From Aquabacterium olei (lineage in GTDB: Bacteria; Pseudomonadota; Gammaproteobacteria; Burkholderiales; Burkholderiaceae_C), in contig NZ_CP029210.1 of NCBI RefSeq assembly GCF_003100395.1, positions 806,001-870,000 on the forward strand: 64,000 nucleotides of DNA. Reading direction: 5' to 3'. A program made the translations under genes and the position numbers. Below, one piece after another: positions 1 through 64,000 of this stretch. The notes beneath the pieces are model-generated. The model saw only the letters and a program-made list of their open reading frames with translations. It was not told the DNA's origin and ran no database searches. Within the stretch, counting starts at the first letter, position 1. The number at the start of each line of letters is the position of its first letter.

Positions 1-476
1 CGGTCCAGCCACAGGCGGTAGAACGCATTGGACACGTCGTAGTGGAACGCGATGGTGCGGTCCTTCACCAGGCCTGCAGACCCTTTCGTGCCGCGGTCGG
101 TCGGCGTGCCACGCAGTCGCAGCATCAGGGCTTTGGCCATCACGCCCGCGCGTTGCAGCGGGGTCGTGCCGCTGCCCAGGTGGTCCTTCAGGCTCAGCGC
201 AGCGTACAGGTCGCCCAGGATGTCGATCTCGCCGCGGAAGTAGGCATCGGCCAGGCGCAGCGCGCCGCCCCCCAACGCGGCCTCGCACAGCGGGGCGGGG
301 TGGTGCACGACCAGCCCGAAGCGCGGCGTGCCCCGGCCGAACCGCAGCACCTCTCCGTTCCACAGCTGCACCGTCATCGGATGGGGGGGGACGCCCACCA
401 GGGCGCTCAGGATCTCACGGGCCAGGCGGACGTCGCGTTCGCCAACGGCCGACCACAATGACTCATCGGGCTGCAT
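1..476 (-). CDS. cfa: Cyclopropane-fatty-acyl-phospholipid synthase, N-terminal part
   Basis: The gene starts at 476 and runs off the left edge, so about 158 N-terminal residues are visible. The segment IAFHYDVSNAFYRLWLD matches the hallmark HYDVSNxFYxLWLD of SAM-dependent cyclopropane fatty acid synthases, and the preceding N-terminal domain (GLVVHHPAPL, LADAYFRGEID) fits the same family. Family knowledge: the enzyme methylenates unsaturated acyl chains of membrane phospholipids and is a stress and stationary-phase function. It has its own sigma-54 element at 528-541, directly after the stop of the upstream glycosyltransferase. The methyltransferase core lies outside the window, so activity cannot be judged. 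Confidence 0.9.
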   Translation of the reverse strand, partial: MQPDESLWSAVGERDVRLAREILSALVGVPPHPMTVQLWNGEVLRFGRGTPRFGLVVHHPAPLCEAALGGGALRLADAYFRGEIDILGDLYAALSLKDHLGSGTTPLQRAGVMAKALMLRLRGTPTDRGTKGSAGLVKDRTIAFHYDVSNAFYRLWLD

Positions 477-527
477 GGAAAGAGGACCTTCGACTCGGGT
501 GCGCCACGCGGCGCTCACGCGAGACGG

Positions 528-541
528 GCAAACAGCGTGCC
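528..541 (-). promoter_or_regulatory. Sigma-54 promoter for cfa
   Basis: On the minus strand it reads GGCACGCTGTTTGC, an excellent -24/-12 match, with the -12 GC 52 bases before the start at 476. It lies in the 75-base gap after the glycosyltransferase stop. The same 14-mer recurs at 46359-46372. Confidence 0.85.
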
Positions 542-551
542 GGGCGCCGGC

Positions 552-1499
552 TCACCCCGCCACCTGCCTGAGCACATCCTGCCAGTCCGCCACGAAGCGG
601 TCGATGTGGAAGCGATCGTGGGCAGCCTGTCGGGCGCGTTCGCCCATGCGCCGGGCCTCCTTCGGGTCGCGGATCAGTTGCTGCATGCCCTCGATCAGGC
701 GCTCGGGCCGGGTGTCGATGAACCCATGGTGTCCGTCGCGGATCACGGTCACCAGTTCGGTGGTGGCCAGCCCGACGATGGGCATGCCGACCATCATGGC
801 CTCGATCACCGCCAGACCGAGGCTGGTGTAGCGGATGGGGTTGAAGAAGAAGCGGTGGGCCGCCATGACCTCGGGCAACTGCTGGTGCGTCACCTCGCCC
901 GCGCCCCCGAGGCGGTCGGCGCCCATGCCGACGAGCGTCAGGGGCAGGCGCGTGCTCGCCTGGCGGTAGATGTCCGAGCCGAGCCGCCGCCCACGTCGAT
1001 CGAGGTTGTTGACGACGACGAGGCCGGCTGCCATCTCGCCGTGATGGACGGCGTGGGCCAGCAGCTTCACACCGTGCTCCACCACCCGTACGGGTTGGTC
1101 GCCGTTGTCCCACATCAGCGCGTTGAAGGGCGTGCAGTGCACCAGCAGCGTCTCGCCATCCTGCACCCAGTGGCGCGTGTTGGTGGGGTGCTGCTGGGGC
1201 GGGTCGTGCTCGAGATAGATGCGCGGCAGGCGCCGCTGCGCCTCGCTCAGCAGCGTGTGCTGCTCCTGCTCGTAGGCCTCGCGCGACTGGAAGAGCACGA
1301 TGTCGAACGCCATGTCGCGCAACCGGTCGACGGGCGCGTCGTGCACGTTGTCGCCCCAGGGCAGCGTGCCGCTGCGGCCGCTGTGGTGGGTCGAACGCTC
1401 GGCATCGGCCACCAGGTAGAACTGATGAGGCACCTGACTGAGGTAGTACATGTAGTTGCCATGCACGTGCCAGGTCAGGATGCGCAAGGGGCGGTTCAT
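552..1499 (-). CDS. Glycosyltransferase, GT4-like (group 1)
   Basis: This 315-residue protein has the C-terminal group 1 glycosyltransferase pattern: a hydrophobic VVVNNLDRRGRR segment at the start of the donor domain, then FNPIRYTSLGLAVIEAMMVG and GLATTELVTVIRDG, the usual nucleotide-sugar binding region. The N-terminal half (LTWHVHGNYMYYLSQ) is the acceptor-side Rossmann fold. It is shorter than typical GT4 enzymes (350-400 residues). It is the last gene of a six-gene operon and follows the GT2 gene by 9 bases. It probably adds a sugar to a surface glycan; donor and acceptor are unknown. Confidence 0.88.
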   Translation of the reverse strand: MNRPLRILTWHVHGNYMYYLSQVPHQFYLVADAERSTHHSGRSGTLPWGDNVHDAPVDRLRDMAFDIVLFQSREAYEQEQHTLLSEAQRRLPRIYLEHDPPQQHPTNTRHWVQDGETLLVHCTPFNALMWDNGDQPVRVVEHGVKLLAHAVHHGEMAAGLVVVNNLDRRGRRLGSDIYRQASTRLPLTLVGMGADRLGGAGEVTHQQLPEVMAAHRFFFNPIRYTSLGLAVIEAMMVGMPIVGLATTELVTVIRDGHHGFIDTRPERLIEGMQQLIRDPKEARRMGERARQAAHDRFHIDRFVADWQDVLRQVAG

Positions 1500-1508
1500 C
1501 GGTGTGAC

Positions 1509-2480
1509 TCAGAAGAACAGCACGCGGAAGTGCAACGCCCCGCGCACCCGCCAGTACAGTGACAGAAACGGGATGACCAGCGAGGTCACCAGCATCTCGG
1601 CCACATGCGACGGCGCCAGCGAGGCGCCTTTCAATCGCAGCGCGATGAAGCGCAGCAGGGCAGCCAGCGCCACCGCGCCCGACACCGCGGCCACGGTAGG
1701 CAGATCCTGCCACAGCGCCACCAGCGCGATCAGCGTGCCGAACACGATGAGGTGGTAGTGCCACGGCGGTGTCGGCCGGATCTTGAGTCGGTAGAGGTGC
1801 GGGTGCTTCTTGAAGAGCAGTGCGTCGAAGAACACGTTGGCCTGCTGCCGCAGCGACACGCCCCAGCGCTCCGGCCGCACCGGGTGTACCACCATGGCCT
1901 TCGGCGCCCACCCGACGTGGCCGAGTTGCAGGAGCGAGAAATGCAGGTCCGAGTCTTCTCGCCAGGCGCGCTTGAAGCGCTCGTCGAAGCCCCCGACGGC
2001 GACCAGGGCGTGCCGCCAGACAAAGGCGTTGGCGGTGGCGAATTCCGCCTGCTCCAGTCCCTGCGTCATGCGCTCGTGGTCGGTGGGGCGGGCCTGGGTC
2101 GGCACCACCACCCGGCCGCCCACGGCCACCCCGCCACGGGTCATGGCCTTGCAGCCTTCCAGCAGCCAGTCGCGGTCGGGCTCGGTGTCGTCGTCGGTGA
2201 AGGCGATGAGCGGCGCAGAGCTGGCCCGCCAGCCGCGGTTGCGTGCGGCCGCAGGCCCCCGTGTGCCGCGCGGTTGCAGGTAGTGAAACGTGGGCGTGCC
2301 CTGGCAACGGCGGTTGAAGTCCTCCACCACCTGCCGTGTGGCCTCGGTGCACCCGTCGTCGACCACGATGACCTCGAAAGCGTGGCTCGGCAGGGACTGC
2401 TTCGTCAGGGCGTCCAGGCAGCGTGCCAGCAGCTGCGGGCGCCGATAGGTCGGGATCACCACCGCCATGGACAGGATCAT
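1509..2480 (-). CDS. Glycosyltransferase family 2
   Basis: The 323-residue product begins MILSMAVVIPTYRRPQLL, the canonical GT2 N-terminus, with VIVVDDG and FTDDDTEPD supplying the nucleotide-diphosphate and metal-binding acidic residues. The C-terminus is hydrophobic (about residues 230-320, LIVFGTLIALVALW and FLSLYWRVRG), implying membrane association. The ATG overlaps the carbamoyltransferase stop as ATGA, which fixes the start and implies translational coupling; a second ATG lies four codons in. By context it extends a surface polysaccharide or glycolipid. Confidence 0.9.
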   Translation of the reverse strand: MILSMAVVIPTYRRPQLLARCLDALTKQSLPSHAFEVIVVDDGCTEATRQVVEDFNRRCQGTPTFHYLQPRGTRGPAAARNRGWRASSAPLIAFTDDDTEPDRDWLLEGCKAMTRGGVAVGGRVVVPTQARPTDHERMTQGLEQAEFATANAFVWRHALVAVGGFDERFKRAWREDSDLHFSLLQLGHVGWAPKAMVVHPVRPERWGVSLRQQANVFFDALLFKKHPHLYRLKIRPTPPWHYHLIVFGTLIALVALWQDLPTVAAVSGAVALAALLRFIALRLKGASLAPSHVAEMLVTSLVIPFLSLYWRVRGALHFRVLFF

Positions 2481-4258
2481 GCCGTGAGCCTCCGCTTGTC
2501 GATCAGCCACGAGCCGATGACCAGCGCGTCCAGCGGCGTGCTGAAGAAGGCGTCCAGCGCGTCCTTGGGCGTGCAGACGACAGGCTCGCCGCGCACGTTG
2601 AACGAGGTGTTGATCAGCACCGGCACCCCGGTGCGCTCCCCGAAGGCCGTCAGCAGGCGATGAAAGCGCGGCTGGCGCTGCGCGTCGACCGTCTGCACGC
2701 GGGCGGTGCGGTCGGCGTGGCAGGCTGCGGGAATGCGGTCGGCCTGTTCCGGAGGCACGTCGTAGATGAAGAGCATGAAGGGCGACTCCCCCCGATTGGC
2801 CTCTGCCGGGGTGAACCACTCGGCCAGCTTCTCCCTGGGCACCACGGGGGCGACCGGGCGGAAGTCCTCGCGGTCTTTCAGCTCATTGAGGCGCGCCTGC
2901 ATGGCCGGGTCGATGGGTGAGGCGAGGATGGAGCGGGCCCCCAGTGCGCGCGGGCCGAATTCCATGCGCCCCTGGAACCAACCGATGACGCAGCCTTCGG
3001 CCAGCAGGCGAGCGGTTTCGCCTTCCACGTCATCCAGCCGACGGGCAGGCAACTTGGCCCAGGTCAGCAGGGCGCCGATGGCGTCGTCGTCGAAGTCCGG
3101 GCCGAGCAGGGCGTCTTCCATCCGCCATGCGCGGGGCGCAAGCCGGGTCGGCGCAGCGCGGTCCTTGGGAGCGGGTTGAGCATCGCGCTCGCGGGCGTCG
3201 ATCCACAGCGCGGCACCGAGGGCCGTACCGGCATCGCCGGCTGCGGGCTGCACCCACACCTCGTCGAACAGCCCGCTGTCGCGCAGACGCGCGTTCATCA
3301 CGCAGTTGAGCGCCACCCCGCCGGCCATGGCCAGCTGGCGTTCGCCCGTGCGCTGCTGCAGCCAGCCCGCCAGCGAGCGCACGGTGTCTTCCAGCACGCT
3401 CTGCAGCGAGGCGGCGAGGTCGAAGTGGCGTGCCTCCAGGGGGGCGCCCTTCTCGCGCGGGGCGCCGCACAGCGTCACCAGGTCCAGCGGCTCGATGGTG
3501 TACTGGCCTTCGTCGCCCACATGCACGCAGGCCTGCAGCGCATCCGCAAAGCGTGGCTGGCCGAGTGCCGCCAGCGCCATCACCTTGTATTCGTCGGACG
3601 AGTGCAGAAAGCCCAGATGGCTGGTCACGCGCTCGTACAGCATGCCCAGCGAGTGCGGCATGCACACTGCGCCCAGCGGCGTGTAGGTGTCGTCGCGGTA
3701 GACGCCGTAGGTGGTGGTGGCGTCCTCGCCGCGGCCATCCAGGGTCAGCACGGCGCACCGCGAGAACGGCGAGGCCAGAAAGGCGCTGGCCTGGTGGCTC
3801 AGGTGATGAGACACGAAGTGGAAGCGGTAGGGACCATCATGCCGCACACCGCGGAAGCGCGCCTTCAGGTGGTGCGGCGCGCCGCTGGCCAATTGCCGGG
3901 GCGCATTGACGATGTAGGACGCGAACAGCGGGTCCCACACGTTTTCCCAGCCGCCGGCGGGATGGGCCGAGGGCGACAGCGGCAGGGTGATCTCGTCGCC
4001 GATGTGTCGCTCCTTGAGGAAGCGGCTGGGGTCGTAGCTGTAGGCCACGTGGTCGACCTCGGCCAGCGTGATGCCGGCGCGGGCCAGGCAGAAGTCGATT
4101 GCGTGGAAGGGCAACTCCCAGGCGGTGAAGGGCAGTGGCCGTTTCGCGTGCTTGATGCGCGTGAAGCGCTCCTCCTCAGCAGCCGCGATCACGCGGCCAT
4201 CGATCACCAGTGCGGCGGCCGAATCATGGAAGGCGGCGTTGATGCCCAGGGTGATCAT
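2477..4258 (-). CDS. Carbamoyltransferase (NodU/CmcH/TobZ family)
   Basis: This is a 593-residue carbamoyltransferase. The N-terminus ITLGINAAFHDSAAALV is the Kae1-like ATP-binding fold and HHLSHQASAF carries the conserved metal-binding histidines. GRMEFGPRALGARSILASP and DREDFRPVAP belong to the C-terminal YrdC-related module region. The family transfers carbamoyl from carbamoyl phosphate, through carbamoyl-adenylate, to a hydroxyl. Placed between glycosyltransferases it probably O-carbamoylates a sugar of the locus glycan, as NodU does on Nod factors (inference). It overlaps the genes on both sides by 4 bases (ATGA), so it sits within a tightly coupled operon. Confidence 0.93.
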   Translation of the reverse strand: MITLGINAAFHDSAAALVIDGRVIAAAEEERFTRIKHAKRPLPFTAWELPFHAIDFCLARAGITLAEVDHVAYSYDPSRFLKERHIGDEITLPLSPSAHPAGGWENVWDPLFASYIVNAPRQLASGAPHHLKARFRGVRHDGPYRFHFVSHHLSHQASAFLASPFSRCAVLTLDGRGEDATTTYGVYRDDTYTPLGAVCMPHSLGMLYERVTSHLGFLHSSDEYKVMALAALGQPRFADALQACVHVGDEGQYTIEPLDLVTLCGAPREKGAPLEARHFDLAASLQSVLEDTVRSLAGWLQQRTGERQLAMAGGVALNCVMNARLRDSGLFDEVWVQPAAGDAGTALGAALWIDARERDAQPAPKDRAAPTRLAPRAWRMEDALLGPDFDDDAIGALLTWAKLPARRLDDVEGETARLLAEGCVIGWFQGRMEFGPRALGARSILASPIDPAMQARLNELKDREDFRPVAPVVPREKLAEWFTPAEANRGESPFMLFIYDVPPEQADRIPAACHADRTARVQTVDAQRQPRFHRLLTAFGERTGVPVLINTSFNVRGEPVVCTPKDALDAFFSTPLDALVIGSWLIDKRRLTA

Positions 4259-4911
4259 GGGTTCTCCGTGTGCGAAGGGGCAGAAGGGGCGGGCTCGGTG
4301 TCCAGTGCCAGGATGGCCTGCGCGGCCTCGAACAGGTTGGGCGCACGCAGGTCGGGTCGGCGGATCGGCGTCAGCCGCCATTCGGTCTCGTTGCCTACAT
4401 CCATCAACACGCTGCGACAGCCGGCGCGGTGGCCGGCCTCCACGTCGTTGAGGATGTCGCCCACCATCCACGAACGCCGCAGGTCGATCTGGTGCACCGC
4501 GGCCGCCTGCAACAGCAGGCCCGGCGACGGCTTGCGGCAAAGGCAGCCGGGGGCCAGAGCCGCAGCCGGCGCGTGCGGGCAGACAAACACGTCAAGGATG
4601 TGGACGCCCGCGGCCGACAGCATGCCGCGGAGTGCGGCCAGGGCCTGGTTCAGCTGAAGGCGATCGAACAGCCGGCGCGCCAGGCCGGACTGGTTGGTCA
4701 CGATCACGAGCACGAAGCCGCGGGCCTGAAGCAGCCGCAGGCCCTCGATGGCCGAGGGTGTGAGCTTGATCAGGGCCGGATCGACGTTGTAGGGCACGTC
4801 CTCGATGAGCGTGCCGTCCTTGTCCAGGAACACCGCGCGCTTGCGCGGTACCGGCCGGGCTGGGGCAGGCTCCGGCTCGCTGGGCCGGGCCGTGGTGCGC
4901 ATCAGGGCCAT
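4255..4911 (-). CDS. gmhB: HAD-family D,D-heptose 1,7-bisphosphate phosphatase (GmhB-like)
   Basis: At 218 residues this is a histidinol-phosphatase-type HAD enzyme. FLDKDGTLIEDVPYN is motif I with both catalytic Asp, VTNQSGLARRLF is motif II, and the Cys-rich CPHAPAAALAPGCLCRKPSPG is the zinc loop characteristic of GmhB. WMVGDILNDVEAG is motif IV. Family role: removal of the C7 phosphate from heptose 1,7-bisphosphate during ADP-heptose synthesis. gmhA, hldA and hldC homologues occur at 51.6-54.9 kb. The start at 4911 overlaps the SDR gene by 10 bases; ATG 4902, sharing one base with the SDR stop, is an alternative. The N-terminal extension of about 20 residues is Pro-rich. Confidence 0.88.
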   Translation of the reverse strand: MALMRTTARPSEPEPAPARPVPRKRAVFLDKDGTLIEDVPYNVDPALIKLTPSAIEGLRLLQARGFVLVIVTNQSGLARRLFDRLQLNQALAALRGMLSAAGVHILDVFVCPHAPAAALAPGCLCRKPSPGLLLQAAAVHQIDLRRSWMVGDILNDVEAGHRAGCRSVLMDVGNETEWRLTPIRRPDLRAPNLFEAAQAILALDTEPAPSAPSHTENP

Positions 4912-5645
4912 GAGGTCTCGTCGGGCGGCACGATGGTCAGTTCGGCCACGATGGCGTCGCGCGGCATGTCGAGCATGAAGCACACGGCCTCGGCCACCCG
5001 GGCCGGGTCCTGCAGCTTCTGCGGGTCGAGCTCGGGGAAGCGGTCGAGCAGGAAGGGCGTGCGCATGCCGCCTGTCACCAGCGCGCTCACGCGCACGCCG
5101 CTGCTGCGCAGCTCGGCATGCAGGGCGCGCGACAGCCCCAGCAGCCCCCACTTGCTGGCGTGGTAGGCGCTGGCGTTGGGCCAGGCGCGCACGGCGGCCG
5201 TCGAGGTGATGTTCACCACCTGGCCGCCCTGGCCGCCGTCGCTGTCCTTCAGGGCGGGCAGGGCCAGCTTGGTGAGCAGGAAGGGCCCCAGCAGGTTGGT
5301 GTTCAGCACGCGCGTCCACGCTTCGACACCCACCTCTTCCAGTGAGGCCGTGACGTCGGTGCCCGCGTTGTTGATGAGGATGTCGAGCGCGCCGAAACGC
5401 TGCAGGCACAGGCCCACCGCATGGCTCACCCCCTGCTCGCTGGACACGTCCAGACGGATGGGCAGGGTGCGTTCGCCTTCCGGATCGAGGCTGTCGGCCA
5501 GCATCTTCGCCTTGTCGCCGGCCAGATCGGCCAGCACCACGCGGGCCCCGCGCTCGATCAGGCGTCGGCTGATGGCCGCACCGAGGCCGCTGGCGGCCCC
5601 GGTCACGAAGGCGACCTTGTCTTTCAGGTCGACGGTCTCAGGCAT
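4902..5645 (-). CDS. Short-chain dehydrogenase/reductase
   Basis: This 247-residue classical SDR has the cofactor motif TGAASGLG, the NNAG motif in LINNAGTD, the catalytic Ser in NITSTAAV and YHASK as the Tyr-x-x-x-Lys pair. It lies second in the glycan operon, 39 bases after the GT4-like gene, with a strong GGGAGGA site before the ATG. Context suggests oxidation or reduction of a sugar or polyol precursor. It is not an HldD-type extended SDR: it lacks the extended TGGAGFIG-type N-terminus. Confidence 0.9.
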   Translation of the reverse strand: MPETVDLKDKVAFVTGAASGLGAAISRRLIERGARVVLADLAGDKAKMLADSLDPEGERTLPIRLDVSSEQGVSHAVGLCLQRFGALDILINNAGTDVTASLEEVGVEAWTRVLNTNLLGPFLLTKLALPALKDSDGGQGGQVVNITSTAAVRAWPNASAYHASKWGLLGLSRALHAELRSSGVRVSALVTGGMRTPFLLDRFPELDPQKLQDPARVAEAVCFMLDMPRDAIVAELTIVPPDETSWP

Positions 5646-5684
5646 AAGGGTCCTCCCTTTCTTTGTAATAAGGCTGAATTCGGT

Positions 5685-6998
5685 TCAATTCACCGCGCTG
5701 AAGTCCTTCAGCGTCGGACGGTCGTGCAGGTCGATGTGATGCGCCAGTTCCGCCCTGCGACCGGTGTCCAGGACCTCGCCATACACGTCGAGCAGCATCT
5801 GGCTGACGCGCTCCCACGTGAACAGCGAGCGCACCCGGCGCATGCCGGCGCGGCCCATGGCGAGTGCGAGGCGCGGGTTGGCATGCAGGTGGCTCAGGCA
5901 CTGAGCCACCGCCTCGGGGTCTTTCGGAGGCACCAGGTGTCCCGTCACCCCGTCGGTCACGGTGTACTGCAGGCCGCCCACGGCACTGGCAATCACGGGG
6001 GTGCCACAGGCCATGGCCTCCAGCGGCGTGATGCCGAAGGGCTCGTACCATGGCGTGGTCACGAACACGTTGGCGGCCGCATAGTGGCGCCGCAGCGCCT
6101 CGCGCGGGCGTTGCCCGATGAAGTGCACGCGGTCTTCGACGCCCACTTCCTGGGCCACGGCCCGCAGCCGGCCGATCTCGGGTGTGCGCTGTGCGTCGGG
6201 TATGGGGCCGTCGCCACCGACAATCAGCAGCCGCGCGGGGATGGACCTCGGAAGATGCGCCAGCGAGCGGATGACGTTGTCGACGCCCTTGCGGGGCACC
6301 AGCCGACCCAGCTGCAGGATGACGAAGTCATCGGGGGCGAGGTCCAGCCCCAGCTCGGCGCGGGCGCGCAGGCGGTGCTGCGGTCCGAATTCGCCTGCGT
6401 CGAAGCCGCACGGCACCATGCGGATGCGCGCCGGGTCGGCGTTGTAGAGCCGAACGAGGTCGTGCTCGTCCTGAGGGCACTCGGCAATCAGGGCGTCGGC
6501 GTCGTCCACCAGTTTGCGCTCGATGTCGATCCGCATCCCCGGGAAGCCGTCGGCGGCACCCTGATGTTCGCGCCGCACCAGGCCCAGGGCATGGAAGGTC
6601 ACGACATAGGGGATGCCCAGCGAGGCCTTGAGCTGCTGGGCCACCAGGCCCGACATGAAGAAGTTCGCGTGGACGAGGTCGCACCGCGGGCCATGGCGCA
6701 GCAGCTGCTCGGCCGCGCGCGTGAAGGCTGGCATCACCGGCAGCAGGCGCTCTTTCGGGATGAAGCAGGCCGGGCCGGCGGGGATGTGGAACACCCGCAC
6801 ACCGGGGCGCATCACGGTCATGGCCGGCTGATCGGGGTGGTCCCGGCGGGTCAGCACATCAACCTGATGGCCAGCCTGGGCCAGGCAGCGCGCCACCTGC
6901 GCGACGTACACGTTCTGGCCGCCCGCGTCCACGCCACCGGCGCCAGACAGGGGCGAGGCATGTTCGCTGATCAACGCAATGCGCAGAGGCTTGGTCAT
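5685..6998 (-). CDS. Glycosyltransferase, GT4 (MshA/sucrose-phosphate synthase type)
   Basis: The 437-residue protein shows the GT4 layout: N-terminal GGVDAGGQNVYVAQVA (acceptor-side loop typical of sucrose synthases and MshA), HANFFMSG, then ILQLGRLVPRKGVDNVI and the donor motif YEPFGITPLEAMACGTPVI with the E-x7-E arrangement. The ATG at 6998 has AGGAG 6-7 bases upstream. It is the first gene of the operon 6998-552 and sits directly behind two tandem sigma-54 elements. A retaining glycosyl transfer is expected; the exact donor and acceptor cannot be read from sequence. Confidence 0.92.
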   Translation of the reverse strand: MTKPLRIALISEHASPLSGAGGVDAGGQNVYVAQVARCLAQAGHQVDVLTRRDHPDQPAMTVMRPGVRVFHIPAGPACFIPKERLLPVMPAFTRAAEQLLRHGPRCDLVHANFFMSGLVAQQLKASLGIPYVVTFHALGLVRREHQGAADGFPGMRIDIERKLVDDADALIAECPQDEHDLVRLYNADPARIRMVPCGFDAGEFGPQHRLRARAELGLDLAPDDFVILQLGRLVPRKGVDNVIRSLAHLPRSIPARLLIVGGDGPIPDAQRTPEIGRLRAVAQEVGVEDRVHFIGQRPREALRRHYAAANVFVTTPWYEPFGITPLEAMACGTPVIASAVGGLQYTVTDGVTGHLVPPKDPEAVAQCLSHLHANPRLALAMGRAGMRRVRSLFTWERVSQMLLDVYGEVLDTGRRAELAHHIDLHDRPTLKDFSAVN

Positions 6999-7026
6999 AA
7001 GGCTCCTGTGGTGCTGCGCCCAGAGG

Positions 7027-7040
7027 GCAATCGCCATGCC
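7027..7040 (-). promoter_or_regulatory. Sigma-54 promoter (proximal) for glycan operon
   Basis: The minus strand reads GGCATGGCGATTGC; the -12 GC is 29 bases before the start at 6998. It is the nearer of two elements with the same orientation. Confidence 0.85.
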
Positions 7041-7066
7041 CGATGGGTGGCGCCGATGCCTGTACG

Positions 7067-7080
7067 GCAAGCGGCGTACC
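7067..7080 (-). promoter_or_regulatory. Sigma-54 promoter (distal) for glycan operon
   Basis: The minus strand reads GGTACGCCGCTTGC. It lies exactly 40 bases upstream of the proximal element and just after the stop of the 7089-7418 gene. GGTACG is the commonest variant of the -24 block in this window (also 26557 and 42961). Confidence 0.72.
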
Positions 7081-7088
7081 CAGGCCGT

Positions 7089-7418
7089 TCAGCGCACGCC
7101 GTCGTGGTCTTCGGCAAGACCCGCGTCGAGCAGCGGCCCCGTGGGGTTGTTGGGGTCCGGGTCGTTCACGGGCGGCTCGGGGGCGTCTTCGGGCAGGTCC
7201 ATGGGCGGTGGATCCGGAAAGAGCTTCTGCGGGCCGTCCGGGTCGGGCACTGGCGGTGGCATCCCGCTCTGTTCGACGGGCTGGTCCGGGACGCGGTCGT
7301 CGGGCGGCGTGAGACCGCGCACGTCGCTGGGGCCGTCGCTGGTGCCGCTCGGGCCGAAGGTGTCCTGATCGTCGTCGAGCGGCGGGGTGGGTTCGGCGGG
7401 GCGTGCGGGGGTGGGCAT
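7089..7418 (-). CDS. Small acidic proline-rich hypothetical protein
   Basis: This 109-residue protein is dominated by Pro, Asp, Gly and Glu (for example PPLDDDQDTFGPSGTSDGPS and PDPPPMDLPEDAPEPPVND), has no predicted membrane segment or signal peptide, and is likely disordered. The ATG has GGAGA six bases upstream and its own sigma-54 element, which supports a real gene despite low complexity. I do not recognise a family. Its composition resembles the Gly/Asp-rich protein at 55718-56125. Confidence 0.7.
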   Translation of the reverse strand: MPTPARPAEPTPPLDDDQDTFGPSGTSDGPSDVRGLTPPDDRVPDQPVEQSGMPPPVPDPDGPQKLFPDPPPMDLPEDAPEPPVNDPDPNNPTGPLLDAGLAEDHDGVR

Positions 7419-7464
7419 GGCGGTCTCCGGTGATGTGAGCCGGGCTGGCTCCATCCGCATCACG

Positions 7465-7478
7465 GCAAGCCGCGGGCC
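7465..7478 (-). promoter_or_regulatory. Sigma-54 promoter for small acidic protein
   Basis: The minus strand reads GGCCCGCGGCTTGC, with TTGC perfect and the -24 block weaker (CCCG). The -12 GC is 47 bases before the ATG at 7418. The element lies in the 71-base gap after recQ. Confidence 0.65.
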
Positions 7479-7489
7479 GACCGGGGGCC

Positions 7490-9181
7490 TCAGGCGGGAC
7501 GCACGTAGCGGGGCAGAAAGCTGCGGTCCGGACCGTTGGGAAAGCCGACCGTGATGCCGATGTCGTCGATGGCCAGGACGCGGCCTCGGCCGTATCGGGG
7601 CACCCGCACCGCATCCCCCACCTGAATGCGGGGACGGTCGTCGGCGGGTTGCGGTGCTTCGAGGGATGAATCGGCGGCCTGCTGGTCGGCCTGCTGCTGG
7701 GCCGCGGCCAGACGCTCGCAGTTGTCGCAGTGGCCGCAAGGCGAGAACGGCTCGTCCGGGTCGAAATGTTGCAGCAACATTTGCCAGCGACAACGTCCGG
7801 ACTGACAGTACGCAACCAGGTTCTCCAGCATGGCCAAGTCGTGCTGCTTGCGTTGCGCGTGTTCTTCCAGCAATGGCGCCAGCGCCTCGTCGGCCAGCGT
7901 GTCGCCACGCCGGCGCAGCACGCCGGTGCGGTCGCGTGCAATGAGGCCGTGGCGCCGCATCAACCACACCGCCAGTTGCACCTTCTGGCGCGGCCGCGCC
8001 AGCGCCGCTTCCAGCTCGGGCAGGCGCCAGCCCGGGGCGTCGGGGGCGGCCTCCCCCAGCTGGTCGTGCACGGCTCTCAGGTCGGCCACGCTGGGCAGGC
8101 GGCCGATGAGGAAGAACTGCTGAATGCGGCGATCCTGCGCCAGATAGAGCAGCGTGCAGCGAGCGGGCAGCCCGTCGCGCCCCGCGCGGCCCGAGGCCTG
8201 GTAGTAGCTGGCCAGGCTGGCGGGCAGCTGGTGGTGGATCACGAAACGCGTGTCGGCCTTGTCGATGCCCATGCCGAAGGCGGGCGTGGCGACCATCACG
8301 CGGGCCTCGCCCGCCATGAAGGCGTCCTGGGCCGCATGGCGTCGACCACGGGGCAGGTGGCCGTGGTACAGCGCCACCGATTCGCCGCTCGATTGCAGTT
8401 CGGCATGCACGGCTTCGGCCGCCTTGACGGTGCTGGTGTAGACAATGCCCTGCCCCGGGGTGCCATGGACCAGCGTGAGCAGGCGGGCACGCTGGGCCAC
8501 TTCAGACTCGACATGGTCGACCGCATAGTGCAGATTGCCCCGGTACAGGCCCGTGTGCACGACCTGCATGTCGGCCAGGTCGAGTTGCCGCATGACATCG
8601 GCGACATCCTCGGGCGTGGCGGTGGCCGTGAGCGCCAGCACCACCGGCCGGCCGAGCTTGCGCAGCGCGGCCCCGATTTCCAGAAACGCGGGCCGGAAGT
8701 CATGGCCCCATTCGGCGATGCAGTGTGCTTCGTCGATCACCAGCAGGCTCACCGGATGAGCGCCGAGCTCATGTGCAAACCCCGGTGAGGCGAGTCGCTC
8801 CGGTGTGGCGAAGACGATGCGGGCACTGCCGTCGGCCATCGCCTGGGCAGCCTTCTCGTTCTCGGCTGCCAGCTGTCCACTGTGGCGCAAGACGACCGGA
8901 ATGCCGAGCGCGCGCAGATGGTCGTACTGGTCCTTCATCAGCGCGATCAGCGGCGAGATGACCACCGTGCGGCCCGGGAGCAGCAGTGCCGGCACCTGAT
9001 AGCACAGTGATTTGCCTGCGCCGGTGGCCATCAGCGCGAGGGTGTCTTCCCCGGCCAGCACGTGGCGGATGACGTCTTCCTGCCCGGGCCGCAGCTGGCG
9101 AAGGCCGAAGCGGCGCTGCAGCAGGGCCTGCACCTTGGCGCGCCAGTTGGGCGGCGGCGAAGCCGCGCGGGCGTGCACCAC
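7490..9181 (-). CDS. recQ: ATP-dependent DNA helicase RecQ
   Basis: This 563-residue helicase carries Walker A TGAGKS, the DEAH box (VIDEAHCIAEWGHDFRP), the TATAT motif III and the SGRAGRDG motif VI. CQSGRCRWQMLL together with CGHCDNCERL forms the RecQ zinc site. No HRDC domain is seen; instead the C-terminus (about 515-563, VGDAVRVPRYGRGRVLAIDD) looks like a small SH3/Tudor-like module. The role is unwinding of DNA in recombinational repair. It starts at GTG 9181 (or GTG 9178) 9 bases after the preceding gene, so it is the distal gene of the DUF883/holin operon under sigma-54, an unusual regulatory setting for a helicase. Confidence 0.95.
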   Translation of the reverse strand: MVHARAASPPPNWRAKVQALLQRRFGLRQLRPGQEDVIRHVLAGEDTLALMATGAGKSLCYQVPALLLPGRTVVISPLIALMKDQYDHLRALGIPVVLRHSGQLAAENEKAAQAMADGSARIVFATPERLASPGFAHELGAHPVSLLVIDEAHCIAEWGHDFRPAFLEIGAALRKLGRPVVLALTATATPEDVADVMRQLDLADMQVVHTGLYRGNLHYAVDHVESEVAQRARLLTLVHGTPGQGIVYTSTVKAAEAVHAELQSSGESVALYHGHLPRGRRHAAQDAFMAGEARVMVATPAFGMGIDKADTRFVIHHQLPASLASYYQASGRAGRDGLPARCTLLYLAQDRRIQQFFLIGRLPSVADLRAVHDQLGEAAPDAPGWRLPELEAALARPRQKVQLAVWLMRRHGLIARDRTGVLRRRGDTLADEALAPLLEEHAQRKQHDLAMLENLVAYCQSGRCRWQMLLQHFDPDEPFSPCGHCDNCERLAAAQQQADQQAADSSLEAPQPADDRPRIQVGDAVRVPRYGRGRVLAIDDIGITVGFPNGPDRSFLPRYVRPA

Positions 9182-9190
9182 GTGCGTCGT

Positions 9191-9631
9191 TCAGGGGGCC
9201 GGGGCACCACCGCGCGGCGCACGCGGGTCGGGCTGCGGTGCTGAGCGGTTCGCCATCATCCGCAAGGCCACCGGCCACAGCAGCGGCAGCACGGCGGCCA
9301 TCCAGCCGCCCCCCGAGCCCGTGTCCTGCGCGCCGCGCACAGCGCGCCGCGGCAGCGGCAGCAGGCCGCCCACAATGGGCAGGCGGCGCAACAGAAAGAC
9401 CAGATTCGGGTGACGCCCCAGCCGGCGCCAGGCCCGAGCCACCCCCGCACGCCGGCGGTACAGCACGACGCCGGAGACGGCGGCCACGGCGGCGGCGATG
9501 GTCAGGGTCCGCTTGCCGGGCACCAGGCGCTCGCGCACGGTGCGGCGCGCCTCGCGGCGCCAGACCAGCAGGCGCGCGTCACTGGCGGCGATGGCTGCCT
9601 CGGTCGCATGGATCTGCTCACTCAGGGACAT
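9191..9631 (-). CDS. Small membrane-associated protein of the YqjD/YqjE cluster (YqjK position)
   Basis: At 146 residues it has a basic N-terminal helix (LLVWRREARRTVRERL), a membrane segment TLTIAAAVAAVSGVVLY near 44-60 and a second hydrophobic stretch MAAVLPLLWPVALRMM near 110-125, ending in a Pro-rich tail. It follows the YqjE-like gene by 20 bases, the position occupied by yqjK in enterobacteria, although similarity is only positional. Function is unknown; probably an inner-membrane stress protein. Confidence 0.75.
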   Translation of the reverse strand: MSLSEQIHATEAAIAASDARLLVWRREARRTVRERLVPGKRTLTIAAAVAAVSGVVLYRRRAGVARAWRRLGRHPNLVFLLRRLPIVGGLLPLPRRAVRGAQDTGSGGGWMAAVLPLLWPVALRMMANRSAPQPDPRAPRGGAPAP

Positions 9632-9651
9632 GGGGATGGCTCGCAGTGCGC

Positions 9652-10209
9652 TCAGGCGGGCGGTGAGGCCCGCGGCGCGGTGGGGTTGACCGGGTAGGGC
9701 GTGGGCGGCGTCACGCCAGGGCGTTCGGCCGCGGCCTCGGGGCCGGGATGGCTGTGCCCGATGTGCGTCAGCATCCTCAATGTGGCGGGGAATCCCAGCT
9801 GGCTGTTGAGCCGGTAGGCGACACGGACCGCTGCGGCTGCCGCCGCCACATTGACGAACAGCACGATGAGCAGCGCCACCGGCCACGAGACGCCATGCGT
9901 CGTGCAGGCCATGTAGATCGCCACCAGCACGGTGGCCCAGGCGCTGCAGGCCATCAATGCGGCCAGCACGGCGAGCAGAATCATCTGCGTGGCGCGCAGG
10001 CCCACCTGCCGGGCCTCCAGCACGATCAGGTGCAGGCGTTCCTGCAGACCGTGGGACACCTCCTGCGCCAGTGCGTTCAGCAGGGCGCCGATCGGAAGGG
10101 TCGCTGGTGGCTCATCGGATGAGCCAGGAAGCGCGCCCGAGCCCGGGGGATGCCCAGGCGGCGGCACACCGGCCGCCGCACTGTCGGGCGATGTGCCGGT
10201 TGTGCTCAT
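9652..10209 (-). CDS. Phage-holin-family / YqjE-like membrane protein
   Basis: A 185-residue protein with a cytosolic Pro/Gly-rich N-terminus, an amphipathic helix (LLNALAQEVSHGLQERLHLI), then two membrane segments (MILLAVLAALMACSAWATVL and VALLIVLFVNVAAAAAA). This is the YqjE (DUF1469, phage-holin-fold) arrangement. It overlaps the DUF883 gene by 4 bases (ATGA), the order found in yqjD-yqjE operons, whose products are induced in stationary phase and under stress in enterobacteria. Confidence 0.88.
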   Translation of the reverse strand: MSTTGTSPDSAAAGVPPPGHPPGSGALPGSSDEPPATLPIGALLNALAQEVSHGLQERLHLIVLEARQVGLRATQMILLAVLAALMACSAWATVLVAIYMACTTHGVSWPVALLIVLFVNVAAAAAAVRVAYRLNSQLGFPATLRMLTHIGHSHPGPEAAAERPGVTPPTPYPVNPTAPRASPPA

Positions 10210-10517
10210 GCCCGGTCGCTGCCCATCCGGCTGATCAGCACGCCGACGGCCACCGCCACCAGCACCGAGGCCAGCGGGTGCTGGCGCACGCAGCTGCGTG
10301 CCGATTCGACCCAGGCTTCTTCCATCTCGCCGAGGGCGGCGGCCTTGTCACGCAGGGCCTGCGCCGCGCCGCTGGCGGCCGACTGCAGTTGCTCGATCGC
10401 CGGAGCCGCCTTGGCTGCCATGCGGTCGATCGTGTCATGCGCAGTCTGCGTGGCTCGGTCGACGCCTTCCCGCACGCGGGTGGCATCACCGGTTGTCGTG
10501 GTGGTGTCGGTGACCAT
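10206..10517 (-). CDS. DUF883 (YqjD/ElaB-type) stress membrane protein
   Basis: This 103-residue protein has a hydrophilic helical N-terminus (VREGVDRATQTAHDTIDRMA) and a C-terminal anchor LASVLVAVAVGVLISRM preceded by the conserved VRQHP. It is a short YqjD/ElaB/YgaM-type protein; relatives attach ribosomes to the membrane in stationary phase. It begins at ATG 10517 behind AGGAGA and leads the operon DUF883-holin-YqjK-like-recQ. Confidence 0.92.
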   Translation of the reverse strand: MVTDTTTTTGDATRVREGVDRATQTAHDTIDRMAAKAAPAIEQLQSAASGAAQALRDKAAALGEMEEAWVESARSCVRQHPLASVLVAVAVGVLISRMGSDRA

Positions 10518-10569
10518 GGTTCTCTCCTGTTGGTTGATGAATGAACGGCGTGTGCCTGGTGGGGGAAGG

Positions 10570-10583
10570 GCAAGCAACGTGCC
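10570..10583 (-). promoter_or_regulatory. Sigma-54 promoter for DUF883-recQ operon
   Basis: The minus strand reads GGCACGTTGCTTGC, very close to the family consensus. The -12 GC is 53 bases before ATG 10517, in the gap behind the SDR gene stop. Confidence 0.87.
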
Positions 10584-10661
10584 GTGTCGCGATCGGCGCA
10601 AAACGGGCGCCTTCCGGGACCTTGCTGCCCGTCAAAGTGACCGGCGTCGGTCAGAACGACA

Positions 10662-11531
10662 TCAGCCGTTGACGACCTCGCCGCCGTTCGGGTGCAGCAC
10701 CTGTCCACTCATGTAGCTGGCGTCCTGGCTGGCCAGGAACACGTAGCAGGGCGCGATCTCGTCCGGCTGGCCCGGACGCTTCATGGGCACCTTGCTGCCG
10801 AAGTGCGAGACCTCTTCGGCGGTGAAGGTCGACGGGATCAGGGGCGTCCACACCGGACCGGGTGCCACCGCGTTCACGCGGATGCCCTTGTCGGCCAGCT
10901 GCAGCGCCAGCGAGCGCGTGAAGCCCACGATGGCGCCCTTGGTGGACGCGTAGTCCACGAGGCCCGGGCTGCCGCGGTAGGCCGTGACCGAGGTGGTGTT
11001 GATGATGCAGCTGCCCTCCTTCATGTGGGGCAGGACCGTGCGGGTCAGCTCGAACATCGCGAACACGTTGGTGCGGAAGGTGCGCTCCACCTGCGACAGC
11101 GGCAGTTCGGTGAAGTCCTTGACCGGGTGCTGTTCGGCGGCGTTGTTGACCAGGATGTCGATGCTGCCGAATCGCTGCAGCACGGCCTCCACGGCTCCGG
11201 CCACGACGGCGGGGTCACCCAGGTCGCCCGCAAACGTCAGGCACTGCACGCCGGCCTCTTCGACCAGCGCACGGGTTGCTTCGGCGTCTTCGTCTTCTTC
11301 AAGGTAGAGCACCGCCACGTGGGCGCCTTCCTTGGCGAAGCAGGCCGCCACGGCGCGGCCGATGCCGCTGTCCCCACCGGTGACGATCGCGACCTTGCCG
11401 GCCAGCCGGGCATTGCCTCGGTAGCGTTCGGCTTCGGCCTCGGGGGGCGGTTGCATGTCGCCCTGCCGGCCAGGCTGGGTGTCCTGGTGTTGCGGGGGCA
11501 GGGTGTTCGACGGGTCATCTGCGGGACACAT
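10662..11531 (-). CDS. General-stress short-chain dehydrogenase (YghA/GSP39 type)
   Basis: This 289-residue SDR has an N-terminal extension of about 45 residues, the cofactor motif TGGDSGIGRAVA, NNAAEQHP, NTTSVTAYRG and YASTKGA as the catalytic Tyr/Lys. The motif order and NNAAEQ/YRG segments are those of the YghA/YhdF/general stress protein 39 group. The substrate is probably a small aldehyde or alcohol. Monocistronic, with AAGGAAG before ATG 11531 and its own sigma-54 element. Confidence 0.93.
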   Translation of the reverse strand: MCPADDPSNTLPPQHQDTQPGRQGDMQPPPEAEAERYRGNARLAGKVAIVTGGDSGIGRAVAACFAKEGAHVAVLYLEEDEDAEATRALVEEAGVQCLTFAGDLGDPAVVAGAVEAVLQRFGSIDILVNNAAEQHPVKDFTELPLSQVERTFRTNVFAMFELTRTVLPHMKEGSCIINTTSVTAYRGSPGLVDYASTKGAIVGFTRSLALQLADKGIRVNAVAPGPVWTPLIPSTFTAEEVSHFGSKVPMKRPGQPDEIAPCYVFLASQDASYMSGQVLHPNGGEVVNG

Positions 11532-11573
11532 GGGCGCTTCCTTTCGTGAGCCGGTTCATGAGCCGGCTGCACG

Positions 11574-11587
11574 GCAAGCGCCATGCC
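11574..11587 (-). promoter_or_regulatory. Sigma-54 promoter for stress SDR
   Basis: The minus strand reads GGCATGGCGCTTGC, 43 bases before ATG 11531. The identical 14-mer occurs at 51558-51571. Confidence 0.87.
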
Positions 11588-11635
11588 CCTGAAGCTCGCC
11601 CCGGCCCTTGCCGCCGGAGCGAAGGGGCAGGGGCG

Positions 11636-12136
11636 TCAGCTGTTGCGACGACGGCGGGCGACCAGACCGGCTGCCATCAGGCCGCTCAGGGCCAGCGACC
11701 AGGTGCGGGGCTCGGGCACCGGCAGCGTGGTCGAGCTCAGCGAGTAGAAACCACCCGACGAACCCGTGGCCGTCCCGGTCACCTGGTAGTAGTAGTCGCC
11801 TGCCAGGGTCGGTGCAAAGCTCAGCGAAGAGCTGCCCGTCGTGCCGTCAAAGCCGAAGCTGCCGATCAGGGTGTCGGGGCCCGGCTTGTCGAAGTACAGG
11901 CTCAGCGTGCCGTCGGCGATGCCGAGCACGGACAGCAGGTTGTTGGACACCGCCGTGGCTGCCAGCCCGGTGTCCTTGGGCAGGGTGAAGAAGATGGTGT
12001 CGGAGAAGGCTCCGGGATCGACGGTCTGGGCCACGAGTTCGAGCGTCCCGTGGGCGCCCCAGTCGATGTCCGCCGCAACAGCTGCGTGGGCGGCCAGTGC
12101 GGTGCCCAGAATGACGGCAAGGTGCTTGATCTGCAT
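11636..12136 (-). CDS. PEP-CTERM (FxDxF-type) exported protein
   Basis: A 166-residue secreted protein: signal peptide HLAVILGTALAAHAAVAA, a beta-rich middle with the FSDTIFFTLP segment typical of the FxDxF family, and the C-terminal sorting signal VPEPRTWSLALSGLMAAGLV followed by Arg-rich RRRRNS. Family knowledge: an exosortase cleaves near PEP and the mature protein goes to the envelope or exopolysaccharide; no exosortase is encoded in this window. The ATG has AGGAG upstream and a sigma-54 promoter. It lies next to an NtrC-type regulator, recalling PEP-CTERM loci governed by PrsR and RpoN. Confidence 0.92.
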   Translation of the reverse strand: MQIKHLAVILGTALAAHAAVAADIDWGAHGTLELVAQTVDPGAFSDTIFFTLPKDTGLAATAVSNNLLSVLGIADGTLSLYFDKPGPDTLIGSFGFDGTTGSSSLSFAPTLAGDYYYQVTGTATGSSGGFYSLSSTTLPVPEPRTWSLALSGLMAAGLVARRRRNS

Positions 12137-12193
12137 GGTGACTCCTGAAGGGTTGGAAAAAAGAGAACCCGGTCTGGGCTCGGGACCGAAACG

Positions 12194-12207
12194 GCAACGT
12201 TTGTGCC
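12194..12207 (-). promoter_or_regulatory. Sigma-54 promoter for PEP-CTERM gene
   Basis: The minus strand reads GGCACAAACGTTGC, with both invariant dinucleotides and GGCAC/TTGC. The -12 GC is 58 bases before ATG 12136. Confidence 0.8.
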
Positions 12208-12750
12208 CCGCAGCAATTTGTTGCGTGCATGAAAGCGGCGTCCGGCGTTGCTTTCGTGACGGGTCGGGCATGCGATATGCCGTCATTTCCCTTCGTGCCT
12301 TCGGGAGATGCACCCCGTTTGATGCGATCAGGTGCCCTGCGGGTCCTGCATTTGCCGCACTTCTTCCGCAATGCGCGATCTGTCCGGATTAACCCGACGA
12401 TGGCGCCCCCGAATGTGTAAAAAGGCGAAACCAAACGCTTCCGGCGGTGCGTGTCCGGATTCACCATGCGGGTAGGTTGTCGACCCTGAATTCCCCCGAA
12501 ACCAGGGGGGTCAGAACCGGTGTCGGGCGGCCCCTGTGGGTAAATTTTGCCGGTTGCACCGGCCTCCCACGGCGGTTTTGACCGGCGAACAAGGGCGCAG
12601 CGCGGGCGCGGGCCTGCCCAACAACCCTTTCTGCTTCAGGGCTGCCGGCGCTTCCTGCCGGTCCAACTGTAAGCATGACAAAAGTGCGCATTGGCCGCTG
12701 CCGATGCGGCACCGCACAATGCCTTTCCAAACACACAAGGAGCGCGACCC
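12208..12750 (+). other. Long intergenic region upstream of NtrC-type regulator
   Basis: About 540 bases without a convincing gene, AT-richer than its surroundings. It holds a 15-base inverted repeat GGCATGCGATATGCC (12267-12281), two near-identical direct repeats starting TGTCCGGATT (12381-12394 and 12452-12465), a small CCCCC/GGGGG hairpin near 12492-12509, and the leader of the regulator with AGGAG before ATG 12751. I see no sigma-54 element correctly spaced toward the regulator, so it is probably read by another sigma factor. The repeats may be regulator binding sites (inference). Confidence 0.5.
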
Positions 12751-14151
<1,401 letters not shown>

Positions 14152-14160
14152 GGGCGTCCA

Positions 14161-14188
14161 CGCGCAGCGGCCGGGTCAGCCGCTGCGT
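14161..14188 (+). terminator. Rho-independent terminator after NtrC-type regulator
   Basis: Eight-base stem (14161-14168 with 14178-14185), nine-base loop, then TTT. It begins 10 bases past the regulator stop and overlaps the 3' end of the convergent transglutaminase gene. Confidence 0.65.
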
Positions 14189-15057
14189 TTGCGCACCTGC
14201 ACGTCGACCGTCATGCCGAGGTAGTCGGCAGGGGCCCCGGTCCAGGTGCCGCTCAGCGGCGAGGCGAGGCTGGCATGGCGTGCCACCCCGACCCGGATGA
14301 GTTCGTGTCCGCCGATGAGGTCGTTGGTGGGGTCGAACGGAATCCAGCCTGCGCCCGGCAGGTAGACCTGGAGCCACGCGTGGGTGGCGCCTGCCGAATC
14401 GGCCTGCTCGAGTTCGGCGCCATACACATAGCCGCTCACGAACCGGGCGGCATAGCCCAGGGCGCGCGCGGCCTCGATCATCAGCGTCGCGAAGTCCCGG
14501 CACGTGCCGCTGCCCTTGTCCAGCGTCTCGCCCGGGCTCTGCACGCCCTCCTCATGCCGCACCTGGTAGCTCATGTTTTCGCGGATGGCCTTGTTCATCC
14601 GCACGAGCACCTCGCGGCTGTCGGTCTGGCCGCCCCCTTCGTCCAGAAAGCCCTGGGCCCAGGTCTTCAGGCGCGCCTGTTCAGCGGGGTAGAAGGCGGG
14701 CAGATAGGGCGCCAGCGCGATCTGGTCTTCTCCGCTGTAAGTGAACGGATAGAGGCGCGCGTGCGGGTCGACCGGCAGATCGAGCGCGCGTGAGCCCGTG
14801 TGCTCGACCGTGAAGGTGCACACGAAGCGCAGCTCCTGCGCCTCGTCGGCCGGCTTCACGATGGCCACCGAGTTCGAATAGACATCCATGATCATGCGGA
14901 TGTCCTGGGCCGGCGGGCTCACCTCCAGGTCGGTGGCCAGCACCCGCAGATCGTGGCTGTCACGTGGCCGGAACATCACGCGGTGCTCACCGAGCTTCAC
15001 CGGCCTGGCATAGCGGTACGTGGTGGTGTGCGTGATGTCGAAGACGATGCTCACCAT
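14176..15057 (-). CDS. Transglutaminase-like (cysteine protease fold) protein
   Basis: This 293-residue protein has the bacterial transglutaminase N-terminal domain (FDITHTTTYRYARPVKLGEH) followed by the transglutaminase core: catalytic Cys in GSGTCRDFA, His in ATHAWLQVYLPGAGW and Asp in FDPTND. No signal peptide is visible, so it is cytoplasmic. Such proteins are mostly thought to be proteases or peptide ligases of unknown substrate. It follows the small receiver gene by 22 bases and is probably co-transcribed with it. Confidence 0.92.
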   Translation of the reverse strand: MVSIVFDITHTTTYRYARPVKLGEHRVMFRPRDSHDLRVLATDLEVSPPAQDIRMIMDVYSNSVAIVKPADEAQELRFVCTFTVEHTGSRALDLPVDPHARLYPFTYSGEDQIALAPYLPAFYPAEQARLKTWAQGFLDEGGGQTDSREVLVRMNKAIRENMSYQVRHEEGVQSPGETLDKGSGTCRDFATLMIEAARALGYAARFVSGYVYGAELEQADSAGATHAWLQVYLPGAGWIPFDPTNDLIGGHELIRVGVARHASLASPLSGTWTGAPADYLGMTVDVQVRKRSG

Positions 15058-15079
15058 GGTGATGGCCCGGCTGGCAGGG

Positions 15080-15475
15080 TCATGCTGCCATGGCGGCGGG
15101 CTGACGGGTCTGGCTCAACGCATGACGGGTGTAGAGCTGGTCCAGCCGGGCCAGCACGCCCCGGATGTCGAGCGGCTTGGACCACGTGTCGGCGAAGGTC
15201 GACGCGCTGAGGTCGGGGTCATCTTCGGCCGTCACCGCAATGGCCGGCACGGCTGCCAGCGAGGGATGCGTCCGCAGGCGGGCCAGCAGATCGGTGCCGT
15301 GGCAGTCGGGCAGGCGCAGGTCGAGCAGCAGCAGGTCGGGGGGCGTCCGCAAGGCGGCGCGCAGACCCGAACTGCCATCGACGGCAACGTCCAGGGTCAA
15401 CTGCGGCCTCAGGGCAAACAGGGCGCGCATCACTTCGACATTGACCGGGTGGTCTTCCACATACAGAACCCGCAT
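15080..15475 (-). CDS. Single-domain response regulator
   Basis: A 131-residue stand-alone receiver: RVLYVEDHPVNVE supplies the acidic pocket, LLLLDLRLPDCHG the phospho-acceptor Asp, IAVTAEDD the Thr and WSKPLD the Lys. There is no output domain, so it probably passes phosphate or binds a partner protein. ATG 15475 has GAGGA just upstream; an in-frame ATG at 15496 is possible. The VEDHPVNVE signature resembles the REC modules of hybrid kinases, and it could act as a shuttle in a relay with the kinases here (inference). Confidence 0.9.
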   Translation of the reverse strand: MRVLYVEDHPVNVEVMRALFALRPQLTLDVAVDGSSGLRAALRTPPDLLLLDLRLPDCHGTDLLARLRTHPSLAAVPAIAVTAEDDPDLSASTFADTWSKPLDIRGVLARLDQLYTRHALSQTRQPAAMAA

Positions 15476-15536
15476 GACGTCCTCGCTGCATGGCATGTTG
15501 AAAAGGCCCGCGCGCAGGCGGGATGCCCTGTTCTTG

Positions 15537-15550
15537 GCAAACCATGTGCC
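15537..15550 (-). promoter_or_regulatory. Sigma-54 promoter for receiver/transglutaminase unit
   Basis: The minus strand reads GGCACATGGTTTGC; the -12 GC is 62 bases before ATG 15475 (41 before ATG 15496). It is back to back with the plus-strand element at 15594. Confidence 0.8.
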
Positions 15551-15593
15551 CGAGGGGCGGTCTTCTGCCACGCGAAATCGATGCGGCGAGACG

Positions 15594-15607
15594 GGCATCG
15601 GGATTGC
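15594..15607 (+). promoter_or_regulatory. Sigma-54 promoter for PRC-barrel gene
   Basis: Reads GGCATCGGGATTGC; the -12 GC is 60 bases before ATG 15667. The two opposed -24 elements are 43 bases apart. Confidence 0.8.
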
Positions 15608-15666
15608 CGCGATCAGGACATCGCTGGCCGCACGGGGTGGCCGGTCTTCACGAAAAGGAGTCAAAG

Positions 15667-16092
15667 ATGAATCCCGCGATGACATCCGGTGCCCAGGCTG
15701 TTTCGAACGGCAGCCCCATGACATCCAACCCCAGCGGACCAGGGCCGCGGCTGATGACCGCCAGCACGCTCGAGGGCGATCCGGTCATCAACCTCGCCGG
15801 CGACACGCTCGGCAAGATCGACGAGATCATGCTGGATGTACCGACCGGACGCGTCGCTTACGCGGTCATGTCGAGCGGCGGCTTCCTGGGGATGGGCGAC
15901 AAGCTGTTTGCCCTTCCGTGGCGGGCGCTGACGCTGGACCCGGTGCGCAAGTGCTTCGTGCTCGATGCAGACAAGCAGCGCTTCGAGCAGGCCCCGGGGT
16001 TCGACAAGGACCATTGGCCCAGCCTGTCCGAGGTGGACGGCATGGGGCTGGAGGTGGCGTCCTATTGGGGCACTGCCGTTTACTGGGAATGA
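15667..16092 (+). CDS. PRC-barrel domain protein
   Basis: A 141-residue cytoplasmic protein with a disordered Ser/Pro/Gly-rich N-terminus of about 30 residues and a PRC-barrel: GDPVINLAGDTLGKIDEIML, then YAVMSSGGFLGMGDKLFALP and a C-terminal FDKDHWPSLSE. These are the conserved blocks of the stress-associated PRC-barrel family. ATG 15667 has AAGGAG. A paralogue with a signal peptide lies at 47466-47957. Function is unknown; relatives are induced by osmotic and desiccation stress. Confidence 0.92.
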   Translation: MNPAMTSGAQAVSNGSPMTSNPSGPGPRLMTASTLEGDPVINLAGDTLGKIDEIMLDVPTGRVAYAVMSSGGFLGMGDKLFALPWRALTLDPVRKCFVLDADKQRFEQAPGFDKDHWPSLSEVDGMGLEVASYWGTAVYWE

Positions 16093-16107
16093 CCCAAGGA
16101 GGACACG

Positions 16108-16341
16108 ATGAGAACCCGTACGTTGTTCATGATGTCGGCGCTGGCCGTCAGCCAATACGCGCTGCTCACCAAGTGGGCGTCGCCGCGTCGGCGCAGCCTG
16201 CGACTGGCCGCGGCGGCCCAACCGCAGCCCGAAGCCGTCCAGACCTGGGAAGACGAGGGGGGCGGGTTGCCGCTGACCGGCGCCCAGCTTTCGCCGGACA
16301 TTCCGGTGCGGCCGCAGAGCACGCTGGGCCAGGACGGCTGA
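16108..16341 (+). CDS. Small hypothetical protein with N-terminal hydrophobic segment
   Basis: 77 residues: a hydrophobic stretch LFMMSALAVSQYALLTKWAS near 6-25 (anchor or uncleaved signal), then basic SPRRRSLRL, then a soluble Gln/Pro/Gly tail. It lies 15 bases after the PRC-barrel gene with AAGGAGGA before the ATG and ends at a strong terminator, so it is the second gene of that unit. Family not recognised. Confidence 0.75.
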   Translation: MRTRTLFMMSALAVSQYALLTKWASPRRRSLRLAAAAQPQPEAVQTWEDEGGGLPLTGAQLSPDIPVRPQSTLGQDG

Positions 16342-16353
16342 CCCCCTTGCGTG

Positions 16354-16387
16354 AAAGGGCCACCGGGCAGGCGTCCGGTGGCCCTTT
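16354..16387. terminator. Bidirectional terminator between convergent units
   Basis: Perfect 13-base stem (16354-16366 with 16375-16387) around an eight-base loop, bounded by AAA and TTT so it can work in both directions. It separates the PRC-barrel unit from the OmpA gene. Confidence 0.88.
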
Positions 16388-16392
16388 GTGCG

Positions 16393-17283
16393 TCAGCGGT
16401 TCGGGTTGGCGAAGCGGCCGTCTTCCTGCGAGAAGACGAGCTCGACGCGGCGGTTCTGCTGGCGACCCGCGGGCGTCTTGTTGTTGGCCACCGGGCGGGC
16501 TTCACCGAAGCCCTTGGTCTCGATGCGCTCCGCGGGGATGCCCATGCCGACCAGGGCCTGCTTGACCGAGTCGGCGCGGCGCTCGGAAAGCGACTGGTTG
16601 CTGGCGTCGCTGCCGGTGCTGTCGGTGTAGCCTTCTACAATGATCTTGCGCTCGGGAAACTGGCTCATGACTTGAGCCAGTTTTTCCAGGCGGGCCTTGC
16701 CGCCTTCGCGCAGCTCGGCGCGACCGACGTCGAACAGCACATCCTGCAGCACCATCACCATGCCGCGGTCGGTGGGCTTGGCGGCCATCTCGCGCAGAGC
16801 CTGCTCCAGCAGGCGGGCCCGCTCGGAGGCCGATTGGGCGGAGGCGCCGGCCGAGCGTGCCTGCGCTTCAGCCTGACGGGCACGTTGAGCCTGCGCTTCG
16901 GCTTCTGCCTGGGCGCGTGCGGTGCCCCCCCCGGCTACCACGCGGTCGGCGGCGTACTGCGCGCCCACGTTGAGCGCGACCTGGGCCTGCTGGGCAGCCA
17001 GGTAGGCCAGGTGGCGGGTCTCACGTTCGTCGCGTTCGTCGGCCCAGTTCTTTTCGGCGGTCTGCAGTCGGCGACGTGCGCGCTCGAGCTCGAGCGGCGC
17101 GCCTGCCGCCACGTCCGGGCTGGTGCTCGCTGTCTGGACGAGTTGACGGGCCTGCTCCAGCTCGGCGTTGCGCGGCGGCGTCGTCTGGCAGGCGGCCAGG
17201 GTCAGGGTGGCCACGCCGGCCAGCACGGCCCAGAGACGTTGCGGACGGTAGGGGGGGAGAGAGGAAGGCAGTCGGGTGCTCAT
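16393..17283 (-). CDS. OmpA-family lipoprotein with DUF4398-like N-terminus
   Basis: This 296-residue protein has a lipoprotein signal with lipobox LAAC, a helical, Ala/Gln/Arg-rich middle (about 45-180) related to DUF4398, and a C-terminal OmpA/Pal peptidoglycan-binding domain (about 185-290: VLFDVGRAELREGG, VEGYTDSTGSDASNQ, LSERRADSVKQAL, QQNRRVEL). It should tether the outer membrane to peptidoglycan. Its neighbours are a DUF4398 lipoprotein, a CHASE8-like sensor kinase and YfiR, so it is in the place of YfiB in YfiBNR systems. AAGGA precedes ATG 17283. Confidence 0.92.
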   Translation of the reverse strand: MSTRLPSSLPPYRPQRLWAVLAGVATLTLAACQTTPPRNAELEQARQLVQTASTSPDVAAGAPLELERARRRLQTAEKNWADERDERETRHLAYLAAQQAQVALNVGAQYAADRVVAGGGTARAQAEAEAQAQRARQAEAQARSAGASAQSASERARLLEQALREMAAKPTDRGMVMVLQDVLFDVGRAELREGGKARLEKLAQVMSQFPERKIIVEGYTDSTGSDASNQSLSERRADSVKQALVGMGIPAERIETKGFGEARPVANNKTPAGRQQNRRVELVFSQEDGRFANPNR

Positions 17284-17384
17284 GGGATGTCCTTGCAAGT
17301 CGACCTCTGCGGGTCGGGATGTCACGGCGGTGGGCATGCGCCCCGCGGCGCCGCGCTGTCGGAAGGAAAAGCGAGGAACTGCGC

Positions 17385-17825
17385 TCAGGGGCGGGGCATG
17401 CCACCGGGGCTGGTGCCCGCGCCGCCTGCGCCTGCACCGGCGCCGCCCGGTGCGTTGCTGTTGATCTGCTGCTGCAGCGTGCGCACGCCAGCGCGCACTT
17501 CGTCTGCGGCCCGGCGTGAGCGCTCGGCCTGCGCCTTGGTGCGGGCCACCTGGGCGTCGACATCGGCCTCGTCGGCCAGCTTGCGTGCTGCCGCGAACTC
17601 GCGCTCCTTGGCCGCGGCCACGGCCATGGCGTATTTCTCTCGGGCTCGCTGCAACTCGACAGGGGCCAGTTCGCCCGCCCCGGCCGTTTGCGCGGCCTGG
17701 ATGGACGCCTGTCCCACGGCCAGTTGCTCCCTCGGCACGGGGGCCGAACCGCATCCGGCCAGGATGGCCGCGGCGGCACAGACTCCGGCCGTCAGCGGCC
17801 AGGGTGATCGCTTTTCTGCGTGCAT
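17385..17825 (-). CDS. DUF4398 lipoprotein
   Basis: The 146-residue product has a lipoprotein signal (AAAAILAGC, Cys about 25), a long helical region rich in Ala, Glu and Arg with ELQRAREKYAMAVAAAKERE and AARKLADEADVDAQVARTKA, the DUF4398 pattern, and a Gly/Pro-rich tail. It likely forms a periplasmic coiled-coil. It precedes the OmpA lipoprotein by 101 bases and probably shares its transcript; the OmpA protein has a related helical region, suggesting heteromeric contact. Confidence 0.88.
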   Translation of the reverse strand: MHAEKRSPWPLTAGVCAAAAILAGCGSAPVPREQLAVGQASIQAAQTAGAGELAPVELQRAREKYAMAVAAAKEREFAAARKLADEADVDAQVARTKAQAERSRRAADEVRAGVRTLQQQINSNAPGGAGAGAGGAGTSPGGMPRP

Positions 17826-17866
17826 TGTTCACCTCTTCATCGGGTTGTTCCAGGTGTCACCAAGGG

Positions 17867-17880
17867 GCACGTGGCGTGCC
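17867..17880 (-). promoter_or_regulatory. Probable sigma-54 promoter for DUF4398/OmpA unit
   Basis: The minus strand reads GGCACGCCACGTGC: perfect -24, -12 block GTGC instead of TTGC. The -12 GC is 42 bases before ATG 17825. Nearly the same sequence is at 59033-59046. Confidence 0.6.
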
Positions 17881-17918
17881 CGGGGAAAAACCGCGATCCC
17901 GGCCCTGTCAACGGCAAT

Positions 17919-19952
17919 TTATGCCGGGCGGCGTTCCAGCTTGCCGGTGGAATCGGCCAGGGGTTGGAGGATCTCGAGCAACTGGTTCACGTCCACGGGC
18001 TTGGCCAGGTGGTGCGTGATGCCAGAGGCCCGGCTGCGATCCCGGTCGCTGTCCTGGTTCCAGCCCGTGATGGCGACCAACAGGGTATCGCGGGTCTGCG
18101 GGTGCTGGCGCAGTTCATGAGCCACCTCGTGGCCATTCAGGCCCGGCATGCCGATGTCGAGGATGACGACGTCCGGCGCCTGCGCCAGCGCGATGCCCAG
18201 CGCCTGCTCCCCATTGTGGACGACCGTGGTCTGGTGGCCCAGGCCTTCGAGGATCTGCGCGAGGCTGGTCGCGAAGTCCACGTTGTCATCCGCCACCAGC
18301 ACGTGCAGCCGGCCGGCACCTTCTGGCATGGGGGCCTCGGTGGGGGGGCGCGCTGGGGTGTCGGGCGCCATGCGCTGAGGGTCGGGGCAGCGCGGCAGCG
18401 TCACCGAGAACGCCGATCCCTGCTGCGGCCCGGCGCTGTGCACCGCGATGCGCCCGCCATGCAGCGCGGTGAGCTGCCGCGCAAGCGTGAGGCCCACACC
18501 CAGACCGGCGCGGCCGTGCTCGATGGGCGGCCCGCCCTGCACGAACATGTCGAACACGGCGCGCTGCATGTCGGCCGGGATGCCGATGCCGTTGTCCTCG
18601 ACGGTCACGGTCACCTCTTCCGCATCCATGTCGAGGGCCAGCCGGATCTGGCCGCCATCCGGCGTGTACTTCGCGGCATTGTTGAGCAGGTTGGCGAACA
18701 CCTGTGCCAGGCGGGTCGCGTCGGCCTCGATGTAGATGGGGCCGGGCGGCAGCGCCTGCTCGAAGGCATGTCGCCGGGTCTCCAGCATGGGCTGCGCAAT
18801 CTCGACGGCGTCGTTCAGCACCCTGAGCAGGTCGACCCGCTCGCGGTGCAGCAGCAACTTGCCCGTGGTGATGCGGGAGACATCCAGCAGGTCGTCGATG
18901 AGGCGCACCATCTGCCGCAGCTGCCGGCCCATGATGTCCAGCGCGCGCTGACGCAAGGCGGCATCCTGGTCGCCCGTGCGACGCAGGATCTCCGCGGCGT
19001 TGCTGATGGGGGCCAGCGGGTTGCGCAGCTCGTGGGCCAGCGTGGCGAGGAATTCGTCCTTCTTGCGCGCTGCGGTGCGCAGTGCTTCTTCGGCCTTGCG
19101 TCGCTCGGCCATTTCCACCGAAAGGTGATGGTTGCTCTGCTCGAGCGCCTGGGTGCGTGCGGCCACTTCGGCCAGCATGTCGTTGAAGGCATCGACCAGT
19201 TGCCCCACTTCATCCGACGAGGTGCGGGGCGCGCGCAGCGAGAAGTCGCGCTGGACCATGACGTCGCGCGCCACCTGGGCCACCCGCAGGATGGGCTCGG
19301 TCACGGCGCGCTGCAGTCGCGTGGTGAGCAGGGCCGCCGCGGCGGTGCTCGCGGCCATCACGCCCAGCAGGATGATGACGTAGTCACCCAGGCGCCCGGC
19401 CAGGTCATTGTCGGTGCGCAGGTAGAGCCAGCCCAGCAGTTCGTCGTTCTGCCGGATGGGGTGAAAGAGTTCGAGCCGGTCGCCACGCACCGCGAAGCCG
19501 GGATCGCCGGTGGTGAGCGGGATGTCGGTGGCCTGCTGGGGCGGGCGCAGGTAGGTCGCAAACAGTTCGCCCTTGCTGAGGTAGACGGCGGCCGTCGTGA
19601 TCTGCGGACGCAGTCGCAGCATGTGCAGGTTCTCGGCCGCGGCGCGCGTGTCCTTGAACGAGAGGGCGGCAGCCATGGCCTGGCCCACGATGTCGGCCTG
19701 CGTCTGCAGGTCGGCCTCGCGCGAGTGCCGGTAGGCGCGCTGCTCGTAGAACAGCAGTGCCGCTGCGCTGAGCAGCAGGGCCAGGCCGGTGGTGGACAGC
19801 ACGACGAGCATGACCTTGCCACGCAGCGTCGGTCCGGTGAAGTCGTCTGTGGCGGTCGCGCGTTGCTGGCCGTTGGCCAGGCGGTCGAGCACGGTGATCC
19901 ACCAGCGGGCCAGCCGCCGGCACGCCGGTGTGAAGGGCAGTCGGGCACCCAT
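17919..19952 (-). CDS. Hybrid sensor histidine kinase with CHASE8-like sensor
   Basis: 677 residues. Membrane segments near 46-68 and 190-211 flank a periplasmic domain (about 70-188) with ALSFKDTRAAAENLHML and ITTAAVYLSKGELFATYLRP, the CHASE8 pattern of YfiN-type proteins. Then HAMP (212-265), HisKA with H307 in FLATLAHELRNP, HATPase (NLLNNAAKYTPDGG, DNGIGIP, GLGVGLTLARQL) and a C-terminal receiver (VADDNVDFA, VVILDIGMPGLNG, LAKPVD). ATG 19952 has GGAGG upstream and overlaps the yfiR-like stop; GTG 19976 is an alternative. The CHASE8-HAMP front end with a kinase output instead of GGDEF is the notable point. Confidence 0.95.
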   Translation of the reverse strand: MGARLPFTPACRRLARWWITVLDRLANGQQRATATDDFTGPTLRGKVMLVVLSTTGLALLLSAAALLFYEQRAYRHSREADLQTQADIVGQAMAAALSFKDTRAAAENLHMLRLRPQITTAAVYLSKGELFATYLRPPQQATDIPLTTGDPGFAVRGDRLELFHPIRQNDELLGWLYLRTDNDLAGRLGDYVIILLGVMAASTAAAALLTTRLQRAVTEPILRVAQVARDVMVQRDFSLRAPRTSSDEVGQLVDAFNDMLAEVAARTQALEQSNHHLSVEMAERRKAEEALRTAARKKDEFLATLAHELRNPLAPISNAAEILRRTGDQDAALRQRALDIMGRQLRQMVRLIDDLLDVSRITTGKLLLHRERVDLLRVLNDAVEIAQPMLETRRHAFEQALPPGPIYIEADATRLAQVFANLLNNAAKYTPDGGQIRLALDMDAEEVTVTVEDNGIGIPADMQRAVFDMFVQGGPPIEHGRAGLGVGLTLARQLTALHGGRIAVHSAGPQQGSAFSVTLPRCPDPQRMAPDTPARPPTEAPMPEGAGRLHVLVADDNVDFATSLAQILEGLGHQTTVVHNGEQALGIALAQAPDVVILDIGMPGLNGHEVAHELRQHPQTRDTLLVAITGWNQDSDRDRSRASGITHHLAKPVDVNQLLEILQPLADSTGKLERRPA

Positions 19953-19956
19953 GGTG

Positions 19957-20565
19957 TCAACGTCCTCCGAGAACACGGTCGGCCAGGGCCAGCAGCCGTG
20001 AACTGACGGTGACGCCGGCCCGATCGGCGGCGATCAGCGAGGCCTCGAAGCGCAACTGCTCCTGCACGGTGATGAAGTTGAACAGGGCTCCGGCAGCCAG
20101 ACCATCGGGGTGCTCCGTCACCAGGAGCAGGGGCGCGGCCCGCGCCGCCCGCATGAGAGGGCTCTGCTGCAGGTCGACGCGACGGCCGATGTAGAGCAGG
20201 TGCACACCGAGAAGCGGGTCGCCTTCGTTGATCTGGCGGCGTACGACCGGCCGCTGGTGGCTCACGCGTTGCGCCACCAGGGGGCCCAGCGCCTGGTACA
20301 CCTCGTCGGCGCCGGCCACGGCCACCACCAGGGGCTGGCCCGGAGGCGGCAGCGTGGTGCCCGGGAACACCACATAGCCCAGAAAGCGCAGCAGGTGATC
20401 CGCGCGGGCTGCGTCGAGCGAGGCGAGCACCGGCTCGATGGTGGCAACGGCGGTCGCGGGCTCGCTGGCCCCACCGGCCAGCGCGACGGTGTGGCAGAGC
20501 ATCAGCGCCGTCAGGGCCCAGCAGGACAACGGGCCACGCCAGCCGCGGGCGGCCGCGGCCTTCAC
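19957..20565 (-). CDS. YfiR-family periplasmic protein (DUF4154)
   Basis: About 202 residues from GTG 20565, with an N-terminal hydrophobic signal (PLSCWALTALMLCHTVALAG) and a YfiR core: LLRFLGYVVFPG, PLVVAVAGADEVYQAL, LLGVHLLYIGRR, PLLLVTEHPDG, and GALFNFITVQEQLRFEASL. In Pseudomonas, YfiR is the periplasmic inhibitor of the CHASE8 diguanylate cyclase YfiN and is sequestered by the OmpA-like YfiB. Here it overlaps a CHASE8-like kinase by a few bases. The start is uncertain: no clear ATG before the signal, and a TTG near 20675 is also possible. Confidence 0.85.
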   Translation of the reverse strand: MKAAAARGWRGPLSCWALTALMLCHTVALAGGASEPATAVATIEPVLASLDAARADHLLRFLGYVVFPGTTLPPPGQPLVVAVAGADEVYQALGPLVAQRVSHQRPVVRRQINEGDPLLGVHLLYIGRRVDLQQSPLMRAARAAPLLLVTEHPDGLAAGALFNFITVQEQLRFEASLIAADRAGVTVSSRLLALADRVLGGR

Positions 20566-20691
20566 GCGGCGATCCCGGATGACGCCGGGCAAGCAGGCCC
20601 GACGGCGACACAGGCGGGTGTCGGGAGAGGGCCGGGGCGGGTCTCTGGGCGCATCGTCTCGTGGTGAATGTGACAAGGTGCCACGGACGTA

Positions 20692-20705
20692 GCATGGAGC
20701 GTACC
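20692..20705 (-). promoter_or_regulatory. Weak sigma-54-like element upstream of yfiR-like gene
   Basis: The minus strand reads GGTACGCTCCATGC: correct spacing, but -12 block ATGC. It is 127 bases from GTG 20565, longer than elsewhere, so either the start lies further upstream or this is not used. Confidence 0.35.
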
Positions 20706-20790
20706 GGCTCGGGACATCCCTGACGCCACCAGGGGAAAACGTCGAGGAGTGCGGCTTTGGCGTCTTTCGCCCGAAGAAATTACCGGGGTT

Positions 20791-20809
20791 CGCGGTAAGG
20801 CTTACCGCG
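20791..20809. promoter_or_regulatory. Perfect inverted repeat, candidate regulator operator
   Basis: CGCGGTAAG and CTTACCGCG flank one base. The right arm ends on the first G of the -24 element at 20809. The first 15 bases recur at 43044-43058, about 70 bases upstream of another sigma-54 element. Operator function is inferred. Confidence 0.5.
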
Positions 20810-20822
20810 GCATGCGGCTTGC
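20809..20822 (+). promoter_or_regulatory. Sigma-54 promoter for AsmA-like gene
   Basis: Reads GGCATGCGGCTTGC; the -12 GC is 49 bases before ATG 20871. It abuts the inverted repeat. Confidence 0.83.
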
Positions 20823-20870
20823 CCTGGTGGCCTGTCGCCCCCGGCCTGTTCAACGTTGAGCCTCCATCGG

Positions 20871-23003
20871 ATGACTCCCGACACCCCCCCCCTTGCTGCT
20901 GCCGTTCCACCGTCATCCCCCCGCGAGCGCCGGTTGCGGCGGTGGCGAGGGTGGCACGTGGTGGCGGGGGTGTTGCTGTTGCTGGTGGCGGCGGTGGGCG
21001 CTCTGGAGTGGCTGGGCTGGCCGATGGCCCGTGCGCCGCTCGCGAAAGCCTTGAGCACGCAGCTGGGCCGGCCCGTGACGCTGGATGCCCCATTCGCACT
21101 GCGGCTCATCGGCCGGATCCGGCTGGAGGTCGGGCATGTGGTCGTGCCCCAGCCAGCGTGGTTCAAGCCACCCTCGGGGCAGACGGGCAAGCCGATGCTC
21201 GATGCACGCGACCTGGTGTTGTCGGTGCCGTATTCGACCGTGTGGGCCGCCTGGCGTGGGCACCCGATGCCGCAATGGCGCGTGAGCGAACTGAGCGCAT
21301 CACGGCTGGAGGCCGTGCTGATGCGCGATGGCGAGGGGCGTGCCAACTGGCGGATGAGCGCCGACGGGCGGGCCCCGCAGCAGACGACGGCGCAGTCGGA
21401 GGGCGTGCCCCGGGTCGACCGCCTGGTGGTGCGCGAGGGCCAGTTGCAACTCGACGATGCCGTGCTCGATCTGAACCTGAAAGTGAATGCCACCACACAG
21501 GAAGGCGGGCGTGCAGGCGCCGGCGCGGCCGGCCTGGCGGTGGACGGGCAGGGGCGCTACCGCAAGCAGCCCTTCGAGATCAGCCTGCAAGCCAGTGGCG
21601 TGCTGCCGCTGCTGTCCGAGGGGCGCGCCAGCGTGGCGGTGCCCGTGCGCATCCGGGCCGACACGGGCGGGGCCGCCCTGGCGTTCGAGGGCGTGAGCCA
21701 CGATGTGCTGAGCCTGCGTCAGCTGGACGGGCGCCTGACGCTGAAAGGCCGGTCGCTCGCGGCCGTGGGCGATGCCGTCGGCGTGACGCTGCCCACCACG
21801 GCGCGCTTCAACCTCGATGGGCAGCTGCGCAAGGACGGCGAGCTGTGGGCGCTTGATGTGAAACGGCTGAGCGTCGGGCGCAGCGAACTGGCCGGGCGGT
21901 TCCAGTTCGACCGCCGGCGTGCGGTGCCGCTGCTGGAGGGCGAGTTGGGTGGTCGCCTGCTGGCCCTGGCCGACCTGGCACCGGCCATCGGTGCACCGAC
22001 CGAGCCGGCACAGCGTCGTCGCGCACCGGGCGAGCCGGTGCTGCCGCAGCGCGAGTTCGACGTCCCCTCGTTGCGGGCGATGGACGCGAAAGTGCGCATC
22101 GACGTGCGCGAGGTGCAACTGGGGGCGCTGTTTGCCGAGCCGCTCTCGCCGCTCAAGGGCGTGCTCACCCTGCAGGGCGGGGTGCTGCGCATCGATGACC
22201 TGCTCGCGCAGGCCGCAGGTGGCAGGGTCAGCGGCGATGTGCGACTCGACGGCCGGCAGAGCACGTTGCGGTGGCACGCCGATCTCGACTGGTCGGGCAT
22301 CGACCTGGCGCGCTGGCTCAACCAGCCCGAGCCGCCGTCCCCCGTGGCACGCAAGGGCGATGGCAAGGCGCCTGTGCGCAAGGCGTCGGCCAACCAGGGC
22401 GAGGGGTTGCTGGCCGCGCCGGCCTTGCGTGGCCGCCTGGGGGGCCGGGCGACGGTGGACGGGACGGGGCGCTCCACGGCCGCGCTGCTGGGGTCGCTGC
22501 AGGGTCAGGGTGCCATGTGGATCAGCGAGGGGCGCATCTCGCGGTTGCTGGTCGAGGCCATGAGCCTGCACGTGGCCGAGGCGCTGGGCCTGGTGGTGCG
22601 CGGTGACGAGGTCCTGCCCATGCATTGCGCGGCCATGCAGTTCAAGGCGCGCGAAGGCATCGTGCGCCCCGATGTCGCCGTCGTCGACACGCCTGCCGCG
22701 ACCATCCTCGCCAGTGGGGCGGTGTCGCTGGCGACGGAACGGCTGGCGCTGCGCATCGACAGCCGTCCGCGGCAGATGAGCCTGCTGTCGCTGCGCACGC
22801 CGGTGGACATCGGGGGCACCTTTGCCGATCCGGATGTGGGTTTGCACCCCGACCCGTTGGGCTGGAAGGTGCTGGCCGCCGCGGCGCTCAGCGCGGTGGC
22901 GCCGTTGGCCGCATTGATTCCTCTGGTGGACCCGGCCCAGCCCACCGACGGCGGTTGCCGTGAGGCACTGCAGCACCTGGGTGTGCGGGCACCGAAGCGG
23001 TGA
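20871..23003 (+). CDS. AsmA-family envelope protein
   Basis: This 710-residue protein has an N-terminal membrane segment (VVAGVLLLLVAAVGALEWLG, about 30-50) followed by AsmA-type repeats: LGRPVTLDAPFALRLIGRIR, LVLSVPYSTVWAAWRG, and the C-terminal AsmA region with MSLHVAEALGLVVRGDEVLP, RPDVAVVDTPAATILASGAV and PDVGLHPDPLGWKVLAAAAL. AsmA-like proteins span the periplasm and are implicated in phospholipid transport and outer-membrane homeostasis. Start: ATG 20871 (TTG 20856 possible), poor ribosome site. It stands alone between two sigma-54 promoters. Confidence 0.92.
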   Translation: MTPDTPPLAAAVPPSSPRERRLRRWRGWHVVAGVLLLLVAAVGALEWLGWPMARAPLAKALSTQLGRPVTLDAPFALRLIGRIRLEVGHVVVPQPAWFKPPSGQTGKPMLDARDLVLSVPYSTVWAAWRGHPMPQWRVSELSASRLEAVLMRDGEGRANWRMSADGRAPQQTTAQSEGVPRVDRLVVREGQLQLDDAVLDLNLKVNATTQEGGRAGAGAAGLAVDGQGRYRKQPFEISLQASGVLPLLSEGRASVAVPVRIRADTGGAALAFEGVSHDVLSLRQLDGRLTLKGRSLAAVGDAVGVTLPTTARFNLDGQLRKDGELWALDVKRLSVGRSELAGRFQFDRRRAVPLLEGELGGRLLALADLAPAIGAPTEPAQRRRAPGEPVLPQREFDVPSLRAMDAKVRIDVREVQLGALFAEPLSPLKGVLTLQGGVLRIDDLLAQAAGGRVSGDVRLDGRQSTLRWHADLDWSGIDLARWLNQPEPPSPVARKGDGKAPVRKASANQGEGLLAAPALRGRLGGRATVDGTGRSTAALLGSLQGQGAMWISEGRISRLLVEAMSLHVAEALGLVVRGDEVLPMHCAAMQFKAREGIVRPDVAVVDTPAATILASGAVSLATERLALRIDSRPRQMSLLSLRTPVDIGGTFADPDVGLHPDPLGWKVLAAAALSAVAPLAALIPLVDPAQPTDGGCREALQHLGVRAPKR

Positions 23004-23009
23004 CGCACG

Positions 23010-23023
23010 GGAACAGGGCTTGC
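23010..23023 (+). promoter_or_regulatory. Sigma-54 promoter for Gln/Gly-rich protein
   Basis: Reads GGAACAGGGCTTGC: perfect TTGC, GGAAC variant at -24. The -12 GC is 70 bases before ATG 23093; the element begins 6 bases past the AsmA-like stop. Confidence 0.7.
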
Positions 23024-23092
23024 CGAACTTCGTTTGCCGTGTCGTGACAGGACCCGGCCTCGGACACAGCAACCATCGCATCGAAAGGACGC

Positions 23093-24325
23093 ATGATGAA
23101 CCAGCGCCAGAACACCCCCGGCCAGGGGCAATACCAGGGTCCGGAACACCAGCAGACGCAGCAAGGGCAATACGGACAGGGGCAATACGGCCAAGGACAG
23201 AGCCCGTACGGACAAGGGCAGTTTGGACAAGGACAGTTCGGGCAGCAGAACCCTGCATCGGGCTTTGGCGGCGGCCAGCACAGCGCCCGCGACACGCACA
23301 TGGGGCAGCAGGGCGGTGCCTATGGCGGCGGCCAGATGGGCGGCCAAATGGGCGGTCAGATGGGCAGTCAGGGCGGGGACTATGGTGGCAGCACGGGCTG
23401 GCAGTCCGGTGGCCACGGGGCCTCGCATGACAGTGGCAGCAACTACGGCTTCCCGGGGCCCTCGCAGGCGGGGCAGGGCAGCGGCATGGGCTTCCACAGC
23501 GCCGGTGGCAGCAGTGGCCTCGGGGGCAGCAGCGGCATTGGCGGCGGCAGTGAGCACGTCTACCAGGGCATCGGTCAGGAGCACAGCAACTACAGCCAGG
23601 GACAGTCGCGCTTTGGCGGCCAGGGCAGCCAGAGTCCGTATGGCGGGCCGACGGTGCAGCATCAGGGCAATTCGCCGTTTGGCGGCAGTCCGCAAGGGTC
23701 GTATCAGGGCGGCCAGGGCCATCCAGGTTGGCAGGGCGGGGGCCAGGGCGCCAACTGGCACGGCCAGGGGATGGGCCAGCAGGGGGCCGGTCTGGGTGGC
23801 ATCAGCCACACCATGGGCAGCAGCCACGTTGGGCAGGGCCAGAGCAGCAACTGGGGCCAGGGCCAGTCGGGCCAGGGCAGTTGGGGGCAGGGCCACCGGG
23901 GCAGCCACGACGACGAGCAGTTCGACCCGGACTACCACCAGTGGCGATCCGAGCAGCTCCGCACTTTCGACGACGATTACCGGCAATGGCGCCAGGACCG
24001 CTTCCGTCGTTTCTCCGACGAGTTCAGCCAGTGGCGTCAGGGCCGTCAGTCGGGCAACCCGGGGACGGGCGGCATGCTGGGTGAGGAAACGGGTGCTCGC
24101 AGCGCCGGTGCACTCGGCGGCCAGCAGCAGGGCACGGCCTCGACGGCCACCGGTGGCAGCACCACGCAGGGTCTGCTGGGTGCGACCGGTGCGGGCGCTT
24201 CGGCCTCCACCACCGGCGGTGGCTCTGGCAAGACCGGCGCGTCGGGGCAGTCGGGCAGCGCCATCGACCAGGAGTCGGGCAGCGGCACCACCGGCAGCGC
24301 CTCGGGCAGCAGCAAGTCGAAGTGA
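23093..24325 (+). CDS. Gln/Gly/Ser-rich low-complexity protein with aromatic repeats
   Basis: 410 residues with no signal peptide or membrane segment. Residues 10-60 are tandem repeats of YGQGQ and FGQGQ; about 70-270 is Gly, Gln and Ser with regular Tyr/Phe and a GGQMGGQMGGQMG triplet; about 275-325 is a charged segment with three spaced repeats (DYHQWRSEQLRTFDD, DYRQWRQDRFRRF, EFSQWRQGRQ); the tail is Gly/Ser/Thr-rich. The composition resembles prion-like proteins that form condensates or fibres, but no homologue is recognised. It is monocistronic under a sigma-54 element, with AAGGA before ATG 23093. Confidence 0.88.
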   Translation: MMNQRQNTPGQGQYQGPEHQQTQQGQYGQGQYGQGQSPYGQGQFGQGQFGQQNPASGFGGGQHSARDTHMGQQGGAYGGGQMGGQMGGQMGSQGGDYGGSTGWQSGGHGASHDSGSNYGFPGPSQAGQGSGMGFHSAGGSSGLGGSSGIGGGSEHVYQGIGQEHSNYSQGQSRFGGQGSQSPYGGPTVQHQGNSPFGGSPQGSYQGGQGHPGWQGGGQGANWHGQGMGQQGAGLGGISHTMGSSHVGQGQSSNWGQGQSGQGSWGQGHRGSHDDEQFDPDYHQWRSEQLRTFDDDYRQWRQDRFRRFSDEFSQWRQGRQSGNPGTGGMLGEETGARSAGALGGQQQGTASTATGGSTTQGLLGATGAGASASTTGGGSGKTGASGQSGSAIDQESGSGTTGSASGSSKSK

Positions 24326-24335
24326 TCCGGCTGCA

Positions 24336-24355
24336 GGGGCCGCACGGGCGGCCCC
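24336..24355. terminator. Hairpin between convergent genes
   Basis: Eight-base GC stem (24336-24343 with 24348-24355) and a four-base loop in the 49-base gap between the low-complexity gene and rpoN. There is no T-run, so efficiency is uncertain. Confidence 0.5.
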
Positions 24356-24374
24356 CGCGCCCGGTCGCTGCGGA

Positions 24375-25829
24375 TCAGGTGTGGCGGCGGCGCTGTTCCA
24401 CTGCCGGCAGCTTCAGCAACTGCCGGTACTTGGTGACGGTGCGCCGCGCCACCGTGAGACCTTGCCGGGCCAGCTGCCGCGCGATCTCGGCGTCGGACAG
24501 TGGATGGGCGCCGTCCTCGGCCTCGATCATGTCCTTGATCAAGCCCCGGATGGCGGTGGCCGAACAGGTGCCGCCGCTCTGGGTCGGCATGGAGCGCGAG
24601 AAAAAGTACTTGAGCTCGAACACGCCCGCGGGGGTCGCCATGTACTTGTTGTTCGTCACGCGCGACACGGTCGATTCGTGCAGACCGACCTCTTCGGCGA
24701 TCTCGCGCAGGCCCAACGGCTTCATGGCCATCGGGCCGTATTCGAGGAAGTGATGCTGGCGCTCGAGAATGGCCTCGGCCACCGACAGGATGGTGGCGAA
24801 GCGCTGTTCCACGTTGCGCACCGTCCAGCGGGCTTCCTGCAGGTGGGCGGCCAGTTCCGAGTGCTGTCCGTCGCGGTGCCGGCGGAACAGGTCGGCATAG
24901 ACCTGGTTGAGCCGCACCCGTGGCACCACGGCGGGGTTCAGCACGGCCGTCCACCGGCCCTTGATCTTGCGGGCGATCACATCGGGCGTGACGTACTGGA
25001 TGTCGGCCGAACCATGGCGCCAGCCGGGCCGCGGATCCATGTGCCGGATGCGGTTGCAGGCGGCTTCGACCTCGTGCACGGGGCGGTCCATCACGCGTGC
25101 CAGGTTCATGCTGTCGCGGTGAGCCAGGCGCTCCAGGTGGTGCTCGATGATGTCAGCGGCCACCTCGCGGGTGGTCGGGCATTCGATGAGGTGCAGTTGC
25201 AGTCGCAGGCACTCGGCCACGTTGCGCGCGCCCACGCCGGCCGGATCGAGTCGTTGCACGAAGGCCAGGGCCTCGTCGAGCTCGGCCTGGGTGACCTCCG
25301 GTTCCAGTTCGGCCAGGCAGGGCACGTCGCACAGCGCCGAGCGGAGGTAGCCGTCGTCGTCCAGTGATTCGATCACGCAGTTGACCAGCATCCGCTCGCG
25401 GGGCGAGAGGTGGCGCAGCCCGGTCTGGGCGTGCAGGTGCTGACGCAGGCCGACGTCGGCCGGCACCATGTCCATCACGCTCGTTTCGCCGTCGCCGCTG
25501 CCACTGCGGGGGCTGGTGCTCTGCTGCCAGCTGTCACGCTCCCATTCGACGTCGGGCTCGGCTTCACTCGTGGTAGGCGCGCTGTCGATCACGGGTTCGT
25601 TGGCCGCCGTGGTGACTGCGGTCGGGACATCGCTGCTCCCTGACGTGCTGTTTTCTTCCGCGCCGGGCTCCGCGTCCTCCGTTTCGAGGAACGGGTTCTT
25701 GCCCATCGCATCGCGTATTTCCTGGGCAAAGTCCAGCGACGACAGTTGGAGCAGGCGCACAGCCTGCTGCAGGCGGGGCGTCAGCGTCTGGTGCTGGCGG
25801 TGCTCCACGCGCATCATGGGTGTGTTCAT
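24375..25829 (-). CDS. rpoN: RNA polymerase sigma-54 factor
   Basis: 484 residues with all RpoN regions. Region I (about 8-45): QTLTPRLQQAVRLLQLSSLD, which contacts activators; acidic region II (about 50-115); core-binding region III (ERMLVNCVIESLDDDGYL, LDPAGVGARNVAECL); the HTH (LREIAEEVGLHESTVSRVTN) and FELKYFFSR; and the RpoN box ARRTVTKYR at 461-469, which reads the -24 element. It is not flanked by lptB, hpf or ptsN, the usual neighbours of housekeeping rpoN, so it is probably a second, dedicated copy. ATG 25829 has AGAGGA upstream and is preceded by a sigma-54 element, implying autoregulation. Confidence 0.97.
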   Translation of the reverse strand: MNTPMMRVEHRQHQTLTPRLQQAVRLLQLSSLDFAQEIRDAMGKNPFLETEDAEPGAEENSTSGSSDVPTAVTTAANEPVIDSAPTTSEAEPDVEWERDSWQQSTSPRSGSGDGETSVMDMVPADVGLRQHLHAQTGLRHLSPRERMLVNCVIESLDDDGYLRSALCDVPCLAELEPEVTQAELDEALAFVQRLDPAGVGARNVAECLRLQLHLIECPTTREVAADIIEHHLERLAHRDSMNLARVMDRPVHEVEAACNRIRHMDPRPGWRHGSADIQYVTPDVIARKIKGRWTAVLNPAVVPRVRLNQVYADLFRRHRDGQHSELAAHLQEARWTVRNVEQRFATILSVAEAILERQHHFLEYGPMAMKPLGLREIAEEVGLHESTVSRVTNNKYMATPAGVFELKYFFSRSMPTQSGGTCSATAIRGLIKDMIEAEDGAHPLSDAEIARQLARQGLTVARRTVTKYRQLLKLPAVEQRRRHT

Positions 25830-26164
25830 GGGTCCTCTTCTCGTCAAGTCGGTTGAGACCCCGCTGTTTTCGCAACATCCATGCCTCTGTGCGGCAGGGA
25901 CGGAGCGGGGAAGGCGTCAACTTGACAGGGCCCGCGTGTCAGATCTGCCAAAGGGCCGGATCCGATCCGCACGCTCCCTTCGAGGCCCCGGCGGCGCGCG
26001 CCATTCGGAACCGGTCAGAAGCACTTTGTAAGCGCTTGTAGGTGGAACCGGACACCCCGGCGCGCCGTTTGCCGGCAAGGTGGGACGACCCCAGGGAACG
26101 GCCTCGTTCCGGTCCGATTTACACATCGCGGCCCGTCCTTGCCGTAAAGCCTGCTTGCGGCTTC
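25830..26164. other. Intergenic region upstream of rpoN
   Basis: About 335 bases without a convincing gene. It holds the rpoN sigma-54 element (25872-25885). Some 140 bases further upstream (26017-26040) is an imperfect palindromic stretch, TTTGTAAGCGCTTGTAGG, and near 26146-26162 an AAGCC/GGCTT repeat that could end the 26165 gene. I see nothing else in it. Confidence 0.45.
25872..25885 (-). promoter_or_regulatory. Sigma-54 promoter for rpoN (autoregulation)
   Basis: The minus strand reads GGCATGGATGTTGC; the -12 GC is 43 bases before ATG 25829, matching the other promoters here. Confidence 0.82.
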
Positions 26165-26533
26165 TCAGGACCGTGGCGTACCACGCGACTGCTCGGTGGA
26201 CGCATGCCGGGCGTCCCGCTCGGACGGGGCGGTGGCATCGTCCTGGCCCCGTCCCTCCTGACCGTCCGGGCCGCGAAACCGGCGCTGGTAGAGCGCATCC
26301 ATCGGTGGCCCGAGGCTGCTGTCCTGAATGCCAGCTTCGATGTCCCGTGCGGCCTGTTCGATCACATCGCGTGATTCGCCCAGTTCCTGGCTCGAGCTCG
26401 ATTCGTCGCGCTCGTGCGGCAGGCGGGGCGCGCGTTCGCCGCCCTGGACCGGGACGGTCTCGCCGGGCGGCATGCCGCGGGAGCCGCCCGGTTCCGGCGT
26501 GGGTTGAATGCGGGGGGTGGTGTCTGCGCTCAT
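26165..26533 (-). CDS. Hydrophilic hypothetical protein
   Basis: 122 residues, strongly charged and polar, Pro/Gly-rich at the N-terminus, with a possible amphipathic helix (LGESRDVIEQAARDIEAGIQ) and a C-terminus rich in Arg, Glu, Asp and Ser. No membrane segment or signal peptide; likely disordered. The ATG has GGAGGA and a sigma-54 element whose predicted transcript starts only about a dozen bases upstream. Family not recognised; the character resembles hydrophilin-like stress proteins (inference). Confidence 0.72.
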   Translation of the reverse strand: MSADTTPRIQPTPEPGGSRGMPPGETVPVQGGERAPRLPHERDESSSSQELGESRDVIEQAARDIEAGIQDSSLGPPMDALYQRRFRGPDGQEGRGQDDATAPSERDARHASTEQSRGTPRS

Positions 26534-26556
26534 GAGGTCCTCCATGCAACGGAGGG

Positions 26557-26570
26557 GCAAGCGCCGTACC
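26557..26570 (-). promoter_or_regulatory. Sigma-54 promoter for hydrophilic protein
   Basis: The minus strand reads GGTACGGCGCTTGC, 24 bases before ATG 26533. Its -24 is 16 bases from the opposed element at 26587. Confidence 0.75.
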
Positions 26571-26586
26571 CCCCATTGGCGGGGGA

Positions 26587-26600
26587 GGTATGTGGTTTGC
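26587..26600 (+). promoter_or_regulatory. Sigma-54 promoter for hemerythrin-glycan operon
   Basis: Reads GGTATGTGGTTTGC followed by T, matching the full TTGCT form; 58 bases before ATG 26658. Confidence 0.8.
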
Positions 26601-26657
26601 TCCAGCGGTGCGACCGAGCGGCACACCGCTGCCGGCGTGCCAAAGCCAGGAGCCACC

Positions 26658-27239
26658 ATGACCGCCCATGCGACCTTGCCCGCCACCCGCACACGCAGTG
26701 CCAGCCGCACCGGCACGCAGGCGCGGCACGAAGTGCTCGACATGCTCAAGGAAGACCACCGCCTGGCGCAGACGGCTTTTCGCGAGTTCGAGAAGCGCTG
26801 GGCGGCCGAGGACGTTGAATATTGCGCGCGCATCGTGGCGCAGACCTGCGTGCAGCTGGAGTTGCACGCCCGGCTCGAGGAAGAAGTGTTCTACCCGGCG
26901 GTGCGCGAGGTGCTGCCGGCCACGGAGCTGGTGGACGAAGCCGAGGTGGAGCACGACAGCACGCGGGTCCTCATCCGGCAACTGCAGCGCATGCAGCCGG
27001 GCGATGACAAGTACGCCGCCACCTTTCATGTGCTGGCCGAGTATGTGCGCCATCACGTCAAGGAAGAGGAAAGCCGGCTGTTCCGCAAGCTGACCCGCTC
27101 GACCATGGACTGGCCGCAGCTGCTGGAAGACATGCTGGTGCGGCGCGAACAGCTGATGGATGAGCTGGGTCCGGGGGGCGAGGCGCTGAACGATGTCCGT
27201 GTGCCGCGCGCCCACCTCGCGAACGGCACGCGTCAGTAA
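26658..27239 (+). CDS. Hemerythrin HHE domain protein
   Basis: This 193-residue protein carries the HHE four-helix bundle with iron ligands in KEDHRLAQ, LELHARLEEEVFYPA, EVEHDSTR and HHVKEEESRLF. A Thr/Arg/Ser-rich N-terminal tail of about 25 residues precedes it. It would bind a di-iron centre and sense or handle oxygen, NO or iron. ATG 26658 has AGGAG upstream. It leads a run of five same-strand genes, 18 bases before the next, giving a stress sensor-like first gene to a glycan operon. Confidence 0.93.
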   Translation: MTAHATLPATRTRSASRTGTQARHEVLDMLKEDHRLAQTAFREFEKRWAAEDVEYCARIVAQTCVQLELHARLEEEVFYPAVREVLPATELVDEAEVEHDSTRVLIRQLQRMQPGDDKYAATFHVLAEYVRHHVKEEESRLFRKLTRSTMDWPQLLEDMLVRREQLMDELGPGGEALNDVRVPRAHLANGTRQ

Positions 27240-27256
27240 GATCGGCGGGGTCGCGC

Positions 27257-28528
27257 GTGACGGCGATACTGCCTGGCTCACCTTCTGAGCGTGTGACGCC
27301 GGACCGGATGGCGACCGGCCTGCCGGCTCCGTGGCCCGAGGCGCCCACGGACATGCCCCCGCTGAACAGTTTCTGGATGGGCGGCATCGAGGGAGCGGAC
27401 CACCTCAACAGCCAGGGTGTGCCGCTGGACATGACGCGGTCCTGCGGGCACCGTGCACATCTCGACGAAGATTTCCGGCATCTGGCGCACTGGGGCTTGC
27501 GCACCGTGCGTGAAAGCGTGGGCTGGCGGCTGTGCGAGCGCGACGGGCAGGTGGACCTGAGGCCCGCGCTGCAGATCGCCGAGGCCGCACAGCGCCACGG
27601 CGTGCAGGTGCTGTGGACCCTGATGCATTACGGCACCCCGCCCGACATCAGCCTGCTGGACGACCGGTTCCCCGAGCGATTTGCACGGTTTGCCGGCCAG
27701 GCGGCCGCGGCGCTGGCTCCGTTCAGCGACACGCCCCCGGTCTACACCCCGATCAACGAAATCAGCTTTCTGTCGTGGGCGCTGGCCGAGACCCGGATGC
27801 TGCACCCGTACGGACCTCCTGCGGCGACCGGGGACAGTCTGGCCGGCAGCACGCTGGCGGATGGCTTCAGCATCAAGCGCCGCCTTGTGAAGGCCGTGCT
27901 GCTGGCGATCGACGCCATCCGGGAGGCCGACCCGCGTGCCCGCTTCCTGCACGTCGAGCCCGTGGTGCATGTGGTGCCACCGGCCGACCAGCCCGAACTG
28001 CAGCCGCTGGCCGACCAGGTGGCGAGCTACCAGTGGCAGGCCTGGGACATGATCGCCGGCCGGCTGGCGCCCGAGCTGGGCGGGAGCCCGGCTGCGCTCG
28101 ACCTCATCGGCGTCAACCACTATCACAACGGCCAGTGGGAGGTCGTCACCGAGCGGCGCCTGCACTGGCATCTGCGTGACCCGCGACGGCGCCCGCTGTC
28201 GCGCCTGCTGTATGGCGTATGGCGTCGCTACCGGCGGCCGATCCTGATCTCGGAAACCAGCCACATCGGGGTGGGGCGCGCCGAGTGGCTCGATGAAGTG
28301 GCCACCGAAGTGCAGCTGGCGCTCGCCGAGGGCGTTCCGGTGCACGGACTGTGTCTCTACCCGATCTTCGACCGGCCCGACTGGGAACGTGAGGACCACT
28401 GGCACCACAGCGGCCTGTGGGACCACTGCGTCACTGGCTCAGGAAGTGAGCCCTGGCCGCGTCGGCTCGATCTGGCCTATGCCAGCGCGCTGGCCCGCTG
28501 GCAGGTTCGCCTGCGCGGGCCCCATTGA
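27257..28528 (+). CDS. Glycoside hydrolase-like TIM-barrel protein (GH1-related)
   Basis: The 423-residue protein has a clan-A hydrolase layout: NSFWMGGIEGADHLN near the start, LRTVRESVGWRLCE (strand with Arg), TLMHYGTPPDI, YTPINEISFLSWAL (the acid/base Glu in NE), LIGVNHYH and LISETSHIGV with the candidate nucleophile Glu. No signal peptide, so it is cytoplasmic. The start could be GTG 27257, ATG 27308 or ATG 27353; the conserved part begins after 27353. It probably acts on, or binds, an intracellular saccharide of the operon product. Family assignment is approximate. Confidence 0.82.
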   Translation: MTAILPGSPSERVTPDRMATGLPAPWPEAPTDMPPLNSFWMGGIEGADHLNSQGVPLDMTRSCGHRAHLDEDFRHLAHWGLRTVRESVGWRLCERDGQVDLRPALQIAEAAQRHGVQVLWTLMHYGTPPDISLLDDRFPERFARFAGQAAAALAPFSDTPPVYTPINEISFLSWALAETRMLHPYGPPAATGDSLAGSTLADGFSIKRRLVKAVLLAIDAIREADPRARFLHVEPVVHVVPPADQPELQPLADQVASYQWQAWDMIAGRLAPELGGSPAALDLIGVNHYHNGQWEVVTERRLHWHLRDPRRRPLSRLLYGVWRRYRRPILISETSHIGVGRAEWLDEVATEVQLALAEGVPVHGLCLYPIFDRPDWEREDHWHHSGLWDHCVTGSGSEPWPRRLDLAYASALARWQVRLRGPH

Positions 28529-28549
28529 ACACGACACAAGGACAAACTC

Positions 28550-31117
28550 ATGGACACGCTCATCGTCTTCTCGCACTTGCGCTGGCACTTCGTGTACCAG
28601 CGGCCGCAACACCTGTTGACGCGGCTGGCGCGCACGCGGCGTGTCATCTACGTGGAGGAACCGATGCGCGCCGAGGGCCCTGCGCGCCTGGAGAAGACAT
28701 CGGTGGGCGAGCACATCGAGGTGTGGCGGCCGCACACGCCCGTGGAGGCCCCGGGCTTCCACGATGACCAGCTGCCGGTGCTGCGTCGCCTGCTGGAGGC
28801 CGAGTTGCGTGCCGCCGGTGGAGAGGCGCCCACGCTGTGGTTCTACACCCCCATGGCCCTGCCGCTGGCCAGTGGCTTGCGACCCCGTGCCATCGTGTAC
28901 GACTGCATGGACGAGCTCTCGGCCTTTCTGGGGGCGCCGCGTCAGATGCAGCAGCGCGAGGCGGCCTTGCTCAAGTGCGCCGACCTGGTTCTGGCCGGCG
29001 GGCCCAGCCTGTACGAGGCGCGGCGTGGCCTTCATCCGAATGTGCAGTGCCTGCCCAGTGCGGTGGATGCCCGGCATTACGCGCCGGCGTTTGCCCTGTC
29101 ACATGCCGATCGGGTGGCCGAGGCCGATGCGCTGCAGCAGCACATTCCCCGGCCGCGCCTGGGCTTTGTCGGTGTGATCGACGAACGGCTGCACACGGCC
29201 CTGTTGCGCAGCCTGGCCGAGTCGCGCCCGGACTGGCAGGTGGTGATGGTCGGCCCGGTGGTGAAGATCGACCCTGCGAGCCTGCCGCAGGCGCCCAACA
29301 TCCACTGGCTGGGGCCCCAGCCGTACGGCCTGCTTCCGCAGATCATGGCGGGCTGGGATGTCTGCCTGCTGCCGTTCGCACTCAACGAAGCGACCCGCTT
29401 CATCAGCCCGACCAAGACGCTGGAGTACCTCGCCGCCGACAAGCCGGTGGTCAGCACGCCGGTGGCCGACGTGGTCTCGATGTATGGCGACGTGGTGGAG
29501 GTGGCGGCCGATGCGGCGGGTTTCATCGATGCCTGCGAGCGCCTGCTGAACGAGGACGAGGACCGGCGCACGCGTCGCCATGCCGACCGGCTGGCCACGG
29601 TGTCGCGCTTCTCGTGGGATCAGGCTGCGGAGACGGTGGAGCAGGCCCTCGCGGCCCTGCCGGGTCGACGCGCCGACCAGCTCGGGCTGTTCCCGGATGA
29701 CAGGCCGGCCGGCATGACGGCGGCCACCGCGTCGACGGGCACGGCGCCGCTGCAGGTCCGCCACATCGTGGTCGGGGCGGGCCCCACCGGGCTGTCGGCC
29801 GCCTACCACCTGGGGCTCGATGCGCGGGGTGGCGACACGCTGTTGATCGAGCGCGAGGCCACGGTAGGAGGCTGGTGCCGCTCCATCCAGGATGCGGGGT
29901 TCACCTTCGATTACGCCGGCCACATCATGTTCTCCAACGAGCCCGAGGTGCTGGCGCTGTACGACAAGCTGCTGGGCGACAACCTGCACTGGCAGCAGCG
30001 CGAGGCGTGGATCTACAGCAAGAACGTGTACACACGCTACCCCTTTCAGGGTTCGCTCTATGGACTGCCGCCGGCCGTGCTCAAGGAGTGCCTGATCGGC
30101 GCCATCGAGGCGCGCTTCGGCCCGTTGTCCGGGGAGGGGGCGCCCGCGGCGTCCCAGCCGCCGGCCAACTTCAAGGAGTTCATCCACCGCGTGTGGGGCG
30201 AGGGGATTGCACGGCACTTCGCCACGCCGTACAACGAGAAGCTCTGGGCCGTGCCGCTCGAAGAGATGGAGACCTCGTGGCTGGGTGGCCGCGTGCCGCT
30301 GCCCGATCTGGCGCAGATGATCGAAGGCGCGCTCGAACCCACGCCTGCCCCGATGGGGCCCAACGCACGCTTCGGCTATCCCTTGCGCGGGGGCTTCCAG
30401 GCCCTGATGGATGGCTTCCTGCCACACCTGCAGGGCACCGAGATCGCGCTGCGAACCAGCGTCGTTCACGTGTCGCCGCGCGACCGCACGGTGCGCCTGG
30501 ACGACGGCCGCACGGTCCGCTTCGAGACCCTGATCAGCACCATGCCGCTGCCGCAGCTGGTGGCCGCGTGTGGCGAAGAAGCCCCGCAGGCCGTGCGGGA
30601 GGCCGCCCAGGCGCTGCGCCATGTGTCGGTGCGGTGCGTCAACCTCGGCGTGGCGCGCGAGGCGCTGACCGACAAGCACTGGATCTACTACCCCGAAGAC
30701 ACCGTCTTCCACCGCATCTTCGTGCAGGGCAACGCCAGCCCGCACTGCAATCCACCGGGCGGTTTCGGCCTGACGTGCGAGATCACCTACGCGCCGGGCA
30801 AGCCCTTGCCCTGTGATGGCCAGGCTCTGATCGACCGCGTGGTGGACGATTGCCGACGCGTCGGCATGCTGCGCGACGACGACACGTTGATCACCGCCAA
30901 CCAGGTCGACATGCCGTGTGCCTATGTCGTGTACGACCACGCCCGCGCGGCCAATGTGCAGTGCATCCGTGACTGGCTGGCCAGTGCCGGCATCGTGCTG
31001 ACCGGGCGCTACAGCGAGTGGGCGTACTACAACTCGGACCACGCTTTCGTCGCCGGCCGTCGCGCGGCCGATCAGGCACTGGCCGCCTTGCCGCCCATGC
31101 TGGCGCGGGCGGTGTGA
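28550..31117 (+). CDS. Fusion: glycosyltransferase and FAD-dependent UDP-galactopyranose-mutase-like protein
   Basis: 855 residues. The N-terminal 1-385 is a GT4-like glycosyltransferase (FSHLRWHFVYQRPQHLL, YDCMDELSAFLG, LGFVGVIDERLH, FISPTKTLEYLAADKPVVST). After a 20-residue linker the C-terminal 400-850 is a flavoprotein: HIVVGAGPTGLSAAYHL is the FAD fold, ERGATVGGWCRS-like EREATVGGWCRSI, FDYAGHIMFSN, WIYSKNVYTRYPFQG, and a C-terminal GRYSEWAYYNSDHAF. The latter resembles UDP-galactopyranose mutase and amine-oxidase-type enzymes of glycan loci. One chain might isomerise a nucleotide sugar and transfer it. In-frame throughout, no stop at the junction (about 29.7 kb). ATG 28550, AAGGA upstream. 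Confidence 0.9.
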   Translation: MDTLIVFSHLRWHFVYQRPQHLLTRLARTRRVIYVEEPMRAEGPARLEKTSVGEHIEVWRPHTPVEAPGFHDDQLPVLRRLLEAELRAAGGEAPTLWFYTPMALPLASGLRPRAIVYDCMDELSAFLGAPRQMQQREAALLKCADLVLAGGPSLYEARRGLHPNVQCLPSAVDARHYAPAFALSHADRVAEADALQQHIPRPRLGFVGVIDERLHTALLRSLAESRPDWQVVMVGPVVKIDPASLPQAPNIHWLGPQPYGLLPQIMAGWDVCLLPFALNEATRFISPTKTLEYLAADKPVVSTPVADVVSMYGDVVEVAADAAGFIDACERLLNEDEDRRTRRHADRLATVSRFSWDQAAETVEQALAALPGRRADQLGLFPDDRPAGMTAATASTGTAPLQVRHIVVGAGPTGLSAAYHLGLDARGGDTLLIEREATVGGWCRSIQDAGFTFDYAGHIMFSNEPEVLALYDKLLGDNLHWQQREAWIYSKNVYTRYPFQGSLYGLPPAVLKECLIGAIEARFGPLSGEGAPAASQPPANFKEFIHRVWGEGIARHFATPYNEKLWAVPLEEMETSWLGGRVPLPDLAQMIEGALEPTPAPMGPNARFGYPLRGGFQALMDGFLPHLQGTEIALRTSVVHVSPRDRTVRLDDGRTVRFETLISTMPLPQLVAACGEEAPQAVREAAQALRHVSVRCVNLGVAREALTDKHWIYYPEDTVFHRIFVQGNASPHCNPPGGFGLTCEITYAPGKPLPCDGQALIDRVVDDCRRVGMLRDDDTLITANQVDMPCAYVVYDHARAANVQCIRDWLASAGIVLTGRYSEWAYYNSDHAFVAGRRAADQALAALPPMLARAV

Positions 31118-31127
31118 CGGGCACCCG

Positions 31128-32069
31128 ATGCGGATCGACGCCCACATCCACTGTACCGGCGACGAAACGGCCGATGGCGTGGTGCGGGCGCTGGATGCGG
31201 CCGACATCGACGTCGGCGTGCTGCTGGCGCCCTTTCTGAGCCCGGGCTACAGCCTGGACGATGCGGCCTCCTTGCGCCGCGCCAATGCCCACCTCGGCCG
31301 CCTGGTGCAGGCGCACCCTGACCGCCTGGTGGGTTTGGCCGTGGTCGACCCACGGGATGTCGATGCGGCGAGCGACCTGCGGCGCGCGCGCGAAGACCAT
31401 GGCCTGGCGGGCGTGAAGTTGGTGCCCACCGGCTGGTACCCCTACGACGAGGTGGTTCAACCCGTTTTTGCGGAGGCCTGCCGGCTCGACATGCCGGTGC
31501 TGTGTCACAGCGGCATCTTCATCGACGGTCGATCGGGACGCTTCTGCCGGCCAACGTTCTTCGAAGCACTGCGGGCCCACCCGGGCCTGCGGGTGACGCT
31601 GGCACACCTCAGCTGGCCCTGGACGGACGAGGCCATCGCCGTGGGCGTCATCGACCTCATCAATGGCGTGCCGCCCGACCGGGTGGCCTTCCGCTTCGAC
31701 ATCTCGTTCGGGCCGCCTCCGCCTTATCGGCTGGAAGTGCTGCGCCGGGCGCTCGATGTGCTGGGGCCCGAGTTGCTGCAATTCGGCAGCGACTGCTTCC
31801 TGCCTTGTCCGGCCGCCGAGCTGATCGAGCGCCGCCGGTGGGTGGAGGCGCTGATGGACCAGCTGGCGCTGGAGCCGGCCGCGCGCGAGCGCATCTGGTG
31901 GGGCACCGCCGCCGCCTGGCTGGGGCCTCATCTGCCCAAGCCTACCGCCCGCCCGCCCGCCCCCTCGCACACCGCCTGGCCCGCCCGCCTGCCCGCGGCC
32001 CCCTCTGACGATGACCCGGATTCGTCGCTCTTCGACCGGCCCCTGCGCTTGATGCCTCGGTGCTGCTGA
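31128..32069 (+). CDS. Amidohydrolase family (TIM-barrel metal hydrolase)
   Basis: A 313-residue amidohydrolase-2-type protein: RIDAHIH supplies the first metal ligands, GVKLVPTGWYP the substrate strand, LCHSG and AHLSWPW further His ligands, and FGSDCF the catalytic Asp. The C-terminus (about 265-313) is Pro-rich and atypical. It begins 10 bases after the fusion gene. Substrate unknown; the group includes decarboxylases and lactonases. Confidence 0.88.
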   Translation: MRIDAHIHCTGDETADGVVRALDAADIDVGVLLAPFLSPGYSLDDAASLRRANAHLGRLVQAHPDRLVGLAVVDPRDVDAASDLRRAREDHGLAGVKLVPTGWYPYDEVVQPVFAEACRLDMPVLCHSGIFIDGRSGRFCRPTFFEALRAHPGLRVTLAHLSWPWTDEAIAVGVIDLINGVPPDRVAFRFDISFGPPPPYRLEVLRRALDVLGPELLQFGSDCFLPCPAAELIERRRWVEALMDQLALEPAARERIWWGTAAAWLGPHLPKPTARPPAPSHTAWPARLPAAPSDDDPDSSLFDRPLRLMPRCC

Positions 32070-32091
32070 CTCAACCCACCTCTGCCTCATC

Positions 32092-33267
32092 ATGCCCAGC
32101 GTGCCCAATGCATCTCAGCGCGTCCAGGTCCTTCAGGTCCTGGGCAACGCCATCGTCGGTGGCATGGAAACCTATGTCTCACGGTTGATCGAGCGGCTGC
32201 CAGCGGACCAGTTCGGCATCACGGTCCTGCTTCCCTGGGAGAGTGAGCTCTCGGACCACCTGCGCTCGCTGGGCGCCGAGGTGTACGTGACGCCGATGCC
32301 GGACAACCCGCCCTGGAGCGCCATTCAGACCGTGAGCGCCCTGGTGAAGGCCCATGCCATTGATGTGCTGCACGCGCATCTGCCCAACGCGCACCTGCTG
32401 TCGGCGCTGGTCGGTCGCTTGTGCAGCAAGCCGGTGATCACCACCATCCATGGCCGCCAGCTCAGCACGCTCGACCTCGAAGTCCACCGCACGGCGTCCA
32501 CGCACCTCAGTGTGGTGTGCCGACAGACTTACTTCCATGCGCTCGGGCTGGGTGTCAGCCCATCCCAGCTCCACCTCATTCCGAACGGGGCCGACACGAC
32601 GCTGTTCGTGCCGCGTCGCGTGCGCAACGGCCCGCTGCGCCAGGCCCTGGGTGTGCCGCCCGAAGCGCCGCTGGTGGGCCAGGTCGGGCGCCTGTCGGCC
32701 GAGAAGGGTCCCGATGTCTTCGTTCGCGCGGCCCTGGCCGCGCACGCGGTCATGCCGGATGTGCACTTCGCGCTGATCGGTGAGGGGCCCCTGCGCACCG
32801 AGCTCGAGCAGACGGTGGCCCGCCTGGGCCTGACGGATCGCCTGCACTTTGCCGGTCTGCAGTCTGACATGGCGAACATCTACGCCGAACTCGACGTGGT
32901 GGTGTCGGCGTCGCGCTCCGAAGCCATGCCGCTGGCGGTCCTGGAGGCCATGTCCAGCGGTGTGCCCGTGATCGTCACGCGCGTGGGGGGGGTGCCGGAT
33001 CTGGTTCAGCACGGCCTGAGCGGCTGGCTGGTGGGCGATGGCGATTACGACGCGATGGCAGCTCAGTTGGTGAGCCTGTTGCGCGAGCCCGAGCGCGCCG
33101 CCGCCATGGGGCAGCGGGCGCGCGCGCGCGTGGTCCATCAGTTCTCGCTGGACCACAGTGTGGCTGGCACGGCGCAGCTGTTGCGCAAGCTGGCCCAGCG
33201 TGGCGGCGATGCGCGGCGCGTGAGCGCGGTGATGTCTGGCGAGGGCGGCAAGGCTGTGGTGGGATGA
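32092..33267 (+). CDS. Glycosyltransferase, GT4
   Basis: 391 residues, GT4: N-terminal LQVLGNAIVGGMETYVSRLI (Gly-rich acceptor loop), HAHLPNAHLLSALVG, ITTIHGRQ, IPNGADTTLFVP, QVGRLSAEKGPDVFV, FAGLQSDMANIYAELDVVVS and the SEAMPLAVLEAMSSGVPVI donor motif. Last gene of the hemerythrin operon, 22 bases after the amidohydrolase. A hexosyl transfer to a lipid-linked glycan is likely; specificity unknown. Confidence 0.93.
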   Translation: MPSVPNASQRVQVLQVLGNAIVGGMETYVSRLIERLPADQFGITVLLPWESELSDHLRSLGAEVYVTPMPDNPPWSAIQTVSALVKAHAIDVLHAHLPNAHLLSALVGRLCSKPVITTIHGRQLSTLDLEVHRTASTHLSVVCRQTYFHALGLGVSPSQLHLIPNGADTTLFVPRRVRNGPLRQALGVPPEAPLVGQVGRLSAEKGPDVFVRAALAAHAVMPDVHFALIGEGPLRTELEQTVARLGLTDRLHFAGLQSDMANIYAELDVVVSASRSEAMPLAVLEAMSSGVPVIVTRVGGVPDLVQHGLSGWLVGDGDYDAMAAQLVSLLREPERAAAMGQRARARVVHQFSLDHSVAGTAQLLRKLAQRGGDARRVSAVMSGEGGKAVVG

Positions 33268-33287
33268 CCCCACGTTCAAGGGGGATG

Positions 33288-33301
33288 GGCACCCTGCTTG
33301 C
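33288..33301 (+). promoter_or_regulatory. Sigma-54 promoter for BON lipoprotein
   Basis: Reads GGCACCCTGCTTGC, 57 bases before ATG 33358 and 20 bases past the GT4 stop. Confidence 0.82.
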
Positions 33302-33315
33302 CTTCTCCTGTGGGC

Positions 33316-33338
33316 CGGCCCCATCGGGCCGCCTTTTT
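33316..33338 (+). terminator. Hairpin plus T-run in the BON leader
   Basis: Six-base stem (33316-33321 with 33326-33331), four-base loop, then CCTTTTT. It could end read-through from the GT4 gene, but it also lies about 3 bases past the predicted sigma-54 transcript start, so it would be at the very 5' end of the BON mRNA. Confidence 0.5.
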
Positions 33339-33357
33339 CATCAACAAGGAGCTCACC

Positions 33358-33678
33358 ATGAAAACATTCATCGCCGCCACCACCGTTGCACTCGCTTCCG
33401 TCTTCTCTCTGGGTGCCTGCGCCGTCACCAGCGGCCAGAGCACGGTGGGACAGTACGTGGACGATGCCACGATCACGGCGCGTGTGAAGGCCAAGTTTGC
33501 GGAGGACAAGCAGGTCAGCGCCATGCGCATCAACGTCGAGACGCTGAAGGGTGAAGTGCAGCTGTCGGGCTTCGCTTCGAACCAGGACGAAAAGGCCCGT
33601 GCGGGTCAGATCGCGCTCAACGTGCCGGACGTCAAGAACGTGCGCAACAACATCGTGGTGCGCGCCGCGACGAACTGA
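33358..33678 (+). CDS. BON-domain lipoprotein (OsmY-like)
   Basis: 106 residues: a signal peptide ending in lipobox LGAC (Cys about 21), then one BON domain (YVDDATITARVKAKFAEDKQ, VETLKGEVQLSGFA, ALNVPDVKNVRNNIVV). BON proteins such as OsmY and DolP bind membranes and support envelope integrity under osmotic stress. AAGGAG precedes ATG 33358. Monocistronic. Confidence 0.93.
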   Translation: MKTFIAATTVALASVFSLGACAVTSGQSTVGQYVDDATITARVKAKFAEDKQVSAMRINVETLKGEVQLSGFASNQDEKARAGQIALNVPDVKNVRNNIVVRAATN

Positions 33679-33691
33679 TCCTCACGGCAAG

Positions 33692-33713
33692 CCGCCCCTG
33701 GTACGTGGGGCGG
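33692..33713. terminator. Hairpin between convergent BON and YihY genes
   Basis: Seven-base stem CCGCCCC with GGGGCGG around an eight-base loop, in the 48-base convergent gap. No clear T-run. Confidence 0.5.
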
Positions 33714-33726
33714 TTCCCGTGAGCAA

Positions 33727-34638
33727 TCAGGCCGACGGGGAGGGGGCGCTGGCCCCCCGTGCCTCGCTGGCATCGGCGGTGATCGCGGCGCCGAACAGCA
33801 GGATCTGGCCGGTGTAGTACACCCACAGCATCACCACGACGAACGACCCAGCTGCCCCGTAGCTCGAGGCCACGCTGGCGCGCGACAGGTAGAGCCCGAT
33901 CAGGAACTTGCCCAGGTTGAACATCACGGCACACGTCAGGGCCCCCGCAAACACGGCGCCGGAACGGGGTGCGCGGTCAGGTACCCAGCGCAGCAGCGCG
34001 CCGAAGGCCAGGCCCAACACGGCCGTGGACACGGCAAATTCGAGCAGCGTCAGCACCGTGCCCAGCACCACCGCGCCCGGCATGAGCGCGCTGAAGGCCT
34101 GCAAGGCTGCACTGAGCAGCAGCGAGACAATGGCCAGAAAGCCGAAGCCCATCACCAGAGCCAGTCCGGTCAGCCGCGCCTTCACGAGCGCCCCGAGCGC
34201 CGAGGTGTCGGGCTCGACATGCATGATGCGGTTCAGCGCGCGGCGCAGTTCGGTGAAGACCCCGGTGGCGCCGAGCAGCAACGTGAGCCCGCCGATCAGC
34301 GCCGCCTGCAGCCCGTCCGGGTGGCGCCAGGCCGACTCCACCATGGCTTCGATGCTCTTGGCCGCCTCCTTGCCGACCACGCCCTGGATCTCGTGCACGA
34401 TCTGGCCGCGCGCGGCTTCCACACCGAAGACGGCGCCCGCCACCGAGATGGCGATCAACAGCAGCGGTGCCATCGCGAACATCGTGTAGAAGGCCAGCGC
34501 CGCGCCGAGTTGCGGCGCCCCTTCGTCCATCCAGCGCATGCCCGCACGCATCAACAGCGTCAGCGGTGGATGCAGGGGGGCGGGCAGATGGCGCAGGGCG
34601 CGCAGCACAGCGGGAGGCAGAACGGGCGGAGAGGCCAT
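33727..34638 (-). CDS. YihY/BrkB-family inner-membrane protein
   Basis: 303 residues with about six membrane segments (for example LGAALAFYTMFAMAPLLLIA, LIGGLTLLLGATGVFTEL, VMGFGFLAIVSLLLSAAL, VVVMLWVYYTGQILLFGA) and the YihY signature YGAAGSFVVVMLWVYYTGQI. Function of the family is unsettled (formerly annotated as RNase BN). It has a sigma-54 element upstream and is divergent from the AI-2E family gene. Confidence 0.93.
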   Translation of the reverse strand: MASPPVLPPAVLRALRHLPAPLHPPLTLLMRAGMRWMDEGAPQLGAALAFYTMFAMAPLLLIAISVAGAVFGVEAARGQIVHEIQGVVGKEAAKSIEAMVESAWRHPDGLQAALIGGLTLLLGATGVFTELRRALNRIMHVEPDTSALGALVKARLTGLALVMGFGFLAIVSLLLSAALQAFSALMPGAVVLGTVLTLLEFAVSTAVLGLAFGALLRWVPDRAPRSGAVFAGALTCAVMFNLGKFLIGLYLSRASVASSYGAAGSFVVVMLWVYYTGQILLFGAAITADASEARGASAPSPSA

Positions 34639-34680
34639 GGCGCGGTTCCTGAGACGGTGTGACGGCAGTGCGCCACCACA

Positions 34681-34694
34681 GCAAGGCGCGCGCC
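34681..34694 (-). promoter_or_regulatory. Sigma-54 promoter for yihY-like gene
   Basis: The minus strand reads GGCGCGCGCCTTGC followed by T; GGCGCG is an unusual -24 block. 43 bases before ATG 34638. Only 7 bases separate it from the opposed element at 34702. Confidence 0.65.
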
Positions 34695-34701
34695 CATGGC
34701 A

Positions 34702-34715
34702 GGCATGTCACTTGC
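34702..34715 (+). promoter_or_regulatory. Sigma-54 promoter for AI-2E family gene
   Basis: Reads GGCATGTCACTTGC, an excellent match. The -12 GC is only 12 bases before ATG 34727, so the expected transcript start coincides with that codon. Confidence 0.8.
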
Positions 34716-34726
34716 CCCTGCGGGCC

Positions 34727-35947
34727 ATGGAACAGCCTGCACGTCCCCGCCTGCCCGAGCCTTCGCCACCGCGCTCCGCGCCGGTGGTGGCCTTCACCCG
34801 GGCCGAGCGCGAGGTCGCGCCGTTTCACATCCCGCCTGGCGTGGTGCGTCTGCTGGGTGCGCTGCTGGGGCTCGTGCTGCTGCGGGAGGCTGCTCCCATC
34901 CTCATTCCCATTGCGGTGGCCGTGGCCCTGATGTTCGTGCTCAGCGGGCCGGTGGAGCGCCTGCACCGCCTGGGCGTGCCGCCGCACTGGGGGGCCGGGG
35001 TGGTCGTCACCATCATGCTGACGGGCGTCATCGGGCTCGGCAGCGTGCTGGCCCGACCGGCAGCGCAGTGGGCCGAGCGTGCCCCCACCACCGTGCAACA
35101 GGTGGTGGACACCATCGAGCGCATGCGCGTGGCCATGTTGCCCCCGAGTCGCCGGGCCGCGCAACCGCTTCCCACCGTGCACGGTGGCGACTCCATCCAG
35201 GACAAGCTGGCCACAGAGGGGCTGCTGCTCACCCGGGTGGTCTTCGGTCAGGCCATGCACTTTGCCCTGCAGGCGTCGGCCACGGTCATCCTGCTGTACT
35301 TTCTGCTGGCCTCGCAATCGTGGTTGCTGACCCGCACGGTGGAGGGGGTGAGACGGCCTCGCGCACGGGCGCTGCTGCTGTCCGGCATCCGGCAGGCGCG
35401 GCGCGAGATCGGGCTGTTTCTTGGCACCATGGGCCTCATCAACATCGGCCTTGGCGTGGTGACCGGCATCGCGCTGGCCTTCATCGGCCTGCCGGATCCG
35501 GTGCTGTGGGGCGCCGTGGTGGCCGTGCTGAATTTCATCCCCTACCTGGGCCCCGCGCTGGTGACCGTGCTGTTGCTGCTCGCGGGCAGCATGAGTTTCG
35601 GTGCGACGTGGACCATGCTGCTGCCCGCGTCGATCTTTCTGGCAGGCCATGCCGTCGAGGCCAACCTCGTGTCGCCGTGGGTGATGGGGCGGCGCCTGCG
35701 GCTCAGCCCGCTGTCGGTGTTCCTGTCCGTGATGCTGTGGGGCTGGGTATGGGGCTTTGCCGGCACGCTGGTGGCGGTGCCGCTCCTGCTTGGCTTTCGT
35801 TGCCTGTGCCAGCGGCGGCGTGGCTTGCGGCACATCTGCCATTACCTGGAAGGCGGGCGCAGCGACGCGCCCAGCCTGACGATGCTGCTGAGGGCGCGTG
35901 AGCGCCGGATGACCCGGCACACGGTACGCCCCTCGCGGCGCGCTTGA
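34727..35947 (+). CDS. AI-2E transporter family (PerM/TqsA-like) membrane protein
   Basis: This 406-residue protein has roughly eight membrane segments in the AI-2E/PerM order: LLGALLGLVLLREAAPILIP, AVAVALMFVLSGPVERLHRL, VVVTIMLTGVIGLGSVLA, a cytosolic part (100-175), ASATVILLYFLLASQSWLL, GLINIGLGVVTGIALAFIGL, the signature AVLNFIPYLGPALVTVLLL, LLPASIFLAGHAVEANLVSPWVMGR-type end and WGWVWGFAGTLVAVPLLLG. Family members export small molecules or ions. If ATG 34727 is used the mRNA would be leaderless; a GTG at 34784 would leave a normal leader. Confidence 0.9.
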   Translation: MEQPARPRLPEPSPPRSAPVVAFTRAEREVAPFHIPPGVVRLLGALLGLVLLREAAPILIPIAVAVALMFVLSGPVERLHRLGVPPHWGAGVVVTIMLTGVIGLGSVLARPAAQWAERAPTTVQQVVDTIERMRVAMLPPSRRAAQPLPTVHGGDSIQDKLATEGLLLTRVVFGQAMHFALQASATVILLYFLLASQSWLLTRTVEGVRRPRARALLLSGIRQARREIGLFLGTMGLINIGLGVVTGIALAFIGLPDPVLWGAVVAVLNFIPYLGPALVTVLLLLAGSMSFGATWTMLLPASIFLAGHAVEANLVSPWVMGRRLRLSPLSVFLSVMLWGWVWGFAGTLVAVPLLLGFRCLCQRRRGLRHICHYLEGGRSDAPSLTMLLRARERRMTRHTVRPSRRA

Positions 35948-35962
35948 TCGGCATCCGACGCG

Positions 35963-35976
35963 GGCACGCAGCCTGC
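35963..35976 (+). promoter_or_regulatory. Sigma-54 promoter for DUF4142/topoisomerase unit
   Basis: Reads GGCACGCAGCCTGC: perfect -24, CTGC at -12. 65 bases before ATG 36041. Confidence 0.65.
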
Positions 35977-36040
35977 CTGAAGGTGCACAAAGCCGCGCCA
36001 TGTCGGGTGCGGACGATTCAGCATGAACGAGGTGTCAATC

Positions 36041-36835
36041 ATGATCACGAAGGCAGCGTTGATGCGCAGCGCCTGGCCGGCCGCGCTGGTGGCGTTGGGG
36101 GGACTGACAGCCTGCGAACGGCAGCAGAGCCCACCCCGGCCCGTGTCGGGTGTCGTGGGCGCGGAAGCCAACTCTCCACCCCGATCGGATCCGGTCGTGT
36201 CGACCGTGCCCTCGACGGTGCAGCCCGCCCCGGCCTACGGTGCTGCTGCGCCCGTGGCGGCGGGCACGGACATGGGGCGGCCGCTGCTGGGCAATGTCGA
36301 TCCCCCGCCCGCTGCGACGACCTCGCCTGAAACCACCCTGGCCAATGCGCCTCCTGCGGCCGGGATTCCGGTTCCACCCCCTGCCAGCACGGCGCCGGCG
36401 TTGACCGCCACCGAGCTGGCCTTTGTGACGCAGGCGATCGAGGCGGGGCTTTTCGATCTGCGGGTCGGGCAGCTGGGTGTGGAGCGTGCGGGGCACACCG
36501 CCGTGCGCTCGTATGCGGCCCTGCTCGTGAACGACCAGACGGCGATGAACCGGAGCCTGCAGCAGCTGGCGCGCCGGCTGGGTGTGCCCGTGCCCACCAG
36601 CCTGTCGGAGCCAAGGCAGCGCATCCTGGATGACCTGGCCCGGGCCAGCGATGCCGAGTTTGATCGGCAGTTTGTGCATGTGGCCGGTGCACGGGCGCAG
36701 CAAGACACGGTGGCCCTGTTCGAGCGCACCGGGCGCGACACGCGCGACCAGCAGGTGCGCAGCTTCGTGCTGCTCGCCTTGCCCACCCTGCGGGCGCATC
36801 TCAGTGCCGCCGAGCGACTCCCCGTGCGAGGCTGA
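36041..36835 (+). CDS. DUF4142 lipoprotein
   Basis: 264 residues. Lipoprotein signal with lipobox LTAC (Cys about 25), a disordered Pro/Ala/Thr-rich linker to about 125, then a DUF4142 four-helix domain: LAFVTQAIEAGLFDLRVGQL, SYAALLVNDQTAMNRSLQQL, DAEFDRQFVHVAGARAQQDT, RSFVLLALPTLRAHLSAAER. DUF4142 proteins are ferritin-like periplasmic proteins of unknown activity. ATG 36041 has GAGG upstream; ATG 36023 is possible. The 3' end overlaps the topoisomerase start. A paralogue is at 42078-42881. Confidence 0.92.
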   Translation: MITKAALMRSAWPAALVALGGLTACERQQSPPRPVSGVVGAEANSPPRSDPVVSTVPSTVQPAPAYGAAAPVAAGTDMGRPLLGNVDPPPAATTSPETTLANAPPAAGIPVPPPASTAPALTATELAFVTQAIEAGLFDLRVGQLGVERAGHTAVRSYAALLVNDQTAMNRSLQQLARRLGVPVPTSLSEPRQRILDDLARASDAEFDRQFVHVAGARAQQDTVALFERTGRDTRDQQVRSFVLLALPTLRAHLSAAERLPVRG

Positions 36836-37892
36836 GCCACCGCGCACGGCCGCCGAGGCCCGTGAGGTCGCCGAGGCCGCCGACCTCGTCTACGTGGACG
36901 ACCGGGACGAGGGCATCCGGCGCGTGCGTCGCGGTGGCGGCTTCGCTTACCGCGCACCGGACGGGCACTGGCTCACGGAACGAGCCAGCGCCGACCGGGC
37001 GACCCTGGCGCGCATTCGGTCGCTGGCCATCCCGCCCGCCTATGAAGACGTGTGGATCTGCCCTCTGGCCGATGGCCACCTGCAGGCCACCGGCCGCGAT
37101 GCACGGGGCCGGAAACAGTACCGCTACCACGCCCGCTGGCGCCAGGTGCGTGACAGCGACAAGTTCGGCCGGATGGCGGCGTTCGGCGAGGCGCTGCCCG
37201 GCTTGCGCGCGCGGGTGGACGAAGACCTCGCACCGGGCGGCGGTGGTGCGCCCGGGCGCACCGCCGTGCTCGCCGCGCTGGTGCGGCTGCTGGATCGCAC
37301 GCGCCTGCGAGTGGGCAACGATGCCTATGCGCGCGACAACCGCTCGTATGGCCTCAGCACCCTGCGGCAGCGCCACGTCGAGGTGGAAGGCCACCGCGTG
37401 CGGCTGCACTTCCGCGGCAAGTCGGGCGTCTGGCACGACGTGGCCTTGCAGGATCGCCGGGTGGCCCGCGTGCTTCGCCGGTGCCAGTCGCTGCCCGGCC
37501 AGACCCTGTTTCAGTACACCGATGCCGGCGGCGCACGGCATGCAATCGGTTCGGCCGAGGTCAATGCCTACATCCGGGCGGTGTCGGGCGGCGACTTCAC
37601 GGCCAAGGACTTCCGCACCTGGCACGGCAGCGTGCTGGCGTGGTCGCTGCTGGTACCGCGCTCGCCCGAGGCGCCAGACGCGCCGCTGGTGCCGGCGCTG
37701 CGCGAGGTGGCGAAGGCACTGGGCAACACCGTGGCCGTGTGCCGCAAGGCCTATGTTCACCCGGACGTGCTGCGCTGCGCCGAGTGCCGCCAGTGGCCCG
37801 CATCGGCCGCATGGGCGCCGGTTCAGGGACTCAGCGAAGACGAGCAGGGCCTGCTGGCCTTCCTGCGTGCGCAGGTGGCCACGCCTGCCTGA
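36804..37892 (+). CDS. Type IB DNA topoisomerase
   Basis: A 362-residue bacterial topoisomerase IB of the poxvirus-like group: LVYVDDRDEGIRRVRRG and FAYRAPDGHWL at the N-terminus, IPPAYEDVWICPLADGHLQ, KQYRYHARWRQVRD, RVGNDAYARDNRSYGLSTLR with a catalytic Arg, KDFRTWHGS with the catalytic His region and the Tyr nucleophile in RKAYVHP. It relaxes supercoils through a 3'-phosphotyrosine. No ATG fits; GTG 36804 overlaps the DUF4142 gene by 32 bases. Translational coupling with an envelope lipoprotein is odd. Homologues recur in stress regulons of alphaproteobacteria. Confidence 0.92.
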   Translation: MPPSDSPCEAEPPRTAAEAREVAEAADLVYVDDRDEGIRRVRRGGGFAYRAPDGHWLTERASADRATLARIRSLAIPPAYEDVWICPLADGHLQATGRDARGRKQYRYHARWRQVRDSDKFGRMAAFGEALPGLRARVDEDLAPGGGGAPGRTAVLAALVRLLDRTRLRVGNDAYARDNRSYGLSTLRQRHVEVEGHRVRLHFRGKSGVWHDVALQDRRVARVLRRCQSLPGQTLFQYTDAGGARHAIGSAEVNAYIRAVSGGDFTAKDFRTWHGSVLAWSLLVPRSPEAPDAPLVPALREVAKALGNTVAVCRKAYVHPDVLRCAECRQWPASAAWAPVQGLSEDEQGLLAFLRAQVATPA

Positions 37893-37902
37893 TCCCCGGC
37901 GC

Positions 37903-37916
37903 GGAACACCGATTGC
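37903..37916 (+). promoter_or_regulatory. Sigma-54 promoter for membrane protein
   Basis: Reads GGAACACCGATTGC followed by T; 38 bases before ATG 37954 and 11 bases past the topoisomerase stop. Confidence 0.7.
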
Positions 37917-37953
37917 TGCGACGGGAGATCTCCCCAACGGAAGAATCCTCACC

Positions 37954-38556
37954 ATGCTCGCACCCACCGACTTGTCCCGAGAACACACCGTTCGCCCGCT
38001 CGCTTCCAACCAATGGCTCTGGAGTGGGGCCCTTGCCAGCCTGTTGTCGAGCCTGGCGCTGGCCTGGCACGGCCGCCAGCGTCACGGCAGCAGTGTGGCC
38101 TTGCTGAACTCCCCCAGTCACTGGCTGTATGGCGACCGGGCCCTGCGCGCCAACATGCCGAGCTGGCGCTTCACGTTCTGGGGGATGCTGATCCACCATC
38201 TGAGCTCGCTGTGGTGGGCTGCGCTGTACGAGCTGCTGGGGCGGTGGCTCGACAACCGATCCTCTGCTTCGCGCACCGAGCACGGGTCGGCGCCGGAGAC
38301 GGCTTCCGCCGGGCACGACCTGGCGAAGCCCGTGGCCCTGGCCGCTGCAGTCACCACCCTGGCGTGGCTGGTGGACACCCGCGGCGTGCCGCCCAGACTG
38401 CGCCCGGGGTTCGAGCGGCGCGCCTCGCGCCAGGGCATGGCCCTGGTCTACGGGGCCTTCGGTGCGGGCCTGTTGATCGCCAGCCTGGCGCGGCGTCATC
38501 GGCAAATTCCAGCGGCCACCGGCAAAACGTGCCGCGCCCCGCACGCCTCGGTCTGA
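37954..38556 (+). CDS. Uncharacterised multi-pass membrane protein
   Basis: 200 residues with about four hydrophobic segments (LWSGALASLLSSLALAWHG, FTFWGMLIHHLSSLWWAALY, PVALAAAVTTLAWLVDT, GMALVYGAFGAGLLIASLA). The loop after the second carries a Ser/Glu-rich stretch. The ATG follows a modest GGAAG site. I do not recognise the family. It has its own sigma-54 element. Confidence 0.8.
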   Translation: MLAPTDLSREHTVRPLASNQWLWSGALASLLSSLALAWHGRQRHGSSVALLNSPSHWLYGDRALRANMPSWRFTFWGMLIHHLSSLWWAALYELLGRWLDNRSSASRTEHGSAPETASAGHDLAKPVALAAAVTTLAWLVDTRGVPPRLRPGFERRASRQGMALVYGAFGAGLLIASLARRHRQIPAATGKTCRAPHASV

Positions 38557-38595
38557 CATCGGGGGCGGGCGGTCCACAGGCCGCTTCCCCAAGCC

Positions 38596-38609
38596 GGCAT
38601 GAGGCTTGC
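38596..38609 (+). promoter_or_regulatory. Sigma-54 promoter for glsB-like gene
   Basis: Reads GGCATGAGGCTTGC; the -12 GC is 83 bases before ATG 38692. Confidence 0.83.
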
Positions 38610-38691
38610 CCTCCAGGGGTGGGCGACCTCGTTGCCCTGCAGTCAAGACGAGGTCATGTGTCCAGTGTTTCTCAACAGAAAGGAACGTGTC

Positions 38692-38964
38692 ATGGTCAGT
38701 TTGATTGTGTGGTTGGTGGTGGGAGGCATCGTCGGTTGGCTGGCGAGCCTGATCATGAAGACCGACGCCCAGCAGGGCGTTCTGCTCAACGTCGTGGTGG
38801 GCCTCGTGGGCGCCGCGCTGGCAGGTTGGCTCATCTCACCCCTCGTGGGCGTGCCGAGCATCAACGACAACGTCTTCAGCATCGGCTCCGTGCTGGTGTC
38901 ACTGGTCGGTGCAGTGATCCTGCTGGGCATCGTGGGGCTGATCCGCGGCCGGCCGCGTGCGTGA
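38692..38964 (+). CDS. GlsB/YeaQ/YmgE-family stress membrane protein
   Basis: 90 residues, three hydrophobic segments with the family start VSLIVWLVVGGIVGWLASLI, MKTDAQQGVLLNVVVGLVGA and [19 protein letters not shown]. Transglycosylase-associated-protein family; RpoS-type stress genes in enterobacteria. AAGGA precedes ATG 38692. Its last 66 bases overlap, on the opposite strand, the 3' end of the kinase gene at 38899-41976. Confidence 0.94.
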   Translation: MVSLIVWLVVGGIVGWLASLIMKTDAQQGVLLNVVVGLVGAALAGWLISPLVGVPSINDNVFSIGSVLVSLVGAVILLGIVGLIRGRPRA

Positions 38965-41900
38965 CGCCATGGCCAGCAGGCGCTCGATGCGTGCGGCCGT
39001 GACGGGCTTGACCAGATGCCGGTCGAACCCGGCCGCACGTGAGCGGGCCAGGTCGTCGGCCCGGCCATAGCCGGACACCGCGACCAGCCAGCCGCCATAG
39101 CCTTGCGCCCGCAGGGTGGCGGCCACCTCAAGGCCCCCCAGGCCAGGCAGCCCGATGTCGACCAGTGCGACATCGGGCTGTGTTTCGTGGATCAGGGCAA
39201 TGCCTTCAGCGCCGCTGGTGGCCAGCCGCACTTCGTGGCGATCCAGAGCCAGCATCGAGCGCAAGGCCTCGCCCGCATCGTCGTTGTCTTCGACGACCAC
39301 CACACGCCGCGGTGTGATGGGTCCCTCGATGGCAGCCCGCTCTTCCGCTGCGGGGGCCTTGCACGCGGGCAGGCGGGCGGTGAAGGTGGCGCCGTGTCCG
39401 GGGCCGTCGCTCTGCACGGACACCGTGCCGCCGTGGTGCTCCACCAGGCGCTTGACCAGCGTCAGGCCGATGCCGAGCCCGCCCTGCTGGCGGTCAAGCG
39501 TGCGCTCGCCTTGCACGAACAGGTCGAAGACCTTGCTCTGCAGCTCGGGCGTGAGTCCGGCGCCGGTGTCCTGCACGGTGATGACCGCCTCCTCGCCCAC
39601 CGGCTCCACCGTCAGGCTCACCCGGCCGCCGGCCGGCGTGTACTTCAGGGCATTGACCAGCAGGTTGGTGAGCACCTGTTCCATGCGGCTGGCGTCGGCC
39701 TGCACCCACACGGGCTCCAGCCGGGCTTCGAACGCGTGCTGCGCCAGCTGGCCGGCCAGCTCCAGGGTGTGGCGCACCCGGTGAGCCAGCAGATCAAGTC
39801 GGATGGCGCCGGTCTGCTGCTCGTGCCGGCCGGCCAGCACGCTGGCCACATCCAGCAGGTCGTCCATGAGACGCCCGAGGTGGGCCGCCTGGCGCGCGAT
39901 GATCTGGCGTGCACGCCGGGCCAGATCCTCCTGTGTGCCGGCGCGGTTCAGCACCTCGCATCCGGCCGAGATCGCGCCCAGCGGGTTGCGCAACTCGTGC
40001 CCCAGCATGGCCAGGAACTCGTCCTTGTTGCGGTTGGCTTCCTCGGCTTCGCGACGGGCCGCCGTCTCGCGCTCCACCAGTGCCATGCGGGCCGACTCCA
40101 TGGCCTTCATGGTGGTGATGTCGACGATCACGCCGCTGACCTGCTCGGGGCGGCCTTGCTCGTCCCAGGTGAAACGCAGGCGGGCGCCCAGCCACCGCGT
40201 CTCGTGCTCGGGCGTGTCGTGGCGGAACTCCAGCATGTGTGCGTTGGTGCGGCCGGCGGCCGCGGCCCGCAAGGCGTGCACCACACGCCGCCGGTCTTCG
40301 GGATGGACGCAGCGCAGGCAGCGGCGCGCGGGCCCACGCAGTTCGGACAGCGGCAGATCCAGCAGCCGCGAAAAGCCGGTGCTCCAATGCACCACCCGGG
40401 CACGCCGGCTGTGCTGGAAGAAGCCGACGTGGCCGGCCGCCTGGGCCAGCTCCACCAGCTGCTGGTTGGCGCGCAGCCCGCGCTCGGCCGCCGCCAGGGA
40501 GGCTTCGGCCTGCTGACGGTCGGTGATGTCGGTGAAGCTCGCGATGGCGCCGCGCGGCAGTCCCCGGCCGTCGAACAGCGGCACCGCATGGGCCACGATG
40601 TCCCGCACGGCACCATGAGGAGGGCGCAATTGCAGCTCGACGTCCTTCTGTGTCCAGCCGGTGCGGGCGGCCTTCTGGAGCGGCAGGGCGTCGGCGGCCA
40701 CGGCCTCGCCGTGCGCGGTGATCGGGCAGTCGGGCCAGCCGCTGCGGTCGGCCGCACGCTCGTCGGTCGCAGGGGGCGTGGGCTCGCCCAGCATGCGAGC
40801 CAGCGCCGGGTTGCGCAGCACGTGGCCACAGTGACGCTCCTGCGTCATGGCCAGGCCGATCGGGCTGCTGCGAAACAGCGTCTCGAACTCGGCGGCCTGA
40901 CGCTGCAGTCGGTCGTGCGCGATGTCGCGTTGTGCCTCTTCACGCTGCAGCGCCTGCTCCAGCAGGATCAGTTCGCGCACGGTGCTCGGCTCGCCCCGGC
41001 GCTGCGGCCCGTGCAGGGCGAGTGCCCGCAGCGGGCCCGTGACCCGGCTGGCCACGCCCATGGCGAGCAGCAGCCCGGCAGCCAGCGACCCGAGCCCGAG
41101 CAGCAGCGCCATGCCGACCGAACGCCAGTGGGCGCGGTCGATGGGATCGGCCGGCTCGCCGATCACCACGCCCCAGTTCGACGGCTCGATGCGGTACCAG
41201 GCGCCGTAGGCTTCGCCGCCCTCCAGCAGCCCGATGCGGCCCGTGCCGATCGGGCCCGCCTGCACATGGGCCTGGGTCAGCGCCGGCAGGGGGCGGGCCA
41301 CCACGTCGGGGCCGCCGAGGTTGCGGGCCACCAGCTTGAGCTCCCGATCGAAGATGGACAGGAACGCGTTCTGAGGCAGCGTGGAGGTCGTGATGAGGCG
41401 CTGCCAGCTCGAGGACGGAATCCAGGCGCCGAGTGCAAACGCGAGACGGCCGTGAACATGCACGGGCACCAGCACGCCGGTGGTGGCGGTGCCATCGGGG
41501 CCGGTCGTGAGGTTGGTGACCACGGGTTCGCCGGTCTGGCGCAGGCGGGTGAGGGCGGCGAGGTCACTGAGCCGGCCCAATGGCCGTCCGGCCGGCTGGT
41601 GGGTGTTGAAAACGACCTGGCCATCGAGCTCGGCCAGAAACACGCTGCTCCAGCTCTGCCGCGGCGTGCGCAAGGCCGTCATCGACGAGAAGACGCCCGC
41701 GAGGTCGCCCTCCTGCAGCAGCTCGGACAGCGCCAGAACCTGCAGGGCCTCTGCCGAGGAGGCCAGCTCGCGGTCGACCGTGAGCGCGAAAGCCCGCGCG
41801 GCGCGCGCGAGGTCGGCCTTCATCTGTGCCTGACCTTCCAGCGCTTGCTGCGATACCAGCCACGTTGCCAGCATCGTCATGGGCACTGTGGCAAGCAGCG

Positions 41901-41976
41901 TCACCGCCAGAACATGCGCCCGAAGCGAGGCCGTCGACCAGCGCAGGCGCGACCACGCATCGCCTTTTTCCAACAC
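38899..41976 (-). CDS. Hybrid sensor histidine kinase (periplasmic sensor, two PAS)
   Basis: 1025 residues: membrane segments about 22-42 and 288-308; periplasmic double-Cache-like domain (43-285, [45 protein letters not shown]); PAS (about 360-490), PAS (500-625); HisKA with H660 in MLGHELRNP; HATPase ([26 protein letters not shown]); receiver ([32 protein letters not shown]). It starts at GTG 41976 behind GAGG. No sigma-54 element was found before it. It is built like the kinase at 48070-51084 and likely arose by duplication. Confidence 0.95.
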
Positions 41977-42077
41977 GCTCTACCTCGTTACCGCGAGCTC
42001 TACGCAAAGACCTGAGAGCGTACCGCGGTGGGCCGTCCCGTCAAGACCCCCATGCAGGCGGGCGTGGCCCGCGGCAT

Positions 42078-42881
42078 TCAGGTCTGCTTCAGCTTGCGCG
42101 CCAGATCCTGTGCCATCGACAGGTGATGGCGCAAGGTCGGCAAGGTGGTCTGTACGTACTCCTTCATGGCCGAATCGCTGAGCTGACCATCGGCCTTCTG
42201 GAAGAGGTCGATGTCGAGCTGATGGTCCTTGATACCGACCTGGTCGATGAACTGCCGGTCGAACGCCAGCCCCTTGGCCTTGTTCAACTGGTCGATCACC
42301 TTGCGCTTGGACGAGGGGATGTCCTTCGGCAACGTCATGCGGGTGCTCACCACCTGAGCCAGACGGTTGTTGGCCGCGCCATGGTCGTCCACCAGCGTGG
42401 CTGCCATCGCCTTCACGTCGGGGTGCTCTGCCTTCTCGACGGCGAGCTGGGCCACCGCAACTTCATACAGACCGGCCTCCGTGGCCGCACGGGCAAACGC
42501 CTGATCCTGGGCATTCAACGGGGCCTGGCTGCTGGCGCCGGGCGTCACCGTGCTGGCACCGGGTGCGGCACCCGGTGTCGTCGTGCCGGTGCCGCCATCC
42601 ACGCCCGTGCCTGTGCCAGTACCCGTGCCAGTCTGCGGCACACCGTCACTGCCGGATCCCGGGGTGCCGGTCGTGCTGTTCGAGCCGGGGGTGGTGCCCA
42701 GTCCGCCGTCGGTGCCCGTCGTGCCCGGGGTGGTGCCCATGGTGCCGGCCGTGCCGTCGGGCGCGCTGGCAGGGCTCATGTCGCCGGAAGTCTGGCCGTC
42801 GCGTCGGTTGCACGCGCCGAGCAGGGCGGACGCCGTCAGCAGGCAGGCGATCAGGCTGGTGAAGCGAAAGGTCCTGTTCAT
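42078..42881 (-). CDS. DUF4142 lipoprotein with Gly/Thr-rich repeats
   Basis: 267 residues. Lipoprotein signal (LLTASALLGAC, Cys about 24), a repetitive Gly/Thr/Ser/Pro linker to about 115 with GTMGTTPGTTGTDGG and TGTGTGTGTG, then DUF4142 (DQAFARAATEAGLYEVAVAQ, AMAATLVDDHGAANNRLAQV, GLAFDRQFIDQVGIKDHQLD, LPTLRHHLSMAQDLARKL). The His residues of the helical bundle are present, unlike several in the 36041 paralogue. Likely an envelope ferritin-like protein; function unknown. Confidence 0.93.
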   Translation of the reverse strand: MNRTFRFTSLIACLLTASALLGACNRRDGQTSGDMSPASAPDGTAGTMGTTPGTTGTDGGLGTTPGSNSTTGTPGSGSDGVPQTGTGTGTGTGVDGGTGTTTPGAAPGASTVTPGASSQAPLNAQDQAFARAATEAGLYEVAVAQLAVEKAEHPDVKAMAATLVDDHGAANNRLAQVVSTRMTLPKDIPSSKRKVIDQLNKAKGLAFDRQFIDQVGIKDHQLDIDLFQKADGQLSDSAMKEYVQTTLPTLRHHLSMAQDLARKLKQT

Positions 42882-42960
42882 GGTGGGCTCCTTGTGATGG
42901 ATGGGTCGGGTGATCCGGACTGCCGGCATGCAGGCTCTGCATGGGCGCCCCTTCGGGTGG

Positions 42961-42974
42961 GCAATCGCCGTACC
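42961..42974 (-). promoter_or_regulatory. Sigma-54 promoter for second DUF4142 gene
   Basis: The minus strand reads GGTACGGCGATTGC; the -12 GC is 80 bases before ATG 42881. About 70 bases upstream lies CGCGGTAAGGCTTAC, shared with 20791. Confidence 0.78.
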
Positions 42975-43068
42975 GAGTCCGTTATGCGGATGACGGAGCG
43001 GATGCCGAGCCAGAAACAGGCAACCCTGGCAAGCCTTGCCGGCCGCGGTAAGGCTTACGACACGGTCC

Positions 43069-44454
43069 TCACACCATCCGGTCGGCACGCACCCAGTGGT
43101 CGAACAAGGCCATGTCGACGCCGTGGGCCTGCGCAGCTTCGCGCAGGGTGATGTCCTGCGCGTGGGCGTCCAGCGCAATGGCTGCCGCGCGGTCGTAGCC
43201 GATGTGCGGGGTGAGGGCCGTGACCAGCATCAGCGTGCGATCGCGCAGGGCGGCAATGCGGGGCTCGTCGGCCGTCATGCCACGCAGGCAGTGGGCTTCG
43301 AAGCGGGCGCAGCCATCGGCCAGCAGCCGCAGGCTCTGCAGCACGTTGTGCGCCATGACCGGCTTGAATGTGTTGAGCTCGAAGTTGCCACTGGCCCCGG
43401 CAAAGCCGACCACCGTGTCGTTGCCCAGCACCTGCACACACAGCATCAGCATGGCTTCGCACTGGCTGGGGTTGACCTTGCCCGGCATGATGGAGCTACC
43501 CGGTTCATTGGCGGGCAGACGCAGTTCACCCAGGCCGCATCGGGGGCCGGAGGCCAGCCACCGCAGGTCGTTGGCGAGTTTCATCAAGGCCACCGCCAGC
43601 ACCTTGAGGCTGCCATGCAGGGCCACGATGGCATCGTGCGCGGCGATCACGGCGAAGCGATTGGGGGCGGTGGTGAAAGGCAGGCTCAATGAATGAGCCA
43701 GATCGCGCGCAACCCCCTCTCCGAAGCCGGTTGGGGCATTCAAACCCGTGCCGACGGCCGTTCCGCCAATGGCCAGCGCGCACACCGCAGACAAGGCGTG
43801 CACGATCCCCGCTTCGGCCTGGGCAAGCTGCGCCTCGTAACCCGACAGCTCCTGACCCAGCGTCAGCGGCACCGCGTCCTGCAGGTGCGTGCGACCGATC
43901 TTGACCAGCCCGCCGTACGCCGCCGCCTTGGCGTGCAGCGTGCCCCGCAGCGCGCCCAGCGCAGGCAGCAGGTGATGTTGCACACCCAGGGCACACGCCA
44001 CGTGCAAGGCCGTCGGGAACACATCGTTCGACGACTGGCTGCGGTTCACATGGTCGTTGGGGTGCACCTCGGCGTCTGTGTTGCCCTGGCTGCGCAGCAG
44101 GGCGGTGGCGCGGTGCGCGAGCACCTCGTTCATGTTCATGTTGGTCTGTGTGCCCGATCCGGATTGCCAGACCCGCAGCGGGAATTGCGCGTCGTGGGCA
44201 CCTGCCAGCACCTCGTGCGTGGCGGCCTCGATGGCTTGGGCAACGGGCGTGGGCAATTCACCGAGGGCGGCGTTCGTCCGGGCGCAAGCCTGCTTGACGA
44301 AAGCCAGCGCCCGGATGAGCTCGGGCGGCAAGGTTTCGGTCGAGATGGCGAAATGGTGCAGCGCGCGCTGGGTCTGGGCCCCCCACAGCACGTCGGTGGA
44401 GACCTCGACGGCGCCGAGGGCGTCGTGCTCGGTGCGGGTGGGCGTGGTGCTCAT
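43069..44454 (-). CDS. fumC: Fumarate hydratase class II
   Basis: 461 residues, a complete class II fumarase: [12 protein letters not shown] at the N-terminus, [56 protein letters not shown] and the superfamily signature [15 protein letters not shown] with the catalytic Ser loop. It hydrates fumarate to malate without iron. It overlaps the deacetylase gene by 4 bases (ATGA, start 44454), so it is the last gene of a glycosyltransferase-deacetylase-fumC operon, an unexpected setting. FumC is oxidant-stable, which would fit a stress operon (inference). Confidence 0.96.
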
Positions 44455-45245
44455 GGCCGGGCTCCCCATGCGGGCTCGTTGCGACCGTGCTGCCTCAGCG
44501 TTGCCACTGCCGCGTGGACGGTGCGGGCCTCACGCTCGGCGAGCAGCGCGCGCAGGCGGCCGCTCCAGCACTGACGGATCAGACGGTGGTCTGCATCGTG
44601 CGGGTGCAGCTCGAAGCGCACCAGGGGCTGCGCATGCCAGCGCGCGGCCACCCAGGCATTGCGCGGCAGCGACACGGCCCGGCGCCAGGCGGTGCGCGTG
44701 CTGAAGGCCAGGCAGGCGCTCGTGATGCGCTGTGCCTGCGGCAGGCTGTAGACCGCGCGCAGGGTGGCCGTGTAGCTCAGGGGCAGTTGATCGAGCGCCT
44801 GCCAGGTGCCACGGCTCATCAGCCACGCGGGGGCGACAAAGCCGTGCAGCGGCCAGCCTCGGCGGGCAAACCAACGGGCGCCGGCATGCAGGCGTCGCAG
44901 GGCCTCGTCTTGCGACAGCGCCGAGAACTCGCCTTCGCCGGCCGTGTACCAGCGGCGCCGCACGTGGTCGACCCAGTTGGCCGGCTCGCCGTCGTCCAGG
45001 TGGCTGTAGCCGTGCAGGGCCAGTTCGTGCCCCTGCGCCTGCAGCGCTTCGAGCCGCTGTTCGAAGGCGTGGTTCGACGGCCGCAGGTGATAGCGCGGAA
45101 CCACCAGCAGCGTCATGGGTACGTCGGCCACCGCACGCACCGCGTCCATCACCCGCTCGCACGCGGGCCAGGTGGAGGGCGCCACATCGTGGATGGTGAC
45201 GCTGAGCATCGGTCTTCCGGGAGCGGGCGGGTGAAGCAGGTTCAT
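44451..45245 (-). CDS. Polysaccharide deacetylase (DUF2334)
   Basis: A 264-residue NodB-like deacetylase of the DUF2334 group: [19 protein letters not shown] (metal Asp), HGYSHLDDG with the HxxxH metal pair, FVAPAWLMS and ELHPHDADH. No signal peptide; cytoplasmic. It overlaps both neighbours by 4 bases. It probably removes N-acetyl groups from a glycan precursor built by the adjacent glycosyltransferase. Confidence 0.9.
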
Positions 45246-46324
45246 GGTGTGCACATCAGGCGGAGGTAATGACCCATCAGGCCGCGCATGGCATCCGACC
45301 AGTCGTGCCGCAAGGCCTGCTGGCGGGCCGCCAGCCCTTGTTTCTCGCGGTCGTGGCGCAGGGCGGCGGCAATCGCCTCGGCAAAATCGGCATGCCGACC
45401 CCGGGCAACGCGCACACCGGCTTCGTCGCTCACCAACTCGGCCAGGCCGGCCCGGTCCCGCACGACCACCGGGCAGCCGCACGCCATGGCTTCGAGTGCC
45501 GCCAGCCCGAACGTTTCCTGGTCGCCTGCGTGCACGAAGAGATCGGCGCTCGCCAGTGCGCGGGCCAATGCCTGTTGCGAGGGCTCGAACGGCAGCACCC
45601 GGACCTGGTCACCGCGGGGAGGGCAGGGCCCGGCTCCGATGGCGACCAGCACGTGCGATGGCCCCAGCAGGCGGACCGCATCGGCCAGCACCGACAGGTT
45701 CTTCTCCGGTGCAAAGCGGCCTGCATACAGCAGCACGCGGACGTCGTCGGCCAGCCCGAGCTCTTGGCGCCAGGCCGGATCGCGTCTTGCCGGATGGAAC
45801 AGGCCGGTGTCCACCCCCAGGCCCTGCTGCACCACGTTCTGCAGGCCGGCGTCCCGCAGGTGGGCATACACCGTGGCGCTGGGGGCGAAGACCAGGTCGA
45901 ACTGCCGGTAGAGGTGACGCAGGTACAGCCGCCCGGCGGCCGCGCCGCCACGTCCGGTCCAGCGCCGCAGGAGCTCGGGCAGGTCGCTGTGGCAGAAGCC
46001 GACGACCGGAATGCCGAGGGCCTGTCCGGCATCCAGGGCGGACCAGGCCAGGCGGTACGGGTCGCCCGATTCGATGAGGTCGGGTCGGCGGTCAACCAGG
46101 GCACGCGCCGCGGCGCGCCGGTTCAGTGGCGCCCGGTAGCCGCCGCTGCCCGGCAGAGGCACGCCGGGCAGGGCCACGGCATCGCGCCCGTCGGCCCCGG
46201 GCGCTGCCACGCTGTGCTGCCACGCCGTGTGCGCCTGAAGCCAGGCCCGTTTGGCGTGGATGTAGCGGCGCACGCCCCCACCGGTGGCGCTCCAGAACAT
46301 GGTGACGTCGATCAGGTGGGGCAT
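45242..46324 (-). CDS. Glycosyltransferase, GT4
   Basis: 360 residues with the GT4 plan: DVTMFWSATGGGVRRYI (acceptor loop), GFCHSDLPELL, VFAPSATVYAHLRDAG, NVVQQGLGVDTGLFHP, LLYAGRFAPEKNLSVLADAV, and the donor motif GDQETFGLAALEAMACGCPVV. First gene of the operon with the deacetylase and fumC; GT4 plus deacetylase pairs recall GPI- or mycothiol-type amino sugar pathways. The ATG has only a weak ribosome site. Confidence 0.92.
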   Translation of the reverse strand: MPHLIDVTMFWSATGGGVRRYIHAKRAWLQAHTAWQHSVAAPGADGRDAVALPGVPLPGSGGYRAPLNRRAAARALVDRRPDLIESGDPYRLAWSALDAGQALGIPVVGFCHSDLPELLRRWTGRGGAAAGRLYLRHLYRQFDLVFAPSATVYAHLRDAGLQNVVQQGLGVDTGLFHPARRDPAWRQELGLADDVRVLLYAGRFAPEKNLSVLADAVRLLGPSHVLVAIGAGPCPPRGDQVRVLPFEPSQQALARALASADLFVHAGDQETFGLAALEAMACGCPVVVRDRAGLAELVSDEAGVRVARGRHADFAEAIAAALRHDREKQGLAARQQALRHDWSDAMRGLMGHYLRLMCTP

Positions 46325-46358
46325 GACGGGCGAGCTGGAAGGGCGATGGCAAGCCCTG

Positions 46359-46372
46359 GCAAACAGCGTGCC
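46359..46372 (-). promoter_or_regulatory. Sigma-54 promoter for GT4-deacetylase-fumC operon
   Basis: The minus strand reads GGCACGCTGTTTGC, identical to the cfa promoter; 35 bases before ATG 46324, 9 bases from the opposed element at 46382. Confidence 0.87.
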
Positions 46373-46381
46373 TGGGACCCG

Positions 46382-46395
46382 GGCATGCTGCCTGC
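46382..46395 (+). promoter_or_regulatory. Sigma-54 promoter for DUF2383 gene
   Basis: Reads GGCATGCTGCCTGC (CTGC at -12); 62 bases before ATG 46457. Confidence 0.65.
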
Positions 46396-46456
46396 CACCT
46401 GTTCCGTGCGGGGCTCGCGTGGCGGGCCCTTCCATTGAACCCAACAGGAGCGAACC

Positions 46457-46909
46457 ATGGAACGCGACGACATCATCGATGTGCTCAACGACCTGATCGA
46501 GAACAGCCGTGACGGCCAGTACGGCTTCAACACCTGCGCAGAACACGTGAAGTCCCCCGAACTGCGCGACATCTTTCTGGCACGGGCGACCGCCTGCCAG
46601 ACCGCGGTCTCGGAGCTGCAGGTGCTGGTGAGCGAATGTGGCGGCACGCCCGACGACGGCGGCACGATCAGCGGCGCCATGCACCGGGGCTGGGTGGCCG
46701 TGCGCGGGACGCTGAGCGGCTACACCGACGTCGGCATGCTGGAAGAGTGCGAGCGGGGCGAGGATGTGGCCAAGGCCCGCTACGAGAAGGCGCTGTCCCG
46801 CCCGCTGCCCGAGCCGATCCGGGCCGTCATCGAGCGCCAGTACCAGGGCGTGTTGCGCAACCACGAGCAGGTCAAACTCCTGCGTGAGCGCTATCGCACT
46901 GCGGTCTGA
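46457..46909 (+). CDS. DUF2383 (PA2169-family) four-helix protein
   Basis: 150 residues: DDIIDVLNDLIENSRDGQYG, LRDIFLARATACQTAVSELQ, ISGAMHRGWVAVRGTLSGYT, ECERGEDVAKARYEKAL, IRAVIERQYQGVLRNHEQVK. This is the ferritin-like PA2169/DUF2383 family of unknown function, often induced in biofilm or stress. AGGAG precedes ATG 46457. Confidence 0.93.
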   Translation: MERDDIIDVLNDLIENSRDGQYGFNTCAEHVKSPELRDIFLARATACQTAVSELQVLVSECGGTPDDGGTISGAMHRGWVAVRGTLSGYTDVGMLEECERGEDVAKARYEKALSRPLPEPIRAVIERQYQGVLRNHEQVKLLRERYRTAV

Positions 46910-46926
46910 CGGACCACAGGGCATTT

Positions 46927-46948
46927 TTGCCGGAAAGCTTGCCGGCAA
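46927..46948. repeat. Inverted repeat between DUF2383 and CBS genes
   Basis: TTGCCGG and CCGGCAA (7 bases each) with an eight-base spacer, preceded by a run of five T. Too far from a T-run on its 3' side to be a terminator; could be a processing or binding site. Confidence 0.45.
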
Positions 46949-46965
46949 CCGAGAGGAGCGATGTG

Positions 46966-47409
46966 ATGCAGAGAATTGCCGATGTGATGACGCGCGGTGT
47001 GGAGGTGATCGCGCCGGATGCGACCCTGCAGATGGCGGCCAAGATGATGGACGACCTGAACGTGGGCGCCTTGCCGGTGTGTGACAACCGGCGGCTGGTG
47101 GGCATGATCACCGACCGCGACATCACTGTGCGGGCCACAGCCAGCGACCTCCGGCCCAGCGAGGTGCGCGTCAGCGACATCATGACCGAACATCCGAGGT
47201 GGTGTCTGGAGTCGCAGACGCTGGAGGAGGTGGCTCAGCAGATGAGCGATGTCCAGGTCCGCCGGATTCCGGTGCTCGACAAGGACAACGCCTTGATCGG
47301 CATCGTGTCGCTGGGCGACATCGCTGTCCGGGAGCCCGAGGCCGTGCAGGACGTGCTGCGGGAGATCTCCACCCCCTCGGAACCGGACAGGCCCGCCGCA
47401 TCGACCTGA
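46966..47409 (+). CDS. CBS-domain protein
   Basis: 147 residues made of two CBS motifs: IADVMTRGVEVIAPDATLQM with LVGMITDRDITVR, and VSDIMTEHPRWCLESQTLEE with LIGIVSLGDIAVRE. Stand-alone CBS pairs bind adenine nucleotides and act as energy or stress sensors. ATG 46966 has GAGGAG. It follows the DUF2383 gene by 56 bases and probably shares its transcript. Confidence 0.94.
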   Translation: MQRIADVMTRGVEVIAPDATLQMAAKMMDDLNVGALPVCDNRRLVGMITDRDITVRATASDLRPSEVRVSDIMTEHPRWCLESQTLEEVAQQMSDVQVRRIPVLDKDNALIGIVSLGDIAVREPEAVQDVLREISTPSEPDRPAAST

Positions 47410-47424
47410 CCGGCGTGGCGGAGA

Positions 47425-47460
47425 ACAGGCCGGCGGCCGCCCAGGGCGACGCCGGCCTGT
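47425..47460. terminator. Bidirectional hairpin between CBS and PRC-barrel genes
   Basis: Perfect 11-base stem (47425-47435 with 47450-47460) and a 14-base loop, placed in the 56-base convergent gap. Confidence 0.72.
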
Positions 47461-47465
47461 CTGCG

Positions 47466-47957
47466 TCAGCGACGCTCGCTGGTGCCGCTGCCACCTTCGA
47501 AGAAGCGGCGGTTGGTGTTGCTCCAACCTTCCTCCACCACGTTGGGCCACTTGTCCGGTTCGAAGCTCGGCGCGCGCTTCAGGCGCTCCTTGTCGATGTC
47601 GAGCAGGCGATGGTCACGGCCCGGAACGGAACGCAGCGCGCTCCACGGCACGGCATGCAGGCGATCACCCAGACCCAGGAAGCCGCCGGTGGACACGATG
47701 GCGTAAGACACCGCACCCTGTCGGTCGAGCACAATGTCCTTGATGTCCCCGACCTTCTCGCCCTGCAGGTTGCGCACGTCCGACCCGATGATCTTGCTGA
47801 CGCGGTAGATGCGCTGCCAGTCCTCGCTGCTCTGGCGCGCCGTGGTCGATGTGCCGGTGCCCGCGGCGCCGGTCCCCGTGGTGGTGCCTTGTGCGTGGGC
47901 CGATGACAGTGCGATGGCCAGACCCATGCCGGCCGCGATCCGGATGACTTGCTTCAT
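47466..47957 (-). CDS. Exported PRC-barrel protein
   Basis: 163 residues: signal peptide IRIAAGMGLAIALSSAHA with cleavage near AHAQ, a Gly/Thr-rich linker, then a PRC-barrel (SKIIGSDVRNLQGEKVGDIK, VSYAIVSTGGFLGLGDRLHA, LKRAPSFEPDKWPNV). It is the periplasmic paralogue of the 15667-16092 protein; the shared GGFLGxGDxLxAxPW block is conspicuous. Probably an envelope stress protein of unknown activity. Confidence 0.93.
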   Translation of the reverse strand: MKQVIRIAAGMGLAIALSSAHAQGTTTGTGAAGTGTSTTARQSSEDWQRIYRVSKIIGSDVRNLQGEKVGDIKDIVLDRQGAVSYAIVSTGGFLGLGDRLHAVPWSALRSVPGRDHRLLDIDKERLKRAPSFEPDKWPNVVEEGWSNTNRRFFEGGSGTSERR

Positions 47958-48007
47958 GATTTACTCCTTGTAATGAGAAAGAAGAGGGAGACAACACGGT
48001 GAAGGCG

Positions 48008-48021
48008 GCAAACTGCATGCC
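48008..48021 (-). promoter_or_regulatory. Sigma-54 promoter for exported PRC-barrel gene
   Basis: The minus strand reads GGCATGCAGTTTGC; 51 bases before ATG 47957. It is nearly self-complementary; read on the plus strand the -12 would be ATGC, so I do not call a divergent promoter. Confidence 0.83.
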
Positions 48022-48069
48022 CATAGGGCATCGAGCGCCCCTCGGGTGCACCGTGTTCCGTTCTCCTCC

Positions 48070-51000
48070 ATGCCCATGAAACCGCTGCCCCTTCAGGGAC
48101 TGAATCGGCCTCGCGGCCTGCGCCTGCGGTGGCCGGTTGCGTCGCTGCGCACCTACCTGCTCGCCGTGATCGTGGTGGCCACTGTGCCGCTGGCTGCGCT
48201 CACGTCCTGGCTGATGGCGCAGGAAATCATGGCGGTACGCCATCAGATGACGCTGGGTTTGACCCAGACGGCCGGGTCACTGGCGCTGATGGTGGAACGC
48301 GAGCAGGTGTCGTCGATCGATGCGCTGACCATCCTGTCGCATGCCACGACCTTGCGCGAGGGCGATCTGGCCAGCTTCCACATGCGGCTGGCCCGCAAGC
48401 CGCTGGTGCGCCCGACGTGGCGTCGCGTGGTGCTCACAAGCCCCGAAGGCGTGGTGCTGTTGCGCAGCGACGAGGCCTATGCGCCGGCCATGGCACAGGC
48501 CCACGGCGAGCCGCAGCCGCTGCCCGATGGGGTGCTCCCGCCTCCGCGCATCAGCGGACTCAAGGGCGTGGCCGGCGCCGACCTGTTCTCGCGCATTGCC
48601 GTGCCGGTCGAAGTGCATGGTCAACTGGCCTACTGGCTGGCGGCCGACATCCATGCGTCTGCCTGGCAGAGCCTGATCGGCCATGTGCAGGCGCCTCAGG
48701 GCGGCTTCGTGACGGTGTTTGACGAAGGCTATCGCATCGTGGCGCGCTCGCTGCATCCCGAGCGCTTTCTCGGCCAGGTGCTGCCCGAAGACGGCCGGCG
48801 ACACATGGGCGTTCGGTCGGCGGGCTTCCAGAAAAGCAGCCTGCTCGAGGGCGGGGACACCTACGTGGCGTGGCAACGCATCCCGATGTCGCAATGGGGC
48901 ATCGGCGTGGGGGTGGCCGCTGCGCCGCTGGACCGCAGCAACATCATGGCGATCTCGATGGCCCTGCTGGCCGGCGCCCTCTCCCTGATGGCCGGCATCG
49001 GCCTGTCGCTGTTCGTGGTCCGCCGGGTGAACCAGCCTCTGCATGCACTGGCCACGGGCGGCGCTTCTGCGGTGCCGGGTGACATCGCGGTGCGGGAGAT
49101 CGGCCTGCTGCGCGATGCGATGAAGGCCGCCGAGGCCCAGCGCGAGCAGGCCCGCGAGCGGCTGGAGGCCAAGGCGGCCGAGTTCGAGACCCTCTTCAAC
49201 ACCAGCCCCATCGGCCTGTCGATCACGCAGGACCCGGAATGCCGGATGGTGCTGCGCAACCCGGCCAAGGTCGCGATGTTCGGCATCCGTGATGGCGAAC
49301 CCGCCCGCTACGAGATGCTGCAGGACGGCGAGGTGCTGCCCACGGCACGGCACCCACTGCAGCGTGCGGCACGTGGCGAGACGGTCTGGAACCAGGAAGT
49401 GGAAGTGCGCCACCCGGATGGCCGTGTGCTGCGCCTGCTGGCCTTTGCCGTGCCGCTGCTGGATGGCCATGGCCATGCGCGCGGTGCCATTGCCACGTAT
49501 GTCGACATCACCGAGCGCATGCTGGCGCAGGAACGCCTGATGCGCGCGCGCACGCGGCTGCAGGACAGCCAGCACCTGGTGGAGCTGGCGCAGGAGGCAG
49601 GCGATGTGGGCTTCTTCGACCACGTGGTGGCCGCCGACACGGTGACCATGACGTCGGGCCTGGCCCGCCTTTTCGGGCTGGAGCGGCGCGCGATCGAGAC
49701 CCACTGGGCGGGCTGGCTGCGCCATGTGCATCCGGACGACGCGCGCGCACTCGAGGCGTTGCTGCAGCAGGCCTGGCGCGACCAGCTCGAGCAGGTCACC
49801 TTCAAGTTCCGCACCGCCGGGCAGCTCGACATCGAACGCTGGCTGTCGAGCCGCATGGTCATCCTCTATACGCCCGAAGGCGTGCCCACCCGGATGATCG
49901 GTGTGATGGTCGATGTGACGGTGCAGCAGCAGATCGAGCAAGAGCGTGCCCGGCTCATCGCGCAGGAGCACCAGGCGCGGCTGGAGGCGGAGCGCGCCAA
50001 CCGCGCCAAGGACGAGTTCCTCGCCATGCTGGGCCACGAGTTGCGCAATCCGCTGAGCGCCATCTCGGCGGCGATCGAGGTGCTCAACCGCATCAGCTCG
50101 CAGGACGAGCAGGCGGTGCGTGTGCGCACCATCATCACGCGCCAGACCCGGCACCTCGCTCGGCTCATGGACGACCTCATGGACGTGGCGCGCGTGATTG
50201 CCGGCAAGATTCACCTGTCGCGTCAGCCCGTCAACCTCGGCTCGATGGTGCACCGCCTGGTCAGCACCATGCAGATGGCCGGGCTGTTGCAGGATCATCC
50301 GGTGAGCCTGGAGGTCGAGGAGGTGTGGGTCGACGGCGATGCCATGCGCCTCGAGCAGATCGTCAACAACCTCGTCACGAATGCCGTCAAGTACAGCGCG
50401 TCGGACAAGCCCATCCATGTGCGGGTGGTGCGGGCCGACGGGCGTGCCAGGCTGGAAGTGATCGACCAGGGGCCGGGCATCCCCGAGGCCCTGCTGCCCC
50501 ACATTTTCGACCTCTTCGTGCAGGGCGAGCGGACGCTGGACCGCCGCCAGGGCGGGCTCGGGATCGGCCTCACCCTGGTGCGGCGGCTGGCAGAGCTGCA
50601 TGACGGTGAGGTCGGCGTGCAGAGCGGCCCCGGCGGCAGCGTGTTCGCCGTGATGCTGCCGGCCATCGCCCCGGTTCAGCCCGACCGGGTCGAGCGCACC
50701 GGAGAGGTGCCTGCGCCGCGCACCGTGGTGCTGGTGGAAGACAACCCGGATGCGCGCGAGGCCCTCACCACGATGCTGACCCTGCAGGGTCATGAGGTGC
50801 ATGGCGAGGACAACGGCAAGGATGGCCTTGAGCGCCTGCTGGCGCAGCGGCCTCATCTGGCGCTGGTGGACATCGGTCTGCCGGGGCTGACGGGCTACGA
50901 GGTGGCCCGGCAGGCGCGCGAACGGGGGCACACGGGCTGGATGATCGCGGTATCGGGGTATGGGCAGCCTCACGACGTGCAGCAGGCGCTGGAGGCGGGG

Positions 51001-51084
51001 TTCGATGCCCACATGGTCAAGCCCATTGACAGCGATGCCCTGACCGACTGGCTGGCGCGCCCGCCCCGGGATGCAGGCATGTGA
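48070..51084 (+). CDS. Hybrid sensor histidine kinase (periplasmic sensor, two PAS)
   Basis: 1004 residues: membrane segments about 28-50 and 293-317; periplasmic double-Cache-like domain (51-290, VVLTSPEGVVLLRSDE, GQLAYWLAADIHASAW, VTVFDEGYRIVARSL); PAS (370-490), PAS (500-620); HisKA with H656 in MLGHELRNP; HATPase ([27 protein letters not shown]); receiver ([32 protein letters not shown]). Architecture and motifs match the kinase at 38899-41976. Start ATG 48070 chosen over GTG 48046. No separate HPt protein is seen in the window. Confidence 0.95.
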   Translation: MPMKPLPLQGLNRPRGLRLRWPVASLRTYLLAVIVVATVPLAALTSWLMAQEIMAVRHQMTLGLTQTAGSLALMVEREQVSSIDALTILSHATTLREGDLASFHMRLARKPLVRPTWRRVVLTSPEGVVLLRSDEAYAPAMAQAHGEPQPLPDGVLPPPRISGLKGVAGADLFSRIAVPVEVHGQLAYWLAADIHASAWQSLIGHVQAPQGGFVTVFDEGYRIVARSLHPERFLGQVLPEDGRRHMGVRSAGFQKSSLLEGGDTYVAWQRIPMSQWGIGVGVAAAPLDRSNIMAISMALLAGALSLMAGIGLSLFVVRRVNQPLHALATGGASAVPGDIAVREIGLLRDAMKAAEAQREQARERLEAKAAEFETLFNTSPIGLSITQDPECRMVLRNPAKVAMFGIRDGEPARYEMLQDGEVLPTARHPLQRAARGETVWNQEVEVRHPDGRVLRLLAFAVPLLDGHGHARGAIATYVDITERMLAQERLMRARTRLQDSQHLVELAQEAGDVGFFDHVVAADTVTMTSGLARLFGLERRAIETHWAGWLRHVHPDDARALEALLQQAWRDQLEQVTFKFRTAGQLDIERWLSSRMVILYTPEGVPTRMIGVMVDVTVQQQIEQERARLIAQEHQARLEAERANRAKDEFLAMLGHELRNPLSAISAAIEVLNRISSQDEQAVRVRTIITRQTRHLARLMDDLMDVARVIAGKIHLSRQPVNLGSMVHRLVSTMQMAGLLQDHPVSLEVEEVWVDGDAMRLEQIVNNLVTNAVKYSASDKPIHVRVVRADGRARLEVIDQGPGIPEALLPHIFDLFVQGERTLDRRQGGLGIGLTLVRRLAELHDGEVGVQSGPGGSVFAVMLPAIAPVQPDRVERTGEVPAPRTVVLVEDNPDAREALTTMLTLQGHEVHGEDNGKDGLERLLAQRPHLALVDIGLPGLTGYEVARQARERGHTGWMIAVSGYGQPHDVQQALEAGFDAHMVKPIDSDALTDWLARPPRDAGM

Positions 51085-51089
51085 CTTGC
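51076..51089 (+). promoter_or_regulatory. Sigma-54 promoter overlapping kinase stop codon
   Basis: Reads GGCATGTGACTTGC and contains the kinase stop; 50 bases before ATG 51139. A CTGGTGC/GCACCAG hairpin (51094-51122) follows in the leader. Confidence 0.82.
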
Positions 51090-51138
51090 CCTCCTGGTGC
51101 AGCGCCCTTTGCGGGGCACCAGAACAGGAGGTTTTCGG

Positions 51139-51384
51139 ATGTGGTCACATGACCTGCACGAACAGTACCGTCGGCTGCGTGCCGACCTGGAAGCGGCTTA
51201 CCGGGCCCCCGTGTGGGACAGCCGGTTGATCGACCGGCTGGCCGACGCACTGGCCCGGCTCGAACGCCGCGCCATGCCGCCCCTGGCCGGGCTGGCAGCC
51301 CCGTTCAGCTCGTGGCCGAAGGCGGCTCCGGAGGGTTCGACGGGGCGCACGGGGCACGCCACTCCTCAAGCAGCGTCGCGGTGA
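51139..51384 (+). CDS. Small hypothetical helical protein
   Basis: 81 residues: charged, helix-prone N-terminus (WSHDLHEQYRRLRADLEAAY, LIDRLADALARLERRAM) and a disordered Ser/Pro/Gly tail. ATG 51139 has AGGAGG upstream and a sigma-54 element. Its last 80 bases overlap the convergent 51305-51523 gene. No family recognised. Confidence 0.7.
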   Translation: MWSHDLHEQYRRLRADLEAAYRAPVWDSRLIDRLADALARLERRAMPPLAGLAAPFSSWPKAAPEGSTGRTGHATPQAASR

Positions 51385-51523
51385 GCGTGTCGCCGCGGGT
51401 CCGGGCCATCTCGATGAGGGCCTTCACATTGCCCTCGTCCACCCACTCGTGTCCGGTGCCACGCTGCAGTCGTCGGTAGATTTCGGCGATGTCGGGCGGG
51501 GTTTGCGCTTGCGGCGTGCTCAT
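51305..51523 (-). CDS. Small hypothetical protein
   Basis: 72 residues, hydrophilic: TPPDIAEIYRRLQRGTGHEW, DEGNVKALIEMARTRGDTLT, ATLLEEWRAPCAP. Helical and soluble. ATG 51523 has AGGAGC upstream and an excellent sigma-54 element. Converges with and overlaps the 51139 gene by 80 bases. No family recognised. Confidence 0.72.
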   Translation of the reverse strand: MSTPQAQTPPDIAEIYRRLQRGTGHEWVDEGNVKALIEMARTRGDTLTATLLEEWRAPCAPSNPPEPPSATS

Positions 51524-51557
51524 GGTCGCTCCTTTCGTGATGCGGTGCACCGGTCCG

Positions 51558-51571
51558 GCAAGCGCCATGCC
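51558..51571 (-). promoter_or_regulatory. Sigma-54 promoter for 72-residue protein
   Basis: The minus strand reads GGCATGGCGCTTGC, 35 bases before ATG 51523; identical to the stress SDR promoter. Opposed to 51608 with 36 bases between. Confidence 0.85.
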
Positions 51572-51607
51572 GTCACGGGGCCCCGCATGCCGTGAGGGGC
51601 TCGCGCG

Positions 51608-51621
51608 GGCATGGTGCTTGC
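51608..51621 (+). promoter_or_regulatory. Sigma-54 promoter for hldA
   Basis: Reads GGCATGGTGCTTGC; 44 bases before ATG 51665. An imperfect CCTTCGGG/CCCGAAAGG hairpin (about 51624-51653) lies in the leader. Confidence 0.86.
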
Positions 51622-51664
51622 CCCCTTCGGGCATCTTCTTCAACCCGAAAGGCAGAGACCCCTC

Positions 51665-52630
51665 ATGGCCCAATCGACCTTGCGCGTGCTGCTGGTGGGT
51701 GACGTGATGCTGGACCAGTACTGGGACGGCACCGCCTGCCGGATTTCGCCGGAGGCCCCCGTGCCCGTGCTCAGTGTGAAGGGGCAGCGGGCCCGGCCGG
51801 GGGGCGCCGCCAACGTCGCGGTGAACCTGGCTGCCCTCGGTTCGCCGGTGACGCTGCTGACGCCACTCGGGGACGACGAGGCCGCCGACGAATTGGTCGA
51901 CCTGGTGGTGGAGCAGGGGGTGACCCTCGAAGCGGTTCGACAGGCGGGCTATGCGACCACCCGCAAGATCCGTTGTGTGTGCCGCGGCCAGCAGCTGCTG
52001 CGGGCCGACTTCGAGGTGCCTGTGCCCCAGTCTGCGGTGAACCGGCTGGGCCAGCGCTTTGCGAGGCTGCTGCCCGAGCACGACATCGTGGTGCTCTCGG
52101 ACTATGCGAAGGGTGCGCTCACGGAGTGCGCCGATTTCATCCGCGTGGCGCGCGAGGCCGGCAAACCGGTGCTGGTCGACCCGAAGGGACGCCACATGGC
52201 CCGTTATGCGGGGGCGACGCTGCTCAAGCCCAATCTGGCCGAGTTCACGGGCTGGGTGGGCGAGCCCGACGACGAAGCCCATTTCTGCCGACTGGCTCAC
52301 GCCTTGCGCCAGCGGCTGAGGCTGGAGAACCTGCTCGTCACGCGCGGTGAGGCGGGCATGAGCCTGTTCACGGCCCGCGGCGTGTTTCACCAGCCGGCCC
52401 AGGTGCGCGAGGTCTACGACGTGTGCGGGGCGGGTGACACCGTGCTGGCCGCGCTGACCCACCTCATCGCGCTGGGGGAGGCCGTGCCGGAGGCCATGCG
52501 CTGGGCGAACGCCGCGGCCGGCATCGTGGTGGGCCGATCCGGCACCGCGCAGGTCACGTACGAGGAAGTGGCTGCCAGCCTGCACGTCACCCGATCGAGC
52601 AGCCCGACCTGGTTGTCGGCCGCATCCTGA
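51665..52630 (+). CDS. hldA: D-glycero-D-manno-heptose-7-phosphate kinase (HldA/RfaE domain I)
   Basis: 321 residues, PfkB/ribokinase fold of the RfaE-I type: VLLVGDVMLDQYWDG, RISPEAPVPVL, RPGGAANVAVNLAALG, LSDYAKGALTE, LVDPKGRHMARYAGATLLKP, LVTRGEAGMSLF and the catalytic GAGDTVLAAL. It phosphorylates heptose 7-phosphate at C1. Unlike the fused E. coli HldE, the nucleotidyltransferase is a separate convergent gene (hldC, 52650). ATG 51665 lies behind a sigma-54 promoter. Confidence 0.94.
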   Translation: MAQSTLRVLLVGDVMLDQYWDGTACRISPEAPVPVLSVKGQRARPGGAANVAVNLAALGSPVTLLTPLGDDEAADELVDLVVEQGVTLEAVRQAGYATTRKIRCVCRGQQLLRADFEVPVPQSAVNRLGQRFARLLPEHDIVVLSDYAKGALTECADFIRVAREAGKPVLVDPKGRHMARYAGATLLKPNLAEFTGWVGEPDDEAHFCRLAHALRQRLRLENLLVTRGEAGMSLFTARGVFHQPAQVREVYDVCGAGDTVLAALTHLIALGEAVPEAMRWANAAAGIVVGRSGTAQVTYEEVAASLHVTRSSSPTWLSAAS

Positions 52631-52649
52631 TCGGCGCCGCCGCGCGGCG

Positions 52650-53192
52650 TCAGTCGGGTGGGGGCACGGTGCCCAGACGTCGAAGGATGCCCGTGCTGCT
52701 GTGGCCGGCCACGAACGGCACGGCCAGCGCGCGGCCGCCCCACTGCGCCACGAGCGCGGCCTCGGGCAGACGGGCCACGTCATAGTCGCCACCTTTGACA
52801 TAGAACTCGGGGCGCAGACGCGCCAGCACCGCCAGGGGCGTGGGTTCTTCGAACACGGTGACGGCAGATACCGCTTCGAGTGCCGCCAGCACCCACACGC
52901 GGTCCACGGCAGTGTGCACGGGGCGGCCGGGCCCTTTGCCCAGCCCCCGCGCAGACGCATCGCTGTTGAGCCCCACGATCAACGCGCCACCCAGTGCGCG
53001 GGCGGCCTGCAGGCCCTGAACGTGACCGCGGTGCAGCAGGTCGAAGACCCCGTTGGTGAAGACCCACGGGCGAGGCAGGCCGGCCAGGGCCTCAGGCAGG
53101 CTGTCGACCGAGTGGTATTTGGCCGGCCAATCCCGGCCGGCCGGCCCCGTCGACGTCACCCAGGGTGTGCCGGCGGGGCAGGGTGCCGTCAT
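52650..53192 (-). CDS. hldC: D-glycero-beta-D-manno-heptose 1-phosphate adenylyltransferase (HldC/RfaE domain II)
   Basis: 180 residues: cytidylyltransferase-like fold with FTNGVFDLLHRGHVQGLQAA (HxGH motif), ALIVGLNSDASARGLGKGPG, the Arg-rich VDRVWVLAALEAV, FEEPTPLAVLARLRPEFYVK, and STGILRRL. It makes ADP-heptose. It starts one base after the stop of the outer-membrane protein gene, so it is translationally coupled to it. Confidence 0.94.
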   Translation of the reverse strand: MTAPCPAGTPWVTSTGPAGRDWPAKYHSVDSLPEALAGLPRPWVFTNGVFDLLHRGHVQGLQAARALGGALIVGLNSDASARGLGKGPGRPVHTAVDRVWVLAALEAVSAVTVFEEPTPLAVLARLRPEFYVKGGDYDVARLPEAALVAQWGGRALAVPFVAGHSSTGILRRLGTVPPPD

Positions 53193-53193
53193 C

Positions 53194-54087
53194 TCAGAAG
53201 CGGTACTTGAAGCCCACCGTGGCCACGTCGACGTTCTTCTTGTCGTCGCCGGGGAACTTCATGTGGTGGCGGTCCCAGTCGAGGGTGACGCTCCAGTTGC
53301 GGTTGAAGTCCCAGGCCAGCCCGGCGCCGTACGAGGCACCGAAACCGGTCTCGTCGCCGCGGGCGGCCACAATGCCGGGGCCTGCAGAGACGTCCGTCCA
53401 GCCGTAGGTGCCACCCACACGGCCCACCAGGTTCAGCGTGCTGGTCAGCGGCGCGATGCCGGTGACGACCAGGTTCACGCCGCTGATCTTGGTCTTGCCG
53501 CCGTTGCGCTCGGCGTCGTTGAGCCGGAAGTAACCCAGCTGCAGGCCGAAGTTGGGGTTGAACAGACCGCCGGTGTAGACGTGGATGGCGCCATCCGGGT
53601 CTTCGCAGTCCTGACCGGGTAGGCACTCGTCGTCGACATCACCGGCGCCGACCGACAGACCCACATAGCCCGAGGTGGTGTAGGGCAGCCAGGAGTAGCC
53701 GCTGCCGGCATAGCCAGCGCCGGGGCCGGCGGCCGTTGGCTCGCTGGGCAGCGTCGACAGTTCGGTGCTGTAGCGGCCACCGGCGGTGTCGCTCGCGCCC
53801 ATGCTGCCCGGCTGAGAGCCCATGCCCTGGTCGGCCTGGTTGGTGCTCACGCCATCGGCGGCAGTGCCGCTGTTGGCGCCGGTGGTGCCCTGCTGTGCAT
53901 CCATCGAACCGGTTCCGCCGGTGGCGGGCGTGGCATTCGGGTAGGTGCTGGTACCCGGGCTCTGCATGCCGCCCGCGCCTGAGTTGTCAGTCGGGGTGGC
54001 GCCCACTTGCGCCTGTGCATGCGCAGCGGCCAGGGCGAGCACGGCCGCGGCGATGACGCGGGGTGAATGGCGGTGGATGACGTTCAT
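53194..54087 (-). CDS. Outer-membrane beta-barrel protein with Gly/Ser/Gln-rich N-terminus
   Basis: 297 residues: signal peptide RVIAAAVLALAAAHAQA, a low-complexity Gly/Ser/Thr/Gln stretch (to about 110), then an eight-stranded OmpA-like barrel (about 125-297): SGYVGLSVGAGDVDDECLPG, GGLFNPNFGLQLGYFRLNDA, GVNLVVTGIAPLTSTLNLVG, SVTLDWDRHHMKFPGDDKK and the terminal FKYRF with C-terminal Phe typical of BAM substrates. The cysteine pair DDECLPGQDCEDPDG may form a surface loop disulfide. Leads the pair with hldC. Confidence 0.9.
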   Translation of the reverse strand: MNVIHRHSPRVIAAAVLALAAAHAQAQVGATPTDNSGAGGMQSPGTSTYPNATPATGGTGSMDAQQGTTGANSGTAADGVSTNQADQGMGSQPGSMGASDTAGGRYSTELSTLPSEPTAAGPGAGYAGSGYSWLPYTTSGYVGLSVGAGDVDDECLPGQDCEDPDGAIHVYTGGLFNPNFGLQLGYFRLNDAERNGGKTKISGVNLVVTGIAPLTSTLNLVGRVGGTYGWTDVSAGPGIVAARGDETGFGASYGAGLAWDFNRNWSVTLDWDRHHMKFPGDDKKNVDVATVGFKYRF

Positions 54088-54117
54088 TCTTGGCTCCTTG
54101 TGTATCGATGAGGATGG

Positions 54118-54134
54118 GCCCGCGAGGCGCGGGC
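54118..54134. repeat. GC hairpin in barrel gene leader
   Basis: GCCCGCG and CGCGGGC around three bases, in the 5' leader of the barrel gene between promoter and start. May affect translation or RNA stability. Confidence 0.4.
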
Positions 54135-54160
54135 AAGCGAAAGGGAACGGACCCCATGCG

Positions 54161-54174
54161 GCAAGCAGCGTGCC
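54161..54174 (-). promoter_or_regulatory. Sigma-54 promoter for barrel/hldC unit
   Basis: The minus strand reads GGCACGCTGCTTGC; 74 bases before ATG 54087, just after the gmhA stop. Confidence 0.87.
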
Positions 54175-54805
54175 TTGTCGACCGTTTCACCCATGTCCCA
54201 GCTGGATTTCGATGAGCCCGCACAGCGCGTGCACGATGAAACCGTGGGCTTCCTGGATCCGGGCGGTCGCGGTGTGCGGCACCGCGATGACGTGGTCGCA
54301 CGCCTCGGCGAGGAGGTTGCCTTCACGCTGGCCGGTCAGCCCGATCGTGGTCAGGCCGCGTGTGCGGCCCTCCCGCATGGCCGCCAGCACATTGGGTGAG
54401 CGACCGGACGTGGACAGGCCCACCAGGCAGTCACCCGGCACGCCGAGTGCGGCCACCTGGCGCGCAAAGACGTGCTCGAAGCCGTAGTCGTTACCGATGC
54501 AGCTCAGCAGGGCGCCACTGCCGCTCAATGCGACCGCCGCCAGGGCAGGGCGGTCGTGCAGGAAGCGGCCGGCCAGTTCGGCAGCAAAGTGCTCCGCGTC
54601 GGCAGCGGATCCGCCGTTGCCACACAGCAGGAGCTTGTTGCCACGGCGCAGGGCGTCCGCGATTCGCTCGGCGGTCTGCTCGATCGCACCGCCCAGCCCG
54701 TGAAGCTGGGCAAACAGCTGCTGGTGCTCCTGCAGGGCGCGCTGCAGGTAGCTGGCGAGATCCGGCCGTCTTTCCGCTGCCAAGGGAGAGGGGATGGTCA
54801 CAAGC

Positions 54806-55590
<785 letters not shown>

Positions 55591-55610
55591 TCAGTGCAGC
55601 ACGCCGTGCG

Positions 55611-55624
55611 GCAAGTGGCATGCC
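55611..55624 (-). promoter_or_regulatory. Sigma-54 promoter for small protein/gmhA unit
   Basis: The minus strand reads GGCATGCCACTTGC, 36 bases before ATG 55575. Opposed to 55648, 23 bases between. Confidence 0.85.
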
Positions 55625-55647
55625 TGTCAGAGGCTCCGGATCACGAG

Positions 55648-55661
55648 GGCATGCCGCTTGC
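55648..55661 (+). promoter_or_regulatory. Sigma-54 promoter for Gly/Asp-rich protein
   Basis: Reads GGCATGCCGCTTGC; 57 bases before ATG 55718. Confidence 0.85.
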
Positions 55662-55717
55662 CGAACTTCTGACCGGCCGCCGAAGGCCGTATCGAGCCCT
55701 GCCACTGGAGACCGTTC

Positions 55718-56125
55718 ATGTTCGCCTTGCCTTCCGCTTCCCGCCAAGCCTTGCCCCACGCACCCATCTTTCCGCCCCTGCCGCTGGATGAGACCCCCGG
55801 GGTGCCGACGTCGGGGCCCGCCCCGCTGTACTGTCCGCACCGCGTGCCGCGCACCGCCTGGCGAACGGCCGACGGCCTGTGGATGGCAGGCGGACAGAGC
55901 ATCGGCCACGGCCCGGGTGCCGGCGGCAACGAGGGCACGGCCGAAGACCGCGGCACGGGCGCCAAGGGGTCCAACCTCACGCGCAGTGATGGCGGGCCGT
56001 CGGGCGACGACATCAAGGGCCCGGGCAACAGCGGTCCGGACGGTGGCCCCATCCGCAACGACAAGGACGACCCGCTTCTGGGGGGCACCCAGGGGGGGCC
56101 CGCGCAACCCCGTCGCCCCAGCTGA
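55718..56125 (+). CDS. Gly/Asp/Pro-rich hypothetical protein
   Basis: 135 residues, likely disordered: a Pro-rich N-terminus and a Gly/Asp/Asn-rich C-terminus (GHGPGAGGNEGTAEDRGTGA, DIKGPGNSGPDGGPIRNDKD). CPHRVPRTAWRTADGLWMAG is the only segment of mixed composition. No signal peptide or family recognised. TGGAG precedes ATG 55718. Similar in character to the acidic protein at 7089-7418. Confidence 0.7.
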   Translation: MFALPSASRQALPHAPIFPPLPLDETPGVPTSGPAPLYCPHRVPRTAWRTADGLWMAGGQSIGHGPGAGGNEGTAEDRGTGAKGSNLTRSDGGPSGDDIKGPGNSGPDGGPIRNDKDDPLLGGTQGGPAQPRRPS

Positions 56126-56138
56126 CCGCTTGCAAGAC

Positions 56139-58967
56139 TTACGACCTGTGGTCGTTGTTGCCGGTAACTGACCCGTCGCCGTTCTGCGGGGGAATCGCCG
56201 GCCCGCCGGCGGTCAGGCGGGCGAGGGTGTCGATCAACTCGCCGGGCTGAGCCGGCTTCACGAGGTGCGCCTGGAAGCCGCTCATCAGGGAGCGCATGCG
56301 GTCGGCCGGCTCGGACAGCCCGCTCAACGCGATGGCCGGCACCCGTTCGTGCAGCGGCACCTCGCGTTCGTCTTCGATCTGGCGGATGCGGCGGATCACC
56401 TGGTGGCCGTCTTCGGTGCCCAGGTCGATGTCACACAGCACCGCCCTTGGCCAGCCCGAGGCCGGCGTCTCTGTCAGCCAGGCGAGCGCGCCACTGCCGG
56501 TGTCGAACGGCGCCACGCGCGCGCCCTCTGCCGACAGCAGCATCACCAGCGATTCGAGCGCGTCGGGCAGGTCGTCGATGGCAAGAATGTCCAGCCCCTC
56601 CAGCGCGCCCCGCCCCGGGGCGGCCAGGGCGGCGCGTGTCTCGCCGGGCAACGGAGCGGGCTGGGGCATGGTGGCCTCCAGAGGCCGTGCGGACAGGGCC
56701 AGCAGGGGCAATTCGATCACATGGCGCGGCCCGTGCATGGAACTGGGAGGATCAGACTGGAAGCGCCCCCCCTGGCGCTCGATCACCGCCCGCAGCGCGA
56801 CCGGGTCGAGCGTCACGGGGGGCATGGGCAGCGCGCCGGCAGGCAGGGGCGCCCGGTCGTCACTGACGGCGGGCAGCAGGCCTTCGGTGATGGCGAGGCG
56901 GGCGTGCGCCTGGCTGCGCTCCAGCCGCAGAGCCAGCCGGCCACCCGGCGGCACCGTCAGGATGGCGCGCATGCACAGCTGACCGATGGCCTGGGCCAGC
57001 GAGCTGGGGTCACCGACCACGCGGGCGTCCTCGAACGCGATGTCGGCATAGAGCTTGATGTGACGGGACTCGATGGCGTCGCGCAGGCCGTCGAGTACGC
57101 CCATCAGCAGCACCGCCAGATGGATGGGCTGGCGCGCCAGCTCGTGCTCCAGCCGTTCGACCTGCTGCTGCTGGCGTTGCAGGCGCCACAGTTGCGCATA
57201 CAGCCCGTCATGGGCCAGCAACTCGTCATGGCGGCCCCGCTCGACGATGCGGCCCTTGTCCATCACGATGATGAGGTCGGCATCGACGATGGTCGACAGG
57301 CGGTGGGCGATCACGAGCGTCGTGCGGCCGTGCGCGATGCGGTCCAACTCGGCCTGGATGGCGCGTTCCGAGCGTGCGTCGAGCGCCGAAGTGGCCTCGT
57401 CCAGCACGATGATGGGCGGGTTTTTCAGAAAGGCGCGTGCGATGGCGATGCGCTGGCGTTCACCCCCCGAGAGGGTCAGGCCCCGTTCGCCCACCGAGGT
57501 CTCGTACTGCTGGGGCAGCGACTCGATCAGCTCGTGCACCTGCGCGGCCTTGGCCGCTTCGATCACGTCCGCCAGACTCGCACCCAGGCGGCCGTAGCCG
57601 ATGTTGTGCGCGACGGTGTCGTTGAACAGCGTGGTGTCCTGGGGCACGACGCCAATGGCCCGGCGCAGCGTCGCCATGCGCACGCTGCGGATGTCCTGGC
57701 CGTCGATGGTGATGCGACCTTTGCCCACATCGTGCAGACGCAGCAGCAGGCGGGCGAGCGTCGACTTGCCCGAGCCGCTGCCGCCGACCACGGCCACCGT
57801 CTGGCCCGCGCCGATGTGAAAGCTCACGTCCTGCAGGATGGGGCGACCGGGCTCGTAGGCAAAATCGACGTGTTCGAAATGGATGCTGCCGCCTTCGATG
57901 GTGAGGTCCTTGCTCTCGGGCGCATCCTCGATGTCGGGCCGCTGGGCCAGCAGGTCCAGCAGCTTCTCCGTGTTCACCAGCGCATCGCGCGCCTCGCGGA
58001 ACACGAAGCCCAGTGCATTGAGGGGCAGACAGATCTGAAGGATGTAGGCGTTGACGAGCACCAGGTCGCCCACCGTCAGGGTGCCTTGCACGGTCTGCTC
58101 GCCCGCCAGCAGCATCACCAGCGCCACCCCGATCGCGATGATCACGCCCTGGCCGATGTGCAGCGTCGACAGGGCCTTTTGATTGGCGACGCCCTGTTCC
58201 ACCCACTGGCTCAGCACGCCGGCGTAACGTTGCCGCTCGTGGCCTTCGCGGGCGTGCAGCTTGATGGCCTCGTAGTTCAGCAGGCCGTCCACCATGCGGC
58301 CATGCGCGGCCGAGTCGACCTCGTTGACGCGGCGCTGGCGCACCTCGCGGCGCTGCGTCATCAGGGTGGTGTACGTGCCGTAGGCGACGAAGGTGGCCAT
58401 GATCACGACGGTGAACCAGACGCTGTAGCCGACGGACATGACCACCAGCACCGCGCCGAATTCCACCAACGTGGGCACCACCGTGAACAGCCCGGCGCCC
58501 AACAGAAAGCCGATGCCGCCGGTGCCCCGCTCCAGGTCGCGGATCAGGGCGCCGGTCTGCCGCTGCGCATGAAAGCGGGGGGTGAGGTCCAGCAGGTGGG
58601 CAAACGCCCGCTCGGCGTAGGACGTCACCACCCCCAGCGTGACCCGCGAGAAGACCAGGTCGCGCAACTCGGTGAACAGGGTGCCGGCAAAGCGCAGTGC
58701 GGCATAACCCAGCAGCATGAAGACCGGCAGGACAAGCACGGCATGCGGCGCCTGCAGCGCGTCGCCGGCCTGGGCCGAACCCGCCGCTGCCAGGTTCTCG
58801 GGCCGGCTGAAGCGGTCGACGATGGCCTTGAGCAGCAGGGGCACGAGCACGGCCGTCACCTTGGCGGCCACCAGCAGGAAGATGGCCGCGGCGGTTCGAC
58901 GCCAGCGGGGCTTGACGGCGTTCCACAGGATGGGGAGGACAGCCCGGAGGCCGCCACTGCTGTTCAT
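56139..58967 (-). CDS. ABC exporter (Atm1/HMT1-type) fused to pseudo-kinase and receiver
   Basis: 942 residues. 1-330: six-helix exporter domain with NYEAIKLHAREGHERQRYAG, the Atm1/HMT1-type linker. 360-590: ATPase with Walker A GGSGSGKST (395-403), Q-loop, LSGGERQ (499-505), LDEATSALD and H-loop. 600-760: a GHKL-like domain (RVVGDPSSLAQAIGQLCMRA, GGRFQSDPP, HVIELPL) lacking the N-box Asn and G-boxes, and no phospho-accepting His. 792-918: receiver with D846 in LCDIDLG and K904 in LVKPAQ. Exporter likely handles glutathione conjugates or metals. The regulatory tail is unusual. Start ATG 58967. Confidence 0.93.
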   Translation of the reverse strand: MNSSGGLRAVLPILWNAVKPRWRRTAAAIFLLVAAKVTAVLVPLLLKAIVDRFSRPENLAAAGSAQAGDALQAPHAVLVLPVFMLLGYAALRFAGTLFTELRDLVFSRVTLGVVTSYAERAFAHLLDLTPRFHAQRQTGALIRDLERGTGGIGFLLGAGLFTVVPTLVEFGAVLVVMSVGYSVWFTVVIMATFVAYGTYTTLMTQRREVRQRRVNEVDSAAHGRMVDGLLNYEAIKLHAREGHERQRYAGVLSQWVEQGVANQKALSTLHIGQGVIIAIGVALVMLLAGEQTVQGTLTVGDLVLVNAYILQICLPLNALGFVFREARDALVNTEKLLDLLAQRPDIEDAPESKDLTIEGGSIHFEHVDFAYEPGRPILQDVSFHIGAGQTVAVVGGSGSGKSTLARLLLRLHDVGKGRITIDGQDIRSVRMATLRRAIGVVPQDTTLFNDTVAHNIGYGRLGASLADVIEAAKAAQVHELIESLPQQYETSVGERGLTLSGGERQRIAIARAFLKNPPIIVLDEATSALDARSERAIQAELDRIAHGRTTLVIAHRLSTIVDADLIIVMDKGRIVERGRHDELLAHDGLYAQLWRLQRQQQQVERLEHELARQPIHLAVLLMGVLDGLRDAIESRHIKLYADIAFEDARVVGDPSSLAQAIGQLCMRAILTVPPGGRLALRLERSQAHARLAITEGLLPAVSDDRAPLPAGALPMPPVTLDPVALRAVIERQGGRFQSDPPSSMHGPRHVIELPLLALSARPLEATMPQPAPLPGETRAALAAPGRGALEGLDILAIDDLPDALESLVMLLSAEGARVAPFDTGSGALAWLTETPASGWPRAVLCDIDLGTEDGHQVIRRIRQIEDEREVPLHERVPAIALSGLSEPADRMRSLMSGFQAHLVKPAQPGELIDTLARLTAGGPAIPPQNGDGSVTGNNDHRS
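56141..56155 (+). terminator. Hairpin at convergent 3' ends
   Basis: ACGACC/GGTCGT, six-base stem with three-base loop, followed by TGTTG; overlaps the 3' end of the ABC gene, 16 bases past the 55718 gene stop. Confidence 0.35.
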
Positions 58968-59032
58968 GCGCAAGAAGTCCTTTCTTCCGGGCAGAGCCCC
59001 GAGCTGCAATGGGTGGGTGGCGTGCTGCGGGA

Positions 59033-59046
59033 GCACCTGGCGTGCC
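59033..59046 (-). promoter_or_regulatory. Probable sigma-54 promoter for ABC-receiver gene
   Basis: The minus strand reads GGCACGCCAGGTGC (GTGC at -12), 66 bases before ATG 58967. Resembles 17867-17880. Confidence 0.6.
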
Positions 59047-59058
59047 CGCCTGTGACCG

Positions 59059-59072
59059 GGAACGCCGCTTGC
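59059..59072 (+). promoter_or_regulatory. Sigma-54 promoter for LmbE/GT2 unit
   Basis: Reads GGAACGCCGCTTGC; 51 bases before ATG 59123. 12 bases from the opposed element at 59033. Confidence 0.78.
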
Positions 59073-59122
59073 CACCCGGATGCATCACGTCACCTCCGAG
59101 TCGTTTCGTTGCAGCCCCCGCC

Positions 59123-59800
59123 ATGGTCATCCTCTCTCCCCACCCCGACGACGCCGTCTTCTCGTGCGGGCACCTGCTTGCCAACCGCCCCGACAGCACG
59201 GTCGTCACCGTGTTTGCCGGGCTGCCCGAGGAGGACAGCCCCCTGACGGATTGGGACGAGCGTTGCGGCTTCATCAGCGGCCGCGTCGCCATGCAGACCC
59301 GCCGCGACGAAGACGCCCAGGCGCTCGGGCTGCTCGGCGTGACCCCGATGTGGCTGGACTTTCTCGACGCGCAGTACGGCAGCAGCCCTTCGCCCCATGA
59401 ACTCGGTGAGGCCCTGCTGGACACCCTGCGCACGCTGGATGACCCGCCGGTGGTGCTCCCGATGGGCCTGTTTCACTCCGACCACCTTCTGGTGCACGAA
59501 GCCGCGTTGTGGGCCTTGCGGCGCAGCGTGACGAACTGGACCGTGCACCTGTACGAAGACATCCCCTATCGCCGCCTGCCCGGCCTGCTTCAGCAGCGCT
59601 TGCAGACGCTGGCCACACTGGGCCTGGAGGCCACCCCCTCGACCATGGTGGTCAGCCCCGTCGAGCGCCTGAAGGCCCGAGCGGTGTCGAGTTACGTCAG
59701 CCAGCTGCGGGCGCTGGGCGCTGAGGGGCTGTCGGACCTGACACGGCCCGAACGGCTGTGGGACCTGCAGGGTGCGTGTGGAGGCGTCGATGGCAGCTGA
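59123..59800 (+). CDS. LmbE/PIG-L family N-acetylglucosaminyl deacetylase
   Basis: 225 residues: VILSPHPDDAVFSCGHLLAN (the PHPDD zinc motif), TVVTVFAGLPE, RRDEDAQALGLLGV, PMGLFHSDHLLVHEA (the HxDH ligand). Zinc deacetylase of sugar N-acetyl groups, as in mycothiol and GPI pathways. No start other than ATG 59123 fits; ribosome site weak. Its 3' end overlaps the GT2 gene. Confidence 0.92.
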   Translation: MVILSPHPDDAVFSCGHLLANRPDSTVVTVFAGLPEEDSPLTDWDERCGFISGRVAMQTRRDEDAQALGLLGVTPMWLDFLDAQYGSSPSPHELGEALLDTLRTLDDPPVVLPMGLFHSDHLLVHEAALWALRRSVTNWTVHLYEDIPYRRLPGLLQQRLQTLATLGLEATPSTMVVSPVERLKARAVSSYVSQLRALGAEGLSDLTRPERLWDLQGACGGVDGS

Positions 59801-60707
59801 GGCGCTGGTGACCGTGGTGGTGCTGACACATCAGCGTTCGGCGGAATTGCGGCGCACCCTGGCGCATCTGCGCCGTCTGCCGGAGCGCCCGGCCATCGTC
59901 GTGGTCGACAGCGGCTCGTGCACGCGCGATGCCCGGGCGAACCGGGAGGCTGCCGCCGAGGTCGGGGCCCTGCTGGTGCGCGTGACGCGCCACCTCGGGG
60001 CCGCGGCCCGCAACGCCGGGGTGGCGCAGGTCCGCACGCCCTATGTGGCCTTCTGCGACGACGACACGTGGTGGGCCCCCGGTGCCCTGCAGCGGGCCGT
60101 GGAGGTCATGGCCTCGTGTCCGTCGGTGGGGCTCATCAACGGCCAGGTGCGCGTCGGACCCGAGCAGCGGCCCGACCCCCGGTGCACACGCATGGCGCAG
60201 AGCCCGCTCGATCGCATCGGGCTGCCTGGCCCGGCCATCCTGTCCTTCGTGGCCGGGGCCGTGGTGATGCGCACGCAGGCCTTCAAGGAGGCCGGCGGCT
60301 ATGAGCCCCGCCTCTTTCACGGAGCCGAAGAGCGGTTGATGGGCCTGGACCTTGCCACGCTGGGTTGGGACATGGTCTACGTCCCGGATGCGGTGGTGCA
60401 CCACCATCCCGCGCCACCCCGGCAGTCTGGGGAGCGTCGCCTTCTCGCGGTTCGTAACCGCCTGTGGATTGCCGCCATGCGTCTGCCGTGGCCGGATGCA
60501 TTTCGCGAAGTGCGGCACATCTTGCGGCAAGCCAGCGCGCAAGGTGTGGGGGCGTCGGTGCTGTGGCGCGCGGTCACCGGCCTGCCTTGGGCTTTGTGGC
60601 ATCGACAGCGTGTTCCCGCCGACGTGGTGCGCATGCACCGCCTTCTTCGTGGCGACGCCGACCCCAGGCACGCCGTTTGCCCGAAAGGCATGCCGCGTGT
60701 GGGGTGA
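59790..60707 (+). CDS. Glycosyltransferase family 2
   Basis: 305 residues: VTVVVLTHQRSAELRRTLAH, AIVVVDSGSCTRDARANR, AARNAGVAQVRTPYVAFCDD followed by DTWWAPG for the metal site, then LINGQVRVGP and FVAGAVVMRTQAFKEAGGYE. GT2. ATG 59790 has GGAGG upstream and overlaps the LmbE stop by 11 bases; GTG 59772 is possible. It contains the otsA promoter in its 3' end. Confidence 0.92.
   Translation: MAAEALVTVVVLTHQRSAELRRTLAHLRRLPERPAIVVVDSGSCTRDARANREAAAEVGALLVRVTRHLGAAARNAGVAQVRTPYVAFCDDDTWWAPGALQRAVEVMASCPSVGLINGQVRVGPEQRPDPRCTRMAQSPLDRIGLPGPAILSFVAGAVVMRTQAFKEAGGYEPRLFHGAEERLMGLDLATLGWDMVYVPDAVVHHHPAPPRQSGERRLLAVRNRLWIAAMRLPWPDAFREVRHILRQASAQGVGASVLWRAVTGLPWALWHRQRVPADVVRMHRLLRGDADPRHAVCPKGMPRVG
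60667..60680 (+). promoter_or_regulatory. Sigma-54 promoter for otsA-otsB
   Basis: Reads GGCACGCCGTTTGC, near perfect; inside the end of the GT2 gene and 73 bases before GTG 60753. Confidence 0.86.
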
Positions 60708-60752
60708 AACCACCGCGCTCGACCCTGAAACCTGACCTTGCCGGAGCTGCAT

Positions 60753-63200
60753 GTGACCGTGACCTCGTCCTGGCGGACCCGACTCTCCGCCGTCCAGCGA
60801 ATGCTGCGCCTCAGCCTGGCTTTCATCGTCCCGCTGGTGGTGGTGCTGGGCGTGCTGGGTGTGCTGTCGATGCAGGTCAGCGGCCCGTTGCTGCAGGGCT
60901 GGACCCAGCGCGAGCTCGACGAGCGTGCCGGCCTGGTCAGCAAGGCGTTGCACGGCGCGATCATGCTCTCGCTCGAAGAGGGCAACCAGTCCGAGCTCAG
61001 CCAGCAGATCGAAAGCCTGACGGAAGACGAGCGGCTGTACGCGATTGCCGTGTGCACTTCGCCGAATGCCGTGCTGGCGGCCAGCCGCAATTACCCGGCC
61101 GAGCTGGCCTGCGCCGAAGGGCGCGACGCCACCACCCGCGTCGGCCCCGCCATGGCCCGTTGGCTGTCGCAGATGCATGTGCGGCGCATCGATCTGCCGG
61201 TCGCGCCGGCCGCAGGGGGCGGACTGGTGTCGGATGCTGCCCCGGACGGTGGCCACGTGACGCTGGTGGTGATGCAGAACCCGGCGGAGGCGGGCCGCCG
61301 CGACCAGCAGGCCCGCAACTACCTCACCATGCTGTTCGTCGGCCTGGGTGTGGTGCTGGCGCTGCTCTTCATCACCGTCGCCAACTGGGGCTGGCGGCAC
61401 TGGATCAACGGCGTGCGCCGCGTGCTGAGCGATGGTGGCCAGGCGGCCGCGCTGGGGCGGGCCTCACCCGAGATCCAGCCGCTGCTGCCCGACCTGCGCC
61501 GCCTGCTGCGCAGCGTGCACGAAGACCGCCGCATCCTCAAGGACACCACCATCGAATGGCGTCCCGAAACCCTCAAGCTGCTGTTGCGCGAGCACCTGTC
61601 GGGCGATGAGGTGATCGTGGTCTCGAACCGCGAGCCCTACATCCACCAGCGCAATGAAGACGGCACCATCCGCGTGCAACGTCCGGCCAGCGGCCTGGTG
61701 ACGGCGGTGGAGCCGGTGATGCGGGCCTGCTCGGGGACCTGGGTGGCCCATGGCAGTGGCAGCGCCGACGCCGATGTGGTCGATGCGCGCTCACGGGTGC
61801 GGGTGCCGCCCATTCCCGAAGGCGGCGAGCCGCTGCACGATGCCTACACCCTGCGTCGTGTCTGGCTGTCGGCCGAAGAAGAGCGCGGCTACTACTATGG
61901 CTTTGCCAACGAGGGCCTGTGGCCGCTGTGTCACATCGCCCACGTGCGGCCGGTGTTCCGCGAGGAAGACTGGCAGCAGTACCGTGCCGTCAACGCCCGA
62001 TTTGCCGATGCCGTGGCCGACGAAGCCCGCACGGACAACCCCGTCGTGCTGGTACAGGACTATCACTTTGCCCTGCTGCCGCGCATGCTGCGCGCCCGTC
62101 TGCCACGCGCCACGATCATCACCTTCTGGCACATCCCATGGCCCAACCCCGAGTCGTTCGGCATCTGCCCTTGGGCGCGCGAGATCCTCGAAGGCATGCT
62201 GGGCAGCACCATCCTCGGTTTCCACACGCCCTACCACTGCCAGAACTTCATGGCCACGGTCGATCGCTTCCTGGAGGCCCGCATCACGCAGGAGGATCAG
62301 TCGGTGAGCTTCATGGGTCAGCGCACGCAGGTGCGCGACTATCCGATCTCGATCCCGTGGCACCCGCCTGCCGACGACGCGCTCTCCCGGGCACAAGCCG
62401 ACCAGAGCGCGCTGCGCGAGGCCATGGGCCTGTCGCCTGAACACCGTCTGGCCATCGGGGTGGACCGACTCGACTACACCAAGGGCATCGTCGAACGCAT
62501 GCTGGCTGTCGAGCGCCTGCTGGATCGCCATCCCATGTGGCTGGGGCGCTTTTCGCTCGTGCAGATTGCGGCACCGACGCGATCGAGCCTGGAGGCCTAC
62601 AGTGCGCTCGATCACCGGGTGCGCGAAGAGGCCCGGCGCATCAACGCCTGGGCCGCCGAGCGGGCACCGGGCACGCCGCCACCCATCATCCTGCTCATCG
62701 AGCAGCACGACAGCGAATCGGTGCGCCGCCATTACCGTGCATGCGAGATCGCGATGGTCACCAGCCTGCATGACGGCATGAACCTGGTGGCCAAGGAGTA
62801 CGTGGCGGCCCGCGAGACCGGCGACGGCGTGCTCATCCTCAGTCGCTTTGCCGGCGCGGCCAGCGAGCTGCACGAGGCCCTGGTCGTGAACCCCTATCAC
62901 ATCGAGGAAACCGCCGATGCGCTGGCCAAGGCGCTGACCATGCACCCCGCCGAGCAGCGCGAGCGCATGCGGGCCATGCGCACCCGCCTGGCCGACTTCA
63001 ACATCTACCGCTGGGCGGGCCGCATGCTGCTGGATGCGGCGGACGAGCGGCAACGAGCCCGCGTGCAGGACCGCATCGTGCAGGTATCCGGCGTCGTGGC
63101 ACCCGAAGGCCTGTTCCGTGCGCCCTGGCGTGCGCGGCAGGCGGCCAACGGAGGGTCGCCGGCGGCGGCCGAGCGAGGCAAGCGTGCGCACAAGGTCTGA
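60753..63200 (+). CDS. otsA: Membrane-anchored trehalose-6-phosphate synthase with sensor-like N-terminus
   Basis: 815 residues; OtsA alone is about 470. 1-275: membrane segment (about 17-40, [20 protein letters not shown]), periplasmic 41-185 ([39 protein letters not shown]), second membrane segment about 190-213, then a helical linker. 285-780: GT20 synthase with [75 protein letters not shown] and [15 protein letters not shown]. It joins UDP-glucose and glucose-6-phosphate. Start GTG 60753 follows CCGGAG; TTG 60738 is possible. Followed by otsB. Confidence 0.93.
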
Positions 63201-63204
63201 CACC

Positions 63205-64000
63205 ATGGCTCCCTGGCTGCTCGATCCTCGACACCGCGCGATGCTGGACGACTGGCTGGGCCCCAGCACGCTGTTCGCGTTCGACTTCGATGGCACGCTG
63301 GCCCCCATCGTGGACGACCCTGCCGAGGCAAGGATGTCGCCCGCCACGTGGACGCAGCTGGACCGCCTCGCGCGGCTGGCCCCGGTGGCCGTCGTGTCCG
63401 GTCGCGCCCGCGAGGACCTGACCGCCCGGGTGCCGCCCGCCGTGGGCTACCTGATCGGCAACCATGGCAACGAAGGGCTGCCGGGTGGCGACGCGGACAC
63501 GCGCGAGCGACGTCACATCTGCGCCTTCTGGGAAAGCCGTCTGCGCGAAGACGCCTCGTTGTGGCGTGCGGCTCAGGGCGCGCAGATCGAGAACAAGGGC
63601 CTGACGCTGTCCCTGCACTATCGGCACTGCGAGAACCCCGCATGGGGCCGCTCGCTGCTGCTGGCGCGGGCCACGCGGCTTGTGCCCGTGCCGCGCATCA
63701 TCCGCGGGCATGCCGTGTTCAACCTGCTGCCGCCGGGTACCGTCACCAAGCGGGAGGCACTCGAGGCCCTGATGCGGCACACGCGCTGCGAGCGCCTGGT
63801 CGTGTTTGGCGACGACGTCACCGACGAGCTGGCCTTCCGTGACGCGCCCGACAACTGGCTGACGGTGCGCGTGGGCGCCAGCATGGACACGGCCGCGCGC
63901 TACCACCTGGAAAGCGTCGAGGAAATGGGCTGGCTGGTCGGGCATGCCGTGGGGTGCTGCCACCACGCGGCGCAGGACGAGCCCGAACCGCAGCAAGGCC
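63205..64000 (+). CDS. otsB: Trehalose-6-phosphate phosphatase, partial
   Basis: Runs off the right edge; 265 residues seen, near full length. HAD phosphatase: FAFDFDGTLAPIVDDPAEAR (both catalytic Asp), VAVVSGRAREDLTARV, GLTLSLHYRHCENPAWGRSL, KREALEALMRHTRCERLVVF, GDDVTDELAFRDAP. Converts trehalose 6-phosphate to trehalose. It starts 4 bases after the synthase stop. Confidence 0.95.
   Translation, partial: MAPWLLDPRHRAMLDDWLGPSTLFAFDFDGTLAPIVDDPAEARMSPATWTQLDRLARLAPVAVVSGRAREDLTARVPPAVGYLIGNHGNEGLPGGDADTRERRHICAFWESRLREDASLWRAAQGAQIENKGLTLSLHYRHCENPAWGRSLLLARATRLVPVPRIIRGHAVFNLLPPGTVTKREALEALMRHTRCERLVVFGDDVTDELAFRDAPDNWLTVRVGASMDTAARYHLESVEEMGWLVGHAVGCCHHAAQDEPEPQQG

What the first reader, a model, noticed from the sequence alone, without database searches (positions are those of the whole stretch)
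528..60680. A dense sigma-54 regulon: 35 candidate -24/-12 promoters in 60 kb
Elements of form GG-N10-GC, mostly GGCATG or GGCACG plus N4 plus TTGC, occur before most transcription units on both strands, nearly all 12-85 bases from a start codon and pointing at it. My rough estimate for GGCA(T/C)G-N4-TTGC at two-thirds GC is fewer than one by chance on both strands; I count 17, plus about 18 near variants. A sigma-54 gene and an NtrC-type activator lie in the same window. I know of no described locus with this promoter density.
Basis: partly seen in the sequence, partly recalled or inferred. Interest (0 to 1): 0.95.

Follow-up and report, generated by a model that had tools for sequence, protein, structure and literature searches.

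The report
Second sigma-54's private stress regulon
In what is likely an Aquabacterium genome, about three quarters of the transcription units in a 64-kb stretch carry a sigma-54-type promoter sequence, mostly of one unusual kind, likely read by a second sigma-54 factor encoded in their midst and predicted to switch on stress-survival and cell-surface genes together, which would make it a large stress regulon with its own promoter code.

Summary
GGCAYG-N4-TTGC occurs 17 times in the window (0.92 expected) and 70 times in the 4.26-Mb genome. A matrix trained on other genomes finds an element before 29 of 38 transcription units here, 12 of 268 in control stretches.

The rpoN in the window is a second sigma-54 (RpoN2), split from the housekeeping RpoN1 by a fully supported branch. 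RpoN2 and the activator at 12751-14151 were found in the same 16 of 37 same-genus genomes. Eighty RpoN2 loci hold 293 elements, 21.7 expected.

The element is a variant: C at -11 (442 of 551), seldom T at -26 (51 of 551), while ammonium-transporter promoters keep T and A/T. rpoN2's own promoter has a purine at -11 (62 of 66 sites), which suggests a relay from RpoN1 to RpoN2.

Many targets look like stress and surface genes: OtsA-like, TreZ, catalase, CsbD, hemerythrin, BON, glycosyltransferases. Specialised sigma-54 paralogues are known (Rhodobacter, Bradyrhizobium); my searches listed no paper on this family, its stress island or its -11 pattern. Transcription is untested.

The parts
24375..25829 (-). 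rpoN2: second sigma-54 factor (484 aa), AID, core-binding and DNA-binding domains
   Evidence: Pfam PF00309, PF04963, PF04552; one of two sigma-54 genes in the genome; split from RpoN1 with support 100/100
12751..14151 (+). response-regulator-type sigma-54 activator (bEBP), receiver + AAA+ (GSFTGA) + Fis-type HTH; no element in front of it
   Evidence: Pfam, sequence, same 16 of 37 genomes as RpoN2, no element
25872..25885 (-). rpoN2's own -24/-12 element, GGCATGGATGTTGC followed by G (not C)
528..541 (-). -24/-12 element before the gene at 3-476
7027..7040 (-). -24/-12 element before the six-gene unit 552-6998 with glycosyltransferases and a carbamoyltransferase (second site at 7067-7080)
7465..7478 (-). 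-24/-12 element (GGCCCG variant) before 7089-7418
10570..10583 (-). -24/-12 element before DUF883-like gene 10206-10517 (Pfam hit below cut-off)
11574..11587 (-). -24/-12 element before short-chain dehydrogenase 10662-11531
12194..12207 (-). -24/-12 element before PEP-CTERM protein gene 11636-12136 (PEP-CTERM just over its cut-off)
15537..15550 (-). -24/-12 element before single-domain response regulator and transglutaminase-like genes 14176-15475
15594..15607 (+). -24/-12 element before PRC-barrel gene 15754-16092
17867..17880 (-). weak -24/-12 element before DUF4398 gene 17385-17717
20809..20822 (+). -24/-12 element before AsmA-like gene 20958-23003; a palindrome (20790-20810) overlaps its edge
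23010..23023 (+). -24/-12 element before the Gln/Gly-rich repeat protein gene 23093-24325
26557..26570 (-). -24/-12 element before 26165-26533
26587..26600 (+). -24/-12 element (T at -11) before hemerythrin-domain gene 26658-27239
   Evidence: element before 33 of 37 homologues
33288..33301 (+). -24/-12 element before BON-domain gene 33358-33678
   Evidence: element before 20 of 21 homologues
34681..34694 (-). -24/-12 element (T at -11) before BrkB-family gene 33727-34638
   Evidence: element before 8 of 27 homologues
34702..34715 (+). -24/-12 element before AI-2E-family transporter gene 34784-35947
   Evidence: element before 7 of 27 homologues
35963..35976 (+). -24/-12 element (CTGC variant) 46 bp before the alternative start 36023 of a DUF4142 gene
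37903..37916 (+). -24/-12 element (T at -11) before 37954-38556
38596..38609 (+). -24/-12 element before small open frame 38692-38964 (transglycosylase-associated family)
42961..42974 (-). -24/-12 element before DUF4142 gene 42078-42881
   Evidence: element before 3 of 17 homologues
46359..46372 (-). -24/-12 element before the unit 43069-46324 (glycosyltransferase first)
46382..46395 (+). -24/-12 element (CTGC variant) before DUF2383 (PA2169 family) and CBS genes 46457-47409
   Evidence: element before 33 of 41 DUF2383 homologues
48008..48021 (-). -24/-12 element before PRC-barrel gene 47466-47957
51076..51089 (+). -24/-12 element before small open frame 51139-51384 (81 aa, AGGAGG ribosome site, no family)
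51558..51571 (-). -24/-12 element before 51305-51523
51608..51621 (+). -24/-12 element before heptose-7-phosphate kinase gene 51665-52630
   Evidence: element before 0 of 2 homologues
54161..54174 (-). -24/-12 element before outer-membrane barrel protein and cytidylyltransferase-like genes 52650-54087
55611..55624 (-). -24/-12 element before 54187-55575 (includes a SIS-domain gene, phosphoheptose-isomerase-like)
55648..55661 (+). -24/-12 element before 55718-56125
59059..59072 (+). -24/-12 element before PIG-L deacetylase-like and glycosyltransferase genes 59123-60707
60667..60680 (+). -24/-12 element before OtsA-like trehalose-phosphate synthase gene 60801-63200 (inside the end of the previous gene)
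   Evidence: element before 1 of 9 homologues
60510..60530 (.). candidate activator site (palindrome score 21.5), about 147 bp upstream of the otsA element
   Evidence: one of 7 sites of score >=12 in the window, so single sites may be chance
12535..12555 (.). candidate activator site (palindrome score 15.0) in the intergenic region before the activator gene
   Evidence: one of 7 sites of score >=12 in the window
17919..20565 (-). hybrid histidine kinase (CHASE8) and YfiR-like gene; no element in front
38899..41976 (-). hybrid histidine kinase (PAS, receiver; dCache below cut-off); no element in front
48070..51084 (+). hybrid histidine kinase (PAS, receiver); no element above threshold in front

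Best explanation
The window is the predicted core of a clustered sigma-54 regulon: 29 of its 38 transcription units carry a -24/-12 element, 25 of them with C at -11, which is likely read by the second sigma-54 factor RpoN2 encoded in their midst and likely fired by the response-regulator activator encoded nearby, so that stress-survival and cell-surface genes would be switched on together. Shown in sequence: the elements, their orientation and enrichment, the second sigma-54, the co-occurring activator, a promoter class different from that of ammonium-transporter promoters, and the abundance of the same class around rpoN2 in other Burkholderiales. Inferred: that RpoN2 (not RpoN1) reads the C(-11) class. 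The inference rests on its linkage to the class and on fixed substitutions in its DNA-reading parts (N393 in the helix-turn-helix, T466 and Q470 in the RpoN box) and in activator-facing region I. Inferred: the hybrid histidine kinases without elements (17919, 38899, 48070) feed phosphate to the activator's receiver. Inferred, weaker: rpoN2 itself is transcribed from a different class of promoter (purine at -11, often with an upstream palindrome TTnCGGYAAnnnTTRCCGnAA), probably by RpoN1, giving a sigma-54 to sigma-54 relay.
For: Enrichment in window versus shuffles, genome and controls. Two rpoN genes; RpoN2 and RpoN1 on two sides of one branch, 100/100. RpoN2 and activator in the same 16 of 37 same-genus genomes, none found with one only (Fisher 7.8e-11). 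In 36 of 88 blocks around rpoN2 an activator homologue lies 0-27 genes away, 12 times exactly one gene away (three genomes appear twice). C-type elements per Mb 5.05 median with RpoN2 versus 3.25 without (p 1.2e-5; reversed control not raised). In 80 RpoN2 loci 293 elements versus 21.7 expected, 78 of 80 with at least one, C at -11 in 200 of 293, T at -26 in 24 of 293. Selection blind to the flanks: C at -11 in 442 of 551 other promoters, 2 of 66 at rpoN2's own (p 2.8e-37). Ammonium-transporter loci: T at -26 in 24 of 29, A or T at -11 in 25 of 29. Homologues keep the element elsewhere: hemerythrin 33 of 37, BON 20 of 21, CBS 19 of 22, DUF2383 33 of 41; activator only 4 of 39. Precedent: -11 matters for RpoN1/RpoN2 choice in Rhodobacter (PMC11999139 passages).
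Against: No transcript start, binding or mutant data. Some targets do not keep the element in homologues: OtsA-like 1 of 9, DUF4142 (42078) 3 of 17, AI-2E 7 of 27, BrkB 8 of 27. No common activator site was found upstream of the bulk of the promoters; the palindrome is common only at rpoN2's own and divergent promoters (46 of 64, training set) and in 25 of 444 others versus 9 of 449 controls, and its strict form is rarer than the reversed control in the 37 same-genus genomes (40 against 76). The window's own rpoN2 lacks a good palindrome upstream. One genome (G031) shows RpoN2 but no RpoN1 hit, against a strict relay unless the assembly has a gap. Three window elements besides rpoN2's have T at -11. 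The 293 and 551 sites are not phylogenetically independent. The 80 named loci were found with patterns holding RpoN2 residues R19, V24, T466 and Q470, so these are favoured there by construction; the same-genus set was found by whole-protein search. For most genomes one search scored only 27 first-look candidates. RpoN1 might read both classes.
Confidence: 0.77

Rival explanations
1. One undifferentiated sigma-54 system: RpoN1 and RpoN2 are interchangeable and either reads all elements; C at -11 is a mere effect of high GC or of common ancestry of the promoters.
For: Core GG-N10-GC is shared by both classes; the two proteins are 41% identical and share many invariant residues; the -11 test is correlative.
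Against: Ammonium-transporter promoters of these bacteria keep A/T at -11 and T at -26; rpoN2's own promoter in the same loci is not C (2 of 66 versus 442 of 551), so GC content does not explain it; C-type counts follow RpoN2 presence.
Confidence: 0.15
2. RpoN2 reads its own promoter too (plain autoregulation) and the purine at -11 there tunes strength rather than marking RpoN1 control.
For: A genome with RpoN2 and no RpoN1 hit (G031, locus L118) keeps the A(-11) element before rpoN2.
Against: The own promoter differs from the others in spacer and at -11 and often carries an upstream palindrome that most others lack.
Confidence: 0.35
3. RpoN2 replaced RpoS: in a genus without RpoS the sigma-54 paralogue took over the general stress regulon.
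For: 0 of 37 same-genus genomes have RpoS over the cut-off, though one (G010) has a hit just under it, 362.7 against 378.7; targets include catalase, OtsA-like, TreZ, CsbD, BON and transglycosylase-associated genes, typical RpoS targets elsewhere (recalled).
Against: 31 of 38 other RpoN2 genomes tested do have RpoS, promoter density near rpoN2 does not differ with RpoS (p 0.88, 7 against 31 loci), and 21 of 37 genomes of the genus show no RpoN2 either.
Confidence: 0.2
4. The elements are a repeated DNA motif without promoter function (for example a protein-binding or structural repeat).
For: No transcription data are held.
Against: Orientation and distance to start codons, strong sites almost all outside coding sequence, presence upstream of homologues in other genera and association with rpoN2.
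Confidence: 0.03

Closest known systems
Rhodobacter (Cereibacter) sphaeroides RpoN2 with FleQ/FleT and the fla1 locus (PMC7277832, PMC11999139; passages read)
   Same: A specialised sigma-54 paralogue encoded inside the roughly 56.6-kb cluster it controls, with its own activators; promoter position -11 helps to separate RpoN1 and RpoN2 promoters.
   Different: Flagellar genes, alphaproteobacterium; whether the two RpoN2 are of one lineage was not tested. Here no flagellar family was found among the 60 window proteins scanned and many targets look like stress and surface genes.
Bradyrhizobium sp. DOA9 RpoNp (PMC13207237, passages read)
   Same: Second sigma-54 tied to stress adaptation, with a shifted promoter consensus (the base before GG changes from T to C).
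   Different: Plasmid-borne, 22 predicted targets, and its other change is before the GC, not after it.
Aquincola tertiaricarbonis RpoN1 and the PEP-CTERM gene pepA (PMC9850573, passages read)
   Same: Related bacterium (kinship recalled) with four rpoN paralogues; a PEP-CTERM gene has a -24/-12 promoter, as does 11636-12136 here.
   Different: One target studied; the printed motif (TGGCAC...CTGCTT) has T after GC, not C; whether that RpoN1 belongs to this clade was not tested.
Ralstonia solanacearum rpoN2 (PMC4371752, start of abstract in the listing only)
   Same: Second sigma-54 of a member of the Burkholderiales, not required for the traits named in the title.
   Different: Not among the 25 best plasmid hits shown (207 more records not listed); all 232 plasmid records matched at under 60% identity. 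Not compared directly.
RpoS general stress regulon
   Same: Overlapping target types (catalase, trehalose, CsbD, BON; the comparison is recalled).
   Different: Sigma-54 needs an ATP-driven activator; this genome has no RpoS over the cut-off.

Membership tests
sigma-54 (RpoN) | Activator-interacting, core-binding and DNA-binding domains | tested here: met
   PF00309, PF04963, PF04552 all over cut-off
sigma-54 (RpoN) | RpoN box ARRTVAKYR | tested here: met
   Present with one change, ARRTVTKYR; A to T in 35 of 35 RpoN2 and 0 of 27 RpoN1 (about 20 of the 35 came through a search pattern holding this T)
sigma-54-dependent activator (bEBP) | AAA+ domain with GAFTGA-type loop, receiver, HTH | tested here: met
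   PF00158, PF00072, PF02954; GSFTGA
PEP-CTERM response regulator PrsR (TIGR02915) | Score over the curated cut-off | tested here: not met
   349.1 against 502.6
NtrC (TIGR01818) | Score over the curated cut-off | tested here: not met
   395.6 against 558.6
sigma-54 regulon | -24/-12 elements correctly oriented before genes, above chance | tested here: met
   29 of 38 units versus 12 of 268 control
sigma-54 regulon | Enhancer (activator-binding) sites upstream of the promoters | tested here: inconclusive
   Palindrome common at rpoN2's own promoters only; none common to the rest
sigma-54 regulon | Transcription lost without sigma-54 and activator | not testable with these tools
   Needs mutants and RNA
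Rhodobacter-type fla1 sigma-54 locus | Flagellar genes | tested here: not met
   No flagellar family among the 60 window proteins scanned
RpoS general stress response | RpoS sigma factor | tested here: not met
   TIGR02394 best hit 279.4 against cut-off 378.7 in this genome; 0 of 37 over the cut-off in the genus

The most novel reading that the evidence does not exclude
A two-storey sigma-54 system with a one-base promoter code: RpoN1 reads a purine(-11) promoter to make RpoN2, and RpoN2 with its own activator reads C(-11) promoters of a whole stress and envelope regulon, an ATP-gated general stress response that in Aquabacterium carries catalase and trehalose genes without any RpoS.
Probability: 0.4. 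Interest if true: 0.9.

Novelty: new variant of a known kind. Interest (0 to 1): 0.8.

Why it matters
General stress regulons are known under RpoS, SigB and EcfG (recalled). A large one under a sigma-54 paralogue, whose firing needs ATP and probably a phosphorylated activator, would be a different logic: promoters held closed until a signal arrives, then fired together. The comparison of two promoter classes in the same loci, with 442 of 551 against 2 of 66 at one base, offers natural material for the open question of how sigma-54 paralogues tell promoters apart, and names residues to test. The loci fetched (358 candidates, 80 kept) include strains of cultivated genera such as Rubrivivax, Roseateles, Hydrogenophaga and Azohydromonas, so it can be tested in the laboratory.

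Tried and rejected
RpoN2 as a plain replacement of RpoS: rejected as a general rule, because 31 of 38 RpoN2 genomes tested have RpoS and promoter density does not differ.

A shared enhancer upstream of all promoters: looked for with gapped words in the window (top signal is the ribosome-binding site), over 508 promoters, and over the 444 that are not rpoN2's own or divergent from it (no coherent motif). The palindrome came from rpoN2's own promoters; in the 37 same-genus genomes its strict form occurs 40 times against 76 for the reversed control.

The activator as PrsR or NtrC: rejected by cut-offs. NF009118 as a marker of RpoN2: rejected, RpoN1 also passes its cut-off. A recent plasmid origin of RpoN2: no plasmid record above 60% identity. 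Orphan elements as small-RNA promoters: both have small open frames behind them. Terminator and sigma-70 scans there gave nothing useful. Rfam: no family in the window at gathering scores.
Full report
WHAT WAS CLAIMED AND WHAT IS THERE. The 17 are there; dinucleotide shuffles give 0.92 on average and 4 at most. The window is C1:806001-870000 of a 4,256,308-base genome in two contigs, which holds 70 such elements in all, against 8 for the pattern read backwards. So 17 of 70 lie in 1.5% of the genome (binomial 3.8e-16).

To avoid judging the window by itself I trained a weight matrix on 77 RpoN2 loci of other genomes, leaving out the three nearest; other loci labelled Aquabacterium stayed in. 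It finds 27 sites of score 13 or more in the window, 1.7 in shuffles and 2.56 per 64 kb in 800 kb of the same genome; part of that control lies in the flanks and in a second-site region, which makes it conservative. With the same matrix softened, 30 window sites of score 11 or more are intergenic and within 250 bp of a start codon, against 16 in 540 kb of remote control. By transcription unit: 29 of 38 against 12 of 268 (my own simple gene caller). Of the 29, 25 have C at -11; rpoN2's has G and three have T.

Two exact elements had no called gene behind them (38596 and 51076). Each precedes a small open frame that my caller had missed: a 90-residue transglycosylase-associated protein at 38692-38964 and an 81-residue frame at 51139-51384 with an AGGAGG ribosome site and no family. 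The nine units without an element are the activator, three hybrid histidine kinases (one with a YfiR-like gene), a RecQ-helicase unit, an OmpA/DUF4398 gene, a four-gene unit at 27353-33267, the DUF4142/topoisomerase unit with its called start at 36401, and an ABC-transporter gene. rpoN2 and a single-domain response regulator are inside the set.

EXTENT. In the flanks the elements continue to about C1 781.7 kb on the left and 871.4 kb on the right, a cluster of about 90 kb. A second group lies at 2.010-2.0385 Mb, in a run of trehalose and glycogen genes: TreZ (TIGR02402 over cut-off; its element is 341 bp before my called start, but the profile match begins at position 75, so the true start is probably upstream), a gene that looks like glgB by eye (element at 35 bp; no family call), TreS-maltokinase and GlgX (only weak sites inside preceding genes), and a CBS-domain gene. 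Single intergenic C-type elements precede a CsbD-like gene (37 bp), a catalase gene (231 bp; Pfam catalase, best NCBIfam model HPII at 757 against a cut-off of 1102 on a protein cut at the locus end), a similar gene on the second contig (233 bp; similar by eye) and a GlgX-like gene there (69 bp; by eye). For such sites I looked at 33 of the 53 outside the window (13, 20) and at others only in the stretches. EgtB at C1 801881-803056 (element at 154 bp) and a mechanosensitive-channel gene at 870050-871168 (45 bp) also carry elements.

THE SIGMA FACTOR. The genome has two sigma-54 genes, at C1:271 kb and in the window. On a 62-sequence tree the window type (RpoN2, 35 sequences) and the rest (RpoN1, 27) are split by one branch with 100/100 support; the tree tool warns of long branches. 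RpoN2 differs by residues fixed or nearly so: Q14, R19, V24, S31 and F34 in region I, N393 in the helix-turn-helix, S411/R412, and T466 and Q470 in the RpoN box, besides others. The named sequences among the 35 (about 20) came through a search using patterns that contain R19, V24, T466 and Q470, so for those the four positions are not independent evidence; the others (same-genus genomes including this one, and G057) were found by whole-protein search. That region I meets the activator and the -12 fork is recalled; that the first helix-turn-helix recognises the -12 element and the RpoN box the -24 element is stated in PMC3162934 (passages).

THE ACTIVATOR. 12751-14151 encodes receiver, AAA+ with GSFTGA, and a Fis-type HTH. 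It is not over the cut-off of any of the 25 best named families shown, including NtrC and the PEP-CTERM regulator. Among 37 same-genus genomes RpoN2 (at least 52% identity) and this activator (E at most 1e-100) were found in exactly the same 16 (Fisher 7.8e-11). Some genomes are incomplete (G014 at 53%), and for most genomes only 27 first-look candidates for the activator were scored. Outside the genus G057 has both, and G041 and G058 have the activator with RpoN copies of only 43-44% identity. In 36 of 88 RpoN2 blocks an activator homologue (53-95% identity) lies 0 to 27 genes from rpoN2, 12 times exactly one (three genomes are counted twice there; most blocks reach only 10 kb to each side).

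THE PROMOTER CLASS. In 29 window sites the base before GG is never T and the base after TTGC is C in 26. In 80 named RpoN2 loci (1.54 Mb): 293 core elements against 21.7 expected, at least one in 78 of 80 loci, C after in 200, A or T in 49, T before in 24. With a selection that ignores both flanks, and ten duplicate or nearest loci dropped, 551 promoters other than rpoN2's have C at -11 in 442 and T at -26 in 51; rpoN2's own have A 25, G 37, C 2, T 2 out of 66 sites (three blocks give two sites; the two C are the weaker of two sites) and T at -26 in 19 of 66 (p 2.8e-37, not corrected for relatedness).

As a control for the classical class I took the best core site in the 1.5 kb upstream of 33 ammonium-transporter genes from the relatives' set (30 best-scoring loci, many from other families, plus three more of this genome): 29 reach the threshold, T at -26 in 24, A or T at -11 in 25, C in 3 (no position filter, so a few are probably chance). 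The classical pattern TGGCAYG-N4-TTGCW occurs once in this genome, inside a gene. C-type elements per Mb are higher with RpoN2 (median 5.05, n 16) than without (3.25, n 21; p 1.2e-5); the reversed control is not raised (0.60 against 0.91), and the classical pattern is rarer with RpoN2 (0.57 against 0.87 per Mb, p 0.005).

CONSERVED TARGETS. Homologues of window genes near rpoN2 elsewhere keep an element: hemerythrin 33 of 37, BON 20 of 21, CBS 19 of 22, DUF2383 33 of 41, DUF883-like 19 of 26, single receiver 17 of 19, PRC-barrel 8 of 8 and 7 of 8, AsmA-like 18 of 21; rpoN2 itself 65 of 86; the activator 4 of 39 (eight genomes are counted twice). Others do not: OtsA-like 1 of 9, DUF4142 3 of 17, AI-2E transporter 7 of 27, BrkB 8 of 27, heptose kinase 0 of 2. 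Many window genes have few homologues near rpoN2 elsewhere, so the cargo varies.

HOW IT LIKELY WORKS. Shown: two sigma-54 groups, two promoter classes, linkage of the second class to the second group and to one activator. Inferred: an envelope or stress signal through the hybrid kinases phosphorylates the activator; it drives RpoN2 polymerase waiting at the C(-11) promoters; hemerythrin, four-helix, BON, PRC-barrel, trehalose, catalase and glycan-making proteins are then made together. Weaker: RpoN1 makes RpoN2, since rpoN2's promoter is of another class and often carries an upstream palindrome (46 of 64 own or divergent promoters in the training set, 25 of 444 others, 9 of 449 control upstreams). 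Against this, G031 has RpoN2 with no RpoN1 hit, and the window's own rpoN2 has no good palindrome within about 400 bp. How the other promoters are reached without a common enhancer is unexplained; activation from solution is one option (known for some activators, recalled).

RPOS. No genome of the genus (0 of 37) reaches the RpoS cut-off, though G010 has a hit just under it (362.7 against 378.7); 11 of 24 from other families do. Of 38 RpoN2-bearing named genomes tested, 31 have RpoS (completeness not given there), and element density near rpoN2 does not depend on it (p 0.88). So RpoN2 is not simply a substitute; in Aquabacterium it may carry more of the load.

WHAT IS KNOWN. Specialised sigma-54 paralogues with promoter choice involving -11 are known in Rhodobacter sphaeroides, with rpoN2 inside the fla1 cluster (passages of PMC11999139 and PMC7277832; statement also in PMC3162934). 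A stress-leaning second sigma-54 with a T-to-C change before GG was reported for Bradyrhizobium DOA9 (passages). Aquincola has four rpoN paralogues and a sigma-54-dependent PEP-CTERM gene (passages). A recent comparison of sigma-54 regulons (PMC12316311, passages) has no occurrence of 'trehalose', 'general stress' or 'Burkholderiales' in its main text. In the open-licence library my searches listed, among the papers shown, none on this RpoN2 family or on a clustered sigma-54 stress regulon in Burkholderiales; several lists were capped, and most subscription papers are not held. Hence new variant of a known kind.

Noticed in passing
window 56139-58967: ABC transporter (membrane and ATPase domains) fused to a C-terminal response-regulator receiver domain, a combination that struck me as unusual.
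   Followed up: no
window 23093-24325: Very Gln/Gly-rich repeat protein without any Pfam or NCBIfam hit, with a strong element in front.
   Followed up: partly
window 51665-55575 and 4255-4911: Separate heptose kinase, cytidylyltransferase-like, phosphoheptose-isomerase-like and heptose-bisphosphatase-like genes within the regulon, as for a second heptose sugar route.
   Followed up: partly
same-genus genomes G000-G036: None of 37 genomes has RpoS over the TIGR02394 cut-off (G010 just under it); 21 of them show no RpoN2 either.
   Followed up: yes
G031 / locus L118: A 99% complete genome with RpoN2 as its only sigma-54 hit; its rpoN2 promoter keeps A at -11.
   Followed up: partly
L256 and L260: A catalase gene and a gene similar to it by eye, one on each contig of this genome, each preceded by a C-type element about 230 bp before the called start.
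   Followed up: partly
window 34681-34715, 26557-26600, 46359-46395, 55611-55661: Head-to-head elements with 7 to 23 bp between them, leaving no room for enhancer sites between divergent promoters.
   Followed up: no
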